DNA from: Mycobacterium neglectum
GTDB taxonomy: Bacteria; Actinomycetota; Actinomycetes; Mycobacteriales; Mycobacteriaceae
NCBI RefSeq assembly: GCF_002591975.1
Contig: NZ_NVQE01000005.1
Span: 62,001 to 126,000 of the forward strand
Length of the DNA stretch: 64,000 bases
Reading direction: 5' to 3'
The stretch's first letter is position 1; every line of letters begins with the position of its first letter. Under the pieces are notes generated by a model. The model had not been told where the DNA came from, did not search any database, and saw only the letters and a program-made list of their open reading frames with translations. Positions 1-64,000 of the stretch are shown in pieces. Position numbers and translations under genes: made by a program.

Positions 1-126
1 GGCGGCGTCGACATCGGTGATCGTCAGCGCGAAGCCCAGCTCGTCGGCGAGTTCGGCAAGCCGCGTGGCGGCCCCGGTGCAGATCGTGCAGCCCGCACGT
101 GTGAGCAATTCCACCTGCCTATCCAT
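1..126 (-). CDS. Glutaredoxin-like thioredoxin-fold protein (partial, N-terminal part only)
   Basis: Only the first 42 codons are in the window; the gene runs off the left edge. The visible protein begins MDRQVELLTRAGCTICTGAA, and the C-T-I-C pair at residues 13-16 fits the redox-active CxxC of small glutaredoxin-like (DUF836) proteins. A thiol-disulfide role in the cytoplasm is inferred from the family. In M. tuberculosis the equivalent Rv0508 sits near serB1 but, as I recall, is separated from it by mmpS2-mmpL2. Here it diverges directly from the serB1-like gene across 38 bp. The ATG at 126 is the natural start. Confidence 0.75.
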   Translation of the reverse strand, partial: MDRQVELLTRAGCTICTGAATRLAELADELGFALTITDVDAA

Positions 127-152
127 CACGCAAGTATCTCCGCACGGTGACT

Positions 153-158
153 TAGGCT
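153..158 (+). promoter_or_regulatory. -10 box for a leaderless serB1 transcript
   Basis: TAGGCT lies 6 nt before the GTG start of the serB1-like gene, so transcription would begin at or next to the start codon. No Shine-Dalgarno sequence is visible in the short gap. The same hexamer with similar spacing precedes galE2 and the nitrilase-family gene in this window. Confidence 0.5.
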
Positions 159-164
159 GAATTC

Positions 165-1076
165 GTGTCCGATTCCGACGTCATCGAGCCTGCGGAGCCG
201 TCCCTGGGTGCAGACGCCGATGATCAGCAGCTTGCGGGTGAGGCCAGCGCGGGTGCGGCAGTCTTCGACCTGGGCGAGCCCAGCGCAGCAGGCGCCCCGC
301 CACCCGATCTGACCGCGGCGGCCTTCTTCGACGTCGACAACACACTCGTGCATGGGTCGTCGCTGGTGCACTTCGCCCGCGGACTGGCCTCCCGCAAGTA
401 CTTCACGTACGGCGATCTCGGCCGATTCGCCTACGCGCAGGCCAAGTTTCAGCTTCTCGGTCGCGAAAACAGCGATGACGTGGCCGAGGGAAAGCGCAAA
501 GCGCTCGCGTTCATCGAGGGGCGGTCGACCGCGGAATTGATGGCCCTGGGCGAGGAGATCTACGACCAGATCATCGCCGACAAGATCTGGCCGGGTACCC
601 GCACGTTGACGCAGATGCACCTCGATGCCGGCCAACAGGTGTGGCTGGTCACCGCTACGCCCTATGAGCTGGCAGCCACCATTGCCAAACGACTGGGACT
701 GACCGGCGCGCTCGGCACCGTCGCCGAGTCGGTCGACGGCGTGTTCACCGGCCGGCTCGTCGGCGACATCCTGCACGGCGCGGGCAAAGCGCATGCGGTG
801 CGGGCGCTGGCCATCCGCGAAGGCCTCAACCTGCGGCGGTGCACGGCATACTCGGACAGCTTCAACGACGTGCCGATGCTGTCGCTGGTCGGCACGGCCG
901 TAGCGATCAATCCGGACGCCGACCTGCGTGATCTCGCACGAGAGCGCGGGTGGGAGATTCGTGATTTCCGCACCGCACGCAAGGCCGCGCGGATCGGCGT
1001 GCCGTCAGCTCTGGCGTTGGGCGCCGCCGGCGGCGCGTTGGCGGCAATCGTGTCGCGGCGCCAGGACGGCCGTTGA
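165..1076 (+). CDS. serB1: HAD-family phosphatase, SerB1-like
   Basis: This 303-residue protein has a low-complexity Ala/Glu-rich N-terminus of about 50 residues, then the HAD motif [12 protein letters not shown], with the nucleophile and acid/base aspartates at D56 and D58. Later motifs include the TATPYE segment and [11 protein letters not shown], which carries the metal-binding aspartates. The family hydrolyses phosphoserine or related phosphomonoesters, but the true substrate of SerB1-type proteins is not certain. An Ala/Gly/Leu-rich stretch near the C-terminus could touch the membrane. The GTG start follows a leaderless-type -10 box. The next gene, the Rv0504c-like dehydratase, is co-oriented, matching the order in M. 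tuberculosis. Confidence 0.8.
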
Positions 1077-1103
1077 GAATCACGGTGCGCATACCAGCGC
1101 TGA

Positions 1104-1109
1104 TAGGCT
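1104..1109 (+). promoter_or_regulatory. Candidate -10 box for the Rv0504c-like gene
   Basis: TAGGCT lies about 33 nt before the ATG of the dehydratase-like gene. This leaves a short leader that carries GAAGAGAA as a Shine-Dalgarno-like stretch. No convincing -35 is seen, which is common in mycobacteria. Confidence 0.35.
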
Positions 1110-1142
1110 CGCGCCCGCAGATCACGAGATGAAGAGAACGCT

Positions 1143-1679
1143 ATGGCTATCGCTGAAGAGATCATCGGAACCCACTACCGGTACCCCGACTACTTCGAAG
1201 TCGGCCGGGAGAAGATCCGTGAGTTCGCGCGGGCCGTCAAGGACGAGCATCCGGCGCACTTCACCGAGGACGCCGCAAAAGAATGCGGCCACGACGACCT
1301 CGTCGCGTCACTGACGTTCGTCGCGGTGGCGGGGCGGCGGGTGCAGAACGAGATCTTCAATCAGTTCGACGTGCCGGTCAACATGGAGCGGGTACTGCAC
1401 CGCGACCAGAAGCTGATCTTCCACAAGCCGATCATCTCCGGCGACAAACTGTGGTTCGACTCATACCTTGATTCGGTCATCGAGTCGCACGGCGCCATTC
1501 TCACCGAGATCCGCGGCGAGGTCACCGACGACGAGGGCAACCCCGTGCTCACCAGCATCGTGACCATCCTCGGCGAGGCCGAGCAGGATGAGGCCGATGA
1601 AGTCACCGCACAGATCGCCGCCGCGCGCGACGCGGCCATCGCCAAAATGATCGCTGGGCAAAGCAATAAGAACAGCTAG
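1143..1679 (+). CDS. FAS1-type (MaoC-like) dehydratase, Rv0504c-like
   Basis: This 178-residue single hotdog-fold protein resembles the HadA/HadC and Rv0504c group (UPF0336, FAS1-like dehydratase domain). Its start, [20 protein letters not shown], matches the typical N-terminus of HadA-type subunits. HadA and HadC partner with HadB in the dehydration step of mycolate elongation. This paralogue has no hadB neighbour, so a fatty acyl (R)-3-hydroxyacyl dehydratase role is only inferred. An AAGAGAAC stretch precedes the ATG. The gene converges on plsC across a GC-rich hairpin. Confidence 0.75.
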
Positions 1680-1705
1680 GCTTTCCCCGGTCCCCAACTT
1701 CGTGG

Positions 1706-1724
1706 GGGCCCATCGCGTGGGCCC
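1706..1724. terminator. GC-rich hairpin between convergent genes
   Basis: GGGCCCA, a TCGCG loop, and TGGGCCC form a perfect 7-bp stem between the convergent dehydratase and plsC genes, so it could stop transcription from both sides. No U-tract follows. The 12-mer CGCGTGGGCCCA recurs inside the thioesterase gene near 6.25 kb, so this may be a copy of a small repeat family. Confidence 0.5.
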
Positions 1725-1741
1725 AGGTCGCGCCGAAATCG

Positions 1742-2812
1742 CTATCCGAAGAACGGATTTCGCCGGTTGGCCAACAACTGGTAGAGCGTCTGCTGGATGG
1801 TCTCGCGCACCTGGTCGGTCAGCTCGAAGGTGATCATCGGATCGTCGGCCGCTGCTTCGTCGTAATCAGCCGTGTAAATCGGTTCGCCGAACTGGATGTG
1901 CCACTTCGAGGGCAACGGCACCAACCCGACAGGTCCGGCCAACGGGAACAGCGGGGTGACGGGGAAATACGGCAGCCCGAGCAGGCGGGCCAACAGCTTG
2001 ATGTCGGCGATCATCGGGTAAATCTCTTCGGAGCCGACGATCGAGCACGGCACGATCGGCGCCTTGGTCCGCAGCGCCGCCGCGACGAACCCACCGCGCC
2101 CGAACCGCTGCAGCTTGTAGCGGTCCTTGAAGTGCTTGCCGAGTCCCTTGTAGCCCTCGGGGAAAACGGCGGTCAGCTCACCGGCGGCCAACAGCCGGTG
2201 CGCGTCGGACGTGCAGGCCATGGTGTGACCGGCCTTGCGCGCGGCCTGGCCCAGCACGGGCATGTCGAACACCATGTCGGCGGCGAGCAGCCGTAGGTCG
2301 CGATTGGTCGGGTGGTTGTCGTGAACCGCCACCGACGTCATCAGTCCGTCGAAGGGCAACACCCCGGCATGGTTGGCGACCACCAAGGCGGCACCGGTCT
2401 CGGGCAAGTTCTCGATGCCGCTGACCTCAACCCGGAACCACGACTTGAAAAACACTCGCAGCAAAGGCAAGAAGATTGCGTCGTTGAGGTGGGAGTCGAA
2501 CCCGAACTCGTCGACGGTGTAGTCGCCCATCATCCGCTTGCGAATGAATTCAGCGCCTGCGCCGATGCGCATGGCGAGTTCGGTCGGTGTCTCGTCGGCG
2601 CCGGCGGCGCCTAGCGCAGCGCCGCGGACCTGGTCGATCTCGCGAACGACAGCAGCGATCTGCTCGGCAGATGCGTGGGTGCCGCCGTCGGACTGCAGGG
2701 AAGGATGTCGACGCGAACTGTCCGCCCGCGCCGCAGCGGCCCGCCGCTGGGCCGCCGATCGGCCCGAATTTGAGTGCAGCGGAATGACTTTAGCCTTTGA
2801 CTCGCCCGCCAC
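1742..2812 (-). CDS. PlsC-type lysophospholipid acyltransferase (Rv0502-like)
   Basis: The 356-residue product has an LPLAT/PlsC domain in its C-terminal two thirds. The acceptor motif NHAGVLPFDG supplies the catalytic histidine, and FPEGYKG is the phosphate-binding block. The His-to-Asp spacing, HAGVLPFD, is wider than the textbook HX4D but appears to be usual in this mycobacterial subgroup. It should transfer an acyl group to a glycerol- or lyso-phospholipid at the inner membrane. I chose the GTG at 2812 because GGAGAAGG sits just upstream and the protein then begins (M)AGESKAKVIPLH, close to Rv0502. An upstream start at 2908 would overlap galE2. It is co-oriented with galE2, 38 bp away. 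Confidence 0.85.
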   Translation of the reverse strand: MAGESKAKVIPLHSNSGRSAAQRRAAAARADSSRRHPSLQSDGGTHASAEQIAAVVREIDQVRGAALGAAGADETPTELAMRIGAGAEFIRKRMMGDYTVDEFGFDSHLNDAIFLPLLRVFFKSWFRVEVSGIENLPETGAALVVANHAGVLPFDGLMTSVAVHDNHPTNRDLRLLAADMVFDMPVLGQAARKAGHTMACTSDAHRLLAAGELTAVFPEGYKGLGKHFKDRYKLQRFGRGGFVAAALRTKAPIVPCSIVGSEEIYPMIADIKLLARLLGLPYFPVTPLFPLAGPVGLVPLPSKWHIQFGEPIYTADYDEAAADDPMITFELTDQVRETIQQTLYQLLANRRNPFFG

Positions 2813-2850
2813 CTTGATACCTTCTCCCCACCCGATACGAACTGTTGCTG

Positions 2851-3927
2851 CTATCTTCCCCACCGCTGCGCCGCGGACACGGCACGGCTCTCCACTGAGC
2901 GTACCCATTTTGGGTCAATGATCGGAGTCAACCCGCGACCCCGGACGTAGTCGTCGAAGGCTTCCACCGTTGTCCACTTCGGGCTGTAGCCAAGGTCATT
3001 ACGCATACGTGTCGTATCCATGACCCGGCCGTAACTCAAGTAGTCGAGCTGTTCTCGATCGACCTCAGTGTAGCGAGTCGCGCGCCATAGCGAATCCACC
3101 GCCGAGAGCGCCGATCGCGGCACCGGCAGCGGCACCCGGCCCGAACGGCGGATGGCCTGGCTCATCATCATGATTCCCGCAGCGCCGACGTTGAACGCGC
3201 CCGACTTGCCTGCCATCGTCGCGCGCTCCAACGCGCCGAGGGCGTCCTGTTCGTGCAACAGCTGCAGTCGGGCGTCGTGACCGAAGACCGTGGGCACCAC
3301 CGGCCCCGCGAGATACCGCGAGAGCGCGGTGTCCATCGCGGGTCCGATCATGTTGGCCAGACGCAGCACGGTGACCGTGATGTCGGGACGGCGGCGACCA
3401 AGCCCGCGCGCGTAACCCTCGATATCGATGCTGTCGCGGGCGAAGCCATCGCCCGGCGGCCGCCGTGCGCTGCTGTCCTCGGTGAACAGGACGGGATCGT
3501 GCGGGTGGGAACCGTAGATCTCCGACGTCGACTTCACGATCACCCGGCGTACCGTCGGCGCCTTCTGGCAAGCGGCGAACAGCTGGATCGCACCCATCAC
3601 GTTGAGTTCCTTGAGCGCAGCCTTCCCCCCGGCACGCGGCGCGCAGGACGCCGCGGCGGCGTGCACGACAGTGTCGACGTCCCCGTTGCGGATGACCTTC
3701 GCGATGAAGGGGTTGCGGATATCTGCGCGAACGAATTCGGCGCGGCCCATCCGGCGCAGCATGTCCTTGCTCGGCGCGATCGCGTCGACGGCGATGACGT
3801 GATTGATCAACGGGTTCTGAGCCAGCCGAGCCGTCAGATACCCGCCGAGAAATCGGCATGCGCCGGTGACCAGCACAACCTTGGGGTAATGGACGGTGTC
3901 GTCTGGTGAACGACCCTCAGAATCCAT
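2851..3927 (-). CDS. galE2: Extended SDR / NAD-dependent epimerase family protein, GalE2-like
   Basis: This 358-residue Rossmann protein has the nucleotide-binding motif TGACRFLGGY near residue 20 and the extended-SDR segment KSTSEIYG. The usual YxxxK catalytic pair is not visible: the expected place reads DSIDIEGYARGLG. Sugar epimerase activity is therefore doubtful, and a binding or atypical SDR role is possible. It matches Rv0501 (galE2) in sequence and position, between bS22 and plsC. A TAGGCT box lies 6 nt before the ATG, suggesting leaderless initiation. Confidence 0.8.
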   Translation of the reverse strand: MDSEGRSPDDTVHYPKVVLVTGACRFLGGYLTARLAQNPLINHVIAVDAIAPSKDMLRRMGRAEFVRADIRNPFIAKVIRNGDVDTVVHAAAASCAPRAGGKAALKELNVMGAIQLFAACQKAPTVRRVIVKSTSEIYGSHPHDPVLFTEDSSARRPPGDGFARDSIDIEGYARGLGRRRPDITVTVLRLANMIGPAMDTALSRYLAGPVVPTVFGHDARLQLLHEQDALGALERATMAGKSGAFNVGAAGIMMMSQAIRRSGRVPLPVPRSALSAVDSLWRATRYTEVDREQLDYLSYGRVMDTTRMRNDLGYSPKWTTVEAFDDYVRGRGLTPIIDPKWVRSVESRAVSAAQRWGR

Positions 3928-3933
3928 CCGGTC

Positions 3934-3939
3934 AGCCTA
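3934..3939 (-). promoter_or_regulatory. -10 box for leaderless galE2
   Basis: On the minus strand TAGGCT is followed by six bases and then the ATG of galE2. This is the same hexamer and spacing as before serB1. No Shine-Dalgarno sequence lies between them. Confidence 0.5.
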
Positions 3940-3956
3940 GCGACCAAACGACAGGA

Positions 3957-4058
3957 CTACTTGCCGAGTTTTCTGCGCTGAACCCTGGTGCGACGAAGCA
4001 GCTTGCGATGCTTCTTCTTCGACATGCGCTTACGCCGCTTCTTAATGACTGAACCCAT
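3957..4058 (-). CDS. Small ribosomal protein bS22 (33 aa)
   Basis: This 33-residue, extremely basic protein begins [17 protein letters not shown] and ends in RRKLGK. It matches the short AURKAIP1/COX24-type protein Rv0500B, identified as ribosomal protein bS22 in mycobacterial small subunits. About half its residues are Lys or Arg, as expected for an rRNA-buried peptide. GCGGAG lies 3 nt before the ATG. It is shorter than most gene-calling cut-offs. It sits between the Rv0500A-like HTH gene and galE2, the same order as in M. tuberculosis. Confidence 0.9.
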
Positions 4059-4246
4059 GAACTCCGCTACCTAGATGTATATATGCACTTCTGTGCAGCA
4101 CGCCCTGCCTGTGCACTCCGCGCACGTGACTCGACCAGCCACCTTACCTGGGAGGCCCAGGTAAACGAAAAGCGCGTGACGCAGCCGGAAGGCCGGCGAC
4201 ATCGGGCTCGGTGGTCAGGCGCCGCAGGGTGACGTGAGCCGACCAA

Positions 4247-4504
4247 TCAGCCTGCGTCGAAGTACGAGCTTTCGAGCATGTCGTGCACGGCCTTGGCGTG
4301 CACACGGAATGAGCGGCCGACACGCACGGCGGGCAACTCTCCGTTGTGTACCAATCGATATACGGTCATCTTGCTGACACGCATCAGACTCGCCACTTCC
4401 GCGACGGTGAGAAATTGAGCACGAGGCGGCTGGCCGTCGGACGCGCTGCTGTCTCGCTTGCCGCTCGCCGAATCACGACCCGATGGCCCGTTCATAGACG
4501 TCAT
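4247..4504 (-). CDS. Small excisionase-type HTH DNA-binding protein (Rv0500A-like)
   Basis: The 85-residue protein has a disordered Ser/Gly-rich first 28 residues and then a winged-helix/MerR-like HTH_17 domain (FLTVAEVASLMRVSKMTVYR...RVGRSFRV). Such proteins bind DNA through the HTH and wing. The M. tuberculosis counterpart Rv0500A has been treated as a transcription factor. It lies downstream of proC on the same strand. An AT-rich palindrome in the 139-bp gap to proC may be its operator. About 190 bp with no gene follow before bS22; I see only a mixed GC-rich stretch with AT-rich ends there. Confidence 0.8.
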   Translation of the reverse strand: MTSMNGPSGRDSASGKRDSSASDGQPPRAQFLTVAEVASLMRVSKMTVYRLVHNGELPAVRVGRSFRVHAKAVHDMLESSYFDAG

Positions 4505-4622
4505 CGCAACCCATTCAGTTCAGGCACGAGCAGTTCCAGCAGCTTCCCCACCGCTGGCACCAACCCGTGCTTACACGAGGAGAATAGCGTGGCGGATGGG
4601 GTTACTGCGACGGGTGTGGGCT

Positions 4623-4640
4623 AATCAATTTGAATTGATT
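4623..4640. promoter_or_regulatory. AT-rich palindrome upstream of the HTH gene
   Basis: AATCAATT-TG-AATTGATT is a perfect 8-bp inverted repeat with a 2-bp centre, 4 bp after the proC stop codon and about 120 bp before the HTH gene start. It is strikingly AT-rich for this genome. It could be an operator of the HTH protein. It lacks the GC stem and U-run of a terminator. Confidence 0.45.
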
Positions 4641-4643
4641 GAA

Positions 4644-5528
4644 TTACTGAGATGTAATTCCTAGCTGCTCAGACCGTGTTTTTGCGGCCTCCACCGCCGA
4701 TGCGACGGCGGCCCGCAAACCGCCCTTTTCGAGTTCTCGCAGACCAGCGGCGGTGGTACCCCCGGGCGAGGTAACTGTCGCGCGCAGCTGCGCGGCCGTG
4801 GTGTCGATCGCTGTCCCCAGCGCCACATCCCCGGATGGCTGGGCCTCATCGAGGCGCTCCAGCAGCATCGCGGCCGAACCCGCCATTGTTTGCACGACAA
4901 GATCGGTCGCGACCGACCGGGGCAGACCCGCCGCCACACCTGCGTCCACCAAGGCTTCGACCATCAGGAAGAAGTAGGCCGGGCCCGACCCGGACACGGC
5001 GGTGACGGCGTCGAGCTGGGACTCGGGCACGGTCAGGACACCGCCGACCGCGTCGAAGATCACCGACACCTCTTTGAGGTGCTCGGCGGTCGCGAAGCGG
5101 CCCGGCGCCAGCGCACTCACCCCTCCGCCGACGACGACCGGGGCGTTGGGCATGACCCGCACGACAGGTGACCCCGCAGGCAACTTGTTCTCGTAGAACG
5201 CTGCCGTGACGCCGGCCGCAACGGTCACGAAAACCTTTTCGGCGGTATCGGTTTCGGCCCTGGCTGCAGCCTCGGCGATCTCAGCGACCAGTCCCTCGAC
5301 GTCGAACGGCTTCACCGCCACAATGACGTACGTCGCGGTGTCGACCGCGTCGCCCACCGTCGTGACCAACACCGAATACTTCTCGGATAGGTACTTCGCG
5401 CGGCCCGGGTCCTTCTCTGCGACCACCAGGTCCTTGACCTGCCGACCGGCGCGCAGCATGCCCGACAGCAGCGCCTCACCCATACTTCCGCCGCCGATAA
5501 TCCCGATTCTGGCCATGCGGGAAAGCAT
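4644..5528 (-). CDS. proC: Pyrroline-5-carboxylate reductase
   Basis: ProC reduces 1-pyrroline-5-carboxylate to L-proline with NAD(P)H, the last step of proline synthesis in the cytosol. The 294-residue product begins with the dinucleotide-binding GIIGGGSMGEALLSG and contains the signature GSGPAYFFLMVEALVDAGVA with the conserved GSGPAY and nearby TAAQLR/SPGGTTAAGL blocks. Length is normal for the family. Two ATG codons (5528 and 5516) are possible starts; mycobacterial homologues begin similarly to the longer form. Confidence 0.93.
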   Translation of the reverse strand: MLSRMARIGIIGGGSMGEALLSGMLRAGRQVKDLVVAEKDPGRAKYLSEKYSVLVTTVGDAVDTATYVIVAVKPFDVEGLVAEIAEAAARAETDTAEKVFVTVAAGVTAAFYENKLPAGSPVVRVMPNAPVVVGGGVSALAPGRFATAEHLKEVSVIFDAVGGVLTVPESQLDAVTAVSGSGPAYFFLMVEALVDAGVAAGLPRSVATDLVVQTMAGSAAMLLERLDEAQPSGDVALGTAIDTTAAQLRATVTSPGGTTAAGLRELEKGGLRAAVASAVEAAKTRSEQLGITSQ

Positions 5529-5571
5529 TGCAGACGCGGCGGGGGGCCGGTGTCATCGCCCGCCTTCGGCC

Positions 5572-6438
5572 CTACTGCGTCGGCGGCACCATCGCCAGCT
5601 GGCGGCTCTGCACCACGATGTGGCCCTCACAGTCGACGACGATGTGGTCCTCGTCGAACCAGTCCTGGCCGATCTGCACCGTCGTACACAGCACCCGCAG
5701 CCAGCCGTCGGCGGGCAAAGCCCGCAGATAGGCCGTGAGTTGCACGGTGGGCGCCCAGCCGAACCGATTGACCCCGAACGTGACCGGAGCCGACACATCG
5801 CCGCACAGCAGGGCGAAAAGCACGTCGGGAGCGACGCCCTTCGGTCGCACCCAGTACTCGATGACCGGCGGGCCGCCGTCGGACCGCGGTTCCATGGTGG
5901 TCAGCGACGGTCGGATGTCGCAGCCGTGCGCCAGATGGACGATGTCGGCCATCCGATGGCCCGGCCCGATCGGCTCGAGCCCGGGCGGCGGTTCCGGCTG
6001 CATCAGCGGGATCACGGGGTTGACCGACAACAGCGGCGGTACGTGGTGTTCGGGCTCGCCGAGCGTGACCGATGCGCGCACGGCAACCCGGTCCCGCTGT
6101 CTCAGCTCGACGTCGATCAGGCTGACGCGACGGCCGCGCTTGAGTACGGAAGTGTGCACCCGCATCGGGCCGGGATCGGGCGCCCACAGGAAGTTCCCCG
6201 AGATCGCGATCGGCTGCACGTCTCCCCCTACGTCCCCTGCGCTACGCGCGTGGGCCCAGCGCGTGGGAGGTGCCCCCACGGCATGCTCCGTACGCGCGGC
6301 GTTCGCGCACAGCGCCAGCATCGCCCCGCCGTGCACCTTCTCGCCGATCGTCCAATGTTCGTTCAGCTCACCGTCATACACGCCGTCGCCGGCACTGTTG
6401 AGCATCATGGCGTCGGTGAACAGGGTCGAGCTCGGCAT
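5572..6438 (-). CDS. Acyl-CoA thioesterase-family protein (Rv0499-like) with in-frame insertion
   Basis: The 288-residue protein has a double-hotdog, TesB-like layout. The N-terminal half contains EKVHGGAMLALCANAA, and the C-terminal half ends with the DEDHIVVDCEGHIVVQSRQLAMV strand typical of this group. It probably hydrolyses acyl-CoA, substrate unknown. Residues 53-74 look foreign: they interrupt an otherwise continuous hotdog segment and are encoded by a palindromic GC repeat (see the repeat feature). The frame is kept, so the protein may still fold. It sits between proC and the Rv0498-like gene as in M. tuberculosis. Confidence 0.75.
   Translation of the reverse strand: MPSSTLFTDAMMLNSAGDGVYDGELNEHWTIGEKVHGGAMLALCANAARTEHAVGAPPTRWAHARSAGDVGGDVQPIAISGNFLWAPDPGPMRVHTSVLKRGRRVSLIDVELRQRDRVAVRASVTLGEPEHHVPPLLSVNPVIPLMQPEPPPGLEPIGPGHRMADIVHLAHGCDIRPSLTTMEPRSDGGPPVIEYWVRPKGVAPDVLFALLCGDVSAPVTFGVNRFGWAPTVQLTAYLRALPADGWLRVLCTTVQIGQDWFDEDHIVVDCEGHIVVQSRQLAMVPPTQ
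6217..6282. repeat. GC-rich palindromic repeat inserted in the thioesterase gene
   Basis: About 66 bp encode residues 53-74 of the thioesterase and contain nested inverted repeats: CGTGGG/CCCACG and the palindrome TGGGCCCA. The 12-mer CGCGTGGGCCCA is shared with the intergenic hairpin near 1.7 kb, so I read this as a mobile or dispersed mycobacterial repeat. The length is a multiple of three, which keeps the gene open. The boundaries are inferred from the protein and are approximate. Confidence 0.5.
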
Positions 6439-6456
6439 GGGCTTCCTAACCTCGGG

Positions 6457-7302
6457 TCAGCGCAACAGATTTGCGCGGGCGAACTGCAGCGACTCGGCCA
6501 GCAGCGCCTCACGCTCACCGGCCGACCGCGCCCCCGACGTCGTCACCTCGAGGATCACATGACCGGAGAAGTTGCTCGCCGCCAGCATTTCGCAGACCTC
6601 GACGGTCGGCTGGGTGCCGCGGCCAGGCACCAGATGTTCGTCCGCCGACGCGCCGCTGCCGTCGCACAGATGCAGGTGCACCAGGCCCTCGCCCATCCTG
6701 TGCGCCATGTCGAGGGCGTCGGTGCCCGCGGTCGCGGTGTGGGACAGGTCAAGCGTGTAGTGCGCGTGGTTGCCGTCCAGCGGGTCGTAGGACGGCGCGA
6801 ACGCTGAGATACCCGGTCCCGGCTTACCCCCGCGCTTGCGCATGCGCTCGATCGACGTCTGGCCCGCACCGAAGAACCGGTCGGCCCGGAATGGAAACAT
6901 GTTCTCCACTGCCACCAGCACATCGCTGGACGCCTCGAGTTCGGCAACCTGGTCGCTGAATCCTTCGGCATATCTGCGCTGCCACCGGAACGGCGGATGG
7001 ACCACCACGGTCTGAGCGCCGAGCTGCTCGGCGGCCCGTACGCTGCGCTCCAATTTCGGAATCGGATTTGCGCCCCACACCCGCTGCGAGATCAGCAGAC
7101 AGGGTGCATGCACCGAAAGCACGGGCATCTCGTACCGCTCGGACAGCTCGGCGATGGCATCGATGTCCTGGGAGACCGTCTCGGCCCACACCATCAGCTC
7201 GACACCGTCGTAGCCGAGCGTCGCGGCGTACTCGAAGGCGGCCTCGGTCCTCAGCGGGTATACCGAGGCCGTCGAAAGACCGACCTTGATTGCGGGGCGC
7301 AC
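6457..7302 (-). CDS. Xylose-isomerase-like TIM-barrel protein (Rv0498-like)
   Basis: The 281-residue protein belongs to the AP-endonuclease-2/sugar phosphate isomerase fold. It has GYDGVELMVWAET early, SVHAPCLL, VVVHPPFRWQ, VENMFPF, and LDLSHTATAGTD followed by LVHLHLCDGSG. These supply the Glu, His and Asp residues that bind a divalent metal in this fold. The reaction is not known. Its conserved position beside proC and ppx1 in mycobacteria hints at a housekeeping role, but I cannot assign a substrate. Confidence 0.75.
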   Translation of the reverse strand: MRPAIKVGLSTASVYPLRTEAAFEYAATLGYDGVELMVWAETVSQDIDAIAELSERYEMPVLSVHAPCLLISQRVWGANPIPKLERSVRAAEQLGAQTVVVHPPFRWQRRYAEGFSDQVAELEASSDVLVAVENMFPFRADRFFGAGQTSIERMRKRGGKPGPGISAFAPSYDPLDGNHAHYTLDLSHTATAGTDALDMAHRMGEGLVHLHLCDGSGASADEHLVPGRGTQPTVEVCEMLAASNFSGHVILEVTTSGARSAGEREALLAESLQFARANLLR

Positions 7303-7330
7303 GTTGTCTATTCGGCGGCAGTAGTCGCCG

Positions 7331-8455
7331 TCAACCCGATTGCAGCAGCGCCAGCGGGCCCAACGTGACCAGCGCTCCCACCGCGACGGCGATCAGCGTG
7401 CTGCCGATGTCCTCGGTCTTGCGCACGACCCGCACCCCTACCACCAGGCCGAGAATCACCAAGACGGACAGCACCAGCGCGACGATGTTGTTCCACTTCC
7501 ACAGCTGGTCGAAAGCGACGAACAAACCGGCGCCGAAGGCGACCGCCAGGACGCACTGCCCGACGATCCATACGCCGTGCATGAACGACGACATGGCTTT
7601 CGGCTGTGTCGTTTCGGCGGCATCGGCGATTCCGCTGTCCGCCGGGGCCGGCGATGTGCCGCCGCGGGCCATGTCGTCGGCGACGGTTTGACCGCCGAAC
7701 AGCGTGCCCGAGGTGGTGCGTAGATAAGGACGGGTGCGGTCGGGATCCTTGGCGTCATCGTCGACGTCGCCGACCGTGGCCAAGGCGACGACCTCATCGT
7801 CGATCTCCGCGGCATCGGACGCCGACCAGTCGAGGGCGGTGTCGTCCTCGACCGGATCCGGGTCGGGGCTCATCTCCTCGGCGTCTCCGCCGAGCGCGTC
7901 GAATCGCGGCGAGGCGTAGCTCGACCGACGTGGCGGCGCGAAGAAGTCCATGTCGACGTCGGCCTGCCGCTGTTCGATATGGGCGGCGTAGTCGGAAACT
8001 GCGCCTGCGTAGTCGTCATCCGACTCGTCGACGTCCTCGTGCGCGTCGACGTCCTCGTGCGCGTCGGCGACCTCGTCCTCGTCGGCGACCTCGTCGGCGT
8101 CGACGTCCTCGTCGGCGACCTCGTCGACCGATTCGGTTTCGGTCTCCTCGTGTTCGACCGCACCATTGCTGGTCGCGGCACTGTTCAGCTGGTCGGGCTC
8201 GGCGTCGGCGAGGGCCTCGGCGGGCTGGGTTTCCGGCTCCTCGACAACCTCGTCGGCGACGGCCTGATCGGCCACGCCGTGATCGGTCACGATCGGGATC
8301 TCGCCGGTCAGCTCGGCGACGGAGATCGAGTCGGTGTCACCGCGACGGCGCCTGCGTCGACCACCGTGCGGAGGGGCACCGATGGTGCCATTACGCGCCA
8401 GCAACTCCGCGACCGAGATCGGTCGCGTGCTCTGGCTGTCTTCTGGTCCTGTCAT
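7331..8455 (-). CDS. Acidic-repeat membrane protein (Rv0497-like)
   Basis: From the ATG at 8455 the protein has 374 residues. The N-terminus (MTGPEDSQSTRPISVAELLARNG) carries two SVAEL-type short motifs around an Arg-rich patch, RRRRRRG. A long acidic region of Asp/Glu/Val repeats fills the middle. Three hydrophobic segments near the C-terminus (MHGVWIVGQCVLAVAFGAG, IVALVLSVLVILGLVVGV and STLIAVAVGALVTLG) anchor it. The layout suggests a cytoplasmic acidic tail tethered to the membrane; function is unknown. GAGAGACG precedes this ATG. A longer reading frame to 8551 would overlap ppx1 and is not used. Confidence 0.7.
   Translation of the reverse strand: MTGPEDSQSTRPISVAELLARNGTIGAPPHGGRRRRRRGDTDSISVAELTGEIPIVTDHGVADQAVADEVVEEPETQPAEALADAEPDQLNSAATSNGAVEHEETETESVDEVADEDVDADEVADEDEVADAHEDVDAHEDVDESDDDYAGAVSDYAAHIEQRQADVDMDFFAPPRRSSYASPRFDALGGDAEEMSPDPDPVEDDTALDWSASDAAEIDDEVVALATVGDVDDDAKDPDRTRPYLRTTSGTLFGGQTVADDMARGGTSPAPADSGIADAAETTQPKAMSSFMHGVWIVGQCVLAVAFGAGLFVAFDQLWKWNNIVALVLSVLVILGLVVGVRVVRKTEDIGSTLIAVAVGALVTLGPLALLQSG
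8030..8128. repeat. In-gene tandem repeats encoding Asp/Glu-Val-Ala stretch
   Basis: An 18-bp unit, GACGTCCTCGTGCGCGTC, is perfectly duplicated in tandem at 8030-8065. It is followed by at least three copies of TCGGCGACCTCGTC-like units. On the coding (minus) strand they give AHEDVD and DEVADED repeats in the acidic region of the membrane protein. Such runs can change length by slippage. Confidence 0.7.
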
Positions 8456-8510
8456 CGTCTCTCGCCTCTGGGCCCTTGGTTCGGCGCCGTGTGAGCTTCT
8501 GCCTTGCTGG

Positions 8511-9476
8511 TCAGCGTCGCTGTACGGATGTCTCCACCAAGGCTGTGCCATCAGCCTCGCTGTCGAGTTTCCGCAGAATCAGCCCTTCCCGCAATGCCCA
8601 GGGACAGATATCTACGCTTTCGACATCAAGGGCCTTCATGCTCGCCTCAGCTACCAAGGCGCCGGCCACGATCTGCGGCGCCCGCTCGGCACTCACCCCT
8701 TCCAACTCCGCACGGTCAGCCGCGGTCATCCTAGAGATGAATGCTATGAGCTGCCTTAAGCCGGTGGCTGTGAGCGTCCGCTTGACCCTCGGACCTGCCC
8801 CGGAGGGGGCGGCGCCGGTCAGCCGCGCCAGCGAACGGAAGGTCTTGGACGTCGCCACCGCCAGGTCTGGGTTTCCGGCCTTGAGCATCTCGGCGCCCGC
8901 GTCGGCCAGCTCGGTCGCCAACCAGTCGCGCAGCATGGCGACGCGGCGACGACCGGGCGGATCGTCGGGCAGCCACTCGCGGGTCAGCCTGCCCGCGCCG
9001 AACGGCAGCGAGAGCGCCACCTCGGGCTCCTCGTCGACACCGTTCGACAACTCCAGGGAGCCGCCGCCGATGTCGATGTTGATGATGCGGCCGGCGCTCC
9101 AGCCGTACCAGCGACGCACCGCGAGGAACGTCAGCCTTGATTCGTCGACCCCGCTGAGCACCTGCAGTGCCACCCCGGTCTCGGCGTGCACCCTGGCGAG
9201 CAATTCTTCGGAGTTCTTGGCGTCGCGCACTGCGGAGGTCGCGAACGCCATCAACTCGGCGCAGCCCGAACTCGCGGCGATCTTGGAGAACTCGTCGAGG
9301 GTGTCGATCAATTTGTCGGCGCCCTTGCGGGTGAGCTTGCCGTTGCCGTCGATGGCTTCGGCGAGGCGCAACGAGGCCTTGGTGGAACTCATCGGCGTCG
9401 GATGGCCACCACGACGCGCGTCCACCACCAGGAGATGGACGGTATTGCTGCCGACATCCAGCACGCCTAATCGCAC
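8511..9476 (-). CDS. ppx1: Exopolyphosphatase / GppA-family phosphatase (Ppx1)
   Basis: The 321-residue protein has the ASKHA actin-like fold: phosphate-1 loop [16 protein letters not shown] at the N-terminus, [11 protein letters not shown], and the second loop [12 protein letters not shown]. Family members split phosphate from the ends of polyphosphate or from pppGpp. M. tuberculosis Rv0496 acts on short-chain polyphosphate and is about 20 residues longer at the C-terminus. Here the protein ends SVQRR. The start is GTG. The gene diverges from the Rv0495c-like gene with only about 12 bp between starts. Confidence 0.88.
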
Positions 9477-9488
9477 ACATACAACGTA

Positions 9489-10286
9489 GTGGGTTTACCG
9501 TTGAATACTGTGAGCGCATCGCATCCCGGTGAGGTTGAACTCGACTTTGCCCGTGAGTGGGTTGAGTTTTATGACCCCGACAACCCTGAGCACTTGATCG
9601 CGGCGGACATGACGTGGCTGCTGTCACGGTGGACGTGCGTGTTCGGCACGCCCGCCTGTCAGGGCACGGTGGAAAACAGACCCGACGACGGATGCTGCTC
9701 GCACGGCGCGTTCATGTCCGACAAGAACGACATCGCCCAGCTCGATGAGGCCGTCAAACTGCTGACCGATGAGGATTGGCAGTTCCGGGACAAGGGACTC
9801 GGCAAAAAGGGCTACCTCGAGATGGACGAGTATGACGACAAGCCCAACATGCGCACCCGAAAGTACAAGGGCGCCTGTATTTTTCTGAACCGTCCCGGCT
9901 TCCCAGGGGGCATCGGATGCGCCCTGCACAGCAAGGCTCTCAAGATCGGCGTCGAGCCGTTGACGCTCAAGCCCGAGGTCTGCTGGCAGCTGCCGATCCG
10001 CCGCACCCAGGAATGGGTGGAACGACCGGACGGCACCGAGGTGCTCAAGACGTGGATCACCGAGTACGACCGCCGGGGCTGGGGCGAGGGCGGCGAGGAT
10101 CTGCACTGGTACTGCACGGGCGATCCGAATGCACACGTCGGCAAGAAGCAGGTGTGGGAGTCCTACGCCCCCGAGCTCACCGAATTGCTTGGCGACAAGG
10201 CCTACGCCGAGCTCGCCGCAATGTGTAAGCGACGCAGTGGGTTAGGTTTGATCGCAGTTCACCCCGCGACGCGCGCCGCCGAATGA
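9489..10286 (+). CDS. Conserved cysteine-rich protein, Rv0495c-like (function unknown)
   Basis: The 265-residue soluble protein is strongly conserved in mycobacteria. Cysteines are spaced as [50 protein letters not shown] and AAMCKRR. The clustered CC/H and late cysteines could bind a metal or Fe-S cluster or be redox-active, but that is inference from composition. I recall that Rv0495c has been linked to redox homeostasis. The GTG at 9489 gives the N-terminus [20 protein letters not shown] seen in homologues. The stop overlaps the start of the next, broken gene by ATGA, suggesting they were translated together. Confidence 0.75.
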
Positions 10287-10596
10287 GCCTGTTCTTCTTC
10301 CGCCTGACGCCCCCGCGGGCGGACTTCGCTCAGACCATGACGCCCGCCGAACAGCAGGCGATGGCCGCCCACCAGGAGTACTGGCAGCTGGGCCCCCGCG
10401 AAGCTGGGGACTGCTGCGCGACGGCCGAGTGGTGGTCTACGGTCCCGTCGCCGACCCCGAGGGAGCGTGGGGTATGGGCGTGCTGCGCGCCGCCGACCGT
10501 GCCGAGGTGCTGGCCATCGCCGAGAAGGACCCGTCAGTCACAGCCGGTGTCAACACCTTTGAGGTGTACGAGATCATGGACGGCGTCACGGGTTAA
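10283..10596 (+). pseudogene. YciI-like (YCII domain) gene with a frameshift
   Basis: The frame from the ATG at 10283 begins [20 protein letters not shown] and HQEYWQLG, as in YCII-domain proteins. The rest of the domain continues in another frame from about 10408: LLRDGRVVVYGPVADPEGAW and then NTFEVYEIMDGVTG, ending at 10596. The net shift is one base lost or two gained near the G/C runs at 10391-10410. The joined product would be about 104 residues, normal for the family. Either the gene is a recent pseudogene or the base calls are wrong there. The start overlaps the upstream stop codon (ATGA). Confidence 0.7.
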
Positions 10597-10601
10597 CGGT
10601 G

Positions 10602-10648
10602 ATTTGGGTGCGCAAACAGTCGCTCGGCGAATGTTTGCGCACCGAAAT
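10602..10648. terminator. Long inverted repeat between convergent genes
   Basis: The arm at 10602-10618 (ATTTGGGTGCGCAAACA) pairs with 10632-10648 (TGTTTGCGCACCGAAAT) with a single mismatch and a 13-nt loop. It lies between the YciI-like pseudogene and the 3' end of regX3, so it can act as a two-way terminator. The outer A/T pairs provide T-rich tails on both strands. The right arm leads into the motif CCGAAATCGCTATCC, also present at the plsC 3' end. Confidence 0.65.
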
Positions 10649-10650
10649 CG

Positions 10651-11337
10651 CTATCCCTCCAGTTTGTAGCCCAGGCCGCGGACGGTGACCAGGTGCACCG
10701 GGTTGGCAGGGTCGGACTCGATCTTCGACCTCAGCCGCTTCACATGCACGTCAAGGGTTTTCGTGTCACCGACGTAGTCGGCACCCCATACGCGGTCGAT
10801 GAGCTGACCACGCGTGAGCACCCGACCGCTATTGCGCATCAGATACTCGAGCAGGTCGAACTCCTTGAGCGGCAAGGTGATCAGATCTCCGTTGACCGAC
10901 ACAACGTGCCGCTCCACATCCATCCGCACCGGGCCGGCCTCGAGTACACCATCGCCGATCCCCGCGTCGTCGTTGTCGGTGCCGCGACGCAAAACCGCGC
11001 GGATCCGGGCGATCAGTTCCCGGGCCGAGTACGGCTTCGTGACGTAGTCGTCGGCCCCGAGCTCGAGCCCAACCACCTTGTCGATCTCGCTGTCACGCGC
11101 CGTCACCATAATGACGGGAACGCTTGAGCGCGAACGCAATTGCTTGCATACATCGGTGCCGCTCATCCCCGGAAGCATCAGGTCCAGCAGGACGATGTCG
11201 GCACCGGACCGCTCGAACTCCGCCAGGGCCGACGGCCCGTCGGCCACCACGGTGGCCTCAAAGCCCTCCTTGCGCAGGAGAAAGGCCAGGGGATCGGCCA
11301 AGGACTCCTCGTCCTCCACGATCAACACGCTGGTCAT
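10651..11337 (-). CDS. regX3: Two-component response regulator RegX3
   Basis: The 228-residue OmpR/PhoB-type regulator has a receiver domain with acidic pocket EDEE at residues 8-11, phosphoacceptor D52 in VLLDLMLPG, and lysine in VTKPYSAREL. A winged-helix effector domain follows, with GDTKTLDVHVKRLRSKIE. With SenX3 it controls the phosphate-starvation response in mycobacteria. It lies 7 bp downstream of senX3 on the same strand, so the two are certainly co-transcribed. The longer MIRU-containing gap known in M. tuberculosis is absent. Confidence 0.96.
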   Translation of the reverse strand: MTSVLIVEDEESLADPLAFLLRKEGFEATVVADGPSALAEFERSGADIVLLDLMLPGMSGTDVCKQLRSRSSVPVIMVTARDSEIDKVVGLELGADDYVTKPYSARELIARIRAVLRRGTDNDDAGIGDGVLEAGPVRMDVERHVVSVNGDLITLPLKEFDLLEYLMRNSGRVLTRGQLIDRVWGADYVGDTKTLDVHVKRLRSKIESDPANPVHLVTVRGLGYKLEG

Positions 11338-11344
11338 CTGCTAG

Positions 11345-12532
11345 CTAGTCCTCTCGTTCGACGTGCACTTCTAGGTCATCGTCACCCTGGGGGTATGCCG
11401 GAATCGACAGGGTGAAAGTCGATCCCGTTCCTTGTTGGCTCCACAGCCGGATGGATCCGTTGTGGTTGGCGGCGACGTGTTTGACGATCGCCAACCCGAG
11501 TCCGGTCCCGCCGGTGGCCCGGGACCGCGCCTTGTCGACGCGGAAAAATCTTTCGAACACCCTCTCCTGATCTGCGCGGGCGATGCCGATTCCTCGGTCG
11601 GTGACGGCGATCTCAATGTTGTCGCCGCGGCGGCGCCTACTGATCGACACCGCGGACCCGTTGGGTGAGTAGGCGATCGCGTTGGACACCAGGTTGGCGA
11701 TCGCCGTGACCAACAACGTCTGGTCACCGAGCACGCGGAAGCCGGTCGGTGCGTCTGTGGTGATCGCGATGTCGGCGTTGTCGGCGGCCACCTTGTAGCG
11801 CGACAGTGCCTCGGCCACCACGGTGTCGACGTCGACGGATTCCAGGTCGGGCAGCGGTTCGGCGCCCTGCAACCGCGACAGCTCGATCAATTCGCCGACC
11901 ATGTTGGCCAGCCGGCTGGATTCGGTCAGCATCTTGCCTGCGAACCGGCGCACCGTCTCGGGGTCGTCCGCCGACGCCAGCACCGCCTCCGCGAGCACAC
12001 CCACCGCACCGACCGGGGTTTTGAGTTCGTGGCTGACGTTGGCGACGAAGTCGCGGCGGGTCGCCTCCATCCGGGCGTGTTCGGACTGGTCGTCGACATA
12101 GACGACGGCGAACCGGCGATCCTGCTCGGTCAGCAGGCGGACATGGCCGCGGACCGAAAGCCCGGAGCGGCCGGGATGGGCGCGCTTGCGCGGCGAAAGA
12201 TCAACCTCGCCGTCCTCGCCCGTGGTCAGCGTGCGTTCTGCCGCAAGCCAGGCGCGGTCGTCGAGCAGTCGGTCGCGAACCAGGCCCAGTTCGCGGGCCC
12301 GGTCGTTGGTGTAGACGACGTCACGGTAGGTGTCGACCACGACGATCCCGACCGGCGACTGGGCTACGACGTGGGCCAACATCTGCGACACGGTGATGCC
12401 GTTCTGCGCCGTCGCGCGCCGCTGCCTGCGCTCCATCAGGCGAGGCACCAGCCCCGCCCCGAGCGCCACACCGATCACCAGGGTGAGAAGTGCGGCGAGG
12501 GCGGCAATCAGCGTCGCCGTTACCACACTCAC
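11345..12532 (-). CDS. senX3: Two-component sensor histidine kinase SenX3
   Basis: The 395-residue protein starts with a membrane helix ([22 protein letters not shown]), followed by a PAS-like domain. The HisKA box is [16 protein letters not shown] with the phosphorylated histidine. The HATPase_c domain has the N box [14 protein letters not shown]1 DRGIGIA and G2 [12 protein letters not shown]. SenX3 phosphorylates RegX3 when phosphate is low, with input from the Pst/PhoU system. One GTTCACC heptamer lies about 20 bp upstream on the same strand, similar to half of a PHO/RegX3 box, which hints at autoregulation. Confidence 0.95.
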
Positions 12533-12673
12533 GCGAAAATCGTACGCACCCGGTGAACGTCATCCCAGCAGCGTGCGGCCAAAACGGGACAAGTCACAGA
12601 AGTAATCGCCGAAATTCGAACCCCGGCTTTCCCCCGTTAACCCGCCGTTCGCCGGACAGCACCGTTTCGGTGG

Positions 12674-13420
12674 CTACTTCGCACCCTGCGCAGCAACTGC
12701 GGCCGCACCTGCCGCCGCGGCCTCGGGGTCCAGGTAGGTGCCTCCGGCGACCTTCGGCTTGAGGTCGGCGTCCAGGTCGTAGCGAAGCGGAATGCCGGTG
12801 GGGATGTTGAGGCCGACCACGTCTTCGTCCGACATCCCGTCCAAATACTTCACCAGCGCGCGCAACGAGTTGCCGTGCGCGGCGATCAGTACGGTCTTGC
12901 CGGCCGCAAGGTCAGGAACGATCGCCTGCTCGAAGTACGGCACGAACCGGTCCACAACGTCTTTGAGGCATTCCGTCAGCGGTCCGCCGCCGATATCGGC
13001 ATAGCGCGGGTCGGTGTCCTGGCTGTACGTGCTGCCCGCCTCGATCGGCGGCGGCGGGGTGTCGTAGCTACGACGCCACTTCATGAACTGCTCGTCGCCG
13101 TACTTTTCCTTCGTCTCGGCCTTGTTCAGGCCCTGCAGGGCGCCGTAGTGCCGCTCGTTGAGCCGCCAGTCGCGGTGCACCGGGATCCAGTGGCGGTCGG
13201 CCGCGTCCAGCGCCAGGTTTGCGGTGGTGATCGCCCTACGCAGCAGCGATGTGTAGAGCACATCGGGTTGACGCTCGAGTTCGGAGATCAGCTGGCCCGC
13301 GCGCACCGCTTCGGCCCTGCCCTTCTCGGTGAGGTCGACGTCGACCCACCCGGTGAACAGGTTCAGCGCGTTCCATTCGCTCTCGCCGTGACGAAGCAGG
13401 ATCAGCGTGGAATCTCCCAT
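12674..13420 (-). CDS. gpmA: 2,3-bisphosphoglycerate-dependent phosphoglycerate mutase
   Basis: GpmA interconverts 3- and 2-phosphoglycerate in glycolysis and gluconeogenesis. The protein has the phosphohistidine motif [18 protein letters not shown] near its start, RRAITTA, LNERHYG and the second histidine in [10 protein letters not shown]. The ATG at 13420 gives 248 residues starting [14 protein letters not shown], like M. tuberculosis Gpm1. An alternative start 42 nt upstream would overlap the YbjN-like gene. The C-terminal 15 residues are Ala-rich and probably disordered. The stop of the upstream gene is 10 nt away, so the two are likely co-transcribed. Confidence 0.93.
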
Positions 13421-13430
13421 GCCGAAAAGA

Positions 13431-13946
13431 CTAGTCGGCTGAGGACTCATCGTCTTCGTCAATCAGGTGAGCGAAGGCCTGCAAGTTCTTCAGCGACTCC
13501 CCGCGCGATACCCGCCACTCCCACTCTCTCTGAATGGAGGAGCGAAACCCCAACTCCAGCAACGTATTGAAGTCAGAGTCGACGGCTTCGAGTACCTGGC
13601 CGAGGACGCGGTCGATCTCGTCGGAGGTCACCGATTCCAATGCCATCCGGCCGACGAGGTAGATGTCACCGACGTTGTCGAGTGTGTAGGCGACACCGTA
13701 GAGGCGGCGGTTCCGTTTCAGTAGAAAACGGTAGACACCCTCGTGGTTTTCATCGGGCTTGCGGCAGACGAATGCCTCGACACGGACCGAGTGTTCGCCG
13801 ATGGACAAGATCGTGTTGGTCTTCAGCCGCCGCTCGCCCGGCAGCTCGACGATGATGCCACCCAGTCCACCGCGCACACCATCGTGGCGGCTGCAGACGA
13901 GACCGTTCTCCTTACAGGCTTGTTCGATGACTTCGGCAGCGCTCAC
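13431..13946 (-). CDS. YbjN-domain protein (Rv0487-like)
   Basis: The 171-residue protein begins (M)[17 protein letters not shown] and continues with [32 protein letters not shown] and [20 protein letters not shown], characteristic of the YbjN/type III secretion chaperone-like fold. These proteins have been proposed as regulators or chaperones; no enzyme activity is expected. The GTG start overlaps the mshA stop (GTGA). An in-frame upstream start exists but lies inside mshA. It stands between mshA and gpmA as in other mycobacteria. Confidence 0.8.
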
Positions 13947-15283
13947 GCACGCACCCCGCGGCGGATCGTGAAGCGCCGCCCACTGCGCCGCGCCGTCACA
14001 TCCATGCGCTGGAGCGCCCGGTAGTCGGTGATCGCGCGGCCGTAGCTGGTGAGCAGCGCGTCGACGGTGCGGGCCCACGAGAACGTGGCGGCGTGCTCGA
14101 CGGCCGCCGCGCGCATCGTGTCGGGGCCAGCCGCCCGGACCTTGTCCAGCAGTGCGCCGATGGCCTGCGCCCAGTCATCCACGTCGTGGCCGTCGACCAG
14201 CGTGCCGGTGACGCCGTCGCGCACCGCGACCGGCAGCCCGCCGACCGCGGCGGCCACCACCGGGGTCCCGCAGGCCTGCGCCTCGATGGCGACGAGTCCG
14301 AAGGATTCCGAGTAGCTCGGCACGGCGACCAGGTCCGCGGCCCGATAGACGTCAACGAGTTGATCGCGCGACTGCGGCGGCAGGAACGTCACATGTGCGG
14401 TGATACCCAGTTCTTCGGCCAACTGAATCAGCGCCTCGGGTGCGGCCAGCCCACTGCCGGACGGTCCGCCGGCCACCAATACCCGCAAGCTGCCGAAGCG
14501 GTCGGTCAGCCGGGCCGCGGCGCGCAGCAGCACGTCGGGCGCCTTCAGTGGCTGGATCCGACCCACGAATGCCAGCACCTGCTCGTCGGCGCGTAGCCCT
14601 AGGGCGGCGCGGGCCGCAGCCCGGTCGCCGGGCGTGAACAGTTCAAGGTCGACACCGGGGTGGACGATGTCGATGCGCGCCGGATCGGCATGATGCAGCG
14701 AAACAAGTTGGTGCGCTTCGGTTTCGGTGTTGACGATCAGACGGTCGGCCTCATCGACCACCTGCTGCTCGCCGACCGCGCGCAGCGGCGGCTCGGGTGA
14801 GTCGCCGTCGGCCAACGCGGCATTCTTCACCGCGGCCAAGGTGTGCGCAGTGTGCACGAGGGGCACCGCCCATCGGTCCCGCGCCAGCCAGCCCACCTGA
14901 CCCGACAGCCAGTAGTGCGAATGCACGACGTCGTAGTACCCGGGCTCATGCGTGGCCTCGGCCCGCAGGACCCCTGCGGTGAACGCGCACAGCTGGGTGG
15001 GCAGGTCGTACTTGTCCAGGCCCTCGAACGGGCCGGCCACGACGTTGCGGACCAGCACCCCGGGCGCGACGTGCACGACGGGTGCGTCGGCCGAGGAGGT
15101 GGCCCGGGTGAAGATCTCCACCTCGACCCCGCGCCGGGCCATCTGGAGTGCGCTCTGCAGCACGTAGACGTTCATTCCGCCCGCGTCGCCGGTGCCCGGC
15201 TGCGCCAGTGGCGACGTGTGCACCGACAACACGGCTACTCGTCGCGGAACCGCAAGACCCGTCAGATCCGTGGCGTGACGCAC
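13943..15283 (-). CDS. mshA: D-inositol-3-phosphate glycosyltransferase (mycothiol synthesis)
   Basis: MshA joins N-acetylglucosamine from UDP-GlcNAc to 1L-myo-inositol 1-phosphate, the first committed step of mycothiol synthesis. The 446-residue GT4/GT-B protein shows the N-terminal [17 protein letters not shown] loop, [11 protein letters not shown] and [12 protein letters not shown]. The C-terminal nucleotide-sugar site has [17 protein letters not shown] and [23 protein letters not shown]. The start is GTG. The upstream 36 bp before the ROK regulator include a small GGGGAGCCTCCCCC palindrome. Confidence 0.94.
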
Positions 15284-15319
15284 AAAGACATGTCTACACC
15301 GTGGCGGGGAGCCTCCCCC

Positions 15320-16603
15320 TTACGCACTCACTTCGGGTCGCCGGTTCAGGGTCCGCTTCATCGCGCCGATCGGATCGGCGTAGAGCCCGACGAGCGACAC
15401 CACGCCCGCACCGGCCTCTTGCACCCGATTGCCGAATGCCGTCAGCCTGATCTGACGCGCAGGCATCACGGACCGTTCCGCGTAGGCGGCTTCGACCAGT
15501 TCCATGCCCTCGGGGTACTCGGTGAACGCCTGCCCGCCGACCACGAGGTCGTCGGGGTTGAGCAGGTCGCGCAGCAGGGCGACGGCCTGGCCGAGCACTC
15601 TGGCCCGCTCGGCGAGCAGGGCCTGCGCCTGCTCATTGCCCTGCCGGGCGGCACGCAGCACCGCAGGCATCGTCGATGCGGGCCCGTCGGTGGCGATGAT
15701 GCGCTCCTTGCGGGCGGCGATCAGCACGGCCTCGTCACTCACGGTGGACTCCAGCTGCCCGGTGCCGCCCAGCAGTTCGGATTCAACGGGCAGCGCGGCG
15801 ATGGTGCCCGGTCCGCTGGTGGGCGAATGCACCCGCCCGCCGATGGACAGCGCATAGCCGACGGTCTCGCGGGCGTAGACGTAGAGGCTTGTCCCCGCGG
15901 ACGCAGGAAGCAGACGTCGACCCCCGAGCAGAAGTTCCGCACCGGCCATCGCGTCGACGTGGGAGGCCACCGACGCCGGTAAGCCGAGCGCTTCGGCGAA
16001 CGCCGGGCCGACGGGAGCGTCCGACCAGCCCAGCCTCGGATGATCGAGGTAGCCCCGCGCGCTGTCGACGACACCGCCTGCGGCGACACCCACCCACAAT
16101 GCCCGGCGGCGGTGCCAACGGCTCAGGTAACGGCGGGCGCTGGCCGCCAGCGATGCCAGCGCTGCGGCCTGTGGTCCCCGCGGCGTCGGCGTCTCGACCA
16201 CATCGAGCGTGCGGCCGAACAGGTCGGTGGCCACGATGCTGGTCGTGCGGGCACCGATGTGGATGCCAAGGGTCAGGTAGGGCTCGTGGTTGATCTCAAC
16301 CGGGACGCGCGGGCGCCCGATGGCCCCGGAGACCGCAAGATCGGCGCGTTCCCGCAGCACACCTGCGTCGAGCAGCGCGGTGACCTGACGGTTGACCGTT
16401 GCAATGCTGAGTCCGGTGACCTGGGCGATGGTGTCACGTGCGATCGGACCGCGCAGTCGTGCTGCACCGAACACGGAACCGGCGGCGGCCTCGGCTACCC
16501 GCAGCGATGGTGCGACGACGTGGTGACGTGCCAAGAGAAGTGTGGGGGTGGCAGTGCGCACGGAATTGTCCTTTGTGAAGTCGGCCGGGGGTCTGTGCCA
16601 CAC
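15320..16603 (-). CDS. ROK-family transcriptional regulator (Rv0485-like)
   Basis: This protein of about 427 residues has an N-terminal winged HTH (RDTIAQVTGLSIATVNRQVTALLDAG) followed by a ROK/ASKHA domain with GIHIGARTTSIVATDLFGR, GVAAGGVVDS and DAMAGAELLLGG. The zinc-binding GHxxxxxxGxxCxCGxxGC motif of sugar-kinase ROK proteins is not visible, so it is likely a regulator without kinase activity. M. tuberculosis Rv0485 has been linked to control of a PE/PPE pair and virulence. The start is uncertain; an internal GTG at VRTATPTLLLARHH is also possible. It diverges from the SDR gene. Confidence 0.75.
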   Translation of the reverse strand: MWHRPPADFTKDNSVRTATPTLLLARHHVVAPSLRVAEAAAGSVFGAARLRGPIARDTIAQVTGLSIATVNRQVTALLDAGVLRERADLAVSGAIGRPRVPVEINHEPYLTLGIHIGARTTSIVATDLFGRTLDVVETPTPRGPQAAALASLAASARRYLSRWHRRRALWVGVAAGGVVDSARGYLDHPRLGWSDAPVGPAFAEALGLPASVASHVDAMAGAELLLGGRRLLPASAGTSLYVYARETVGYALSIGGRVHSPTSGPGTIAALPVESELLGGTGQLESTVSDEAVLIAARKERIIATDGPASTMPAVLRAARQGNEQAQALLAERARVLGQAVALLRDLLNPDDLVVGGQAFTEYPEGMELVEAAYAERSVMPARQIRLTAFGNRVQEAGAGVVSLVGLYADPIGAMKRTLNRRPEVSA

Positions 16604-16713
16604 CCGGCGACTGTCATCAGGACAGCGGAATCAGGAGCGGCGAAGTGCGCAACGACAACAGTGCCGCGTGATGCGGGCAGCCTGACTCCTGGACACACCG
16701 AGAATTTAGCATG

Positions 16714-16727
16714 CCAACTAAAGTTGG
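16714..16727. promoter_or_regulatory. Short inverted repeat at the SDR start
   Basis: CCAAC-TAAA-GTTGG lies 4 bp before the chosen ATG of the SDR gene and within the ROK/SDR divergent region. It overlaps the place of a ribosome site and could be an operator, perhaps for the divergent ROK regulator. The arms are only 5 bp. Confidence 0.3.
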
Positions 16728-16731
16728 GCGT

Positions 16732-17496
16732 ATGACGACACCAGAGACCGAAAAGCGGGTCGCGGTGGTCACCGGCGCCAGCGCCGGTATCGGTGCGGCG
16801 ACCGCGAGAACCCTTGCAGCCCTTGGATTTCACGTGATTTGCGCAGCGCGGCGCGCCGAGCCGATCCAGGCTTTGGCCGACGAGATCGGTGGTACCGCCA
16901 TTGTGACCGACGTTACTGATCCTGACGCTGTCAAAGCCCTGGCCGACAGCCTGAACAGGGTCGACGTGCTCGTGAACAATGCCGGCGGCGCACGCGGACT
17001 CGAGCCGGTGTCAGAGGCCGATATCGAGCACTGGCGGTGGATGTGGGAGGCCAACGTGCTCGGCACGCTCCTGGTCACCCGCGCATTGCTCCCGAAGTTG
17101 ATCGATTCCGGCGACGGGCTGATCGTCACGGTCACCTCGATCGCGGCCGTGGAGATCTACGACAACGGCGGCGGCTACACGTCGGCCAAGCATGCCCAGG
17201 GCGTGTTGCACCGCACATTGCGCAGCGAGTTGTTGGGGAAACCGGTGCGGCTCACCGAGGTTGCGCCCGGCATGGTGAAGACCGACTTCTCGCTGCGGCG
17301 GTTCGAGGGCGATGAGAAGCGCGCCGCCAAGGTCTACGAAGGCGTGACTCCGCTGGTGGCGGAGGACATCGCCGAGGTGATCGGATTCGTCGCGAGCCGG
17401 CCGGCCCACGTCGACCTGGACCTGATCGTGGTCAGGCCCCGCGATCAGGTGACCGGAGCCAGCGGCTCCCGCTTCAACCGAAGGTTGAAGGACTAG
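16732..17496 (+). CDS. Short-chain dehydrogenase/reductase (Rv0484c-like)
   Basis: This classical SDR has 254 residues from the ATG at 16732. TGASAGIGAATARTLA binds the cofactor, VLVNNAGGARG follows, and the catalytic serine lies in TVTSIAAVEIYDNGGGYTSAKHAQ, where Y and K form YxxxK. Arginines after the second strand (CAARRAEPI) suggest NADP(H). The substrate is unknown. A start 21 nt upstream is possible, but homologues begin near MTxxTEKxVAVVTG. It converges on the L,D-transpeptidase gene. Confidence 0.8.
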   Translation: MTTPETEKRVAVVTGASAGIGAATARTLAALGFHVICAARRAEPIQALADEIGGTAIVTDVTDPDAVKALADSLNRVDVLVNNAGGARGLEPVSEADIEHWRWMWEANVLGTLLVTRALLPKLIDSGDGLIVTVTSIAAVEIYDNGGGYTSAKHAQGVLHRTLRSELLGKPVRLTEVAPGMVKTDFSLRRFEGDEKRAAKVYEGVTPLVAEDIAEVIGFVASRPAHVDLDLIVVRPRDQVTGASGSRFNRRLKD

Positions 17497-17513
17497 CAGC
17501 GCAACCGCCAGAC

Positions 17514-18797
17514 CTAGCCGCCAGGGCGTCCGGCGGGCTCGGGCGCACCCGACGGCGTTGCGGGCGCGGTGCTGGGAATCCCTGCGGGTGAGGCCTCGTC
17601 CGACAACGCGGACATGGAAGTCCACTCACCCCACGGGATAGCCCAGTCCCAGATATCGCCGTCGGCGTAGGACAGCTGGATCCGCGTTCCGGTGACCTCG
17701 ACCGGGTCGCCGTAGATGGCGCTGTTGAAGTACTGCTGAGCGTCCGATTCGGACAGGTTGATGCACCCGTTGGTGACATTGGTGTTGCCCTGCGAACCAA
17801 GGCTGGCCGGGTTGGCGTGGATGAACTCTCCGTTGTTGGAGATCCGGACGGCGAACCGCTCGCGGACGTTTGCGTATCCAGCCGCGGGATTGGTCATGTA
17901 AAAGTCTTCGTACTTCTCGGTGACCACATGGATCCCACTGCGGGTGACGTTGCGGTCCAGGTCGCCTTCGCCGTAGCTGCACGGGAAGTCCATGATCACC
18001 GCACCGCCGGCGTCGAGCACCTGGATGCGGTGCGACGATGCCTCGGCGATGACCAGCTGGCGGCGGCCGATCTCGAATGTCAGCGTCGAATCCTGGGCAC
18101 CGAAGGCGCCGTCACCGAAGGGGATGCCGTAGAGCCTCGCGTCCACGTGCACCTTCGTGCCTGCCGGGTAGTAGTCACGGGTACGCCAGTGCATCCGCGA
18201 GCCGCCGACCTCGTCGGGCAGCCATGCCCAGCTGCCTTCGACCGGCGGCTCGGTGGTGACCTTGACCGCCTTCTCGACGGACGCCTTGTCGGTGATCGAT
18301 GCATCGAATTGGAGAATGATCGGAGCTGCGACGCCGACGACCTGACCATCGGCGAGCTGGAAGCGGCCGCTGACCTGAGTGCTGGGGTCGACGGTGGAGA
18401 AGTTGCCTGCGACCGGGGCCGCATTGCCGTCGCGGCCGACCACCGAGCCGGACCAGGTGTACTCAACGCCGTAGCCGAGCGGTTCGGTGACGTTGAAAGC
18501 CGTGCGATCGCGGTTGAGCGCACCCGCGACAACCTTGCCTTCTGGATTCGTCAGCGCGACCCGCTGAAACCAGCCGTCGCTCACCTCGACGCCGATGGGC
18601 GCCGTCGGAACCACGTCAGCGGTGGAGTCGGCCGGCTGAAAATTCAACGACGGTGCGGGCGGCGCGATCGCCTCGCCCGCGGAGGGTGCAGACCGATTCG
18701 AACAGGCGGCCAGAGCGCCCGGCGCGATGACCCCGACCGCAAATGCGGTCAAGGCGCGCCGACGACTTATCGACGGCATCCGATCGGCTGGGCTCAC
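17514..18797 (-). CDS. lprQ: L,D-transpeptidase lipoprotein (LprQ / Ldt5-like)
   Basis: The 427-residue exported lipoprotein has a twin-arginine-like [23 protein letters not shown]-terminus. The lipobox GALAAC puts the lipid-bearing cysteine near residue 32. Ig-like domains fill residues 50-250. The YkuD catalytic domain has the HxxxN...S-x-x-C pattern in [14 protein letters not shown] and VTNGCINLS, with the catalytic cysteine in NGCIN. It should form 3-3 cross-links in peptidoglycan at the outer face of the membrane. The C-terminal tail is Pro/Ala/Gly-rich. It lies just downstream of murB, so two cell-wall genes are probably co-transcribed. Confidence 0.9.
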
Positions 18798-18812
18798 GTG
18801 GATCCAGGGTAC

Positions 18813-19868
18813 CTAGAGAGTCACCCCTATCAGAATCGGCTCGGGCGTGAGTTCGATCCCAAATGCGGTTCTGACCCCGTCGCGCACCGCCCTGGCCAGC
18901 GCAATCACATCGGCCGTGGTCGCGCCGGCGCGATTGGTCACAGCCAGCGTGTGCTTTGTCGAAAGCCGCGCCGGGGCGCCGTCGCCGGGGTAACCCTTCG
19001 GAAAACCGGCGCGCTCCACGAGCCAGCCGGCGGCCAATTTGACCCCGTCGGGCGCCGGGTAATTGGGCACGTCGGCCTCGACACTGCTCTTCAGCTGCTC
19101 GAACACTGCTGGCGGTACGACGGGGTTGGTGAAGAACGACCCGACGCTCCAGGTGTCGTGGTCGGCTTCGTCGAGGACCATGCCCTTACGCGCCCGCAGT
19201 GCCAGCACCGCTTCGCGCACGCGGGTCGCCTCAACCCGCGAATCCGGCTCTGCGCCAAGTGCATTAGCCAGTTCCCCGTAGCGAACCGGGGCGCTGCGTC
19301 CTTCGGGGTTCAATTCGAACTCCACCTCGAGCACCGTCGCCGCCGATGAGTGTTTGAGTGTGCTGGTGCGGTAGCCGAACCGCAGGGCCGACGGTGGGAC
19401 CCACCGGTCCTTGCCGGTGCGGCGGTCCAGAAGGCGCACCCGCCGGATGGTGTCGGCGACCTCGGCGCCGTACGCGCCGACATTCTGAACCGGTGTCGCA
19501 CCGGCGGAACCCGGGATGCCCGAAAGGCACTCCAGCCCGCCCAGCCCGTGCGCCAAAGATGTCACAACCACGTCATCCCACGCCGCGCCTGCCTCCGCGC
19601 GCACGATGTTGTCCTCGACGGTGATCTCGGTGTTGGCGAGCAGGACCACGGTGAGGTCAGTGAGGTCGTCGGCCAGCACGACGTTCGATCCGCCCGCCAG
19701 TACCAGTGCATCACTGTCGGGACCGAGCGCGCGCGTCACGTCGACAACCTTCTGCGTGGTGTCGCAGGTGATCAGGCGCCGCGCGACGGGCCCGACGCGC
19801 AAAGTCGTCAGCGGTGCCAGCGGCACCGCTTCGGAGACGGACGCGCCGCCGATGAGCGAACTGACCAC
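18813..19868 (-). CDS. murB: UDP-N-acetylenolpyruvoylglucosamine reductase
   Basis: MurB uses NADPH and FAD to reduce UDP-GlcNAc-enolpyruvate to UDP-MurNAc for peptidoglycan. The 351-residue protein has the FAD-binding loop [11 protein letters not shown], the substrate motif [21 protein letters not shown], the serine of [11 protein letters not shown] and the C-terminal glutamate in [11 protein letters not shown]. It resembles type I MurB proteins. The start is probably GTG at 19868. The divergent DUF2505 gene starts 26 bp away. Confidence 0.93.
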
Positions 19869-19880
19869 GGGCGGTAACGG

Positions 19881-19886
19881 TAGCCT
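19881..19886 (+). promoter_or_regulatory. Candidate -10 box for the DUF2505 gene
   Basis: TAGCCT lies 8 nt before the ATG at 19895, with no Shine-Dalgarno sequence between. This fits a leaderless or nearly leaderless mRNA. Confidence 0.4.
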
Positions 19887-19894
19887 GGCCAGCT

Positions 19895-20407
19895 ATGCCG
19901 CGTTCATTCGACATGGCCACCGAATACGAGGGCACAGTCGAACAGGTCCACCGCGCATTCCGCGAGGAGCGGTACTGGATGGCCCGGTTGACGGAGTCCG
20001 GTGCGGACGCCTACTCGCTGGACAAGCTGGTCCTCGGCGACGACGGTGGGATCGACATCGTGACGACCCAGAAGATTCTCGCGAGCCGGCTGCCCGGCGT
20101 AGTTCAGCAGTTCCACCGGGGCGACCTGGCAATGATTCGCGAAGAAGTGTGGTCGCCGATCCGCGACGGTCAGGCGTCGGCGACCATCAAACTGACCATC
20201 CACGGGGCACCCGCAAATCTCAGCGGCAGCGCAACGCTCGTCCCCGAGAAACCGGGCACCGGTTCACGGCTGGACTTCCAAGCCACCGTGGAGGTCAACA
20301 TTCCGCTCGTCGGCGGCAAGATCGAGAACTTCATCGGCAGCCAACTCGTCGACCTGTTGATCCAGGAGCAGCGCTTCACCACGGTGTGGATCGCCGAGAA
20401 CTCCTAG
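19895..20407 (+). CDS. DUF2505 protein (Rv0481c-like, START/SRPBCC-like fold)
   Basis: The 170-residue protein begins MPRSFDMATEYEGTVEQVHRAF and continues with alternating strands and a C-terminal helix, LVDLLIQEQRFTTVWI. This matches DUF2505, which resembles lipid- or ligand-binding SRPBCC proteins. There is no signal peptide or catalytic motif, so I infer a small-ligand binding role only. It is the first of four co-oriented genes (DUF2505, methyltransferase-like, nitrilase-like, LmeA-like). Confidence 0.75.
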   Translation: MPRSFDMATEYEGTVEQVHRAFREERYWMARLTESGADAYSLDKLVLGDDGGIDIVTTQKILASRLPGVVQQFHRGDLAMIREEVWSPIRDGQASATIKLTIHGAPANLSGSATLVPEKPGTGSRLDFQATVEVNIPLVGGKIENFIGSQLVDLLIQEQRFTTVWIAENS

Positions 20408-20460
20408 GTCTCATCACCCTGCCCTGCGGCGTGGTGCGGGGTGTCGGGCCCCAACCGGCC

Positions 20461-20466
20461 TAAAAT
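20461..20466 (+). promoter_or_regulatory. -10 box for leaderless methyltransferase-like gene
   Basis: TAAAAT is followed by 7 nt and the ATG at 20474. No Shine-Dalgarno sequence is present. This arrangement decides the start in favour of 20474 over the GTG at 20441. Confidence 0.55.
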
Positions 20467-20473
20467 TGCATTC

Positions 20474-21262
20474 ATGGCTGCTCCCATTGGACAGCTCACG
20501 CGAGGCACCACCGGCTACAACCGACTGCGACGCAGCGACCGCTGGCTGGTGTATTCGCGACGGGTGCGCGCCGCACTGTTGTCCGCCGCCGATCCGTTGG
20601 TGGTCGACCTGGGCTACGGCGCGCTCCCGGTGACAACCCTCGAGCTGGCCGAGCGCCTGCGGATGGTGCGCGGCGACGTTCGGGTAATCGGTCTTGAAAT
20701 CCATCCCGAGCGGGTCAAGGCGGCACGCGAGGCGACCGGCCACACCGTCGAATTCGCGCTGGGCGGATTCGAACTGGCCGGGCGGCAGCCGGTTTTGGTG
20801 CGAGCGTTCAACGTGCTGCGCCAATACCCGGTCCATGCGGTGGCCGAAGCGTGGTCGACCATGCAAGACCAGTTGGCTCCCGGTGGCCTCATCGTCGACG
20901 GAACGTGCGACGAGCTCGGCAGGCGCTGTTGCTGGGTGCTGCTCGACGCGGACGGTCCGCTGAGCCTCACGCTGGCCTGCGACCCGTTCGCCATCGAGCG
21001 CCCCTCCGATCTCGCCGAGCGGCTGCCCAAGGTACTGATCCATCACAACGTCGACGGCCAGCCGATCCACACGTTGCTGACGGCGGCCGACCGAGCGTGG
21101 GCCAGTGTGGCGGGACACGGCGTCTTCGGCCCGCGGATCCGATGGCGGGCAATGCTGGAACTCCTGCGCGATAGCGGTTTCCCCGTCGAGCCACCGCGGC
21201 GACGGATGCGTGACGGCGTTCTCACCGTGCCGTGGTCTGATGTCGCTCCCATTCCGCACTGA
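20474..21262 (+). CDS. Class I SAM-methyltransferase-like protein
   Basis: From the ATG at 20474 the protein has 262 residues. A Rossmann-like start PLVVDLGYGALPVTTLELAERL matches motif I (VDLGxG), and VIGLEIHPERV gives the acidic residue that usually holds the ribose of S-adenosylmethionine. QLAPGGLIVDGTCDE resembles the post-motif strand. The acceptor is unknown. An alternative GTG start at 20441 lacks a ribosome site, while a -10 box sits 7 nt before 20474. It lies between DUF2505 and the nitrilase-family gene. Confidence 0.65.
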   Translation: MAAPIGQLTRGTTGYNRLRRSDRWLVYSRRVRAALLSAADPLVVDLGYGALPVTTLELAERLRMVRGDVRVIGLEIHPERVKAAREATGHTVEFALGGFELAGRQPVLVRAFNVLRQYPVHAVAEAWSTMQDQLAPGGLIVDGTCDELGRRCCWVLLDADGPLSLTLACDPFAIERPSDLAERLPKVLIHHNVDGQPIHTLLTAADRAWASVAGHGVFGPRIRWRAMLELLRDSGFPVEPPRRRMRDGVLTVPWSDVAPIPH

Positions 21263-21283
21263 CCGGCCCGCACCCGAACGTCC

Positions 21284-21289
21284 TAGGCT
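21284..21289 (+). promoter_or_regulatory. -10 box for leaderless nitrilase-family gene
   Basis: TAGGCT is followed by 7 nt and the ATG at 21297. It is the same hexamer as upstream of serB1 and galE2. Confidence 0.5.
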
Positions 21290-21296
21290 GGTCGTC

Positions 21297-22133
21297 ATGC
21301 GCGTGGCCCTGGCACAGATCCGCAGCGGTACCGACCCCGCGGCCAACCTCGACCTGGTCGAGGACTACACACGACGCGCTGCCGACGCTGGGGCGCGGCT
21401 GGTGCTGTTCCCCGAGGCGACGATGTGCCGGCTCGGCGTGCCGTTGGCTTCGATCGCCGAGCCGCTGGACGGGCCTTGGGCGGCGGGAGTACGACAAATC
21501 GCCGAGCGCGCAGGCATCGTGGTCGTCGCGGGCATGTTCGTCCCTGCCGGTTCGCACGCGGGACGGGCGCGGGTGACCAACACCCTGATTGCGACGGGTC
21601 CCGGAGTCGATGCGCACTACGACAAGATCCACCTCTATGACGCCTTCGGGTTCACCGAGTCGAACACCGTGGCGCCGGGTAGCGAGCCCGTGGTGATCAC
21701 CGTCGACGGCGGCTCGGCACCCGTGAACGTCGGCCTCACACTGTGTTACGACGTCCGCTTTCCCGAGCTATACGTCGAATTGGCGCGCCGCGGAGCACAA
21801 CTCATCACCGTCCACGCGTCATGGGGCACCGGGCCCGGCAAGCTCGAGCAGTGGACACTGCTGGCCCGGGCCCGCGCCATCGACACCACCGGCTTCATCG
21901 CCGCGGTCGATCAGGCCTATCCGGGCGACGAAATCGCCGCACTCGGCCCCACCGGGGTGGGCGGCAGCGTCGTCGCGTCGCCGCTGGGCGAAGTCGTCGC
22001 ATCGGCAGGTGACGATCCAGCTCTGCTCGTCACCGATATCGACCTCGAAGCAGCCCGGAAGGCGCGCGAAACCATCGCGGTCATGAACAACCGCACAGAT
22101 CAGCCATGGCGTAAGGCAGAATCGCGGAGATGA
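21297..22133 (+). CDS. Carbon-nitrogen hydrolase (nitrilase/omega-amidase family, Rv0480c-like)
   Basis: The 278-residue enzyme carries the family triad: glutamate in VLFPEATMC, lysine in YDKIHLYD and cysteine in LTLCYDVRFPE. The layout resembles Nit1/omega-amidase proteins, which hydrolyse amides such as deaminated glutathione or alpha-ketoglutaramate; the actual substrate here is inferred only at family level. A longer open frame begins at 21105, but the ATG at 21297 starts MRVALAQIRSGTDPAANL, the usual N-terminus, and has its own -10 box. Its stop overlaps the next start by ATGA. Confidence 0.85.
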   Translation: MRVALAQIRSGTDPAANLDLVEDYTRRAADAGARLVLFPEATMCRLGVPLASIAEPLDGPWAAGVRQIAERAGIVVVAGMFVPAGSHAGRARVTNTLIATGPGVDAHYDKIHLYDAFGFTESNTVAPGSEPVVITVDGGSAPVNVGLTLCYDVRFPELYVELARRGAQLITVHASWGTGPGKLEQWTLLARARAIDTTGFIAAVDQAYPGDEIAALGPTGVGGSVVASPLGEVVASAGDDPALLVTDIDLEAARKARETIAVMNNRTDQPWRKAESRR

Positions 22134-23071
22134 CAGACCCCTGGGACCGCCGGAACCAGCCGCAAGGCCCGCCGCCGCAGTATCCGCAGGGGCCGCCGCA
22201 GTATCCGCAGGGTCCTCCACAACGGCCACCGCAGGGGCCGGCGCCGGGCTACGCCGCGCCTCCTCCACCCCCGGGTACTCCGCCGCAGCAAGCGTCGGCT
22301 CCGCAACAGGAAGAGACGACGCCGCCTAAGAAGCGGACGGGATTTCTTCGCGATCCGCTGTCGATCGTCCTCACAATCGTCATTGTCGTGGCGGTGGTCG
22401 CATCCGCGCTGATCGGCATCGAGTTGTACGCACGCAGCGAGGGCGAGACCAAAGTTGCCGCCGCCGTCGAATGTCTCGTAGAGGACACGGCCGACGTGTC
22501 ATTCGGCTTCACGCCGCCGTTTCTGATGCAGCACATGTCCGGCCACTACACGAACATCCACATCGAAACCGCGGGCAATCAGATCCGGGATATGAGCGGC
22601 ATGAAAGCCGATGTGACCGTCAAGGACGTGCGGTTGGAGGACACCGCTGACTCCGGTGGCTCGATCGGGTCGCTCGTCGCGAAGATCGACTGGACGGCCG
22701 CTGGGATGACTCAGTCCATCCAGAACGCCATTCCGCTCGTCGGCTCGTTAATTTCCGGCGTGACGACCAACCCGTCCGACGGCACGGTCGAGTTGGAGGC
22801 AGCGCTCGGCAACATCGTGACCAAGCCTGCGATCAAAAACGGCGCCCTCACGCTAGAGGTGACGGAGTTGACCGGACTCGGCTTCACCTTGCCGCGTGAG
22901 ACGATCCAGCCTGCGCTCGACACCCTCACCTCCCAGCTGACAAACGAGTTGCCGATGAACATCAAGGCCGACTCGGTGGACGTTACCGACACCGGCGTGC
23001 AGGCCCAGTTCTCGACCCAGAACGCGACGATCCCCAAGAGCGAGGACGACTCCTGCTTCTCCAGTATCTGA
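22130..23071 (+). CDS. LmeA-like (DUF2993) membrane-anchored lipid-binding protein (Rv0479c-like)
   Basis: The first 70 residues are Pro/Gln/Gly-rich with PQYPQGPPQ repeats. One membrane helix (PLSIVLTIVIVVAVVASALIG) follows, then a periplasmic domain of the DUF2993/LmeA type with KVDWT-like and long beta segments. LmeA proteins bind phospholipids and support mannan/lipoglycan assembly in mycobacteria. This paralogue is assigned by fold only. It is translationally coupled to the nitrilase-like gene (ATGA) and converges on the zinc-ribbon gene 2 bp after its stop. Confidence 0.7.
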   Translation: MTDPWDRRNQPQGPPPQYPQGPPQYPQGPPQRPPQGPAPGYAAPPPPPGTPPQQASAPQQEETTPPKKRTGFLRDPLSIVLTIVIVVAVVASALIGIELYARSEGETKVAAAVECLVEDTADVSFGFTPPFLMQHMSGHYTNIHIETAGNQIRDMSGMKADVTVKDVRLEDTADSGGSIGSLVAKIDWTAAGMTQSIQNAIPLVGSLISGVTTNPSDGTVELEAALGNIVTKPAIKNGALTLEVTELTGLGFTLPRETIQPALDTLTSQLTNELPMNIKADSVDVTDTGVQAQFSTQNATIPKSEDDSCFSSI

Positions 23072-23073
23072 GG

Positions 23074-24873
23074 TCAGTCTGTCGAATCGCCCCATCGAAA
23101 GCTGTTGACGTACTTGCCCATATCCATGGCCAGCTGAAGATTGACACCAGACGGATGGCCCGTCCCGAAGTCCCGGGTGAATTCGTGGTACGGCCCGACC
23201 GCGGCGGCAACCAACGCATAGTCGTTCCTGATCGCGACCATGACGACGATCCGTAGATGGGTGAACGTGCTACCCGCGTCCTGCGGATACTCGTCGGCCA
23301 CCATGCCGAAGCCGGGCTCGTATCCGACCATCGCATTGGGGATCTCGTAATCCATGGTCGCGTTCGGATACTTCAGGCCCATCAGCTCGTGTGCGATCTG
23401 CTTCGGCGTGCGACCCTCGGCGGGCATTCCGAACAGCGCCATGGTTCCGGTGTCGCCGCCGGTGAATTTCAAATCGACACCGTCGGTGGCGAGTGTGGCC
23501 TCATACGCCGATCCCGGGCCGGGATACTGGACCGAGAACGCGCCGTCCGGCGAGACGAAGCGCGGATTGGATTCGATCGGTTCGGCGACCGGCGGGCGTC
23601 CACAATCCGGCGGGCACACATACTTGGGTTCGACGGGGGTAGCCAGCACCGCGGCCGTAACCCCAGCCGCGGCAACGACAGCCACGCCGATACCCATTGT
23701 TGCCAGTAGGCGAGTGTTGGATGTCTCGTGTACCGCGACCGTCTCGCTGTCCGGTGCCACTCGTCGTCCGGTTCGCGACGACCGTGACGCCGCATGGGCG
23801 GCGACACCGCAATTGGGACAGAACGGCATATGGGGTACAACGGTGTCGCAGTTCGGACACAGCACCCGACCACTCGGGTCGTCCGGCTCCTGCTGTTCGT
23901 TCACCAAGGCGGTCTGCACACCGACCCTCAGTGCGATCAGCGCGAACGCGGCGATCAGGAAGTACAGCCCGAACTGCAGGCCCAGCGGGATCTGGTTGAG
24001 GTCCATCAAAGCGATCGCGGCGTACAGCCCGAGTGTCACAACCACACTGGCTGCGATTACCCGTCGACGGCCGTACCACAGCGCCACACCGACCAATCCG
24101 CCAAGCGCTGCCGATGCCAATGGCACGGCGACAACCTGAATTCCCGCCTGGAGGACAAAATTGTTCATCGGCCGGGCGCCGGCCGTTATCCCCGTTTCCA
24201 AAAGGGGAGCCAACCGGGTCAGAGACCACGCCGCGGTGAACATGGTCGCACCCAGCGCGCCGATCACGAAGCCGTCCAACGATTCCCGAGTGCCTGGTCG
24301 TACCAGCCGAATCACCACCGCCGGGATCAGCATGAGTGCAGCAAAACCGACAGGGACGGCCAGCATGGACAACGTGTCGAATACGGTCAGCTGATAGCCG
24401 GCGTTGACGAATGCCACGGCGGCAGGATCGGCGAGCAGTGCGCCGGTCACGTACGCCCATGCGACGCCGAGGGCGATCCCCATGGCGGCCGTCAGTACCA
24501 GGACAATGTTCGGCAGGTCGTCATCGATATCCGACTCGTGCAGATAGAGCATGAAGAGGATCGGAGGACCGAGCGCACCGACCGTGATCAACGGTGCCTG
24601 CCATCCGAGCAGGGCGAAGGCGGTCAGTGCGGCCAACAGCAGTCCCAGTCCCAGCCGGAACGGTCGAAGCGCACTCTTCGGCAAGTGCGGGAACAGCGAC
24701 GTCGCCACCGATGGCAGCAGGGTGTGCTCACTCGGTGTCGCAGCGTACGTCCGGATCCTTCGGCGCCGCCTACCCTGCTGCGCCGCACCACAGTGCCCGC
24801 AGAACGCCGCCTCGGGTACGTCGGCGGCGCACGCCCGGCAGACCATGGTGGACGTGCCACCGAGGCTGGTCAC
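23074..24873 (-). CDS. Zinc-ribbon polytopic membrane protein
   Basis: The 599-residue protein begins with a zinc ribbon (CRACA...FCGHCGAA, residues 13-29). About eight membrane helices follow over residues 75-320. A second cytosolic zinc ribbon (LCPNCDTVV...FCPNCGVAA) comes next, then a further helix (LLATMGIGVAVVAAAGVTAAVLA). The C-terminal extracytoplasmic domain of about 190 residues has paired cysteines (VCPPDCGRP). I do not recognise a function. Its ATG overlaps the stop of the sedolisin gene (ATGA), so the two products are probably made together. This pair is not part of the M. tuberculosis order at this locus as I remember it. Confidence 0.65.
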   Translation of the reverse strand: MTSLGGTSTMVCRACAADVPEAAFCGHCGAAQQGRRRRRIRTYAATPSEHTLLPSVATSLFPHLPKSALRPFRLGLGLLLAALTAFALLGWQAPLITVGALGPPILFMLYLHESDIDDDLPNIVLVLTAAMGIALGVAWAYVTGALLADPAAVAFVNAGYQLTVFDTLSMLAVPVGFAALMLIPAVVIRLVRPGTRESLDGFVIGALGATMFTAAWSLTRLAPLLETGITAGARPMNNFVLQAGIQVVAVPLASAALGGLVGVALWYGRRRVIAASVVVTLGLYAAIALMDLNQIPLGLQFGLYFLIAAFALIALRVGVQTALVNEQQEPDDPSGRVLCPNCDTVVPHMPFCPNCGVAAHAASRSSRTGRRVAPDSETVAVHETSNTRLLATMGIGVAVVAAAGVTAAVLATPVEPKYVCPPDCGRPPVAEPIESNPRFVSPDGAFSVQYPGPGSAYEATLATDGVDLKFTGGDTGTMALFGMPAEGRTPKQIAHELMGLKYPNATMDYEIPNAMVGYEPGFGMVADEYPQDAGSTFTHLRIVVMVAIRNDYALVAAAVGPYHEFTRDFGTGHPSGVNLQLAMDMGKYVNSFRWGDSTD

Positions 24874-26528
24874 CGCCGCGAAATCCCTTGCTGGAGTTCG
24901 AGAAAGTTCTGGGCGAGGTTGTATACGTTCGGGGTGCCCAGGCCGGACACCAGGTCATAGCCGGGCCCCGCGTAGTCGACCGCGTTGCCACCGCGGACGA
25001 TATCCCGGAATCCGGGACGACTCGCACCCGCGGCGACGCGATACAGCATCGCGTTCGCGTTCCCGAGCGGACGTCCGCCATTGGCGACGAGGTACTGATT
25101 CATCAGCACGGTCAGCGCGGCCCAGATCGGCGCCGCCTGCGAGGTACCACCGCCGAGTACTTCGGTCTGCTGGTAGATGAGCCTCACCCCGGTGTACGGA
25201 TCCGAGACGGCGGAGACATCAGGCGAAAGACGGCGATGCTCGGTGTCCCGTTCGGCGCTCAGACGGTCCTGCCATGGCGGACGATCGAACAATGTCGACA
25301 CTCCGCCGCTAGTACCTTGCGACAACGGTGAGTCCACCCACGCGTATTCGCCCACCCACTGTCCCCGGGGGCTCGTCGACAGGGTGGTGCCACCGACCGT
25401 TGTCATCGCCGGTATCGACGAAATCGCGTCCAGGCCAATGTCATCCGGTCCGGGTGGCGCTGACCAGTCCTCGCCGCTCTTGCACTCGAGGCCCGCGGTG
25501 TCTCCGCTCGCGTCGAACGCCGACGTGCCACGTTTTTGTGCGGCGGCCAAGGCAGCCTGCACGGGCGCCAGATCTGCCGCGGTGAAAAGCTTCTCGCAAC
25601 CCCACCCGATCGATAGGCTCCACACCGCTCCGGGGAACCGGCGATCGACATCTTCGAACATCCTGCCGATCTTCTCCAGTGCCCCGTCGCCCTGCACAGT
25701 CGGCCGGGCGTTGACGACGACAAGGCGCGCGTCCGGCGCAATCGCGTGTGCCACTTGGAGATCCATCGCCGTTTCGCCGTGCTGCTCCTCAGGCTTCCCG
25801 TCGATGATCTCCGGGGTGAAGCGCGGCAGGCCGGAGGTGTCGGCGAAGAGATCCAGGTCCGCCTGGTCGACGCTGTCGAAGGCGAAGATCACGATCGTCG
25901 AGCCCTTGCCGGTGAAGCCCAGTTCGGCCAGCGGGTTGGCGTTGTAGGCCTGCAACAAACCATCGGGGGTCAATCCGCCCCAGCGCACATCGAGCGGCAG
26001 CAATCCAGGACTCGCCATGCCGTGCGGCGTATAGCCGTTGATGCGGCCCACCCCAGACACGACCCCGCGCAGCGGTGACGGTATCGACGGCTGCTGCGTG
26101 GACGCGTAGAACACCTGGCCCTTGCGGCCCCGGTAATCGTGTATCGGTACGTCGAACGCCCGCGCCACATCCTCGGCGGCGCCCTCGACGATCGCCCAGC
26201 CATCGTCGGGCCGTCCGCGTATCCACAGGCCCGAATCGCCGGCCCACTGGGTCAGCGTCTCGGCCCGCGCCGGGTCCGCGAGCGTAACGGTCAGTTGCGC
26301 ATCGTCGGCATGTGAGGGCCCCAGATCGCTGGAACTCGCCAACAGCGACGCGTAGGGACCCACGATCACATTGGGAGTTTGTCGAGCACAGCCGGCACCG
26401 ACGCCGGCAATGATGAGCAGCGCCACCGCCGCGAGCGCCGAAAGCCCCCGCCATTGCGGCGGTGGCGGCAACCGTCTAGGTCCAATTTGGCAATCGTTTC
26501 GGCGTGGTATGCCGTGCATCATAGCCAA
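24870..26528 (-). CDS. Sedolisin-type (S53) serine-carboxyl peptidase, probable lipoprotein
   Basis: The 552-residue protein has an N-terminal hydrophobic segment ending in a lipobox, GVGAGC (residues 42-47). A prodomain is followed by the S53 catalytic domain. The expected acidic pair is seen in GETAMDLQVAHAIAP, the oxyanion aspartate in FDASGDTAGLEC, and the nucleophile in GGGTSQAAPIWAAL; a late calcium-site-like DIV...GPGYDLVSGLGTP is present. It should be an acid-active extracytoplasmic endopeptidase, inferred from the family. The start is uncertain; the first 20 residues before the hydrophobic core may be excess. Its stop overlaps the zinc-ribbon gene. Confidence 0.85.
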   Translation of the reverse strand: MAMMHGIPRRNDCQIGPRRLPPPPQWRGLSALAAVALLIIAGVGAGCARQTPNVIVGPYASLLASSSDLGPSHADDAQLTVTLADPARAETLTQWAGDSGLWIRGRPDDGWAIVEGAAEDVARAFDVPIHDYRGRKGQVFYASTQQPSIPSPLRGVVSGVGRINGYTPHGMASPGLLPLDVRWGGLTPDGLLQAYNANPLAELGFTGKGSTIVIFAFDSVDQADLDLFADTSGLPRFTPEIIDGKPEEQHGETAMDLQVAHAIAPDARLVVVNARPTVQGDGALEKIGRMFEDVDRRFPGAVWSLSIGWGCEKLFTAADLAPVQAALAAAQKRGTSAFDASGDTAGLECKSGEDWSAPPGPDDIGLDAISSIPAMTTVGGTTLSTSPRGQWVGEYAWVDSPLSQGTSGGVSTLFDRPPWQDRLSAERDTEHRRLSPDVSAVSDPYTGVRLIYQQTEVLGGGTSQAAPIWAALTVLMNQYLVANGGRPLGNANAMLYRVAAGASRPGFRDIVRGGNAVDYAGPGYDLVSGLGTPNVYNLAQNFLELQQGISRR

Positions 26529-26555
26529 TCAGCAAACGATTCTAAATTGCGTCAT

Positions 26556-27248
26556 TCACTCGCGAGAAGCCCCGAAGCCGTCGAGCACCGATCGGGTTCC
26601 AGACAGTCCCAACCGGGTCGCACCGGCATCGAGCATGGACACCGCGTCGGTGGTCGTGCGGATGCCGCCGCTGGCCTTGACCTCGACACGAGGGCCGACC
26701 GTCGCGCACATCAGCGCTACGGCCCGCACCGAGGCACCGCCTGCTGGATGAAACCCTGTGGAGGTCTTAACGAAGTCCGTCCCGCCATCCTCGGCGGCCC
26801 GGCATGCGGAGACGAGCGCCTGCTCCCCCACGATGCTGAGCAACGCCGCCGACTCCACGATCACCTTCAGGACGATCTTCTGGCCGATGGCCGCCCGGAC
26901 CGCGGCGACGTCCGCTGCCACGGCGGTGAAGTCACCGGACACTGCGGCTCCAACGTCGATCACCATGTCGATCTCGGCGGCTCCCGCCGCCACTGCGAGG
27001 CGCGCCTCTTCGGCCTTGATGTCCGAAAGGTGCTTACCGGAAGGGAATCCCACGACTGCGGCTATGGGCAGCTGTGCCGCGCCCGATCGATTCGCGACGG
27101 CGACCATGGACGGGGACACGCAGACCGCGTACGCCCCGAGCTCGGTGGCTTCCTCGACGAGGCGCGCGATATCGCCTTCGGTGGCTTCGGGTTTGAGCAG
27201 GGTGTGGTCGACGAGCGCGGCCACCTCCTCGCGGCCGTAGTTCCCCAC
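26556..27248 (-). CDS. deoC: Deoxyribose-phosphate aldolase
   Basis: DeoC splits 2-deoxyribose 5-phosphate into glyceraldehyde 3-phosphate and acetaldehyde. The 230-residue TIM barrel has [12 protein letters not shown] near its start, VVGFPSG, and the Schiff-base lysine in DFVKTSTGF. The helper lysine is in [11 protein letters not shown]. The GTG start shares a base with the stop of the upstream DUF2599 gene (TAGTG), so translation is coupled. Confidence 0.93.
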
Positions 27249-27658
27249 TAAAACGGTTCCTCGGTGCCGCCCGGGTTACAGCGCGTCGCCACCAATGTGT
27301 CGTCGTCGACCTCAGGCCGCCACGGCTCCAGATTCCAGCTGGTCTTGCCTGGGTGGCCGAGTTCGGCCAGCTGCCAGTGGCAGATGAACTGGGCGTACAT
27401 TCCGGGCATGTCGGCATCCGGTGAGAGCGCCAGCACCTCTTGCCATGCGGCCACCTCGGTGTTCACCGTCGCGACCAGCGACGCGTCCCGGCCCGCAGCC
27501 GTCGGATACACCCGCAGACTCGACAGGTCTCCCCATTTGGCCCATTCGACGTGGTCGACGTAGGGCGGCGCGGGTACTGGCTCGGCGCTGGCGGCCGGAG
27601 CGAAAGCGAGCGGCGCGAGAGCGCCGGCTACTGCCGCGATGAAACGCAGATTGCCCAT
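27248..27658 (-). CDS. Secreted DUF2599-like protein (Rv0477-like)
   Basis: The 136-residue protein has a clear Sec signal peptide ([25 protein letters not shown]) cut after ASA, then [26 protein letters not shown], typical of the DUF2599 group. Two cysteines in the mature part (FICHWQ and TRCNPG) may form a disulfide. Function is unknown. It sits between a DUF2516 membrane protein and deoC, all on the minus strand. Confidence 0.75.
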
Positions 27659-27664
27659 TGCCGG

Positions 27665-27961
27665 TTAACGGGACTTTCCCTGGATCTCCAGAATCTTCGG
27701 CCGCACGTCCACCAGATAGATACCCGTCGCGACCGCGGCGATCGCGATGGCGAAAACGGAAACCCCGGCAAGGCTGGTGAGCAGGGCAAAGGCGCCCGCA
27801 CCGCCGATGATCAATAACCAGACCGGCTTGGTCAGCTTGCCCGCGGCGGTATACGCATCGGGCCGCTGCATGGCGGCGTGCACAAACGCATAGAGCGTCG
27901 CGGCCAGCACTACCAGGGCCAAAAGTAAGAGGACGTAACCCGCCAAGTTTTGGAGCTGCAC
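27665..27961 (-). CDS. Small DUF2516 membrane protein (Rv0476-like)
   Basis: The 98-residue protein has about three hydrophobic helices ([38 protein letters not shown] and [21 protein letters not shown]) and a short basic C-terminus, [14 protein letters not shown]. This matches DUF2516, widespread in actinobacteria with no known function. It lies in the hbhA-deoC gene series. Confidence 0.8.
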
Positions 27962-28034
27962 GCTCCAAGCGTATGCGGGCTACGTCCCCTGGTCGACTCT
28001 GAGTCGCCCAGCCGGGCGACGGCGGGCCGAAATG

Positions 28035-28667
28035 CTACTTCTGCGTGACCTTCTTGGCCGGCGCCTTCTTGGCCGGAGCCTTCTTGGCCGGAGCCTTCTT
28101 GGCGGGAGCCTTCGCGGGCACCTTCTTGGCGGCGCTCTTGGCAGGAGCCGCGGCCTGCTGGGCCTTCTTCGGCAGCTCGACGCCGACCAGCTTGGCGGCG
28201 CGCTCGCCGACCGCGCGGGTCTGGGTGGCGACGTTGCCCAGTGCTTCCTGGGTCAGCTCGACGGCCTGGTCCGAATAGCGCTCGACGCGACCGGCGGCGT
28301 CTTCGAGGGCCGGCTGGCTGCGCAGCCGCTCGAGAGCAGCCTCGCCACGCTCGACCAGCTTGTTATAGGAGGTCTGCGCGGCCTCGGCGTAGGTCTCGGC
28401 GAACTTGCGCAGCTCGTCGGAGCTCAGCTTCTCGCGGAGGTCACCGAACTGAGTCGGCAGCTCCTCCTGCAGCTTCGTCACGCGGGCGCGGGTCTCTTCC
28501 ACGCGGGTCTCGGCATCGCTACGCGCATCGTCGGCGCGCTCACGCAGAGCCGCAACGATCTCGTTGACGCGCTCGAGAGCCAGATCAGCGGCGCCGACTG
28601 CGGCAAGCAGCGGGGCCTTCAGGTCGTCAGCGGTCGGCTGGTTCTTGGCAGCGGTCTTCTTTGCCAT
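28035..28667 (-). CDS. hbhA: Heparin-binding haemagglutinin
   Basis: The 210-residue protein is a long coiled coil (residues about 20-160) with a Lys/Ala/Pro-rich tail that repeats KKAPA units and ends KKVTQK. In M. tuberculosis HbhA is a surface adhesin binding heparan sulfate through the methylated lysine tail; in saprophytes it also aids aggregation and has been tied to lipid bodies and growth. There is no signal peptide, as is usual for HbhA. The tail is encoded by tandem 15-18-bp repeats at 28050-28130. Confidence 0.93.
28050..28130. repeat. Tandem repeats encoding the hbhA Lys-rich tail
   Basis: Copies of TTGGCCGGAGCCTTC-like units lie in tandem at the 3' end of hbhA and give the repeated KKAPA heparin-binding tail. 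The copy number is likely to vary between strains. Confidence 0.7.
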
Positions 28668-28744
28668 GTCGGTGTTCCTCTCACTTCTGTTGTGTTGCTT
28701 CGGTATTGAGATTTGGTTTGGACTAACTCGGAGTTCGAAATGTT

Positions 28745-29179
28745 CTATTCAGTAGTCGGCTCCTCGTCGGTCTTGACGCCTGCGGCTTCGAGCTGCAGGT
28801 CCTCGTTCTGCTGGCCCTCGTTCTGCTGAACGAACGACGTGTAGATCTCGAGCAGCACCTGCTTCTGCCGCTCGGTGATCGCCGAGTCGGTGATGATGAC
28901 GTCGCGGACTTCGTTGTTCTCGCTTGGTTCCAGAATTCCGGCCCTTATGTAGAGAACTTCCGCAGACACTCGCAGCGCCTTGGCGATCTGGTTCAGCACG
29001 TCGGCGGAGGGTTTCCGCAATCCCCGCTCGATCTGACTGAGATAGGGATTGCTGACACCGGCCTTTTCGGCCAGCTGCCGCACCGATACCTGGGCGGCCT
29101 CGCGTTGCGTGCGAATGAAGGTGCCGATGTCCTGTGCAGCGTTGGACACCACAGCGGCAATTTTTTCATCCTGCGGCAT
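28745..29179 (-). CDS. XRE-type HTH regulator (Rv0474-like)
   Basis: From the ATG at 29179 the protein has 144 residues. A Cro/C1-type HTH (residues about 22-76, [28 protein letters not shown]) is followed by an acidic, Gln-rich tail. The start is set by GAGGGGG located 5-6 nt upstream and by homologues starting MPQDEK. The longer frame to 29257 has no ribosome site. It is adjacent to hbhA, which it may control; that is inferred from position. Confidence 0.85.
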
Positions 29180-29270
29180 GCGTGACCCCCTCATACATTT
29201 GGGTAACCGATATCGACACGGCCTACGGTACGACGGGGTGCTAACTTTTGCAAGCACCAGTTAGCGCAGG

Positions 29271-30608
29271 TCAGAACAGTAGCTGGGCTATCGAATAGAT
29301 GGCGAGGCCCGCCAGCGCACCCACCACGGTGCCGTTGATGCGAATGAACTGCAGGTCACGCCCCACGTGCAATTCGATGCGGCGACTGGCCTCGTCGGCG
29401 TCCCACCGCTCGATCGTCTCGGTGATGATCGCTGTGATCTCCGCCCCATATTGAGCGACGAGATGTTGAGCCGCCCGAATGATCCAGTTGTCGACCTTGT
29501 CTCGCAGGTCGACGTCGTCGCGCAACGACTCGCCGATGTGTACGACGGAGTCCGCGATCCGCGTCCGCAAGGCCGACGACGGGTCGTCGACCGACTCCAG
29601 GAAGATCCGCTTGGCCGTGGTCCAGGCGGTCTCGGCGGCCTTGGCGACCTCGTCGCGGGCCATGATCTGTTCCTTGACGTTCTCGGCGCGCTGGATCGTG
29701 GCATCGTCGTGCTGCAGGTCGTCGGCGAACTCGAACAGGAACCGGGTCGCCGACCGTCGCAATTCGTGGTCGGGGTTGCGCCGCACCTTGTCGGTGAAGT
29801 CCATCAGCTCGCGGTGGATCCGGTCACCCACGAGGTGGTCGACCCACCGGGGCGACCAGGTGGGTGAGTCGCGCTCGACGACCCGCTCGATGATCTCGCC
29901 GCCGTTGAGCGACCATTGGAACGCGCGGTCCGCCAGCAGTTGAATGAGCGCTTCCTGACGCCCCTCGGCAAGCAGCGACGCGAGCACCCGCCCGATCGGC
30001 GGTCCCCACTTCGGCTCGGCGATGCGCTTGACGATCATCCGGTCCAGCACGTGCTGCACATCCTCGTCGCGCAGCATCTCTACCAAAACCCGCAACGCCG
30101 TTGATGTTTCGGCCGCGACCCGCTCGGCGTGTGCCGCGTCGGACAGCCACTTACCGAGCCGGCCCGCGACCTCTGCATCGCGCAGTTTGGTCTCGACGAC
30201 CTCCGGTGACATGAAGTTCTCGCGCACGAACGCGCCGAGGCCCTCGCCGAGTTGGTCCTTCTTGCGCTTGATGATCGCGGTGTGCGGGATCGGGATGCCG
30301 AGTGGGTGCTTGAACAGCGCGGTGACCGCGAACCAATCGGCCAGCGCGCCGATCATGCCCGCTTCTGCCGCGGCGCGGACGTACCCGACCCAGGGGGCTG
30401 CTCCGTGGGACTGGGCCCAGGTGCACACCAGGAAAATGACCGTGGCGCCGAGCAGAAACGACAGCGCGACGACCTTCATGCGCCGCAGCCCGCGCCTACG
30501 CTCCGCGTCGGCCGCACTGTCGGCGCCCGCCAGTGACTCGGCAAAACTCCGCGGTGCCGGATTGGCGCCCACATCGCGCCGGCGTGGAGCGGTCGGCGGC
30601 TCCGTCAT
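29271..30608 (-). CDS. DUF445 membrane protein (Rv0473-like)
   Basis: The protein has about 445 residues. Two hydrophobic helices lie near the N-terminus (KVVALSFLLGATVIFLVCTW and the WVGYVRAAAEAGMIGALADWFAVTALF block). A long helical cytosolic or coiled segment follows, then one C-terminal helix, INGTVVGALAGLAIYSIAQLLF. The GALADWFAVTALF and HTAIIKRKKDQLGEGLGAFVRENF blocks define DUF445. Function is unknown. The start is uncertain: ATG at 30608 or GTG at 30641, neither with a strong ribosome site. Confidence 0.75.
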   Translation of the reverse strand: MTEPPTAPRRRDVGANPAPRSFAESLAGADSAADAERRRGLRRMKVVALSFLLGATVIFLVCTWAQSHGAAPWVGYVRAAAEAGMIGALADWFAVTALFKHPLGIPIPHTAIIKRKKDQLGEGLGAFVRENFMSPEVVETKLRDAEVAGRLGKWLSDAAHAERVAAETSTALRVLVEMLRDEDVQHVLDRMIVKRIAEPKWGPPIGRVLASLLAEGRQEALIQLLADRAFQWSLNGGEIIERVVERDSPTWSPRWVDHLVGDRIHRELMDFTDKVRRNPDHELRRSATRFLFEFADDLQHDDATIQRAENVKEQIMARDEVAKAAETAWTTAKRIFLESVDDPSSALRTRIADSVVHIGESLRDDVDLRDKVDNWIIRAAQHLVAQYGAEITAIITETIERWDADEASRRIELHVGRDLQFIRINGTVVGALAGLAIYSIAQLLF

Positions 30609-30708
30609 GGCGGGTGTGCTGACGTTCGGTCTGTGTGCCACACCCCCATCATCCGCCACGCGCGGAGTGCCGGGTCCAGCCAACAGCACTCGAATACAAG
30701 ATCGCCCG

Positions 30709-30714
30709 TACTAT
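30709..30714 (+). promoter_or_regulatory. -10 box of the TetR-type regulator
   Basis: TACTAT lies 32 nt before the GTG start at 30747. The leader contains GGGGAAC and GGGGACGG purine runs that can serve as a ribosome site. MadR-type proteins often control their own operons, but I cannot point to a sure operator. Confidence 0.4.
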
Positions 30715-30746
30715 CAAGGGGAACTAGGGGACGGAATACGGCGATC

Positions 30747-31451
30747 GTGGCACAACCAACCTCGTCCGTCGCGCTGAAGACCGATGGACGCAAGAGGCGC
30801 TGGCACCAGCACAAGGTGGAGCGCCGCAATGAGCTGGTGGACGGCACGCTGGAAGCGATCCGGCGCCGCGGCAGCAACGTCAGCATGGACGAGATCGCGG
30901 CCGAGATCGGTGTGTCCAAGACCGTGCTGTACCGCTACTTCGTCGACAAGAACGACCTGACGACCGCGGTGATGATGCGGTTCGCGCAGACCACCCTGAT
31001 CCCGAATATGGCCGCGGCGCTGTCGTCGAATCTGGACGGCTACGAGTTGACACGCGAGATCATCCGCGTCTACGTCGAGACGGTGGCCTCCGAGCCGGAG
31101 CCCTACATGTTCGTGATGGCGAACAACTCGGCATCCAAGAGCAAGGCCGTCGCGAACTCAGAGCAGATCATCGCCCGCATGCTCGGCGTGATGCTGCGCC
31201 GCCGCATGGCCGAGGTGGGTATGGAAACCGGCGGCGCGGCGGCCTGGGCGTTCCACACCGTCGGCGGCGTGCAGTTGGCCACTCACTCGTGGATGTCGGA
31301 CCCCCGCATGACCTCCGACGAGCTGATCGACTACTTGACGATGCTGTCCTGGAGCGCGCTGTGCGGCATCGTCGAGGTCGGCGGGTCACTTGAGAAATTC
31401 CGGCAAGCCCCGCATCCTTCGCCGGTTTTGCCGCGGCGCCTGCTTGACTGA
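30747..31451 (+). CDS. madR: TetR-family regulator, MadR-like (Rv0472c-like)
   Basis: The 234-residue protein has the TetR N-terminal HTH (NVSMDEIAAEIGVSKTVLYRYFVDKNDLTTAV, residues about 45-75) and a helical ligand domain. Sequence and locus match Rv0472c, described as MadR, the regulator of the acyl desaturase genes desA1/desA2 that feed mycolic acid synthesis. The GTG at 30747 gives (M)AQPTSSVALKTDGRKRRWHQHKVERRNE, as in the homologue; the longer frame from 30633 lacks support. The next gene starts 4 nt after its stop. Confidence 0.85.
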   Translation: MAQPTSSVALKTDGRKRRWHQHKVERRNELVDGTLEAIRRRGSNVSMDEIAAEIGVSKTVLYRYFVDKNDLTTAVMMRFAQTTLIPNMAAALSSNLDGYELTREIIRVYVETVASEPEPYMFVMANNSASKSKAVANSEQIIARMLGVMLRRRMAEVGMETGGAAAWAFHTVGGVQLATHSWMSDPRMTSDELIDYLTMLSWSALCGIVEVGGSLEKFRQAPHPSPVLPRRLLD

Positions 31452-31455
31452 GCGG

Positions 31456-32319
31456 ATGAGCGAGACCGACCTCCCGTCTTTGTGGACTCACGAGCCGCAT
31501 ACCCATCTCGAGTTCCGTCACGGCGACAAGGTCGCCGACATCGACACCAGCGCGACCCCGGGCTTCAAGGGCAAGAAGGCCGATGCGCCCCAGTTGCAGG
31601 CCGAGCGCAACGTGCGGTTCGCCGCCCTGCAGGAGATGCTGTACGCCAACAGCCGCTCCGGCGACACCCGAGCCATACTGTTGGTGCTGCAGGGGATGGA
31701 TACCGCGGGAAAGGGTGGCATCGTCAAACACGTTGTCGGAGCGGGAAATCCGCAGGGAATCCGATACACGAGCTTCGGCAAGCCGACCGCCGAAGAGCTG
31801 GCGCATCACTATCTATGGCGCATCCGTAATGCGCTGCCCACCGCGGGCCACATCGGGGTCTTCGACCGCAGCCATTACGAGGACGTGTTGATCGTCCGGG
31901 TGCACAACCTGGTGGCGCCCGATGTGTGGGGGGCGCGCTACGACGAGATCAACGCCTTCGAGAAGGCGCTCGTCGACGGGGGTATGACGCTGATCAAGGC
32001 GGCGATGTTCGTCTCACTCGACGAGCAGAAGGCCCGACTCGGCGAGCGGCTGGAGCGTCCCGACAAGTACTGGAAGTACAACCCGGCCGACGTCGACGAA
32101 CGCCTGAAGTGGCCGCTGTATCAGGAGGCATACCAGGCGCTGCTGGACAAGACGTCGACCGACTACGCGCCATGGCATGTGATCCCGTGCGACCGCAAGT
32201 GGTACAGCCGCCTGGCCATCACCGAACTGCTGATCGAGGCTCTTGAGCAGATGGACTTGTCTTGGCCCCCTGCTGATTTCGATGTCGACATGGAGAAGCA
32301 GCGGCTAGCACAGGCCTAG
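31456..32319 (+). CDS. Polyphosphate kinase 2 family protein
   Basis: The 287-residue PPK2 protein carries Walker A GMDTAGKGG, the lid/Walker B area FDRSHYEDVLIVRV, and DRKWYSRLAI near the end. PPK2 enzymes move phosphate between polyphosphate and nucleoside mono- or diphosphates. This single-domain form without an N-terminal extension is most like class II/III enzymes, but the class is not certain. It starts 4 nt after madR, so co-transcription is likely. In M. tuberculosis this position holds mycolate-modification genes instead. Confidence 0.85.
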   Translation: MSETDLPSLWTHEPHTHLEFRHGDKVADIDTSATPGFKGKKADAPQLQAERNVRFAALQEMLYANSRSGDTRAILLVLQGMDTAGKGGIVKHVVGAGNPQGIRYTSFGKPTAEELAHHYLWRIRNALPTAGHIGVFDRSHYEDVLIVRVHNLVAPDVWGARYDEINAFEKALVDGGMTLIKAAMFVSLDEQKARLGERLERPDKYWKYNPADVDERLKWPLYQEAYQALLDKTSTDYAPWHVIPCDRKWYSRLAITELLIEALEQMDLSWPPADFDVDMEKQRLAQA

Positions 32320-32365
32320 CTAGCTTCCCGTCTCGCCGAGCGCACGGTCGACAACTGAGCGCGAC

Positions 32366-33220
32366 TCAGTACGTGTAGAAGCCCCGACCTGACTTCTTAC
32401 CCAGCTGTCCCGCCTCGACCATCCGCAAGAGCAGCGGCGGCGGAGCGTAATTCGCGTCCTTGTACTCGTCGTACATCGAGTCGGCGATGAGCTTCATGGT
32501 GTCGAGCCCGATCAGATCCGACAGCCGCAGCGGTCCCATCGGATGCGACAGCCCGGCCACCACAGCCGTATCGATGTCCTCAACGCTTGCGACGCCCGCC
32601 TCTGCCATCCGGATCGCCGCCAACAGATACGGCACCAACAGCGCGTTGACGATGAAGCCCGAGCGATCCCCGCAGCGCACCACTTTCTTGCCAAGCACTT
32701 CGCTCGCGAACCGCTCGGTGCGCGCCGCAGCTTCAGGCGAGGTGACCAGCGTGCTGACGAGTTCGACGAGCGGCAGCACCGGCACCGGGTTGAAGAAGTG
32801 CAGTCCCAGCACGCGGCTCGGATTCTGCGTCGCCGCAGCGATTTTCATGATCGGGATGCTCGACGTGTTCGACGCCAGCACCGCGTCGGGATCGGTGATC
32901 ACCTTGTCGAGATCGGCGAAGATCTTGCCCTTGACGGTTTCGTCCTCGACGACGGCCTCGATGACCAGCTGGCGATCGGCCAGGTCGGCCAGGTCGGTGG
33001 TGAACTTCAGCCGCCCGAGCGCCGCATCGCGATCGTCTTCGCTCAGCTTGCCTTTGGCCGCCGCACGCTCCAGCGACCGGGTGAGCCGCGTGTGGCCCGC
33101 GGTCACCAATTCGTCAGTCGGCTCGTAGACGGTCACATCCGCGCCGGCCTTGGCCGATACCTCAGCGATACCCGAACCCATCTGCCCGGCGCCGATCACG
33201 CCGACCCGCTCAATGTTCAT
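32366..33220 (-). CDS. fadB2: 3-hydroxybutyryl-CoA dehydrogenase FadB2
   Basis: FadB2 oxidises 3-hydroxyacyl-CoA (short chain) with NAD(P). The 284-residue protein has the dinucleotide motif GVIGAGQMGSGIAEVSA, the catalytic histidine in GLHFFNPVPVLPLVEL with glutamate downstream, the HAD signature FIVNALLVPYL and DTAVVAGLSHPMGPLRL. GAGGAGAAC lies upstream of the ATG. It is downstream of aceA, separated by a strong hairpin, and follows the gene order of M. tuberculosis. Confidence 0.92.
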   Translation of the reverse strand: MNIERVGVIGAGQMGSGIAEVSAKAGADVTVYEPTDELVTAGHTRLTRSLERAAAKGKLSEDDRDAALGRLKFTTDLADLADRQLVIEAVVEDETVKGKIFADLDKVITDPDAVLASNTSSIPIMKIAAATQNPSRVLGLHFFNPVPVLPLVELVSTLVTSPEAAARTERFASEVLGKKVVRCGDRSGFIVNALLVPYLLAAIRMAEAGVASVEDIDTAVVAGLSHPMGPLRLSDLIGLDTMKLIADSMYDEYKDANYAPPPLLLRMVEAGQLGKKSGRGFYTY

Positions 33221-33250
33221 TGGTGCTCACGTTCTCCTCGTAACTGCGTC

Positions 33251-33281
33251 AGGCCCCGCCCAACGGTTGTGGGCGGGGCCT
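33251..33281 (-). terminator. Strong hairpin between aceA and fadB2
   Basis: AGGCCCCGCCCA and TGGGCGGGGCCT form a perfect 12-bp stem with a 7-nt loop. It lies after aceA and before fadB2, both on the minus strand, so it should end aceA transcripts. No T-run follows, as is usual in mycobacteria. Confidence 0.75.
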
Positions 33282-33321
33282 GCGCTGTCAAGCCGACTGC
33301 TTTTGGCGCGGCTTAGATCTA

Positions 33322-33393
33322 GTGGCTCCGGCTAATTGGTTCCACTTCGCAAGCTCAGTGGCTCCGGCTAATCGGTTCCACTTCGCAAGCTCA
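33322..33393. repeat. 36-bp tandem duplication in the aceA 3' region
   Basis: Two consecutive 36-bp units that differ at a single base (T versus C) run from 33322 to 33357 and from 33358 to 33393. Each contains a weak GTGG...CCG/CGG...CCAC hairpin. The second unit ends in the aceA stop codon. The bases beyond it (GTGGAACTGACC, in aceA) resemble the start of a third unit. The duplication changes the 3' untranslated region, not the enzyme. Confidence 0.8.
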
Positions 33394-34677
33394 GTGGAAC
33401 TGACCCTCTTCGGTCGAGCCCGCGAGCGCGGTGGTCGAGCTTGTCGGGTCAACCGTCGTGGCGATCCGGTCGAAGTAACCGGCGCCGACCTCACGCTGGT
33501 GCTTGGTGGCCGTGTAACCGCGCTCCTCGGCGTCGAACTCGCGCTCCTGCAGCTCGACGTACGCGCTCATCTGGTTGCGGGCGTAGCCGTAGGCCAGATC
33601 GAACATCGAATAGTTCAGGGCGTGGAAGCCGGCCAGGGTGATGAACTGGAACTTGAAGCCCATCGCGCCCAGCTCCTTCTGGAACTTCGCGATGGTCGCG
33701 TCGTCCAGGTGCTTGCGCCAGTTGAACGACGGCGAGCAGTTGTAGGCCAGCATCTGGTCGGGGAACTCGCTCTTGACTCCCTCGGCGAACTTCGCCGCGA
33801 GCTCGAGGTCCGGGGTACCGGTCTCCATCCAGATCAGGTCGGAGTACGGCGCGTACGCCTTGGCCCGGGCGATGCAGGGCTCGAGGCCATTCTTCACCCG
33901 ATAGAAGCCTTCCTTGGTCCGCTCACCGGTGATGAACGGCTGATCGCGCTCGTCGACGTCGGAGGTGATCAGCGTGGCTGCCTCGGCGTCGGTGCGGGCG
34001 ATGACGACAGTCGGGACGTCGGCCACGTCGGCCGCCAGTCGAGCCGAGGTCAGGGTGCGGATGTGCTGCTGGGTGGGGATGAGCACCTTGCCACCGAGGT
34101 GCCCGCACTTCTTCTCCGAGGCCAGCTGATCCTCCCAGTGCGACCCCGCGACACCTGCGGCGATCATCGCCTTCTGAAGCTCGTAGACGTTGAGCGCGCC
34201 ACCGAAGCCGGCCTCACCGTCGGCGACGATCGGAGCCAGCCAGTTCTCGATCGAGGTGTCGCCCTCGACCTTGGCGATCTCGTCGGCACGCATCAGCGCG
34301 TTGTTGATGCGGCGAACCACCTGTGGCACCGAGTTGGCCGGGTACAGGCTCTGGTCGGGGTAGGTGTGGCCGGACAGGTTCGCGTCACCGGCGACCTGCC
34401 AACCCGACAGGTAGATGGCCTTCAGGCCGGCGCGGACCTGCTGGACCGCCATGTTGCCGGTCAGCGCGCCAAGCGCGTTGACGAACTCCAGGTCGTGCAG
34501 CTGGCTCCACAGCACCTCGGCGCCGCGGCGGGCCAGCGTGGCCTCCTCGACGACCGAACCCTGCAGGGCCACGACGTCGGCCGGGGTGTAGGTGCGCTCG
34601 ATGCCCTTCCACCGCGGGTTGGTGTCCCAGTCCTGCTGGATTTCTTCCGGTGACTTCGGTGTACCGACGGTCGACAT
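33391..34677 (-). CDS. aceA: Isocitrate lyase
   Basis: Isocitrate lyase splits isocitrate to glyoxylate and succinate in the glyoxylate shunt and also serves the methylcitrate cycle in mycobacteria. The 428-residue protein has the signature [17 protein letters not shown] with the catalytic cysteine and a closing His/Ser loop (NCSPSFNW). Size and position match icl1 (Rv0467). AAGGAG precedes the ATG. The 260-bp upstream region contains TTGCGAA repeats that may bind RamB, encoded 1 kb away. Confidence 0.96.
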
Positions 34678-34833
34678 GTGGCTGCTCCTTCGAATCGCTG
34701 TGCATAGCCGGCAGTGCTCGGCTTGCTAATGCTCAATCAAACTTGGCTGTTGCGCTATTACGAGGATGCATCACGACATATGTGCAGGTCCACTCGTTTT
34801 GATTGCCAATTTTCGCCAACCCGTCTCGGCAAA

Positions 34834-34851
34834 TTGCGAAGGTTGCGAAGG
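34834..34851. promoter_or_regulatory. Candidate RamB sites upstream of aceA
   Basis: TTGCGAAGG is repeated twice in tandem in the 260-bp gap upstream of aceA. The same TGCGAA/TTCGCA core forms an inverted repeat before ramB. RamB proteins of corynebacteria and mycobacteria bind AAC/TTTGCAAA-like sites before icl genes. Assignment here is by shared motif and position. An AT-rich stretch with CGCCAA lies just beside it. Confidence 0.5.
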
Positions 34852-34937
34852 CAGCTATTACCTGAAACGGTTCAGTAGCTACCCGCCAGTAGGCGATTTG
34901 CGCACGTCAGTACGGCCGTACTGTTAGGCGAAGGGAA

Positions 34938-35744
34938 TCAGAGCGCGAAGATGGATGCGATGGCCTTGGTCTCGTCGCCAACCGCATATGTGAGCGTTGT
35001 AACAGTGCGATCCGCCAATTCGGGACCGAACTTGTCCGTCGTACCGGGCCGGTGGACATGGGTGATGATCTCGAGCTTGTCGCCGAGAGCCACCGGAGCG
35101 TCGTGCTCGATGGTCACCCGCAACGGTGCAGTCAGAAGCTCGGGCACCTTGACGAGGTAGTCCTCGATCACCGACCAGTACACCGAGTTGTTCATGTGGT
35201 CGAAAATGTCGATGTCGCTGACACGGAGCGGATAGTCGCGTATCTCGTCGGCGTCCTCGCGGTTGCCCGCCTTCAAGTAGGCCTTCCAGCGCAACCTGTC
35301 GATATCGGTGGTGCGCCGCAAACCCTCGAGAAAGTCATCGGAGATGCGCGCCGGGCCCTGCGTCTCCTGGTTGATGTTGATCCAGAACGCCTCCGATTCG
35401 ATGAGGCCGCCCTTGCGGCCGTCGACGCGGACGCGCATTTCGCACCACCGGTTGGAGGTCCCCGAGCACCAGCGGCGCAGCCGCAGCATGTCCTTGAACT
35501 CGATCGGCCTGATCAGGTCGACCATCGTGCGGCGGACGATCCACAGTGGATGAGTTTCCTCATAGCCCATTTCGCGCAGTTGGTCGGAGCCGATGTCCTG
35601 GATGTGCCGGGTGGCGGCGTCGAACTTGAGCCTGCCCGCCCGATCGACGTCAGCGACCCGCAGCGGCCATTCGACGTCGAACACATCGGGGTGCGGATCG
35701 GGCACAGGCATCATCACCTTCGCCAGACCAATGCTGCCTCCCAT
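34938..35744 (-). CDS. Acyl-ACP thioesterase-family protein (Rv0466-like)
   Basis: The 268-residue double-hotdog protein resembles the FAT-type acyl-ACP thioesterases. The N-terminal half contains LRVADVDRAGRLKFDAATRHIQDIG and LWIVRRTMVDLIRPIEF. The C-terminal half has VSDIDIFDHMNNSVYWSVIEDYL, where the Asp/His/Asn residues match the catalytic DxNxH/N pattern of hotdog thioesterases. It probably releases fatty acids from ACP or CoA. The start may be ATG at 35744, 35762 or an internal ATG just before MPVPDPHPDVFD; I use 35744. It diverges from ramB. Confidence 0.8.
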   Translation of the reverse strand: MGGSIGLAKVMMPVPDPHPDVFDVEWPLRVADVDRAGRLKFDAATRHIQDIGSDQLREMGYEETHPLWIVRRTMVDLIRPIEFKDMLRLRRWCSGTSNRWCEMRVRVDGRKGGLIESEAFWININQETQGPARISDDFLEGLRRTTDIDRLRWKAYLKAGNREDADEIRDYPLRVSDIDIFDHMNNSVYWSVIEDYLVKVPELLTAPLRVTIEHDAPVALGDKLEIITHVHRPGTTDKFGPELADRTVTTLTYAVGDETKAIASIFAL

Positions 35745-35782
35745 GACGCACGATCCTGCCATAGCGCGCGATCTGCCAAGAA

Positions 35783-35801
35783 TGCGAAGGTGTTCTTCGC
35801 A
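35783..35801. promoter_or_regulatory. Candidate RamB operator at its own promoter
   Basis: TGCGAA and TTCGCA face each other over 7 bp, 30-50 bp upstream of the ramB start and in the ramB/thioesterase divergent region. The same core is repeated upstream of aceA. Autoregulation by RamB is known in related bacteria; here it is inferred. Confidence 0.5.
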
Positions 35802-35819
35802 ACTGTGCTAGTCCGTCGG

Positions 35820-35825
35820 TACCCT
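35820..35825 (+). promoter_or_regulatory. -10 box for leaderless ramB
   Basis: TACCCT is followed by 7 nt and the GTG start at 35833, with no Shine-Dalgarno site. The candidate RamB operator lies just upstream, where bound protein would block the -35 region. Confidence 0.5.
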
Positions 35826-35832
35826 CGTTGAT

Positions 35833-37248
35833 GTGGCAAAAACGTTCGTCGGTTCGCGCGTCCGACAACTACGCAGCGAACGGGGCTTCAGCCAGTCTGC
35901 GCTCGCCCAGACGCTGGGAATCTCACCGAGCTACCTGAACCAGATCGAGCACGACGTGCGGCCGTTGACGGTGGCGGTGCTGCTGCGCATCACCGAGGTG
36001 TTCGGTGTGGACGCGACGTTCTTCGCCTCCGAGGACGACACCCGGCTGGTGGCCGAACTTCGCGAGGTGACCTTGGATCGCGACGTGGCGCTCGACGTGG
36101 ACCTCGCCGAAGTCGCCGACATGGTCAGCTCGCATCCCGCGCTCGCACACGCGATGGTCAATCTGCACCGGCGCTACCGGTTGACCACAGCGCAGTTGGC
36201 GGCGGCCACCGAGGACAGGCACTCCGACAGCAGTGGCAGCGGTGCGATCACGATGCCCCACGAGGAGGTGCGCGACTACTTCTATCAGCGCCAGAACTAT
36301 CTTCACGAGCTCGACACCGCCGCCGAGGACCTCACGATCCGGATGCGGATGCACCGCGCGGAGCTCACCCGAGAGCTGGCCGACCGGCTGACCAGGGTGC
36401 ACGGTGTGCACATCAAGCAGCGAATCGACTTGGGCGGCACGGTGTTGCACCGCTACGACCCGGCCTCCAGGACGCTGGAGATCAGTGGTCACCTGTCGTC
36501 GGGACAGACGGTCTTCAAGATGGCCGCAGAGCTGGCCTACCTGGAGTTCGGCGAGCTGATCGACAAGCTGGTGGACGAGGGCAACTTCACCAGCGAGGAG
36601 TCCACTGTGCTGGCGCGACTCGGCCTGGCGAACTACTTCGCAGCCGCGACGGTGCTGCCATACCGCCAATTTCACGATGTCGCGGAGAAGTTCCGCTATG
36701 ACGTCGAACGTCTCTCGGCGTTCTATGCAGTCTCCTTCGAGACGATCGCACACCGGCTGTCGACTCTGCAGCGTCCCTCCATGCGGGGTGTTCCGCTGTC
36801 GTTCGTCCGAGTGGACCGCGCAGGAAACATGTCAAAGCGTCAGTCCGCCACAGGCTTTCACTTCTCGTCCAGCGGTGGCACCTGCCCGCTGTGGAACGTT
36901 TACGAAACGTTCGCGAGCCCCGGCAAGATCGGAGTTCAGGTCGCGCAGATGCCCGATGGGCGCAACTACATGTGGGTGGCCCGCACGGTCGAGCGCCGCG
37001 CCCACCGATATGGCCAGCCTGGTAAGACGTTCGCGATCGGCCTTGGCTGCGAGCTGCGGCATGCGCACCGGCTGGTCTATTCGGAGGGGCTGGATCTGTC
37101 GGGCGACAATTCGACGCCGATCGGTGCGGGCTGTCGCGTCTGCGAGCGCGACAACTGCCCGCAGCGGGCGTTCCCGGCACTCGGCCGGGCGTTGGACATC
37201 GACGAGCACCGCAGCACGGTGTCGCCCTATCTGGTCAAACGGTCCTAG
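35833..37248 (+). CDS. ramB: XRE/IrrE-type regulator of acetate and glyoxylate metabolism RamB
   Basis: The 471-residue protein has an N-terminal Cro/C1 HTH (residues about 8-62, GFSQSALAQTLGISPSYLNQIEHDVRPL). The ImmA/IrrE-like middle region lacks an obvious HEXXH. The C-terminal short-chain fatty acid-type domain has clustered cysteines (GCRVCERDNCPQRAFP). This matches Rv0465c, which represses icl1. It starts with GTG and a leaderless-type -10. It lies 1.2 kb from its known target aceA, and both upstream regions share the TGCGAA motif. Confidence 0.92.
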   Translation: MAKTFVGSRVRQLRSERGFSQSALAQTLGISPSYLNQIEHDVRPLTVAVLLRITEVFGVDATFFASEDDTRLVAELREVTLDRDVALDVDLAEVADMVSSHPALAHAMVNLHRRYRLTTAQLAAATEDRHSDSSGSGAITMPHEEVRDYFYQRQNYLHELDTAAEDLTIRMRMHRAELTRELADRLTRVHGVHIKQRIDLGGTVLHRYDPASRTLEISGHLSSGQTVFKMAAELAYLEFGELIDKLVDEGNFTSEESTVLARLGLANYFAAATVLPYRQFHDVAEKFRYDVERLSAFYAVSFETIAHRLSTLQRPSMRGVPLSFVRVDRAGNMSKRQSATGFHFSSSGGTCPLWNVYETFASPGKIGVQVAQMPDGRNYMWVARTVERRAHRYGQPGKTFAIGLGCELRHAHRLVYSEGLDLSGDNSTPIGAGCRVCERDNCPQRAFPALGRALDIDEHRSTVSPYLVKRS

Positions 37249-37254
37249 TAACCT
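37249..37254 (+). promoter_or_regulatory. -10 box for leaderless CMD-family gene
   Basis: TAACCT begins directly after the ramB stop codon and is followed by 7 nt and the GTG at 37262. A separate leaderless mRNA for the downstream gene is likely. Confidence 0.5.
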
Positions 37255-37261
37255 GGCTAAG

Positions 37262-37813
37262 GTGAGCGCCATCGAGCCCGCGCGCATTGCGCCCGGCGGA
37301 TTCAAGGAACTCGGACCGATCAATTGGGCCATCGCCAAGCTCGGCGCCAGGGCGATTCGCGCACCGAGGTTCAGCCTCGTCAATGTGCTTGGCCAGCACC
37401 GGCTTCTGTTCCTGGCCTGGTCGCCGTATAGCGCAATGCTGTTGGGAGCGCTGTCCAAGCTGCCGGTGAAGGACGCCGAGACCGTCATCCTGCGGGTCGG
37501 CCACCTCCGCAATTGCGAATACGAACTGCAGCAGCACCGTCGGCTGGCCCGCAGCCGCGGTATCGGCCCCGAGGTGCAGGCCAAGATCTTCGAGGGTCCC
37601 GACGCCGACGGTCTGACCGACCGTCAGCGCGCACTCATCACCGCCACCGACGAGTTCGTCGTCACCCGCGGCGTCTCGGCGGAAACGTGGGCCGTGCTGG
37701 CCAGACACCTCACCAAGCAACAGCTCATCGAGTTCTGCATGCTGGCCGCCCAGTACGACGGGCTGGCGGCCACCATCACGACGCTGAACGTACCGCTGGA
37801 CTTTCCGGACTAA
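37262..37813 (+). CDS. Carboxymuconolactone decarboxylase/AhpD-like family protein (Rv0464c-like)
   Basis: The 183-residue all-helical protein has the block ETVILRVGHLRNCEYELQQHRRLARS. This corresponds to the E...C.YE...H motif of the CMD family but lacks the second cysteine of the AhpD CxxC pair. A peroxidase-type role is therefore less likely; the function is unknown. The start is GTG at 37262; the longer frame from 36677 is inside ramB. It is the last gene of the syntenic core; the next gene, on the other strand, belongs to the island and ends 10 bp away. Confidence 0.78.
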   Translation: MSAIEPARIAPGGFKELGPINWAIAKLGARAIRAPRFSLVNVLGQHRLLFLAWSPYSAMLLGALSKLPVKDAETVILRVGHLRNCEYELQQHRRLARSRGIGPEVQAKIFEGPDADGLTDRQRALITATDEFVVTRGVSAETWAVLARHLTKQQLIEFCMLAAQYDGLAATITTLNVPLDFPD

Positions 37814-37823
37814 GCGCCACGCC

Positions 37824-38765
37824 TTATCCCGCAGGTGATTCCGTGAAGATCTGCAAAAGGCGGTTCGCCAGCGAATCGGACGACAGGCCGTGCTTTCCGA
37901 GTAGATCGTCATTGGGCGCCGACTCGGACCAGACATCCTCGACAGCGATGTGCTTGAAGTTGCGCATCAACGAGTAACGGTTGAGGACCTCGGCTACCAG
38001 GCCGCCAAGACCACCATATTTGTTGTGGTCTTCGACCACCACCAGTGGGCCTCCAGAGCCGATGCCGTCCACCAGCGACTGTTCATCGAGCGGTTTGATG
38101 GTCGGCACATGCACGACGGCGCAATCGATTCCACGTCCCGCGAGCTGCTCGGCCGCACCGAAAACACGTGCCGATTGCGCTCCTGTGGAGACGAGCGTGA
38201 GATCCCGGCCCGCGCGGACCCGCCGCACTGCACCGACTCGGAAAGCATCAGACGCCGGAAAATCGACCGGCACGTCGTCGCGGGCGATGCGTAGGTAGAC
38301 CGGCCCGTGGTGTCGCGACGCCCACCTGACGGCCTGCGCGCACTCATCCGCATCGGCGGGCGCGAGCACGGTCATGTCGGGCATGGAACGCATGATGGCG
38401 AGATCGGCGACGTCGTGGTGAGTCTTGCCGGTGAGTCCGGTCAAGAGGCCGGTATAGGCGGCGGCGATCTTGATGTTGGCCTGGGTCTGGGCGGCGAGCA
38501 TGCGGATTGGGTCGAGCGCGCGGTGGGTGAAGAACACGCCGAACGAGGACAGCCAGGGGATGAAACCGCCGTCGGCAAGGCCGACCGCCACCCCGATCAT
38601 GTTCTGCTCCGCGATACCGAGCTGCACGAACCGCTCGGGATGTGCACGAGCGAACATATCCGCCTTGGTGGAGTTCGCAAGGTCGCCGTCGAGCATCAGG
38701 ATCCGGTCGTCGGACTCGGCGACCTCGACGACCGCGCGCCCCCACGCCTCACGCATCGCCGTCAC
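37824..38765 (-). CDS. Transketolase C-terminal subunit (pair 1)
   Basis: The 313-residue protein covers the pyrimidine-binding and C-terminal domains of transketolase. The conserved glutamate that activates the TPP pyrimidine is in GIAEQNMIGVAVGLA. SFGVFFTHRALDPIR and LTGLTGKTHHDVADLAIMRSMP are also typical. It works with the N-terminal subunit encoded just upstream to move C2 keto units between sugars or aldehydes. GTG start; its start overlaps the upstream stop (GTGA). A second, diverged pair lies 0.7 kb upstream on the other strand. Confidence 0.88.
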   Translation of the reverse strand: MTAMREAWGRAVVEVAESDDRILMLDGDLANSTKADMFARAHPERFVQLGIAEQNMIGVAVGLADGGFIPWLSSFGVFFTHRALDPIRMLAAQTQANIKIAAAYTGLLTGLTGKTHHDVADLAIMRSMPDMTVLAPADADECAQAVRWASRHHGPVYLRIARDDVPVDFPASDAFRVGAVRRVRAGRDLTLVSTGAQSARVFGAAEQLAGRGIDCAVVHVPTIKPLDEQSLVDGIGSGGPLVVVEDHNKYGGLGGLVAEVLNRYSLMRNFKHIAVEDVWSESAPNDDLLGKHGLSSDSLANRLLQIFTESPAG

Positions 38766-39655
38766 GTCGCCACTCCCTCGGGGGCCGCGATCTCGATGCC
38801 GAGTTCCGCTGCCGCAAGTGTCAACTCGTCCTCGGTGGCCAGCCCGGTGTGCCAGTTGATCGTGTTCTCCGCAAAGGAGACTCCTTTACCCTTCGTCGTG
38901 TTGGCGAGAATCACCGTTGGCATGTCAGCCGGCCCCCGCGTCGCTTCGCCAAAGATGGCCAACACCGCTGCCATGTCGTGCCCGTCCACGCTCAACACCC
39001 GCCAGCCGAAGCCGGCGAAGACCTCTGCCAGATCCACACCGCGCCACGGATCCCGCCGGTCTCCGCGGTCCCCGTCGTCGCGATCCCAACCAAACTGCTG
39101 GAGACCGTTGTGATCGACGATCGCCACCAGGTTGCCCAGCCTGTAGCGCGGCGCCGTGTGAACGGCCTCCCACACCATCCCCTCCTGCAGTTCGCCGTCG
39201 CCGAGGAGCACCCATGTCGTTCTTCCTTCGCCGCGGCGATGGGCAGCCATGGCCATTCCGACACCGACCGACAAACCTTGTCCGAGCGACCCGGTCGACA
39301 TGTCGAGGCCAGGCAGCAGTCGCATATCGGGGTGCCCCTGTAGCCGGGATTCGATCTTGTCGAAGGTCGACAACTCCGCCTCGGGGAAGTACCCGCGCAT
39401 GGCGAGGACCGCATATAACCCCATGGCGGAATGGCCCTTGGACAGGATGAACCGGTCCCGGGCCGGATTGGACGGGTTGTTCGGATCGATGCGCAGCGTA
39501 TGGAAATACAACCCCACCAGCAGGTCCATTGCCGAGAGTGGGCCTCCGACGTGACCGGCCCCGGCCCGAGCAACGGTGCTGATCACCAGCCACCTGCCCC
39601 GGCGAGCGATCGCCTCCAGCTCTCGGACCTGGTCGGCGTGGTCCGCTCGCGTCAT
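38762..39655 (-). CDS. Transketolase N-terminal subunit (pair 1)
   Basis: The 297-residue protein is the TPP-binding half of a split transketolase: AGAGHVGGPLSAMDLLVGLYF, FILSKGHSAMGLYAVLA, GSLGQGLSVGVGMA, and the TPP/metal motif GDGELQEGMVWEA...IVDHNG. The ATG at 39655 has GGAGG 5 nt upstream, which settles the start over a TTG at 39676. It is the first gene of a two-gene operon with the C-terminal subunit. A GGAA-N5-GTCC palindrome lies about 50 bp upstream. Confidence 0.9.
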   Translation of the reverse strand: MTRADHADQVRELEAIARRGRWLVISTVARAGAGHVGGPLSAMDLLVGLYFHTLRIDPNNPSNPARDRFILSKGHSAMGLYAVLAMRGYFPEAELSTFDKIESRLQGHPDMRLLPGLDMSTGSLGQGLSVGVGMAMAAHRRGEGRTTWVLLGDGELQEGMVWEAVHTAPRYRLGNLVAIVDHNGLQQFGWDRDDGDRGDRRDPWRGVDLAEVFAGFGWRVLSVDGHDMAAVLAIFGEATRGPADMPTVILANTTKGKGVSFAENTINWHTGLATEDELTLAAAELGIEIAAPEGVAT

Positions 39656-39706
39656 AGCCGCCTCCGTCGAGTCCAAGGATCAGGTGGCGGTCATGTTACT
39701 ACTAGT

Positions 39707-39721
39707 TGGAAACTATGTCCG
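39707..39721. promoter_or_regulatory. IclR-type operator 1 (TGGAAACTATGTCCG)
   Basis: This 15-bp imperfect palindrome lies about 50-65 bp upstream of the transketolase pair 1 start codon. It matches the island-wide pattern TGGA(C/A)-N5-GTCC(A/G) and the length and half-sites of the classical IclR operator. Confidence 0.6.
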
Positions 39722-39778
39722 CTGGGTGGCGGAACGAATCTGAAAACGCGCTGTACATACGCCGAAAATGAGGGCCCG

Positions 39779-40189
39779 TCAGTCGCCGCCGACGAGATCG
39801 CGCAGCGACGCCAGCGGATCCTCAACCAATCGCCCGGCACGCGTATCCATCAGCCCAAGAACCATGTCGAGGTGAGCGGCCTCTCCAGCATCTGCACCGT
39901 AAATCCGCTGATTGCATCTGAAACTCTTTCCAGAACCGAATTGGTAAGTGGCCGTAGCGCGCACAGCTTCGCCGAAACAAAGAGGCTTGACGAACGAGAT
40001 ATCCATCGAGAGCACGACCACGACTCGGCCTGCGGCGACGAGCACCGCCGGACCGGCCCCCAGGTCGGCGAATGCGTTCACCCGGGCGGCTTCCGCATAG
40101 CGCAGGTAGGCGAGGTGGTGCACCTGGCCGTTGATGTCCAGGTCACTGAACTGCACTTCGCAGGCTCGCTCGTACGGCCGATCGAACAT
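39779..40189 (-). CDS. Hotdog-fold acyl-CoA thioesterase (4HBT/YbgC-like)
   Basis: The 136-residue protein begins MFDRPYERACEVQFSDLDINGQVHHLAYLRYAEAAR. The D-x-N-G-Q-V-H-H segment corresponds to the catalytic DxDxxGHxNN-type stretch of 4-hydroxybenzoyl-CoA thioesterases. It likely releases an acid from a CoA intermediate of the island pathway. AAGGAGGG lies right before the ATG at 40189. It stands between the two transketolase pairs and reads away from pair 2. Confidence 0.78.
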   Translation of the reverse strand: MFDRPYERACEVQFSDLDINGQVHHLAYLRYAEAARVNAFADLGAGPAVLVAAGRVVVVLSMDISFVKPLCFGEAVRATATYQFGSGKSFRCNQRIYGADAGEAAHLDMVLGLMDTRAGRLVEDPLASLRDLVGGD

Positions 40190-40266
40190 CCGCCCTCCTT
40201 CCACAGCACCTACCTGGTAGGACGCCCCAACCCTACTGCGCTTATCGCCGGCGTGTTACTGTTTAA

Positions 40267-40281
40267 TGGACAGTATGTCCA
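40267..40281. promoter_or_regulatory. IclR-type operator 2 (TGGACAGTATGTCCA)
   Basis: This near-perfect palindrome lies 46-60 bp upstream of transketolase pair 2 and about 80 bp upstream of the divergent thioesterase. A further half-site, TGGACAGTA, begins two bases after it, so two dimers could bind side by side. Confidence 0.65.
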
Positions 40282-40327
40282 CTGGACAGTAATTTGCCTC
40301 CCCCTCGTGGTATCAGAAGGAAGCAGG

Positions 40328-41173
40328 ATGGTCGCCACTCCACTCTCCGACGATGAAATCGCGCGCCTGGAGGACCGGGCGCAATTCATCAGGCTCGAGG
40401 TTGTACGCCTCGTCGACATCGCCAAGACCGGCCATTACACGTCGGCCTTCTCCTGCGCCGAGATCTTTGCGGCGCTCTATTACGACGTGATGCGCCTGCG
40501 GCACGGCCAGCCCGACTGGACCGATCGCGACCGACTGCTCCTCGGCAAGGGCCACGCCGCCGTCGGCCAGTACCCGATTCTCGCGGACTGGGGGTTTCTC
40601 GACGCCGACACTCTGGACGGCTACACCCGACTGGGCAATCCGCTTGGCGACCATCCCGATATGACTCGCGTGCCGGGTGTCGACTTCTCGTCGGGATCCC
40701 TCGGCCACAACCTGTCGGTCGGACTTGGCATCGCGCTCGGCGGCCGCCTCAACGGTCAGGACTTCCACACCTATGTGGTGCTCGGTGACGGCGAGCTCGA
40801 GGAGGGCCAGAACTGGGAGGCGGCGATGCTGGCGGCGCATCTCGGCGTCGACCGGCTCGTGGCGATAGTCGACCGCAACCAATACTCGCTCGACGGTCTC
40901 GTCGACGATATGAACGCCGTCGAGCCACTGGCCGACAAATGGCAGGCGTTCGGTTGGAATGTGCGGGCTGTCGACGGACATGACGTCGGAGCGCTGGCCT
41001 CGGTCCTGCGCGAGGTACGCGACCAACCGAACGGCACCCCGACGGTGATACTCGCGGCGACGGTGAAGGGCAAGGGCGTCAGGTTCATGGAAGAGAATTT
41101 CGGATGGCATCTGGGCTGGCTCGACAGGGAGGACCAAGCGGACGTGGTGGCAGAGCTGAAGGGGAGCCGATGA
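40328..41173 (+). CDS. Transketolase N-terminal subunit (pair 2)
   Basis: The 281-residue protein carries the same set of motifs as pair 1 (LLLGKGHAAVGQYPILADWG, GSLGHNLSVGLGIALGG, GDGELEEGQNWEAA...IVDRNQYSLDG). It differs in the loop DDMNAVEPLADKWQAFGWNV, so it is a diverged paralogue rather than a recent copy. GAAGGAAGCAGG precedes the ATG. It is followed by its C-terminal partner with ATGA overlap. An IclR-type palindrome sits upstream. Confidence 0.9.
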   Translation: MVATPLSDDEIARLEDRAQFIRLEVVRLVDIAKTGHYTSAFSCAEIFAALYYDVMRLRHGQPDWTDRDRLLLGKGHAAVGQYPILADWGFLDADTLDGYTRLGNPLGDHPDMTRVPGVDFSSGSLGHNLSVGLGIALGGRLNGQDFHTYVVLGDGELEEGQNWEAAMLAAHLGVDRLVAIVDRNQYSLDGLVDDMNAVEPLADKWQAFGWNVRAVDGHDVGALASVLREVRDQPNGTPTVILAATVKGKGVRFMEENFGWHLGWLDREDQADVVAELKGSR

Positions 41174-42195
41174 CCGGATTCACCGCCGACCACGCCATCG
41201 GTAGTCGCGGAAACTCTTGGCAAATCATGGATCTGCTCGACCAGGCGCCCGGTTTCGCCGCGCTCTCCCAGGCGCTGATCGAACTGACCGATGAGGGTGT
41301 TCCCATCGTCGTCGGAACCGCCGATCTCAAGTACTCCAACGGCTTGGTCCGCTATCAGGAGCGTCATCCAGACCGATTCATCCAGTTCGGTATCTCCGAA
41401 CAGAACATGGTGTCGGCGGCGGCAGGCATCGCCACCACCGGCAACCAGCCGTGGGTGGCGACCTTCGCGAGTTTCCTGGCGCTACTGTGTGCCGAACAGA
41501 TTCGGACCGACACTGCGTATACCCAGCTGCCGGTCCGCATGGTCGGCCACCATGCAGGTATCACGTTGGGCTTCTACGGCACGTCGCATCACGCCACCGA
41601 GGACCTGGCGATTATGCGCAGCATCGCGAACCTCACCGTCCTCGCGCCCGCCGATCCTGTTCAGCTGCATGCCCTGGTGAAGCTGACCCGCGACATTGCC
41701 GGACCGGTGTACCTGCGGATCGGCCGCGGCCGGGATCAGCAGATCTACGACCCTGCCGACCTCGCCGGGTTGCGCATCGGACAGGCAGTCCGGCATGGCC
41801 AGGATGCGGCGGTGACGGTCGTGGCGACCGGGTCGATGGTGCACCCGGCGATCGAAGCCCGTGCGGCACTTGCCGACGAGGGCATGGACGTCTGCGTTCT
41901 CGACATGCATACGATCAAGCCGCTCGACCGGGCGGCGATCGAGCGCGCCGCAGCGGTCTCCGAGCTCATCGTGACGGTGGAAGAGCACAACGTACTGGGT
42001 GGCCTTGGTGGTGCGGTCGCCGAGGTGATGGCCGAAAGCGGTTCGCGTGCCAGGCTTTTACGGCATGGCTTCCACGACGAGTACAGCCTGATCGGCCCTC
42101 CCTCGCACCTGTACCGCCACTACGACCTCGACGCCCACGGCATCGCCCATGTCGTCCGCCGTGCGTCGGTTCAGCCCGCCCGGTCGGGTGCATAG
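41170..42195 (+). CDS. Transketolase C-terminal subunit (pair 2)
   Basis: The 341-residue protein has GISEQNMVSAAAGIATTG with the pyrimidine-activating glutamate, VGHHAGITLGFYGTSHHATEDLAIMRS, and VTVEEHNVLGGLGGAVAEVMAE in the C-terminal domain. It completes a second transketolase with the gene upstream. The ATG overlaps that gene's stop. Its last 25 bp overlap the 3' end of the IclR gene on the other strand. A longer frame to 41104 is not needed. Confidence 0.88.
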   Translation: MTGFTADHAIGSRGNSWQIMDLLDQAPGFAALSQALIELTDEGVPIVVGTADLKYSNGLVRYQERHPDRFIQFGISEQNMVSAAAGIATTGNQPWVATFASFLALLCAEQIRTDTAYTQLPVRMVGHHAGITLGFYGTSHHATEDLAIMRSIANLTVLAPADPVQLHALVKLTRDIAGPVYLRIGRGRDQQIYDPADLAGLRIGQAVRHGQDAAVTVVATGSMVHPAIEARAALADEGMDVCVLDMHTIKPLDRAAIERAAAVSELIVTVEEHNVLGGLGGAVAEVMAESGSRARLLRHGFHDEYSLIGPPSHLYRHYDLDAHGIAHVVRRASVQPARSGA

Positions 42196-42947
42196 CCCAT
42201 GCTCGCAGAAATTTCCGCCGCGCCGGCGCGCACGAGATTCTTCAAATGCGTCTTCGACTGGCCGAGCAGGTCGCCCCGCAGCCCGCTGACCGATAGGGCC
42301 GCGATGACCTCACCTCGGAAGTCGAACACTGGCGCGCCGATGGCGGCGATGCCGACGGTGACGTCGCCGTCGCTCACCGTGACCCCGTCGGCCCTTTCCC
42401 GGCCAAGCACGTCGAAGAGCCGTTGACGGGTCGCGGGGGTCGACGGCGTCAAGCGCACCAGGGGGCCCGCCGAGACATACTTTTGCCACTCCTCCTGAGG
42501 GGCGAAGGCCAGCAGCGCCCGAGGAGCCGCACCCGCGTGCAGCGGCTGCGAGCCGCCAAGTTGCAGCGCGAGGGAGGCGACCCGCTCGCCCTCGATGCGC
42601 TCAACGCATACCGCGAGGTCACCGCGCCGCACCAGGAGGTAGACCGTCAGTCCCGTTTCGTCGCGGATCCGGTTCATCACCGGCAGCGCGCGTTCACGCT
42701 CGTCGAGGCCGGCCATCATGGCGGCGCCGAGTCGCAGAGCGTGTATCCCGAGGCGGTAGGTGCCGCGCGAGCCTGCCGACTCGACGAACTCCAATTTCTC
42801 GAGGCTGCCGAGCAACCGATACAGCGAGCTCCGCGGCTCGCCAGTCTTTTCGGACAGCTGTGCGATCGTCAGCTTGCGCTCCTGGCCGAGCAGGTCGAGT
42901 ACCTCGACCGCCTTCTCCACCAGTCGCAACCCCACTGGTTGAGCCAC
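42171..42947 (-). CDS. IclR-family transcriptional regulator of the island
   Basis: From the GTG at 42947 the protein has 258 residues. The winged HTH (KLTIAQLSEKTGEPRSSLYRLLGSLEKLEFVE) precedes the IclR effector domain with LTVYLLVRRGDLAVCVERIEG, LHAGAAPRALLAF and the C-terminal AAIGAPVFDFRGEVIAALSVSG that forms the ligand pocket. AGGGGG lies 6 nt before the GTG; longer forms from 42995 overlap the ADH gene. It is cotranscribed with that ADH and probably recognises the six TGGAC-N5-GTCC palindromes found across the island. Its 3' end overlaps the transketolase gene on the other strand by 25 bp. Confidence 0.88.
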   Translation of the reverse strand: MAQPVGLRLVEKAVEVLDLLGQERKLTIAQLSEKTGEPRSSLYRLLGSLEKLEFVESAGSRGTYRLGIHALRLGAAMMAGLDERERALPVMNRIRDETGLTVYLLVRRGDLAVCVERIEGERVASLALQLGGSQPLHAGAAPRALLAFAPQEEWQKYVSAGPLVRLTPSTPATRQRLFDVLGRERADGVTVSDGDVTVGIAAIGAPVFDFRGEVIAALSVSGLRGDLLGQSKTHLKNLVRAGAAEISASMGYAPDRAG

Positions 42948-42991
42948 TGCTTGCCCCCTGCTCTCGAAACCTTTTGGCATGAACCCTGGCA

Positions 42992-43987
42992 TCAAACGCC
43001 CGGGCCCACGACCACCTTCAGGGCATTGCGCCCGCGGACCGTGTCTACGGCCTTTGCATAATGAGACAACGGAACGGGTTCTTCCACAATCAACTCGCTC
43101 GTGATTGTCCCGCTCTCCAGAAGTCGCAGGGCGCCGGGGAAGGTGTGCCGCGTCGTCATACTCCCGACGATTGTCAGTTCCCGAGCGAAGACCTGGTAGG
43201 GCGACAGCGGAACGACGGCGTCGCCCGGCGCCACGCCGAGCTGGAGAAACGTCCCGCCTCGCTGCAGGCGCCCGAGGCCGTCCTCGATCGCCGTGGGCGC
43301 GCCCGATGCGTCGATGACGAGGTCCCAGTCATCCTCCTCACCGAGGTCCGAGGGACCGAACACCTTCGAGGCGCCGAGCTTCTGGGCGACCGCCCGACGG
43401 TCCGCGTCGAGGTCGACCGTGTCGACCGAGTGCGCTCCCAGGTAGCCCGCCACCTGCACCGCAAGCAGCCCGACGGGGCCCGCGCCGTATATGAGGACCC
43501 GTCGGCCCGACGTTCTGGGCACCATGTCGAACGCATGGAGCACGCATGCGAGCGGTTCGGCGAGCACGGCCGCGGTCGAGGACACCGAATCCGGGATGAC
43601 GTGGCAATTGCGTGCGGCCACCAAGACCCGATCGGCCGCTCCGCCGTTGAGAGTGATACCGACCGCGTTGCGGTGTTCGCAGAGGTTAGGCCGCCCCCGG
43701 CGACACAGCAGGCAAGTCATACACGGAACACCCGGGTCGACAACGACCCGCTCGCCCACTCGCGGCGACACGACCCCGGTGCCTCGGGCCACCACCGTGC
43801 CCGTCACCTCGTGGCCGGGCACGATCGGGAATCGCGCCGTGGCGAAGTCGCCGTCGAGCATGTGAATATCGGTCCCGCACACCCCGGTGAGCGCCACCTC
43901 GACGACGACGTCACCCGCGCCAGGCTCGGGATCCGGCAACTCGGCGATCTGCACCACCGTCGGCGCCTCGATGACGACAGCCCGCAT
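42992..43987 (-). CDS. Zinc-dependent alcohol (polyol-type) dehydrogenase, MDR family
   Basis: The 331-residue enzyme has catalytic zinc ligands in GVCGTDIHMLDGDF and PGHEVTGTV. The structural zinc cysteines appear in VPCMTCLLCRRGRPNLCEH, and the NAD-binding motif GAGPVGLLAVQVAG is followed by an aspartate (DLDADRR), suggesting NAD+. It resembles sorbitol/threonine-type MDRs acting on secondary alcohols. It is the first gene of the ADH-iclR unit, and an IclR-type palindrome is 32 bp upstream of its ATG. Confidence 0.85.
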   Translation of the reverse strand: MRAVVIEAPTVVQIAELPDPEPGAGDVVVEVALTGVCGTDIHMLDGDFATARFPIVPGHEVTGTVVARGTGVVSPRVGERVVVDPGVPCMTCLLCRRGRPNLCEHRNAVGITLNGGAADRVLVAARNCHVIPDSVSSTAAVLAEPLACVLHAFDMVPRTSGRRVLIYGAGPVGLLAVQVAGYLGAHSVDTVDLDADRRAVAQKLGASKVFGPSDLGEEDDWDLVIDASGAPTAIEDGLGRLQRGGTFLQLGVAPGDAVVPLSPYQVFARELTIVGSMTTRHTFPGALRLLESGTITSELIVEEPVPLSHYAKAVDTVRGRNALKVVVGPGV

Positions 43988-44018
43988 GTCCGACCTTCCA
44001 CTCTTAAATCTCGTTTAG

Positions 44019-44033
44019 CGGACTCTACGTCCG
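44019..44033. promoter_or_regulatory. IclR-type operator 3 (CGGACTCTACGTCCG)
   Basis: The palindrome has perfect 5-bp arms. It lies in the 103-bp gap upstream of the ADH-iclR unit, so the regulator would control its own expression. A further half-site TGGAAC follows five bases later. Confidence 0.65.
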
Positions 44034-44090
44034 TTCAATGGAACTATAGTGCAATAGGCTTGCGCGTTGGACATCTCTCGCACCACTCCT

Positions 44091-44990
44091 TCAGAACACC
44101 GCGACCGGATTAACCAGACACCCCGTCGCACCCGTGACGACCAGAGGGTTCACCGTCAGGAGAAAGTCGCGGCGACCTTCTTCGCGGCTCACTTTCACCA
44201 GAGGTTCCAGCAGCGGTGAGTCGATCGCGGCGACGCCGAACGCGTGGATCACCGAGTGGACTCCGAACGAAAGCCCATCCCGGTTGGGCGCCGTGTCGAA
44301 CATGTCCCACAACACCACCGCGATGTCGCGCTCACGGAAGAACCGCACGCATCCGGCGTCGAGACCGGGACGCCGCGTGGCGTCAGCCGACCACGGACCG
44401 TGGTCGTTCTCGTAGGCGCCGCGTCCGCAGAAGATTGCCACCGCGTCCCCGGGTCCCGGCTCGATACCTTGCGCGCGGCAGATCGCCTCGAGTTCGTCCC
44501 ATGTGACCGGATCATCCTGCTCGACGTAGCCCACGCCGCGATGAAGAGGGACGTCGATCAAGAATCCTCGCGTGTAGATGCCGTCGCGCCAGTGCTCGAT
44601 GGAACCCCACCGGGCACCCGAGAGCGAGATCTCTCGGTCCGGATCTCGGCCGCCCCACAGGCCGTCGGAGTCCCACACGTGGCAGAGCGCGTCGATATGT
44701 GTGGCGCTCTGGCCGTGATAGGCCATACCTTGAAAGTCCTTGGCGGCTCCCCCGCCCGCCGCGTGCCCGACGCGCTCCATGTACAGCATCGCCGGCGTGC
44801 GGTTGTTCGGCGCCGGTTGTGTCGGTACGGCCCGGGACAACGATACCGTTCGGCCCGATCGCACCAACCTGCTTGCCGCAACGCGCTTTTCAGCCGTGAT
44901 CAGGTTGACGGCGCCGCGCTGGTCGGAAGCCCCCCAGCGATGCCAATTTCGGTGGTCACGCAGATAAGTTCGGAGTTCGTCATCGGTCAT
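44091..44990 (-). CDS. Cyclase-family (kynurenine formamidase-like) metal hydrolase
   Basis: The 299-residue protein has the metal-binding block YHGQSATHIDALCHVW, equivalent to the HxGTHxD motif of the cyclase/kynurenine formamidase superfamily, here with SATHID. A late His in GVHSVIHAFGVAAIDS is also typical. These enzymes open lactones, amides or cyclic intermediates; the substrate is unknown. It is the last gene of a seven-gene minus-strand unit and its start overlaps the stop of the hydrolase gene (ATGA-like). Confidence 0.78.
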   Translation of the reverse strand: MTDDELRTYLRDHRNWHRWGASDQRGAVNLITAEKRVAASRLVRSGRTVSLSRAVPTQPAPNNRTPAMLYMERVGHAAGGGAAKDFQGMAYHGQSATHIDALCHVWDSDGLWGGRDPDREISLSGARWGSIEHWRDGIYTRGFLIDVPLHRGVGYVEQDDPVTWDELEAICRAQGIEPGPGDAVAIFCGRGAYENDHGPWSADATRRPGLDAGCVRFFRERDIAVVLWDMFDTAPNRDGLSFGVHSVIHAFGVAAIDSPLLEPLVKVSREEGRRDFLLTVNPLVVTGATGCLVNPVAVF

Positions 44991-45706
44991 GGACTCGACC
45001 GTTCGACCCAGTCCAGATGTTCTTGCACGTAACGCCGGAACTCATCTGGACGCTCCAACGGGGCCATGTGGGGCCCGTCCATCTCGACATAGCGGGAATT
45101 GGGTAGACGCTCGGCCAACGTGGCCAATTCCTTCGGCGGGGTGGAAACGTCGCGCGTTCCTGCCAAACAGGTTGTCGGCACGTCAATTTCACAAAGTCGA
45201 TCCAAAACGTCGTGATGCGCGATTGCCCGCCAGATATCCGCGAATGAGCTGGCGTCGATGCTGCGCAGACACCGACGGGCATAGGCCAACGCCTCGGGTT
45301 CCTCTGCACGGGAAAGAAACTCGGCGGTGAACCATCGCTCGAGAGTGGTCGCGACCATCGTCGCCGTTGGTTGGGCTTCGGTGGCATCCGCGCGCTCCAA
45401 CAGAACCGCTGTGGGCGTCTGCGCCGTGGTGCACGCCAGAACGAGTGACCGAACCAGGTCTGGGTGATCCAGCGCAAGGTGCTGGGCGACCATCCCGCCC
45501 ATGGACAACCCCACGACATCGACCGGCGAACGTACCCATCCGGCGACCTCGTCGGCCATGTCGCACAACGTCATACCCGGCCGCTGTCGCCGCCGACCAC
45601 CATGGCCGGGCAAGGTCGCTGTGATCGTGTGTTCGATCCCGAGAAGATCGCCGCATGCCGCGTCGAGGCCTGCCGCGTGGAGGACGAGGACGGGCGGCGC
45701 AGTCAT
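44987..45706 (-). CDS. Alpha/beta hydrolase (3-oxoadipate enol-lactonase-like), copy 1
   Basis: The 239-residue protein has the nucleophile elbow GLSMGGMVAQHLAL, the catalytic aspartate in GTRDVSTPP and histidine in DGPHMAPLERP. The fold is like PcaD or other small lactonases. The ATG at 45706 overlaps the stop of the EthD-like gene (ATGA); the longer frame to 45796 has no support. A second hydrolase with the same motifs is encoded near 60 kb. Confidence 0.82.
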   Translation of the reverse strand: MTAPPVLVLHAAGLDAACGDLLGIEHTITATLPGHGGRRRQRPGMTLCDMADEVAGWVRSPVDVVGLSMGGMVAQHLALDHPDLVRSLVLACTTAQTPTAVLLERADATEAQPTATMVATTLERWFTAEFLSRAEEPEALAYARRCLRSIDASSFADIWRAIAHHDVLDRLCEIDVPTTCLAGTRDVSTPPKELATLAERLPNSRYVEMDGPHMAPLERPDEFRRYVQEHLDWVERSSP

Positions 45707-46041
45707 TGGTCGGTGCTCTGCAGCTTCGCCGGCGTGATGTCCCGGTACACGTTGCGAAGATGGCTGGTGAAATGCGCGCTGACCCGGCGGGTCCACTCCG
45801 TCGGCGGGATGAGCCGCTGATAGGCAGGACCGTCCAGCACGTCCGGTGTCTCAAGTTCGTAGGTCGCGAGGTACTTGGGTCCACCCTCGAGCGCCTGAAA
45901 CCTCCTGCCGTTGAAGAAGCCCTCGCAGGCGAGCCGCTCCGGCAGATGCTCCTCCTCGTACCACCGGTTGAACTCTTCTTCGAACTCCGGCTCGATATCG
46001 ATCATCACAAACAGCAGTCCCGACCCGCGACTGATACCCAT
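45703..46041 (-). CDS. Small EthD-like (dimeric alpha/beta barrel) protein, copy 1
   Basis: The 112-residue protein contains GLLFVMIDIEPEFEEEFNRW followed by YEEEHLPERLACEGF, then GRRFQALEGGPKYLATYELE. This is the ferredoxin-like layout of EthD/NIPSNAP proteins, which act as isomerases, cyclases or stress-linked dimers. No catalytic role is assured. AAGGAGC 5 nt before the ATG at 46041 fixes the start; an upstream ATG at 46074 overlaps tctA. A second copy with the same WY..EHL.ER pattern is at about 50 kb. Confidence 0.75.
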   Translation of the reverse strand: MGISRGSGLLFVMIDIEPEFEEEFNRWYEEEHLPERLACEGFFNGRRFQALEGGPKYLATYELETPDVLDGPAYQRLIPPTEWTRRVSAHFTSHLRNVYRDITPAKLQSTDQ

Positions 46042-46070
46042 GTCAGCTCCTTTGCCTTGCGTTGGCGGAC

Positions 46071-47567
46071 TCATTCGACAAGCACCCCCGTGCGTACGCC
46101 CGTCTTGCGTCCAATGACGCTGGGAAGGATCAGGATTGCCGCTGCAATACCGAAAACGACCAGGGCAATCGGGCGGTGCAGAAAGATCGTCCAATCGCCA
46201 CTGCCCATCGACGAAGTCCGATTCAAATTGGCCTCCAGCATTGGTCCAAGGATCAGCCCAAGGATCAGGGGCGCGGCGGGAAAGCCGTACCGCGCCATGA
46301 AGAATCCGACGAACGCGGCAGCCACCGCGATCCAGGCACCCCACATGCGCTGCTCGATGGCATAGGCGCCCAGCAGGCTCGCCACAATGATGATCGGGTA
46401 CAGCAACGAGTACCGCAGTCGCAGGATCGACGCGAACATCGGCGCCATCGGTAGGTTCAGAATCAGCAGCAGGACGTTGCCGATGTAGAACGATGCAAGC
46501 AGACCCCATACCAGCGGCGCCTCCTTCTCCATCAGGAGCGGACCGGGTTGAATGCCGAACAGAATGAATGCACCCAACAGCACTGCGGTGGTACCCGAAC
46601 CAGGGATGCCCAGCGCGAGCGTCGGCACAAATGCCCCGTTGACCGCGGCATTGTTCGAGGCCTCCGGGCCAGCTACACCTTCGATGGCGCCCTTCCCAAA
46701 CTCGTTCTTGCGCTTCGAGATGCGCTTCTCCAAGTCGTAGGAGATGAACGACGCAATCGTCGCGCCGGACCCCGGCAAGATCCCGAGAAAGAAGCCCACG
46801 AATGTGCCGCGGGCGATCGGTCCGGCCGATCGACGCAGATCGTCGCGGGACAGCAGCAGATCGCGCAGTCGCGTTCGGATGGGTTCCCTGCGCTCCAGCC
46901 GGGCCTGTCCCATCACCTCCGATAACGCGAACACACCGATCACGACGGCGACGAAGCCAATGCCGCCGAGAAGTTCAATACTGCCGAACGTGAACCGTGG
47001 CACCCCTGACTGGGGGTCGAGCCCCACCGTCGACAGGGCAATACCCACAAAGCCCATCGCGAGGCCTTTGAACACCGCAGAACCCTGGGCAAAGCCGACG
47101 ACCCCCGCGAGGCCGAGCATCACCAGGGCGACCATCTCCGGAGGCCCGAACTTCACCGCGTACCTCGCGAAGACGGGGGCCGCCGTCATCAGCAGCACGA
47201 TGGTGATCGTGCCGGCAATGAAAGATCCGATGGCTGCGATCGCGAGCGCCTGACCGGCTCTCCCACGCCGGGCCATCTGGTAGCCGTCGAAGGTTGTCAC
47301 GACGGTCGACGCCTCACCCGGCGTGGACACCAGAATCGAACTGATCGTGCCGCCGTACTGAGTGCCGTAATAGAGACCCGCGAGCATGATCAGCGCGGTC
47401 ACTGGTTCCATTCCGAGCGTCAACGGCATCAACAGCGCGACACCGGTCGCAGAACCGAGCCCCGGTAACAGCCCGATGATGGTGCCGAGTACGACCCCGA
47501 TCAGGCAGAACAGCAGATTGTGCGGTGTGAGCGCGGTTTGAAATCCGGTGAGGACGTGATCCCACAT
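46071..47567 (-). CDS. tctA: Tripartite tricarboxylate transporter large permease TctA, system 1
   Basis: The 498-residue protein has about 11-12 membrane segments. The TTT signatures GLLPGLGSATGVALLMPLT near residues 32-50 and ILPGSGATIASFISYDLEKR in the second half carry the paired Pro-Gly substrate loops. It drives import of a carboxylate with the help of TctB and TctC. It lies in the order tctC-tctB-tctA (transcription order) downstream of a MaoC gene, with 4 bp to tctB. Confidence 0.92.
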   Translation of the reverse strand: MWDHVLTGFQTALTPHNLLFCLIGVVLGTIIGLLPGLGSATGVALLMPLTLGMEPVTALIMLAGLYYGTQYGGTISSILVSTPGEASTVVTTFDGYQMARRGRAGQALAIAAIGSFIAGTITIVLLMTAAPVFARYAVKFGPPEMVALVMLGLAGVVGFAQGSAVFKGLAMGFVGIALSTVGLDPQSGVPRFTFGSIELLGGIGFVAVVIGVFALSEVMGQARLERREPIRTRLRDLLLSRDDLRRSAGPIARGTFVGFFLGILPGSGATIASFISYDLEKRISKRKNEFGKGAIEGVAGPEASNNAAVNGAFVPTLALGIPGSGTTAVLLGAFILFGIQPGPLLMEKEAPLVWGLLASFYIGNVLLLILNLPMAPMFASILRLRYSLLYPIIIVASLLGAYAIEQRMWGAWIAVAAAFVGFFMARYGFPAAPLILGLILGPMLEANLNRTSSMGSGDWTIFLHRPIALVVFGIAAAILILPSVIGRKTGVRTGVLVE

Positions 47568-47571
47568 ACCT

Positions 47572-48153
47572 CTACATCACCCCCGCGAACACGCCCCATG
47601 GCAGATTTACCTCGAGGAAGTCGTCGAAAATGAACCACGACGCGACGAGCAGCAGCGCCGACACCGACACCGAGGCGACCCAGGATTCCCGCTCGACAAA
47701 CTTCATCATCACGAACCCACCAAGCACGAGTGCCGGGATGAGGCCGGCGTAGGGCGCGAGAAGTAGCGATCCGACCATTGCCGCGAAGATGAACCACGGT
47801 CTCAGTGGATGTTTCGCCTCGCGCTCCGCGAGGTCCGCTTCTTCGGTGCCGGCGACCACCGAGGGGTCGGGGGACGCGGGCACGTCGCTTCCCCCGACCC
47901 TGACCGGCATTCGCGCAGCCACCTCGGCTGTGTCGCCAATAGGGCCATCCTTGTTTTGCGACACCGACCGGAGGTCTGACACCACCAGGAGGACGCCGAA
48001 GACCACGATCCCGACTCCCATGACTGTCGGCATCAGTCCTGGTGCCATTCGTCCGTCGTCAGTCAGCCCGTAGGCCAGTCCACCTACTGTGAACCCCAGT
48101 CCCAGGAGGGTGACGATGCCTCCCGGGAGCCAGGCCCCGACGGACTTGCTCAT
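47572..48153 (-). CDS. tctB: Tripartite tricarboxylate transporter small subunit TctB, system 1
   Basis: The 193-residue protein has four hydrophobic helices (VTLLGLGFTVGGLAYGL, PTVMGVGIVVFGVLLVV, WFIFAAMVGSLLLAPYAG and ASVSVSALLLVASWFIF) split by an acidic Pro-rich cytosolic loop, as in TctB. The ATG overlaps the tctC stop (ATGA). Confidence 0.88.
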   Translation of the reverse strand: MSKSVGAWLPGGIVTLLGLGFTVGGLAYGLTDDGRMAPGLMPTVMGVGIVVFGVLLVVSDLRSVSQNKDGPIGDTAEVAARMPVRVGGSDVPASPDPSVVAGTEEADLAEREAKHPLRPWFIFAAMVGSLLLAPYAGLIPALVLGGFVMMKFVERESWVASVSVSALLLVASWFIFDDFLEVNLPWGVFAGVM

Positions 48154-49172
48154 TGACCGAAGGCCCCGCTCTCCTCCAGCACCTGGTGAACCGTTTCGTC
48201 CTGCTCTTTGAGCATGTCGCTGAATTCGCTTGGTCCCGAATAGGCTTGGGTGGTCAACGCGCTTTCGAGGTAGTTCTGATACGACGGAGTGTCCTGCCAC
48301 TTCTCCATGCAGTCGGCGTACCAGTCGCGCGCCTCGTCGGACATATCGCCGGTACCGAGAAGGCCACGCCACTGGGTGAACGCGATGTCGTACCCCTGCT
48401 CCTTTGCCGTGGGGACCTCGGCCATGACGCCACTGGTGTAGCGCTCCGGACCGAAGATGGCCAGACCCCGGACGTCGCCCGACTCCACCTGCCCGACGAT
48501 GTCCCCGGCACCGCCGATGGCGGCGTCAATGTCGTTGCCCAGCAGCGCGGACGTGGTTTCACCGCCACCGTCGAAGATCACGGGTTCGAACTTGACGCCG
48601 CCCTGTTTCTCCAGCAACGCCCGAGCGACATTGTCGGGTCCGGACAGACCGACGACGCCGATGGTCACATTGCGAGTCTTCGCCGCTTCCACCAGGTCTC
48701 GTAGCGACTGCATGGGTGAGTTGGCCGGAACCGCGAGGCTGACCTGGTCGTCGGCGATGTGGGCGATCGGCGTGTACGCCTCCCAGGTGAAGGATGTGTC
48801 GACGAACATGGGCAGCGTGGTGAGTTCGGTGGTGGTGGCCATCACAGTGGTGTCGCCACGCTGCTGCTGGAAGTGGGAGTAGCCGATAACGCCGCTGCCA
48901 CCCTCGTGGTACTCGATGTTGCCGGTTACCCCCTCATCGCAGGCTTCAAGGCCCTCGAGCATGGCGCGCGCCACCTTGTCGGTACCGCCGCCCGAGCCGA
49001 AGGCCGAGATCATGGTGATCTGCCCGTCCGGCTTCCAACTGCCGCCGTCACCTTCGGAGTCACCGGCGTTGTTGCCGCCACTACACGCCGACAGCACGAG
49101 GGCTGACGTGACCAGGATTACCGCGCCGGTACGAGACCGGTGGGACTTGGTGACCTCATTCATCGCGTTCAT
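48150..49172 (-). CDS. tctC: Tripartite tricarboxylate transporter binding lipoprotein TctC, system 1
   Basis: The 340-residue protein has a signal peptide ending in lipobox LVLSAC, a Gly/Asp-rich linker, then the TctC/BUG fold (MISAFGSGGGTDKVARAMLEGL, with the ligand-loop GGGTD; YTPIAHIADDQVSLAVPANSP; IFGPERYTSG). It captures the carboxylate outside the membrane. AAGGAG lies 6 nt before the ATG at 49172. A 138-bp gap separates it from the MaoC gene. Confidence 0.9.
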   Translation of the reverse strand: MNAMNEVTKSHRSRTGAVILVTSALVLSACSGGNNAGDSEGDGGSWKPDGQITMISAFGSGGGTDKVARAMLEGLEACDEGVTGNIEYHEGGSGVIGYSHFQQQRGDTTVMATTTELTTLPMFVDTSFTWEAYTPIAHIADDQVSLAVPANSPMQSLRDLVEAAKTRNVTIGVVGLSGPDNVARALLEKQGGVKFEPVIFDGGGETTSALLGNDIDAAIGGAGDIVGQVESGDVRGLAIFGPERYTSGVMAEVPTAKEQGYDIAFTQWRGLLGTGDMSDEARDWYADCMEKWQDTPSYQNYLESALTTQAYSGPSEFSDMLKEQDETVHQVLEESGAFGQ

Positions 49173-49310
49173 CGCACACTCCTTGCTGTCGCACCTCTTT
49201 GGGCGAGTTGGCGGCGCACACGCGCGCCGTGACCGGTCCGGGGTTTCGGGCCGCTCGTCTGAGTGGGAACGGGCGCACCTGTCCTTCACCGACGGTGGCG
49301 CATTCGGTGC

Positions 49311-49793
49311 TCACTTGAATCGGGGGGATCCTTCGCGGGTGTAGATCATCGCGTTGCGCTTGTAGGTGATGACGGTGGTCCCGTCCTGTTTGAAACCCCT
49401 GGTACTCACACTGACGATGCCGGCATAAGGCCGACTCTTGGACGGCCGCTTGTCGGTCACCGTGGATTCGGCGTACAAGGTGTCCCCGACGAACACGGGT
49501 GCAGGCAGGCGCACCTCGTCGAACCCGAGGTTGGCCACCGCGTTTTCGCTGATGTCGCCGACCGTCAGCCCGTTGATGATGGCGAGCGTCATACCGCTGT
49601 TGAACAGGTACTGACCGAACTCGGTCTTCTTCGAATATTCGGCGTTGATGTGGTTCGGGTTGACGTTGCAGGTGAGCAGCGTGAACCAGATGTTCTCCGT
49701 CTCGGTGACGGTGCGCCCGACCGGATGCCGGAACATGTCGCCGATCTCGAAATCCTCGAAGAAGTTGCCGATCCAACTCTGCTTGACAGCCAT
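49311..49793 (-). CDS. MaoC-like enoyl-CoA hydratase/dehydratase
   Basis: The 160-residue hotdog protein begins MAVKQSWIGNFFEDFEIGDMF. It has the R-specific hydratase region NVNPNHINAEYSKKTEFGQYLFNSG, where the Asn/His pair lies in place of the usual DxNPxH motif (here the aspartate is changed to asparagine). Such enzymes hydrate trans-enoyl-CoA or mesaconyl/itaconyl-type CoA esters. AGAGAGGGC precedes the ATG at 49793. It leads the unit MaoC-tctCBA-EthD-hydrolase-cyclase. Confidence 0.8.
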   Translation of the reverse strand: MAVKQSWIGNFFEDFEIGDMFRHPVGRTVTETENIWFTLLTCNVNPNHINAEYSKKTEFGQYLFNSGMTLAIINGLTVGDISENAVANLGFDEVRLPAPVFVGDTLYAESTVTDKRPSKSRPYAGIVSVSTRGFKQDGTTVITYKRNAMIYTREGSPRFK

Positions 49794-49955
49794 ATGCCCT
49801 CTCTCGCCTGACCTCTTCGTGTACCGCGACGGTGGTCTGCGGTGCGGTGAAGTACTGACCATAATTCTCATTGTTCAGACATAAAGTTCACCACACGGAA
49901 TAACAGATGTCTAGGACTTCACTCAAAAAGAAGAGACGGCGATCACACTGCCGAA

Positions 49956-50348
49956 CTAGGCCTCCGAGGCCAACGGACCTGGGCCACCGGCCGATTGGGG
50001 GGTGATCTCCGCGTAGACGAAGCGGGCCATCGGCACGCGCGCCTCGACCGACCGGGTCAGCTCCGTCGGGTGCCGCTTTTTCTCCAGGTAGGGCTCGTCC
50101 TGAACGACCGCGGGTGTGTCGAGTTCATACATCGCGAGGTACTTGGGTTGGCCCTCGACCGCGACGTAGCGGCGCGCAGAGAGGATGCCGGGGATCGCTA
50201 CCCGCTCGGCAAGGTGTTCGTCGTCGTACCACCTGTTGAGCAGCTCTTCGTCTGCGTCGTCGGGTTCGCACATGACGACCAGCAGACCGCGGCGGTCAGC
50301 GGGGTGCGCAGCGTCGAATTGGCTTGGATTCACTTGGCTTGGATTCAC
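49956..50348 (-). CDS. Small EthD-like protein, copy 2
   Basis: The 130-residue protein contains GLLVVMCEPDDADEELLNRW followed by YDDEHLAERVAIPGI, then ARRYVAVEGQPKYLAMYELD, matching copy 1 in length and motif. Function is unknown, but retention of two paralogues in one island suggests they act on the same pathway. GGAAAGGA precedes the GTG at 50348. The first ten codons are a duplicated 15-nt unit (VNPSQVNPSQ), so either GTG could start translation. It diverges from a CoA-transferase gene around an IclR-type site. Confidence 0.7.
   Translation of the reverse strand: MNPSQVNPSQFDAAHPADRRGLLVVMCEPDDADEELLNRWYDDEHLAERVAIPGILSARRYVAVEGQPKYLAMYELDTPAVVQDEPYLEKKRHPTELTRSVEARVPMARFVYAEITPQSAGGPGPLASEA
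50319..50348. repeat. 15-bp tandem duplication at a gene start
   Basis: TTGGCTTGGATTCAC occurs twice in direct succession. On the minus strand it encodes VNPSQ twice and duplicates the GTG start codon of the EthD-like gene, so two equal starts 15 nt apart exist. Only the first has a ribosome-binding GGAAAGGA at a normal distance. Confidence 0.8.
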
Positions 50349-50420
50349 GATGTCCTTTCCGGCGCCGGCGAGCCCATCCCGCGCCACACTTTGCACTGGA
50401 CAATTAGGCTCACTACATGG

Positions 50421-50435
50421 TGGACTTAATGTCCG
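50421..50435. promoter_or_regulatory. IclR-type operator 4 (TGGACTTAATGTCCG)
   Basis: The palindrome is in the divergent region between the EthD-like gene and CoA-transferase 1, about 73 bp and 92 bp from the two starts. A half-site TGGACAATT lies 27 bp upstream. Confidence 0.65.
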
Positions 50436-50526
50436 TACAGCGAGACTATCTGAATGCGAGCAGATTGGGACCTTGTTGTCGCAACTCGGGGTCGCGCGTA
50501 CGGCTACCGAAGGAGACACAGCCGCT

Positions 50527-51792
50527 ATGAACCCGCCCATGAAGGGACCGCTGGACGGACATCGCGTCATCGACATCACCCAGAGCGCGGCCGGGCCGTA
50601 CTGCTCGATGATCCTCGGCGACCTCGGTGCCGATGTGATCAAGGTCGAGAAGCCCGCCGGCGGCGATGACGCCCGCGACTGGGCACCCCCCTACTGGGGG
50701 GAGTACGGGTGCACGTTCCTGGCCCTCAACCGCAACAAGCGCAGCCTGGCCGTCGATCTGAAAAACCCTGCGGGCAAGGAGATCCTGTGGAGATTGATCG
50801 AATCGGCCGATGTTCTTGTGCACAACCTCCGCGCGGGCGCTCTTGACAAGCTCGGCTTCGGATACGAGGCGGTGCACGCCCTCGCGCCCCGTCTCATCTA
50901 CTGCTCGATGACGGCGTTCGGAGACAGCGGACCGATGTCCGCGCGACCGGGATACGACCCGCTGATGCAGGCCTACGCCGGCCTCATGAGTATCACCGGC
51001 GAACGGACTGTCGAAGGCGAACCGCCGCGGCCGCCGATCCGGGTCGGCACGTCGATCAACGACATGGGTATGGGCATGTGGGGAGCGATCGGCATCCTCG
51101 GTGCGCTGATGAACCGTCGAGACACCGGGCGGGGTCAGTTGGTCGAGACGTCGTTGCTCGAGACCGCCATCAGCTGGATCCCTTACCAACTGCAGGCGTA
51201 CATGGCGTCGGGCACGCTCCCGCACCGGCACGGGTCGGGAACATCGATGAATGCTCCATACGAGGCCTTACCGGCCAGCGACGGCTACATCATGATCGCC
51301 GCAGGTAATAATCCGTTGTGGGAGAAACTATGTCATGCGATCGGACGGTCTGAGCTCATCGCCGACCCACGCTATCGGGACAACCCGGACCGAGTTCGAA
51401 ATCGCGCGCAACTCGCCGAAGATCTCACCGCCACACTGCAATCCCGCACGGTCGAGCACTGGGTGACCGTCCTACAGGACGCGGGGGTGCCCTCATCGCC
51501 GATCCGGACGCTCGACGAAGTGATCGCCGACCCCCAGGTCGAGCATCTGCGTATGGTGCGTCCAGCCGCGAACCCGGAGATCAAGGGGTACAAGGACATT
51601 GCTCTGCCATTACAGTGGGACGGCCAGCGAGTGCCCACGCGGCGCACACCTCCCCCACTCGGTTCCGACACGGTGGCCATCCTGCGTGAGCTCGGTCGCG
51701 GAGAGGACGAGATTGCCCACCTGATCGGCGAGCGGGTCGTGGGAGCCGCCGGACAAATTGAATCCGTCGCCAACGCACCGTCGTCGACCTGA
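50527..51792 (+). CDS. Class III CoA-transferase, copy 1
   Basis: The 421-residue protein has the family start LDGHRVIDITQSAAGPYCSMILGDLGADVIKVE. FLALNRNKRSLAVDLKNPAG follows, and the catalytic aspartate is expected in GYDPLMQAYAGLM. Such enzymes move CoA between carboxylates (often succinyl-CoA as donor), without a covalent ping-pong intermediate of class I. It likely activates the imported acid. GAAGGAGA lies about 13 nt before the ATG, a loose ribosome site. It overlaps the start region of the MFS gene. Confidence 0.88.
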   Translation: MNPPMKGPLDGHRVIDITQSAAGPYCSMILGDLGADVIKVEKPAGGDDARDWAPPYWGEYGCTFLALNRNKRSLAVDLKNPAGKEILWRLIESADVLVHNLRAGALDKLGFGYEAVHALAPRLIYCSMTAFGDSGPMSARPGYDPLMQAYAGLMSITGERTVEGEPPRPPIRVGTSINDMGMGMWGAIGILGALMNRRDTGRGQLVETSLLETAISWIPYQLQAYMASGTLPHRHGSGTSMNAPYEALPASDGYIMIAAGNNPLWEKLCHAIGRSELIADPRYRDNPDRVRNRAQLAEDLTATLQSRTVEHWVTVLQDAGVPSSPIRTLDEVIADPQVEHLRMVRPAANPEIKGYKDIALPLQWDGQRVPTRRTPPPLGSDTVAILRELGRGEDEIAHLIGERVVGAAGQIESVANAPSST

Positions 51793-51820
51793 TGCGGCGG
51801 CAACCCGCTCCCTGCACCGC

Positions 51821-53008
51821 ATGGTGACCGGGGCTTTGCCGACGACCTTCGCGGTCGCCGTCACCGCGCTGAGCAATCTGCCCATCTGGGTGTTCACCGG
51901 GTTGGCACCGTCGATCGGAGCTGATCTGGGATTCGGCGCGCTCCGCCTTGGTGCAACAGCCGCGATATTCTTCGCTGCTGCAGGTCTTTTCGCGGTGCCA
52001 GCGGGCCATGCCGTCGAACATATCGGCTGGCGGCGCACGAACATCGTGGTGGCGATCCTGTTGATCGTGTCGTTCGCCGGCATGAGCCTGGCGCCCAATC
52101 TCGAGACGCTGGCGGGTTTCCTTGTTGTCGGCGCCGTCGCTTTCGCGTTCACTCAGCCCAGCGCCGGCCTGACACTTGCCCAGACGGTGGCGCTGCACCG
52201 CCGCGGCACTGCGTTCGGACTCAAGCAGGCCGCCCTCCCGCTGACTACCCTGCTCGTCGGCATCACCACGCCGCTGTTTCTCGGTGTGAACGGCTGGCGC
52301 TGGGCATTCGCGTCATGCGCTGTGATCGGCCTGGTGTTCCTCGCGGCGGTAGTGGTCGAACGTCGTAGATCGCCATTCGTCGACGCGCCGCTGGCGCTGT
52401 TCCGGCGCGGCCCCGAGCCGACCTCACCGCGGCTCCGCGCACAACCACCATTGATGATGCTCGCAGTAGGTGCGGGACTCGGGTGCGTCGCGACCGCGAG
52501 CATCGGCGGCTTCCTCGTGGTCTACGCGGTCTCAGCCGGACTGACCCAGACGCAGGCGGGGCAACTCCTCGCGACCGGCAGCATCGTGTGCCTGGCGTCC
52601 CGGTTGATCACCGGGTGGATTGCCGACCGCCGCGGTCGCAGGCACCTGCGCGTCGTCGCGATCATGATGATGGCCGGCTCCCTGGGTTTCGTCCTCCTGG
52701 CCGTCGCCCACAGCAGACCCTGGCTTCTGGTCCTGGGGGCCTCGCTGGCGTTCGGGCTGGGCTGGGCGTGGAACGGATTGTTCGCCTTCGCCGTCGTACA
52801 CAATCATCCGGAATTTCCCGCCGCCGCTACGGGTGTGGTGCAAAGCGTGATGGGTATGGGCTCGGCGACCGGGCCGGCCCTGTTCGGCGTGACGGTGTCG
52901 ATTGCGTCCTATACCGGAGCCTGGGTCGGCGCGGCTGCCGCCCTGGCACTCGGCGCGGTGTTCATGCTGCAGGGCCGTCGGCTACTTGCCCGAAGTGTGG
53001 CCCGGTGA
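51821..53008 (+). CDS. MFS transporter
   Basis: From the ATG at 51821 the protein has 395 residues with 12 predicted membrane helices and the MFS loop motif GHAVEHIGWRRTNIV after helix 2, plus DRRGRRHLRV between helices 8 and 9. The substrate is unknown; it could import the acid or export a product. An upstream TTG at 51758 in the same frame would overlap the CoA-transferase by 35 nt and is less likely. It converges on the lyase gene with 4 bp between stops. Confidence 0.82.
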   Translation: MVTGALPTTFAVAVTALSNLPIWVFTGLAPSIGADLGFGALRLGATAAIFFAAAGLFAVPAGHAVEHIGWRRTNIVVAILLIVSFAGMSLAPNLETLAGFLVVGAVAFAFTQPSAGLTLAQTVALHRRGTAFGLKQAALPLTTLLVGITTPLFLGVNGWRWAFASCAVIGLVFLAAVVVERRRSPFVDAPLALFRRGPEPTSPRLRAQPPLMMLAVGAGLGCVATASIGGFLVVYAVSAGLTQTQAGQLLATGSIVCLASRLITGWIADRRGRRHLRVVAIMMMAGSLGFVLLAVAHSRPWLLVLGASLAFGLGWAWNGLFAFAVVHNHPEFPAAATGVVQSVMGMGSATGPALFGVTVSIASYTGAWVGAAAALALGAVFMLQGRRLLARSVAR

Positions 53009-53012
53009 TCTC

Positions 53013-54167
53013 TCAGTCGGAACGCTCGGCGGACGCGACAGCGTCCCGTGCTGGCGAGCGGATCGGCTCCTTCCATGGTGAGAGCGCGCCCTCCCATGCG
53101 GATCGACCGAGCCGGAAATGCTGTGCCTGCTCGAGCGTTTCGATGAACGGCATGTCCATCGCGTAGAGCTGGTCGGTACGCGGCCGGGCGCCGGCCTTCG
53201 ACACGTGACCGTACAGCGGATGCCCGACGATCTCCTCCGCGAGCACCACCACCTCGATCAGTCGATCGAGATCGACACCGGTCGCATATCCCAAGCTGTC
53301 GAGCAGGTGGACCAGGTCCTCGGTCGGGGTCAGCGTCGCGGCGCGACCGTTGCCGCAGTACGGACACCCCGCCATGCCACCGATGCTCGCGTCGACGATG
53401 GCGGTGTGCCGTTGGTCGAGCGTTCGCAAGGCCGCGTAAATCGAGATGGGGGCGACGCCTCGAGTGTTGTGCAGGTGTAGGTGGAACTTCTGTACCGTCG
53501 GCCAGCGGCTCATGATTCCCCGCAGGTCCTGCTCGACCTCGTGCGGAACGTTCCACCCCATCGGGTCGGCGAGGGATACCTTCGTCACCGTGACACCTGC
53601 GGCTTCCCACATCGCCACCTGACGCGCCAGCAGGTCCATGCGCTCCTCGTGGGAAAACCGACCCAGCCAATTGGAGCCCCATGCGGCGCCGATCCCGACC
53701 TGCGCCTCGGTCGCACCAGCCACGACGGCAGCCGCTATGCGACCTGGCCAGGAAGCGATCTCCTGCTCCCGCGAGCGATTGGTGTTTCGCTGCGCGAACA
53801 CATCGCAGACGTGAACGTTGGTCGACGGCAGACCGTCGTCCAGCGACAGCGGCGGAATGTATCTCGCACGCCGTTCGACCCCCTTCTCGTTGAGGGCCAA
53901 CGCCGTGTAGATGACATCGGGGCGGGGGGTGAACCCCTCGATCACCTCGTCTATCTTCGCCATCTGCGGCGTCCATTTGGGGCTGACGAAGCTGCCGGCG
54001 ACGATTCGCTTCAGACCGGTATCGGACAGCGCCTCGAGGAGCCTGATGCGGTCGGCCACTTTGATGTCGGGATTCTCGATCTGCAGTCCCTCGCGCATCC
54101 CTTCCTCCACGAGGGCTACAGCGGGCATCCCTTCCGGCCCAATGGCAAGGTGCGGCATTTGGCTCAT
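53013..54167 (-). CDS. HMG-CoA lyase-like DRE-TIM metallolyase
   Basis: The 384-residue TIM barrel shows VALVEEGMREGLQIENPD, HLHLHNTRGVAPISIYAALR with the HxH metal ligands, and DASIGGMAGCPYCGNGRAA followed by TLTPTEDLVHLLDSLG, where the cysteine matches the catalytic loop of HMG-CoA lyase. The usual Arg-Asp pair at the first motif is Arg-Glu here (R25-E26). It probably cleaves a branched 3-hydroxyacyl-CoA to two acyl units, but the substrate may differ from HMG-CoA. It is the last gene of a five-gene minus-strand unit. Confidence 0.8.
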   Translation of the reverse strand: MSQMPHLAIGPEGMPAVALVEEGMREGLQIENPDIKVADRIRLLEALSDTGLKRIVAGSFVSPKWTPQMAKIDEVIEGFTPRPDVIYTALALNEKGVERRARYIPPLSLDDGLPSTNVHVCDVFAQRNTNRSREQEIASWPGRIAAAVVAGATEAQVGIGAAWGSNWLGRFSHEERMDLLARQVAMWEAAGVTVTKVSLADPMGWNVPHEVEQDLRGIMSRWPTVQKFHLHLHNTRGVAPISIYAALRTLDQRHTAIVDASIGGMAGCPYCGNGRAATLTPTEDLVHLLDSLGYATGVDLDRLIEVVVLAEEIVGHPLYGHVSKAGARPRTDQLYAMDMPFIETLEQAQHFRLGRSAWEGALSPWKEPIRSPARDAVASAERSD

Positions 54168-54171
54168 TTAC

Positions 54172-54957
54172 TCAGCGCCCCTTCCAAACTGGGGCGCGCT
54201 TCTCCAGGTATGCCCGGATTCCTTCCTGGCGGTCCTCGGTGAGGTAGGGGTTGGGCCCGACGTTGAGCCTCAGCGCAGACTGCACCGGCAACTCCCAGCC
54301 CTTGGTCATCATCTCCTTGTAGCGTCGCAGCGTGAGCGGCGCGTTCGCCACGATCTGGCGGACCAGCTTCTCCGCCTGCTCACTCAACGTGTCTGCCGGG
54401 ACGACGCGGTTATACAGGCCCCAGTTCAAGGCGTCCTCGGCACTGATGTTGTCGCCCGTGTAGAGCATCTCGAGCGCGACCGCACGCGGAATCAGCCGGG
54501 GCAGAACAACAGTGGCGAAGTTCGCCCCCATGCCGCGCTTCGCCTCCGGCATTCCCAGCACCGCGTGGTCGGCGGCGATCCGCAGATCGCACGCCAACGC
54601 GAGTTCACAGCCGCCGGCGACCGCGGGACCGTTGAGTACCGCGATGGTCGGCTTGTAGGTTTCCAGCACAGTCTCGTAGAGATTGCGCCGCGGCCCCATC
54701 ATGGGCACCGGGATCTGCTTGCCCGACTCCGCGATCTCGTCGAACTCCTTCAGGTCGGCACCGGCGCAGAACGCCTTGTCTCCCGCTCCGGTGAGCACGA
54801 CCGCCCAGACGTCCGAGTTTTCCTCCGCCGCGGCAAACGCGTCGACCAGCGCTGCCGTTACATTGAGGCTCAACGCATTTCGTCGCTCCGGCCGGTTGAT
54901 GGTGACGTACTGAACGTGCTCTCGTATCTCTACGAGAACTTCGTCTGACGCGCTCAT
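54172..54957 (-). CDS. Enoyl-CoA hydratase/isomerase (crotonase family)
   Basis: The 261-residue protein has ERRNALSLNVTAALVDAF, the oxyanion CAGADLKEF, and GPAVAGGCELALACDLRIAAD with the first active-site glutamate. The second catalytic region reads GMPEAKRGMGANFATVVLPRLI. Hydration of an enoyl-CoA is expected. AAAGGAG lies 6-7 nt before the ATG at 54957, which overlaps the FAH gene stop (ATGA). Confidence 0.9.
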   Translation of the reverse strand: MSASDEVLVEIREHVQYVTINRPERRNALSLNVTAALVDAFAAAEENSDVWAVVLTGAGDKAFCAGADLKEFDEIAESGKQIPVPMMGPRRNLYETVLETYKPTIAVLNGPAVAGGCELALACDLRIAADHAVLGMPEAKRGMGANFATVVLPRLIPRAVALEMLYTGDNISAEDALNWGLYNRVVPADTLSEQAEKLVRQIVANAPLTLRRYKEMMTKGWELPVQSALRLNVGPNPYLTEDRQEGIRAYLEKRAPVWKGR

Positions 54958-56120
54958 GTTCTGCTCCTTTCCGTCATCTTGACTAGGTTTCTGTTGCTGA
55001 GGTTCGCCATGAGTGCCCGGATTCCGGTCGACCACGCCGGCGCCAGCTCAGACGTCGTTACCGTGTTGGTCAACGTCCCCAATCGAGGGCAGCTGATCGT
55101 CACCCGATCACCGACGTGGTGGGTGAAACCTTCCCCGACGCGGTCGCGGTCGGCCACCGGCGCGAACATCGTGCCCGTGAACAGAACGAACCCGTCGGGA
55201 TACTGGTGATGGCGTCCGCACGTCCGCGCGAGCAGTTCCTCGGGATCGCGGCTGATCTCTGCCATCGAGCTCACTTCGGTCAATTCGAAACCGTCGCTGC
55301 CTTCAACGTGAAGCCTGACGTCGAGGCGGCGAACGTGGTCGAGTCCGAAGTCGCCGTCGAAGAGTCGGATGAATGGACCGATCGCGCAGGAGGCGTTGGC
55401 GTCCTTGGCCTGTGCCAGTAGAAGTGCACTGCGTCCCTCGAGATCGCGATGATTCACGTCGTTTCCGAGCGTCGCGCCGACCGCTGCGCCTCCCGAGTTC
55501 GCGACCAACACCACCTCGGGCTCGGGGTTGCTCCACGTCGAGCGCTCCAGCACGCCGACCTGAGCACCGTGGCCGACCGCCGACAACACCGGAGCCTTGG
55601 TGAAGATCTCCGGGTCGGGTCCGATCCCGACCTCCAGATACTGCGACCACAGTCCTTGCGCGACGAGCGCTTCTTTGAGTCGTTCGGCGGCCGGTGTACC
55701 CGGCGTGAGATCTCCGACGCGACCTGCGATGAGCACGGTCATCTCCTCGCGTACTGCCCGCCCCCGCTGGGGGTCGCCGCCGGCAGCTTCTTCGACCACG
55801 CGCTCCAGCAGGCTGCGCACGAACGTGACGCCCGCAGCCTTGATGACCTGGAGGTCGATCGGCGCCAGTAGGTGCACGAACGCCTCGGAGTCTCCGGACT
55901 GTTCGATGCACACGTCCTCCAGTGGCCACTCGCGCGACCCGCGAGCGCTCCGCACAACCTCGACGACGTCGCGGCGGTCCAGCAGATCGGCCATGGTGGG
56001 ACCATGCTCGGTGATGTCGACGACGACGTCGCCCCGCACCGCTACCAGACAGGGACCACCGACCTCGGGATCGTGCAGCCGGCCAACAGAAGTGCTGCGC
56101 CCCTTGGCAACACAGGTCAC
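54954..56120 (-). CDS. FAH-superfamily protein, XylX-like (2-keto-3-deoxy-pentonate dehydratase type)
   Basis: The 388-residue protein belongs to the long branch of the fumarylacetoacetate hydrolase superfamily. APIDLQVIKAAGVTFVRSLLERVVEE, EIFTKAPVLSAVGHGAQVG, NPEPEVVLVANS and LGNDVNHRDLEGRSALLL carry the Glu/Glu/Asp metal site. These blocks remind me of XylX and related dehydratases of 2-keto-3-deoxy sugar acids rather than of FAH itself. A dehydration or C-C cleavage of a keto acid is inferred. GTG start overlapping the LLM gene stop (GTGA); its stop overlaps the hydratase start. Confidence 0.78.
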   Translation of the reverse strand: MTCVAKGRSTSVGRLHDPEVGGPCLVAVRGDVVVDITEHGPTMADLLDRRDVVEVVRSARGSREWPLEDVCIEQSGDSEAFVHLLAPIDLQVIKAAGVTFVRSLLERVVEEAAGGDPQRGRAVREEMTVLIAGRVGDLTPGTPAAERLKEALVAQGLWSQYLEVGIGPDPEIFTKAPVLSAVGHGAQVGVLERSTWSNPEPEVVLVANSGGAAVGATLGNDVNHRDLEGRSALLLAQAKDANASCAIGPFIRLFDGDFGLDHVRRLDVRLHVEGSDGFELTEVSSMAEISRDPEELLARTCGRHHQYPDGFVLFTGTMFAPVADRDRVGEGFTHHVGDRVTISCPRLGTLTNTVTTSELAPAWSTGIRALMANLSNRNLVKMTERSRT

Positions 56121-57160
56121 GCCTTGGCCTCCTGGGGGTGATCGCCGCACGTGCGCGCCACCTCGCGCCAGAAGTCGTCACGCTCACCGGGACGCATGAA
56201 CTCGAAGAGGGCCACCCGGTCGAGCAGTCCGTCGTACCGGGTCCGCAGCGCCGGCCCGACATCGCTCGGGTCGGCCTCGATCGCGAAGGCGGCCAGCATC
56301 TCCTCCGAGACACAGGCTGACATGTCGTCCCACCGGCCACCGCGCGACAAGGTGTGCAACTTCTCGCCGACCGCGCCCCAGCCGTGGATGTCGAGCACCA
56401 AGCGATATGCCGGGGTCGACGCGTAGAACGCGATACGTGAACGGACGGCGTCTCGTTGGCGCTCGCGCTCGGCTGGGGTATCGCCGGTGATGACGAAGAC
56501 GCTGGTGGACAGTTCGACGTTCGAAGCATCTCGGCCGCCCGTCACTGCCCCATGCTGAATTTCGGGGACGACGACGGAACGCACGTAGGCGGGGCTGTGG
56601 AACGGGTGCACGTGCAGGCCGTCGCAGACTTCGCCCGCCAACCTGACGAGGCCCGGGCTCACGCCCGCGACCGAGACCGGGATAACCGGATGGTCGATGG
56701 GGCCGGGGTTGAACACGGGCGGTAACAGTGTGTGGCGGTAGTACCTGCCGTCGTACTTCAGCGCTTCGCCGTTCTGGAACGCACTCCAGATCGCACGCAG
56801 CGCCGCGATGTAGTCGCGCAGTCGAGCGACCGGCCGGTCCCACGGCATCGAAAATCGCCGCTCTACGTGCGGCTTGACCTGCGTGCCGAGTCCGAGCAGG
56901 AACCGCCCATCCGAGCGGCGCGCAAGATCCCACGCCAGTTGAGCGATCACCATGGGCGAGCGAGAGAACGCGATGGCCACCGCCGTACCGAGCTCGAGCC
57001 GGGAACTGTGGTCGGCGGCAACGGCCAACGGCAGGAAAGCATCGTGTTTGTTCTCACCGGTCCACAGACCCGCGACGCCGATCTCCTCGGCCCACCGGGT
57101 GGTGCTGGCGGTTGCGAGCGCGTCGGCCCCCTCCGAACTGAGCCGGGCATCGAACTTCAC
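56117..57160 (-). CDS. LLM-class (luciferase-like) flavin/F420-dependent oxidoreductase
   Basis: The 347-residue TIM barrel has ATTRWAEEIGVAGLWTGENKHD-type start, LELGTAVAIAFSRSPMVIAQLAWDL, and GRFLLGLGTQVKPHVERRFSMPWDRP, characteristic of the mycobacterial F420-dependent group (TIGR03617-like). It may reduce or oxygenate a pathway intermediate, with F420H2 or FMNH2 as cofactor. It lies between the ADH and FAH genes in one minus-strand unit. Confidence 0.82.
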   Translation of the reverse strand: MKFDARLSSEGADALATASTTRWAEEIGVAGLWTGENKHDAFLPLAVAADHSSRLELGTAVAIAFSRSPMVIAQLAWDLARRSDGRFLLGLGTQVKPHVERRFSMPWDRPVARLRDYIAALRAIWSAFQNGEALKYDGRYYRHTLLPPVFNPGPIDHPVIPVSVAGVSPGLVRLAGEVCDGLHVHPFHSPAYVRSVVVPEIQHGAVTGGRDASNVELSTSVFVITGDTPAERERQRDAVRSRIAFYASTPAYRLVLDIHGWGAVGEKLHTLSRGGRWDDMSACVSEEMLAAFAIEADPSDVGPALRTRYDGLLDRVALFEFMRPGERDDFWREVARTCGDHPQEAKA

Positions 57161-57185
57161 GCTTTCTCCTTTCTCGGATCGACTT

Positions 57186-58307
57186 CTATAGCGCCGGCGA
57201 GAGAACCGACTTGATGGAGACGCCCGCGCGCATGTCGGCGAGCGCCTGATTGACCTGTCCGAGCGGATATTCGGTCACCAAACGGGCCACGTCGAAGCGC
57301 TCGGTCAGTTGAGGCAGTGTCGCGATGTAGCGTGCGTAGTGTTCGGCCGAAAAAGCCCATGAGCCATGGACTTCCAGTTGCTTGCGCGTCACGATATGTG
57401 GATTGATCGGCGTGGTGCCGTGGTCGGTGTATTGACCGACGACGAGGTAGCGCCCACCGCGACGGGCCATGTCGATGCCCTCGGCAACTGCGCTCGGATG
57501 CCCTGTCGCCTCGACCACCAGATCGGCTCCCCGCCTCCCTGGGACGGCGTCCAACACAGCCTGCAACCTCGCGTCCGGGGTTCTGTACTCGTCGAGGTCG
57601 ACGGCGACGTCGCAGACGCCGAGTTGCTCGGCGACCTTGATCCGGCTCGATGGTCCACCGACGAGCACGACGATTCCCGCACCGGCCAACCGCGCGTACA
57701 TGGCCGCAGCCATACCGACCGGGCCGGCACCTTGGACCACCACTGACTCGCCGGTGCGTGGTTCGGCCTTCCCCAGCAGCCCGTGCACGATGGTCGGACC
57801 GGCACAACCCAGGGCGATCACATCCAAGCCGGAGACCGTTTCGGGCACACGGAAAATCGCCGTGCCGGGCTGAAGATAGATCCGTTCGGCCCATCCGCCG
57901 GACAGCTGGGGCCACACGTGCGCTGACTGGTTGATGCCGTAGATGCGACGGTGCTCGCAGAGTGAGTACTCGGTCAGTGCCACGCAGTAGTAGCAGTGGC
58001 CGCAGGGGATGCTCGACGCCCAGACGACCAAATCACCCTCGGACAGTGGCGCGCCTGTCGCGTCGACGTCGACGCCCGCGCCCAGTTCGCGTACGAACCC
58101 GACGGCCTCGTGTCCGAGGATCACCGGCAGCGGCACCGATAGTCGCCCGTCCTGGAGGTGGATGTCGGTACCACAGATTCCCGCATGCAAGACATCGACG
58201 ACAACCGCACCCTCTCGCGCGCTGGGTGGGTCGTACGTGCGGACCTCCACGTCGCTACCAATCATCCCGAGCACCGCTGCCCGCACCGTCGTCACGACCG
58301 TCTCCAT
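57186..58307 (-). CDS. Zinc-dependent alcohol dehydrogenase, MDR family, copy 2
   Basis: The 373-residue protein has the zinc ligands HAGICGTDIHLQDGRL and LGHEAVGFV, structural cysteines in SIPCGHCYYCVALTEYSLCEH, and GAGPVGMAAAMYARLAGAG for NAD(P). The extra loop with YGINQSAHVWPQLSGGWAERIYLQPG suggests a bulkier substrate than for the first ADH. It starts the unit ADH-LLM-FAH-hydratase-lyase. The upstream 228 bp contain a TACTAT-like box and one IclR-type palindrome. Confidence 0.84.
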   Translation of the reverse strand: METVVTTVRAAVLGMIGSDVEVRTYDPPSAREGAVVVDVLHAGICGTDIHLQDGRLSVPLPVILGHEAVGFVRELGAGVDVDATGAPLSEGDLVVWASSIPCGHCYYCVALTEYSLCEHRRIYGINQSAHVWPQLSGGWAERIYLQPGTAIFRVPETVSGLDVIALGCAGPTIVHGLLGKAEPRTGESVVVQGAGPVGMAAAMYARLAGAGIVVLVGGPSSRIKVAEQLGVCDVAVDLDEYRTPDARLQAVLDAVPGRRGADLVVEATGHPSAVAEGIDMARRGGRYLVVGQYTDHGTTPINPHIVTRKQLEVHGSWAFSAEHYARYIATLPQLTERFDVARLVTEYPLGQVNQALADMRAGVSIKSVLSPAL

Positions 58308-58432
58308 CCGTCCAAACCTCCCGAAGATTACCGCACAGCAGACAATTTGCCCACTGACAGATACTATGAGCAGGAGATGGGACGCACCCTAGGTGCGCAC
58401 CACGTAGATCGGTGGCGACCTCATCCGCCTGA

Positions 58433-58447
58433 TGGAACGTACGTCCA
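58433..58447. promoter_or_regulatory. IclR-type operator 5 (TGGAACGTACGTCCA)
   Basis: This 15-bp palindrome, with a fully symmetric GTAC core, lies in the divergent region between the ADH copy 2 and CoA-transferase copy 2 genes, 88 bp before the latter. Confidence 0.65.
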
Positions 58448-58535
58448 CAGAGATTCGACACGCGGCGCGGCCGGCCGGCGGACCCGCACTGAACCATGAC
58501 CACAGACCCCATGACGACAAACGGAGGTAGCGGCG

Positions 58536-59723
58536 ATGTCGGCCCTGCACGGATTGCGAGTTCTCGACGTGACCCAGGTATTGGCCGGGCCGTTCTGCGG
58601 TCAACTGCTCGCCGACATGGGTGCCGACGTCATCAAGGTCGAGCCTCCGGGAGCCGGCGATCAGTCCAGACGCGCGCTCGGGTTCTCGATGAAGGGCGAC
58701 GACACCGCGGCCTTTCTCGCGGTCAATCGCAACAAGCGCAGCCTGACGTTGAACCTCAAGACCGACGCCGGTCGCGACGCCTTCTACCGCCTCGTCCGAG
58801 GCAGCGACATCGTGATCGAGAATTTCCGTCCGGGAGTGGCCAAGCGGCTCGGCATCGACTACGAGGCATTGCGCGAGATACAGCCCCGCATCATCTGCGC
58901 GAGCATCTCCGGTTACGGCCAGAACGGCCCGTATTCGGCTCGGCCGGCGCACGATTTGATCGCCCAGGGGATGGCCGGGCTGATGAGCGTTACCGGTGAG
59001 CCGGGAGGCCCCCCGGCCAAGGTCGGGATTTCGATCGCCGACCTCTCGGCCGGACTGTTTTGTGCGTACGGTGTCGTCTGCGCGGTTGTGGCGCGCGAAC
59101 GCACCGGCCGCGGCCAATACGTCGACACCTCGATCTTCGAGGCGCCCGTGGCGATGGCCGTGTTCGAATCCACCGAGCTATGGGGCCTGGGCCGAGTACC
59201 CAAACCGCTGGGTTCGACCAACAGGACCGCGGCCCCCAATCAAGCACTGCGGGCCAAGGACGGATACATCAACGTATGCGCGGCCAATGAACGCCTGTGG
59301 CGAAAGTTGTGTGAGGCCCTCGGACGTCAAGATCTGCCCGCGGACCCGCGCTTCGCCGAGAACATGGATCGCATGGCCCATCAGAGTGAACTCGCCGAGG
59401 AATTGGAGCTCACGCTGGTCGAACGCGATGTCGCGGACTGGGTGGACCATCTGCTGGCCGCCGGGATCCCGGTGGGCCCGATCCTCGACTATGGCCAGGT
59501 CTTCTCCGATCCGCACACCGCGGCGCGAGGGATGGTCGTCGAGATGGACCATCCGGTGGAAGGCACCCTCAAGGGTCTGGGGATACCGGTCAAACTCAGC
59601 GACACTCCCGGTTCGGTCCGTCGCGCTGCACCGATCCTCGGCGCCGATACCGATGAAATCCTTTGTGAAATCGGATATTCCGCGGATGAAATCCGCAGGA
59701 TGCACCGGGAAGGCGCGGCCTGA
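58536..59723 (+). CDS. Class III CoA-transferase, copy 2
   Basis: The 395-residue protein has LHGLRVLDVTQVLAGPFCGQLLADMGADVIKVE, FLAVNRNKRSLTLNLKTDAG, and the expected catalytic aspartate in AHDLIAQGMAGLMSVTGE. It is clearly a different paralogue from copy 1. Two CoA-transferases suggest two acids are activated, or that one enzyme recycles CoA from the product. GGAGG lies 8 nt before the ATG. It converges on the alpha/beta hydrolase gene. Confidence 0.88.
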   Translation: MSALHGLRVLDVTQVLAGPFCGQLLADMGADVIKVEPPGAGDQSRRALGFSMKGDDTAAFLAVNRNKRSLTLNLKTDAGRDAFYRLVRGSDIVIENFRPGVAKRLGIDYEALREIQPRIICASISGYGQNGPYSARPAHDLIAQGMAGLMSVTGEPGGPPAKVGISIADLSAGLFCAYGVVCAVVARERTGRGQYVDTSIFEAPVAMAVFESTELWGLGRVPKPLGSTNRTAAPNQALRAKDGYINVCAANERLWRKLCEALGRQDLPADPRFAENMDRMAHQSELAEELELTLVERDVADWVDHLLAAGIPVGPILDYGQVFSDPHTAARGMVVEMDHPVEGTLKGLGIPVKLSDTPGSVRRAAPILGADTDEILCEIGYSADEIRRMHREGAA

Positions 59724-59730
59724 GATCCGC

Positions 59731-60522
59731 CTACGCTTCCCGGTCGAGGAAATCGAGGATCGTGCGGGCCATCAGTGCCGGTTGCTCGAGATAGCCCATG
59801 TGGGGGACATTATCGAGGATCTTCATCTCAGAATTCGGCAGTGCGGCAGCCATTTCCGCGGCGAAGTGCGGGGGTGTAGCGACGTCCGCGTCGCCGGTGA
59901 CGACGAGCGTGCGGGCGTAGACATCGTGCAGACTGTCGAGCACATTGTGTCCTGCGATGGCGTGAAAGGTCTTGGCCCAGGAATCGGGATCGTTGCTGAG
60001 CAACCGCTGGCGGGCGGTCCTGACGACCGCAAGGTTCATGCCGGTATCGGTGAACCACCGTGCAATCGCGGCCCGCGCCACCGGCTCCATGCCATGCGCC
60101 TCGGCGAGGTCTGCCCGCTCGAGGAACATCGAGCGTTCGGATTCTGATGTAGTGCAAGAGGTCCCAGACAACACCAATCGCATGACCATGTCCGGATACC
60201 GGATCGCCAGATGCTGGGCGACCAATCCGCCGAACGACTGCCCCACCACATGGGCGCGTTCCACACCCATGCTTCGCAGAACCTCCGCCACGTCGTCGGC
60301 TAGGTCTTCCAGGCTCCACGGACCCGGCGGCGACGGGGACTCCCCGTGTCCGCGAAGATCCACCCGCACCGCGGTGTAACGATGCTCGAGAGCCGTGGCC
60401 ACCGGCGCCCAGAACGTCCGGTCGAGGCCGACGGAGTGCAGTAACACCACGACCGGGCCGCCGGCCGGGCCCGTGCGGTCGTAAGCGAGCGGGACCGTCA
60501 CTCGGCCCGACTGACTCCTCAT
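59731..60522 (-). CDS. Alpha/beta hydrolase (enol-lactonase-like), copy 2
   Basis: The 263-residue protein has LHSVGLDRTFWAP, DLRGHGESP, the nucleophile elbow VVGQSFGGLVAQHLA, aspartate in TGDADVATPPHF and histidine in VPHMGYLEQP. It is a paralogue of the hydrolase at 45 kb. A lactone, ester or C-C bond hydrolase role is inferred. The upstream 209 bp shared with the acyl-CoA dehydrogenase contain an IclR-type palindrome. Confidence 0.82.
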   Translation of the reverse strand: MRSQSGRVTVPLAYDRTGPAGGPVVVLLHSVGLDRTFWAPVATALEHRYTAVRVDLRGHGESPSPPGPWSLEDLADDVAEVLRSMGVERAHVVGQSFGGLVAQHLAIRYPDMVMRLVLSGTSCTTSESERSMFLERADLAEAHGMEPVARAAIARWFTDTGMNLAVVRTARQRLLSNDPDSWAKTFHAIAGHNVLDSLHDVYARTLVVTGDADVATPPHFAAEMAAALPNSEMKILDNVPHMGYLEQPALMARTILDFLDREA

Positions 60523-60655
60523 TGAATTCCCTTCGTTTGGCCGAAGCGCGGCGCTCGCCAGGTGGACACCAATTCCGTTGATAGGGCTTCACCATGTGGT
60601 TCGGCCCAATGTCACCGAATCAAACCAAAGTGTAGACACACAAACGTCCGTGTGG

Positions 60656-60670
60656 TGGACTGAATGTCCA
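60656..60670. promoter_or_regulatory. IclR-type operator 6 (TGGACTGAATGTCCA)
   Basis: The palindrome has perfect 5-bp arms and lies 62 bp upstream of the acyl-CoA dehydrogenase and 134 bp from the divergent hydrolase. A half-site GTCCG lies just upstream. It is the clearest of the six sites. Confidence 0.7.
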
Positions 60671-60731
60671 CACAACGATATTCCGAACGACCGCGGCGTC
60701 GCCCCCGCTGGATGACGCCGGAAAGGGAACA

Positions 60732-61883
60732 GTGGCAGAACTGACGTCGACGCAAGCGGCGATCCAGGCCGAGGTCCGCGAGATCTGCGCACAGTTCGAC
60801 GAGGAGTACTGGCAAGACAAAGACACCCGCCGGGAATACCCCGAAGAATTCCTCAAAGCCCTGCTGGCGTCCGGCTGGCTCGGCGTCCTCATCCCCCGCG
60901 AATACGGCGGCAAGGGGCTCGGTATGTACGAGGCCGCAATCATCATTGAGGAGATCTCGAAATCTGGCGCCAACGCGATCTCGTGTCATGCCCAGATCTA
61001 CAACGTCGCGATGCTGTTGCGTTACGGCTCAGAGGAACTCAAACAGCGGTATTTGCCGCGCATCGCCTCCGGCGAGTTGCGTTTTCTCGCCTTCGGCCTC
61101 ACCGAGGAGGCCGCCGGCCAGGACACCACCAAGATCGCGACGACAGCGCACCGCGACGGTGACGTCTACGTGCTCAACGGCCACAAGAACTGGCTGTCTC
61201 GCGCCCAGCATGCCGACCTCATGCTCGCCATCGCGCGCACCACCCCGCTCGAGGACGCCCATAAGAAGACCCACGGCCTGTCTGCGTTCCTGGTGGACCT
61301 GCCGGCCGAGGGGCTTCACCTCAAGCCCAAGCCCCTGATGATGAACATCGAAACCAACGAAGCCGATTTCGACGATCTGCGGGTCCCCGCCGAAAACCTG
61401 ATCGGCGAAGAAGGAGCGGCGTTCCGCCAAATCCTCAGCGGAGTGAACGGAGACCGGATCGCGGCGTCATCCGCTGCGATCGGCGATGCACGGTGGCTCA
61501 TCGAACACGCAACGAAGTATGCCAACGAACGCGTGGTCTTCGAGCGCCCCATTGGACAGAACCAAAGCGTGCAGTTCCCGATCGCGCACGCCTACGCCGC
61601 CACCGAGGCCGCGAGTCTGATGCGCTTTCGTGCCGCCGAGAAGTACGACCGCGGCGAGGAGCCCGGCCCCGAATCCAACATGGCCAAGCTGCTGTCGTCG
61701 GAGGCTTCGTGGGAGGCGGCCAACGCCGCGATGTCCACCTACGGGGGAGCCGCGTTCGCGCGATCCAACGGCGTCGAGCGCAAGTTCCGGGAAACACGAC
61801 TCTTCCTCAACGCGCCCGGGTCCAACAGCCTCATCCTCTCCTATCTCAGCCAGCACGTTCTCGGGATGCCACGGAGCTTCTAA
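60732..61883 (+). CDS. Acyl-CoA dehydrogenase family protein with atypical active site
   Basis: The 383-residue protein has the ACAD layout: FAD-site strands FLAFGLTEEAAGQDTTKIATTA and HKNWLSRAQHADLML, then helical C-terminal domain with FERPIGQNQSVQFPIAHAYAA. The usual catalytic glutamate position near the C-terminus (YEGT in short/medium-chain enzymes) reads NAPGSN, and the alternative helix-G position reads NGDR, so an aspartate may act as base. It should form a 2,3-double bond in a CoA ester. AAAGGGAAC precedes the GTG. It leads into the second TTT transporter. Confidence 0.85.
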   Translation: MAELTSTQAAIQAEVREICAQFDEEYWQDKDTRREYPEEFLKALLASGWLGVLIPREYGGKGLGMYEAAIIIEEISKSGANAISCHAQIYNVAMLLRYGSEELKQRYLPRIASGELRFLAFGLTEEAAGQDTTKIATTAHRDGDVYVLNGHKNWLSRAQHADLMLAIARTTPLEDAHKKTHGLSAFLVDLPAEGLHLKPKPLMMNIETNEADFDDLRVPAENLIGEEGAAFRQILSGVNGDRIAASSAAIGDARWLIEHATKYANERVVFERPIGQNQSVQFPIAHAYAATEAASLMRFRAAEKYDRGEEPGPESNMAKLLSSEASWEAANAAMSTYGGAAFARSNGVERKFRETRLFLNAPGSNSLILSYLSQHVLGMPRSF

Positions 61884-61937
61884 GAGCCGCCGGCCGCACT
61901 GAACGTCAAAGAAGACACCGTCCGGTCAGGAGGACCC

Positions 61938-62951
61938 ATGAAAGTACGAAAGCCACTACCCGCACTGGTCGCATCGCTTGTGCTGATGGCGGTCTACCTC
62001 TTGGCCGGATGCGGCAGCGAGTCCGGTTCCACGGCAGGAGGTTCCGGCGATAACTATCCCGGTGGGCCGATCCAGTTGATCGCCCCGGCCGCGGCCGGCG
62101 GCGGGTACGACACGACCGCAAGGGTGGTGCTCGACACGCTCCAGAAGGCCGGCCTGGTCAAGACCCCGATCGTCGTCGAGAACCGCGAGGGCGCCGACGG
62201 GTCGGTATGGATGGCGCAGATGGCGACCGACCTCACCGGAGACGCCAACGTGATCTCGGTCGGCGGGACTGCCTCGATGTACAACGACGCGCGCGGCGAT
62301 ACTCAGCACAACTTTCACGACGTGACCCCGATCGCGTCGCTGATCAGCGAGTACTACGTGTTCGTCGTGCCGGCCGATTCGCCGTTCCAAAAACTGTCCG
62401 ACGTGGTCGACGCCGTCAAGGCCAACCCCCAGTCGGTGCCGATCGGCGGCGGCAGTCTGGACCGCGCGGCATTCGACCTCGTGATGCTCGCGGCGGGCGG
62501 CGATCCGGCGAAGAACAACTTCGTGGAATATCCGACAGGAGCTGAGCAGACCGTCGGCCTGCTCAACGGCGACTTGGCGGTGGGCGTCGCAGGGACACCA
62601 GAGTTCAAGGGACAGATTGAATCCGGCGAGCTGCGCGCGCTCGCAGTGACTCGGCCCGAGCGTTTCGAACAGGAGCCGTTCACCAACGTTCCGACTGCAA
62701 CCGAGGAGGGCTACGACGTCACCCTGGCGAACTGGCGGTGCATCTACGGTCCCAAGGAGATGCCCGATTACGCGGTGACGTACTGGAAGGACACGCTCGG
62801 CGAAATGGTCGAGACCGAACAGTGGACCGAGGCCGCGAACAACAACCAATGGGAAACCAACTTCAAGACCGATGAGCAACTCCAGCAGCTCATCGACTCG
62901 ACGTACAAGGAGATCGAGGACGCCTACCGGGCCACCGGAGTTATCCAGTGA
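61938..62951 (+). CDS. tctC: Tripartite tricarboxylate transporter binding lipoprotein TctC, system 2
   Basis: The 337-residue protein has a signal peptide with lipobox LLAGC (residues 20-25) and a Gly/Ser linker. The BUG/TctC domain has LIAPAAAGGGYDTTARVVLDTL, where GGGYD forms the carboxylate loop, and VTPIASLISEYYVFVVPADSP. It shares family but not close sequence with system 1, so its ligand may differ. AGGAGG precedes the ATG. It is 54 bp after the dehydrogenase. Confidence 0.9.
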   Translation: MKVRKPLPALVASLVLMAVYLLAGCGSESGSTAGGSGDNYPGGPIQLIAPAAAGGGYDTTARVVLDTLQKAGLVKTPIVVENREGADGSVWMAQMATDLTGDANVISVGGTASMYNDARGDTQHNFHDVTPIASLISEYYVFVVPADSPFQKLSDVVDAVKANPQSVPIGGGSLDRAAFDLVMLAAGGDPAKNNFVEYPTGAEQTVGLLNGDLAVGVAGTPEFKGQIESGELRALAVTRPERFEQEPFTNVPTATEEGYDVTLANWRCIYGPKEMPDYAVTYWKDTLGEMVETEQWTEAANNNQWETNFKTDEQLQQLIDSTYKEIEDAYRATGVIQ

Positions 62952-63532
62952 GCCAACGCGTCGACGCCGATGGTCGCCACAAGTGGGCAGCCAAGCGCGA
63001 AGACGCCATCGGCGGCATGGTGGTCCTGGGACTCGCCGCGGTCATCCTCATCGGGGGACTGGCAATCCCCGACTCGAGTTACGCCAACGCGGTGCTGTCG
63101 CCGAGGGACTTCCCCTGGTTCGTCGGATTGCTGATGGCGGTCGCGGGCACGGTCCTGCTGGTGCGCAATGCCCCTGCGCTGGTGCCCAGCCACCGCTCTG
63201 CGAAAACCGGCCAAGAAGACGGGGGTTCGACCGCGGACGACAAGCGGCCGGAGGATGCGGAGGAAGCCCAGGCCCGGAGTCGCCCGGCGCAGAATCCTCG
63301 GACCCTCGGGATACTGCTCTCCTTCCTTCTGGGCTACATCCTCGTCTTCGTGTGGTTGGGCTATACGCTCTCCACATTTCTGTTCCTGGCCGGCTTGACA
63401 ATGGTGCTCGCACCGAGGAAGCCGGCCCGCAACCTCATCTTCGCCGCGACATTCAGCATCGTGGTGTACCTCGGGTTCACCAAGGGGCTGAACGTCCTAT
63501 TGCCACCAGGGCCGCTGGGCGGACTGCTCTGA
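62948..63532 (+). CDS. tctB: Tripartite tricarboxylate transporter small subunit TctB, system 2
   Basis: The 194-residue protein has four hydrophobic segments (GGMVVLGLAAVILIGGLA, WFVGLLMAVAGTVLLV, LGILLSFLLGYILVFVW and LIFAATFSIVVYLGF) around an acidic loop. GTG start overlapping the tctC stop (GTGA), and the stop overlaps the tctA start. Confidence 0.88.
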   Translation: MSQRVDADGRHKWAAKREDAIGGMVVLGLAAVILIGGLAIPDSSYANAVLSPRDFPWFVGLLMAVAGTVLLVRNAPALVPSHRSAKTGQEDGGSTADDKRPEDAEEAQARSRPAQNPRTLGILLSFLLGYILVFVWLGYTLSTFLFLAGLTMVLAPRKPARNLIFAATFSIVVYLGFTKGLNVLLPPGPLGGLL

Positions 63533-64000
63533 TGGACACGCTGGGTCTTCTCGGCGACGGTTTCGCGGCCGCGCTGACCGCAGAGAACATCATGTGGGTT
63601 CTGGTCGGCGTACTCGTGGGGACGATCGTGGGAATTCTGCCGGGACTGGGGTCGATAACCGCTGTCGCGCTGCTGCTTCCGCTGACGTTCGGAATGACGC
63701 CGCTGAGTGGACTGATCATGTTGTGCGGGGTCTACTTCGGCTCTCAGTACGGCAGTTCCACCACCGCGATCCTGGTGCGTACGCCCGGCGACACGGGTTC
63801 AGTCGTCACCACGATCGACGGCTACGAGATGGCGCTGCGCGGCCGCGCCGGACCGGCATTGATGACCGCAGCGATCGGTTCTTTCCTCGCCGGCACCGTC
63901 TCCATTGTGGCCCTGACCTTCCTGTCGCCGTTATTCGGCAGGCTCGCAATCTCTTTCGGCGCCGCCGAGTACTTCCTGCTAATGCTGCTGGCCCTGTTGC
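63532..64000 (+). CDS. tctA: Tripartite tricarboxylate transporter large permease TctA, system 2 (partial)
   Basis: The gene begins with ATG at 63532, sharing its A with the tctB stop codon (TGATG), and runs off the right edge after 156 codons. The visible part starts MDTLGLLGDGFAAALTAENI and contains GILPGLGSITAVALLLPLTFG and SQYGSSTTAILVRTPGDTGS, the TctA signatures. The N-terminal loop differs from system 1 (RTPGD instead of STPGE). Confidence 0.88.
   Translation, partial: MDTLGLLGDGFAAALTAENIMWVLVGVLVGTIVGILPGLGSITAVALLLPLTFGMTPLSGLIMLCGVYFGSQYGSSTTAILVRTPGDTGSVVTTIDGYEMALRGRAGPALMTAAIGSFLAGTVSIVALTFLSPLFGRLAISFGAAEYFLLMLLALL

Follow-up and report, generated by a model that had tools for sequence, protein, structure and literature searches.

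The palindromes spread over a catabolic island of Mycobacterium neglectum are very probably the operators of one IclR-family protein (42171-42947), which is predicted from the DNA sequence to control the whole island, including its own ADH-iclR operon. The first-pass annotation of the window, the whole 64-kb stretch of DNA analyzed here, had proposed an island-wide regulon under the single island IclR, and the iclR loci of orthologs together with the sites of Mycolicibacterium agri make this the best reading. The element, or a weaker copy of it, was found in all eight intergenic gaps of at least 80 bp, with one or two of the copies being weak, and in neither of the two gaps of 44-54 bp. Since copies stand in all eight larger gaps and before related iclR genes in some other actinobacteria, one IclR-type protein likely switches the block.

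The island and its IclR protein

The island contains about 35 genes, with split transketolases, three tripartite transporters, two CoA-transferases and beta-oxidation-like enzymes. Split transketolase 1 (tktC1 37824-38765, PF02779/PF02780; tktN1 38762-39655, PF00456) and a 4HBT-type thioesterase (39779-40189, PF13279) are encoded on the minus strand and split transketolase 2 (tktN2 40328-41173, PF00456; tktC2 41104-42195, PF02779/PF02780) on the plus strand. A zinc alcohol dehydrogenase (ADH; 42992-43987, minus strand, PF08240/PF00107) likely forms one operon with iclR. The predicted target operon at 44091-49871 (minus) encodes a cyclase, a hydrolase, a small DUF4286-like protein, TctA1, TctB1, TctC1 and MaoC. 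It is followed by class III CoA-transferase 1 and an MFS transporter (50527-53008, plus), a predicted operon for HMGL-like, ECH, FAH, F420-type LLM and ADH2 proteins (53013-58307, minus), class III CoA-transferase 2 (58536-59723, plus), and an acyl-CoA dehydrogenase (ACAD), TctC2 and TctB2 (60732-63532, plus), whose operon also includes TctA2 and a cyclase beyond the end of the window. Judging from family names, our guess is that the pathway acts on a CoA-linked acid together with a compound of sugar-like or keto type. Other regulator genes nearby are an ScfRs-domain gene at 35833 and a TetR gene at 30633.

The predicted regulator of the sites (42171-42947, minus strand) has 258 amino acids from its likely start and belongs to the IclR family, with an N-terminal HTH (PF09339, 49 bits) and a C-terminal effector domain (PF01614, 127.6 bits), both scored on the 274-aa ORF. 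Its recognition helix region is GEPRSSLYRLLGSLE, and it is 92% identical to an M. agri protein. It shares family and domain order with BhcR, PcaR/PcaU/PobR, KdgR, AllR and IclR, but scored only 84-148 bits against these NCBIfam models, compared to equivalog and subfamily cut-offs of 275-406. The protein fell below the cut-off of all eight NCBIfam models listed, including the named equivalogs BhcR, KdgR, AllR and IclR; the top score was for BhcR, at 147.7 bits against a cut-off of 350. As first annotated, it is the single IclR protein on the island, and the site at 44019 precedes its own ADH-iclR operon.

Clustering of the palindrome at the island

The annotation had listed six intergenic 15-mers of the form TGGAM-N5-GTCC. 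Five of them (39707, 40267, 50421, 58433 and 60656) match exactly, but the one at 44019, CGGACTCTACGTCCG, starts with CGGAC and thus has one mismatch, at the first base. All six are indeed intergenic, given homology-based gene starts; the mechanical ORFs over 39707, 40267 and 50421 start upstream of the likely starts (~40328 and ~50527). A further exact match, found in the window scan at 5881, is inside a predicted gene. The window contained eight strand-wise matches (in six places) compared to 1.44 expected, and the largest count in 100 shuffles was seven.

A genome scan had been suggested as a check on the motif. The short motif is clustered at the island but is near chance genome-wide (84 matches compared to 71 for the reversed control). 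The signal is, therefore, a local cluster, and a plain genome-wide count was unusable as the sole test. Across 6.21 Mb, the looser pattern YGGAM-N5-KTCCR had 117 occurrences compared to 88 for its control, with 11 in the 34.4-kb island (37824-72196) compared to 0.65 expected; nine of these were intergenic and two within genes. The cluster extends past the window, with sites at 66577 and 66733 (in window coordinates). In 11 of 11 genomes of relatives, the short-motif count was above the control. YGGAMWNNNWKTCCR was found at 29 places genome-wide, eight in the island and 21 elsewhere. A regulon reaching beyond the island was considered and rejected, since the loci of 15 of the 21 outside matches were examined and all 15 matches were within predicted ORFs. 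One outside locus (L101), also with its match within an ORF, reached an island PWM score of 17.9, equal to the weakest island sites.

Predicted operators

The scores given here come from three sequence models. The three-box PWM was built from 13 sites of other genera and had a shuffle maximum of 14.2 (8 shuffles); its 10 matches above this value were all in island gaps, at eight places. Model R1 comprised 27 sites, none from this genome and some from M. agri. Over 6.2 Mb it gave 10 matches at E<=10, eight of them (seven places) in the island; the E-values are rough, and 150 of 1348 candidates were scored. The two matches outside the island (C44 and C32) were inside mechanical ORFs, with C32 near the ORF start. 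These two models, like a further one used for ranking sites, are not fully independent because training sites were picked with a PWM of this genome's own sites. The genome-blind 28-bp model removes this dependence, since its nine sites were chosen without this genome, only by an exact GGAC-N5-GTCC upstream of iclR, from 34 loci that were all outside Mycobacterium and Mycolicibacterium. Over 88 kb, its seven best matches were in five island gaps, and six exceeded the largest of 10 shuffles (17.3). Its scores at 44019, 49876, 39707 and 66577 were inside the shuffle range.

Four of the annotated sites are predicted operators. In the genome search with R1, the top match (20.3 bits, E 0.003) was the predicted operator at 50421-50448 (plus), between the 49956-50348 gene (minus) and CoA-transferase 1 (plus), which scored 30.3 with the three-box PWM and 21.2 with the genome-blind model. 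The predicted operator at 40254-40294 (15-mer 40267-40281), between the thioesterase gene (minus) and tktN2-tktC2 (plus), reads on both strands and has third boxes on both sides; its scores were 28.6 and 26.3 on the two strands with the three-box PWM, 30.4 and 21.0 with the genome-blind model and 16.7 and 17.0 bits with R1. Between the hydrolase gene (minus) and the ACAD-tctC2B2A2-cyclase operon (plus), the predicted operator at 60656-60683 (plus) scored 28.2, 22.9 and 17.9 bits, respectively. These three sites are conserved in M. agri. The predicted operator before the ADH-iclR operon (44006-44046, both strands; 15-mer 44019-44033) scored 17.8 and 12.4 with the three-box PWM, 12.8 bits with R1 and 13.3 and 8.4 with the genome-blind model, and its M. 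agri counterpart keeps 8/8 arm bases and 0/5 spacer bases.

Other sites were revised or added. The gap between the ADH2-LLM-FAH-ECH-HMGL operon (minus) and CoA-transferase 2 (plus) had been assigned the 15-mer TGGAACGTACGTCCA (58433-58447, plus), which is probably no operator: it was outside the listed top 20 of the further model and top 25 of the three-box PWM and ranked 146 in the genome-blind one, and no M. agri counterpart above the cut-off was found. Its place is probably taken by 58339, in the predicted operator at 58326-58366 (both strands; three-box PWM 25.3 and 16.5, genome-blind 19.4 and 16.4, R1 15.1 bits), with 8/8 arm bases kept in M. agri. The annotation had missed 66577, 66733 and the weaker 49876. 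The last is in a possible operator before maoC-tctC1B1A1 (49863-49890, minus; three-box PWM 16.9, R1 7.1 bits with E 0.7, genome-blind 10.6), with a similar M. agri site at C195:64908 (score 11.2). The possible operator before tktN1-tktC1 (39694-39721, minus; 15-mer 39707-39721) is weak by the sequence models, with a three-box PWM score of 12.5 and genome-blind scores of 9.6 and 7.8, all inside the shuffle range; no tktN1 or tktC1 match was found in the M. agri stretch. A possible, weak secondary site (60563-60577, plus) lies 93 bp from 60656; it scored 6.3 with the three-box PWM, ranked 71 in the genome-blind model and has the M. agri counterpart TGGACACGGAGTCCA.

M. agri has equivalent sites at most of the island gaps with the element. 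Across eight site pairs, 62 of 64 arm bases were equal, compared to 20 of 40 spacer bases. This conservation, the local clustering and the fact that the genome-blind model recovers five island gaps argue against the 15-mers being chance palindromes in GC-rich DNA. That explanation would fit the near-random genome-wide count of the short motif and 58433, one of the original six, which does resemble chance, but we consider it extremely improbable for the set.

Shape of the element

The full element is YGGAC-N5-GTCC-RYnnARY-GRnA, which has three half-sites and is longer than the 15-mer. The extra half-sites noticed beside the palindromes are real: a third box is 7-8 nt from the palindrome, and at some sites a fourth box flanks the palindrome opposite the third. 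Among 32 flanks of island sites from this genome and M. agri, a GGAC-like box (at least 3/4 matching) was found at 7 nt in eight and at 8 nt in six, compared to at most five at other offsets. In the flanks of ortholog sites, such a box was at 8 nt in 16 of 46 and at 7 nt in four, with at most eight at other offsets. No tandem IclR sites (two palindromes 18-22 nt center to center) were found in the island or ortholog loci; the distance between paired palindromes was 34-37 bp in eight of the ortholog loci, 45 bp in one (L044), and 93 and 156 bp here.

The likeness to the textbook IclR operator, claimed in the annotation, is partial. The E. coli operator TGGAAATNATTTCCA, as given in Table 1 of PMC8222616, has the same odd length of 15 bp and the same outer half-sites, TGGA/TCCA. 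In contrast, the island element has C (or A) as its fifth base, a free center and a conserved third box 7-8 nt away, making it a three- or four-box element and no plain 15-mer. It belongs to a published class, the three-box operators of the IclR family (PcaU, PobR, HmgR), for which 32 orthologous groups are described by Suvorova and Gelfand (2021, PMC8222616), whose supplement covers 181 groups. In that description, one box pair is of group 2 and the next of group 1. The group 2 arrangement has inverted half-sites TGRA...TYCA over 15-16 bp. Here, the island and ortholog sites have it in the form YGGAC-N5-GTCCR, 15 bp long, in which the inner letters differ from the published AACA/TGTT, and the added box, in alternating direction, gives the group 1 form GTYC-RY-N3-RY-GRA. 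Compared to the PcaU, PobR and HmgR operators as described there, the element differs in its GGAC half-sites, in the fourth box at some sites and in its target, a split-transketolase and carboxylate-transporter island. Among the titles and abstracts listed in a literature search, none dealt with this regulator or its operator.

The element beside orthologous iclR genes

Comparison of orthologous iclR loci, for whose retrieval the recognition-helix peptide was among the patterns used, found the same element upstream of some orthologs. An R1 match was within -260 to +30 of iclR in 19 of 79 loci, divided by identity into 9/25 (at least 50%), 9/35 (44-49%) and 1/19 (below); in one of the 19 (L065) the match is at +4, apparently within the iclR coding frame. 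Some loci of Rhodococcus, Amycolatopsis, Actinomadura, Mycolicibacterium, Curtobacterium and Paenarthrobacter have the element upstream of the iclR ortholog, and the iclR-tktN region contains a site in R. koreensis, R. wratislaviensis, M. wolinskyi, Amycolatopsis, Actinomadura madurae and two MAGs. No R1 match was found before iclR in four Streptomyces loci (L026, L027, L028 and L035), and in Jiangella two of the five R1 matches were on other contigs. The 67 loci outside R1 training gave 27 matches, 11 within -260 to +30 of iclR compared to 0.43 expected; the near matches came from 10 held-out loci, including four of Curtobacterium and one (L042) that is close to a locus used for training. When 4-mer palindromes were counted without bias upstream of 24 orthologs that share at least 50% identity (M. 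agri excluded), GGAC-N5-GTCC was present in six compared to 0.5 expected; of the 15 pairs listed, it ranked first by count and third by ratio. In a second tier of 15 loci (44-49% identity), it was outside the 15 best pairs.

The operators could be real and read by another regulator, with iclR merely one target. The link between iclR and the sites comes from position and phylogeny, the genome has 31 IclR-type HTH matches, and the ScfRs-domain and TetR genes are nearby. Several observations make this explanation improbable. The element adjoins the iclR ortholog even in genera whose further neighbors do not match the island, in a neighbor comparison of the ortholog loci and the M. agri stretch that did not cover tktN2 matches. 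The half-site arrangement is the published IclR-family one, and the element was absent from each of the 11 further iclR loci examined in this genome, whose proteins differ from the island IclR in the recognition region.

Mode of regulation and implications

With the island IclR as the likely regulator, a dimer may bind the central palindrome in the published group 2 arrangement. The third and, at some sites, fourth half-site, facing outward 7-8 nt away in the group 1 arrangement, could hold a second dimer, or the outer half-site could make possible the alternative pairing that has been proposed for IclR operators with three boxes. Effector-free IclR would keep the promoters blocked until a pathway metabolite freed it from the DNA. 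Repression is our guess because the palindrome centers are ~12-100 bp before start codons and the nearer site in the Rhodococcus and Actinomadura orthologs is centered ~28 bp before iclR. A less likely alternative, which still deserves some weight, is that IclR is an activator or dual regulator at these promoters. The IclR family includes both, according to PMC8222616, and the centers at 50421, 60656 and 66733 are 70-100 bp upstream of the starts. The centers at 49876, 44019, 58339, 66577 and 40267, by contrast, are 12-55 bp before the starts, which, like the nearer ortholog sites, favors repression. Some of the promoters may be activated instead.

Tentatively, and with slightly less than even confidence, we propose an undescribed actinobacterial IclR regulog with a 37-41-bp four-box operator that can be read in either of two dimer pairings. 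The iclR-operator-transketolase cassette would then be an old portable switch that has recruited unlike catabolic modules, with operators seeded at each newly acquired promoter. If this is true, the modules are tripartite-transporter and beta-oxidation-like genes here and other gene sets in Rhodococcus, Amycolatopsis and Actinomadura. Since the ~35 island genes are tied to one predicted regulator, they are open to study as one pathway. The sequence model of the element may be used for regulon searches in other actinobacteria, and the conserved three- and four-box operators would be a natural set for testing alternative dimerization in IclR proteins.

Clustering of the palindrome in the catabolic island

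The window covers positions 62001-126000 of contig C69 in a 6.2-Mb genome. The first-pass annotation described six 15-mers of the form TGGA(C/A)-N5-GTCC between 39707 and 60670 as operators of the island's single IclR protein; five fit this pattern exactly, but the one at 44019 starts with CGGAC. All six are intergenic, as claimed, once gene starts are placed by domain position. Eight strand-wise matches at six places were found in the window, compared to 1.44 expected from 100 shuffles (largest shuffle, 7), and one of these places, 5881, lies inside a gene. The whole genome holds 84 matches and 71 for the reversed control, which is near chance, and therefore the local cluster is the signal. 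Across 6.21 Mb, the relaxed pattern YGGAM-N5-KTCCR is found 117 times and its control 88 times. In the 34.4-kb island (37824-72196), 0.65 places are expected and 11 are listed. Nine of the 11 are intergenic and two (41778 and 67972) are in genes; the intergenic share of the island is 1541 of 34373 bp. Past the window end, at 66577 and 66733 in window numbering, two of the intergenic sites are flanked by a short-chain dehydrogenase gene on one side and a TctC operon on the other.

The island encodes two pairs of split transketolases, a thioesterase, the IclR regulator (42171-42947, minus strand), zinc dehydrogenases, PF04199 cyclases, three tripartite (TctABC) transporters, MaoC, two class III CoA-transferases, HMGL-like, ECH, FAH and F420-type LLM proteins, and an acyl-CoA dehydrogenase. 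It also encodes two small proteins with relatives at the same place in Mycolicibacterium agri, one without a Pfam family (49956-50348, 130 aa) and one with DUF4286 (45703-46080, 125 aa). With starts set by hand, a predicted operator was found in all eight gaps of at least 80 bp, and the two shorter gaps (44 and 54 bp) have none. An isocitrate lyase gene (33391-34677) and a gene for an ScfRs-domain regulator (35833-37248), which we take to be RamB-like, adjoin the island; neither the three-box position weight matrix (PWM) nor the exact-pair model described below has a match before them.

Models built from other genera

The cleanest of the models was the exact-pair model. Its nine sites come from 7 of the 34 loci that belong to neither Mycobacterium nor Mycolicibacterium, and the sole selection criterion was an exact GGAC-N5-GTCC in front of iclR. 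When 88 kb were scored with this model, the top seven matches fell in five island gaps: 40267 (both strands), 66733, 60656, 50421 and 58326/58339 (two strands). Six matches score above all 10 shuffles (maximum, 17.3), while 44019 (13.3), 49876 (10.6), 66577 (10.0) and 39707 (9.6) are inside the shuffle range. The three other models are not fully independent because their sites were picked with the island PWM. With the three-box PWM (13 sites of Rhodococcus, Amycolatopsis, Actinomadura, Micromonospora and a MAG), ten matches in 88 kb score higher than any of eight shuffles (maximum, 14.2), and every one of them is in an island gap: 50421, 40267 (both strands), 60656, 58326, 58339, 66733, 44006, 49863 and 66577. 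Seven of the eight predicted gap operators are above this maximum; 39707 comes next at 12.5. A plain 15-bp model (14 sites) ranked 66577, 40267, 66733, 60656 and 50421 first, and beyond these, coding matches are mixed with 39707 (rank 11) and 44019 (rank 17).

The reading of all six 15-mers as operators was revised. The 15-mer at 58433, which ranks 146 in the exact-pair model, is probably not an operator; the site of its gap is 58326-58366, which has the same place in M. agri. Both 39707 and 60563 are graded as weak sites. The site at 49876, before maoC-tctC1B1A1, was added to the first list with lower confidence.

Profile R1 was built from 27 sites, 18 from other species and nine from M. agri, and none from the present genome. 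Genome-wide, it gave 10 matches at E<=10 (scored candidates, 150 of 1348), eight of which, at seven places, are in the island; the others are C44:3568 and C32:72282.

A longer, three-box element

The element extends beyond the proposed 15-bp operator and includes a third half-site. Alignment of the sites with their flanks gave the consensus YGGAC-N5-GTCC-RYnnARY-GRnA. The extra half-site noticed beside several sites corresponds to a third GGAC-like box 7-8 nt from the palindrome. Of the 32 flanks of island sites in the present genome and M. agri, eight have a word with at least three of the four bases at 7 nt and six have one at 8 nt; no other offset within 25 nt exceeds 5. Of the 46 flanks of ortholog sites, 16 have such a word at 8 nt and four at 7 nt, and the remaining offsets reach at most 8. 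Visual inspection also places a fourth box on the left side at 40267, 60656 and M. agri 81829, as well as in the Jiangella and Curtobacterium loci.

A published three-box class of IclR operators consists of a group 2 pair and a group 1 pair (PMC8222616), and the predicted island operators have this arrangement, with both pairs. At eight ortholog loci (L036, L037, L039, L041, L042, L043, L046 and L047), iclR is preceded by two palindromes spaced 34-37 bp apart, which does not fit the reported 18-22 nt of tandem IclR sites. As a model from sequence, an IclR dimer would occupy the central palindrome and the outer box would be engaged either by a second dimer or through alternative pairing. IclR bound near the promoters may then repress until an effector binds. 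The IclR family, its three-box operators and such local regulons are already known. Among the titles and abstracts covered, no paper was recognized as describing this regulator, operator or island.

Conservation of the sites and the regulator

The IclR is 92% identical to an M. agri protein, and most of the island is also present in that species, so that the genome is probably that of a Mycolicibacterium. Eight site pairs, including 58339 and the weak 60563 and leaving out 49876, were compared between the two genomes. Arm bases are identical at 62 of 64 positions, spacer bases at 20 of 40, the next 12 bp on each side at 126 of 192 (summed), and the bases 13-30 bp outside at 111 of 288. Neither 39707 nor 58433 has an M. 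agri counterpart above the cut-off. The regulator is rare in the genus: IclR matches at <=1e-40 were found in 6 of 148 genomes searched, the present one included, and the other five are 37-50% identical. None of the 11 other IclRs examined has GEPRSSLYR in its aligned recognition region.

For 79 iclR orthologs, the locus was fetched together with flanks of at most 10 kb per side. When all 4-mer palindromes (gaps 0-14, 350 bp upstream) were counted without bias in the 24 orthologs of at least 50% identity, with M. agri left out, GGAC-N5-GTCC was found upstream of six, the top count among the 15 pairs listed and third by ratio to background. In a second tier (15 loci, 44-49% identity), this pair was not among the 15 listed. 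The PWM from the island's own eight sites, which scores 17.6-27.0 on them, also matches DNA before iclR in Rhodococcus, M. wolinskyi, Amycolatopsis, Actinomadura and uncultured relatives; in many of these, the match separates iclR from a divergently oriented transketolase N gene. As a control, 11 other iclR loci (3.1 kb each), taken from 30 other IclR-HTH matches in the genome, reach at most 14.6.

A partly syntenic relative of the island was seen in a Microbacteriaceae MAG (L030, 1647-15788), with IclR, ADH, TktN/C, MFS, TctABC, CMD, 2-hydroxyacid dehydrogenase and an operator-like site before TctC. At six further loci (L060, L061, L051, L073, L076 and L078), an operator-like site directly follows iclR and precedes the next gene, at ~796-860 bp from the iclR start.

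In the 79 ortholog and 11 control loci, R1 gave 61 matches, none in the control loci, and 19 of the 79 have a match within -260 to +30 of iclR. Among the 67 loci not used in training, 10 have such a match, and 11 of the 27 matches in the 67 loci fall in this interval compared to 0.43 expected if uniform. These ten include four Curtobacterium loci, one (L065) whose match looks coding and one (L042) close to the trained L041. At E<=1, all nine R1 matches in the M. agri genome, which include training sites, are on the island contig; both in R. koreensis and all three in Actinomadura roseirufa are at the iclR gap. The Jiangella genome (G149) has five, three on the island contig and two elsewhere. 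On its island contig (locus L023), two R1 matches, G149:C134:52451 and 60363, are outside training. These extra matches suggest that the regulon may be large in Jiangella too.
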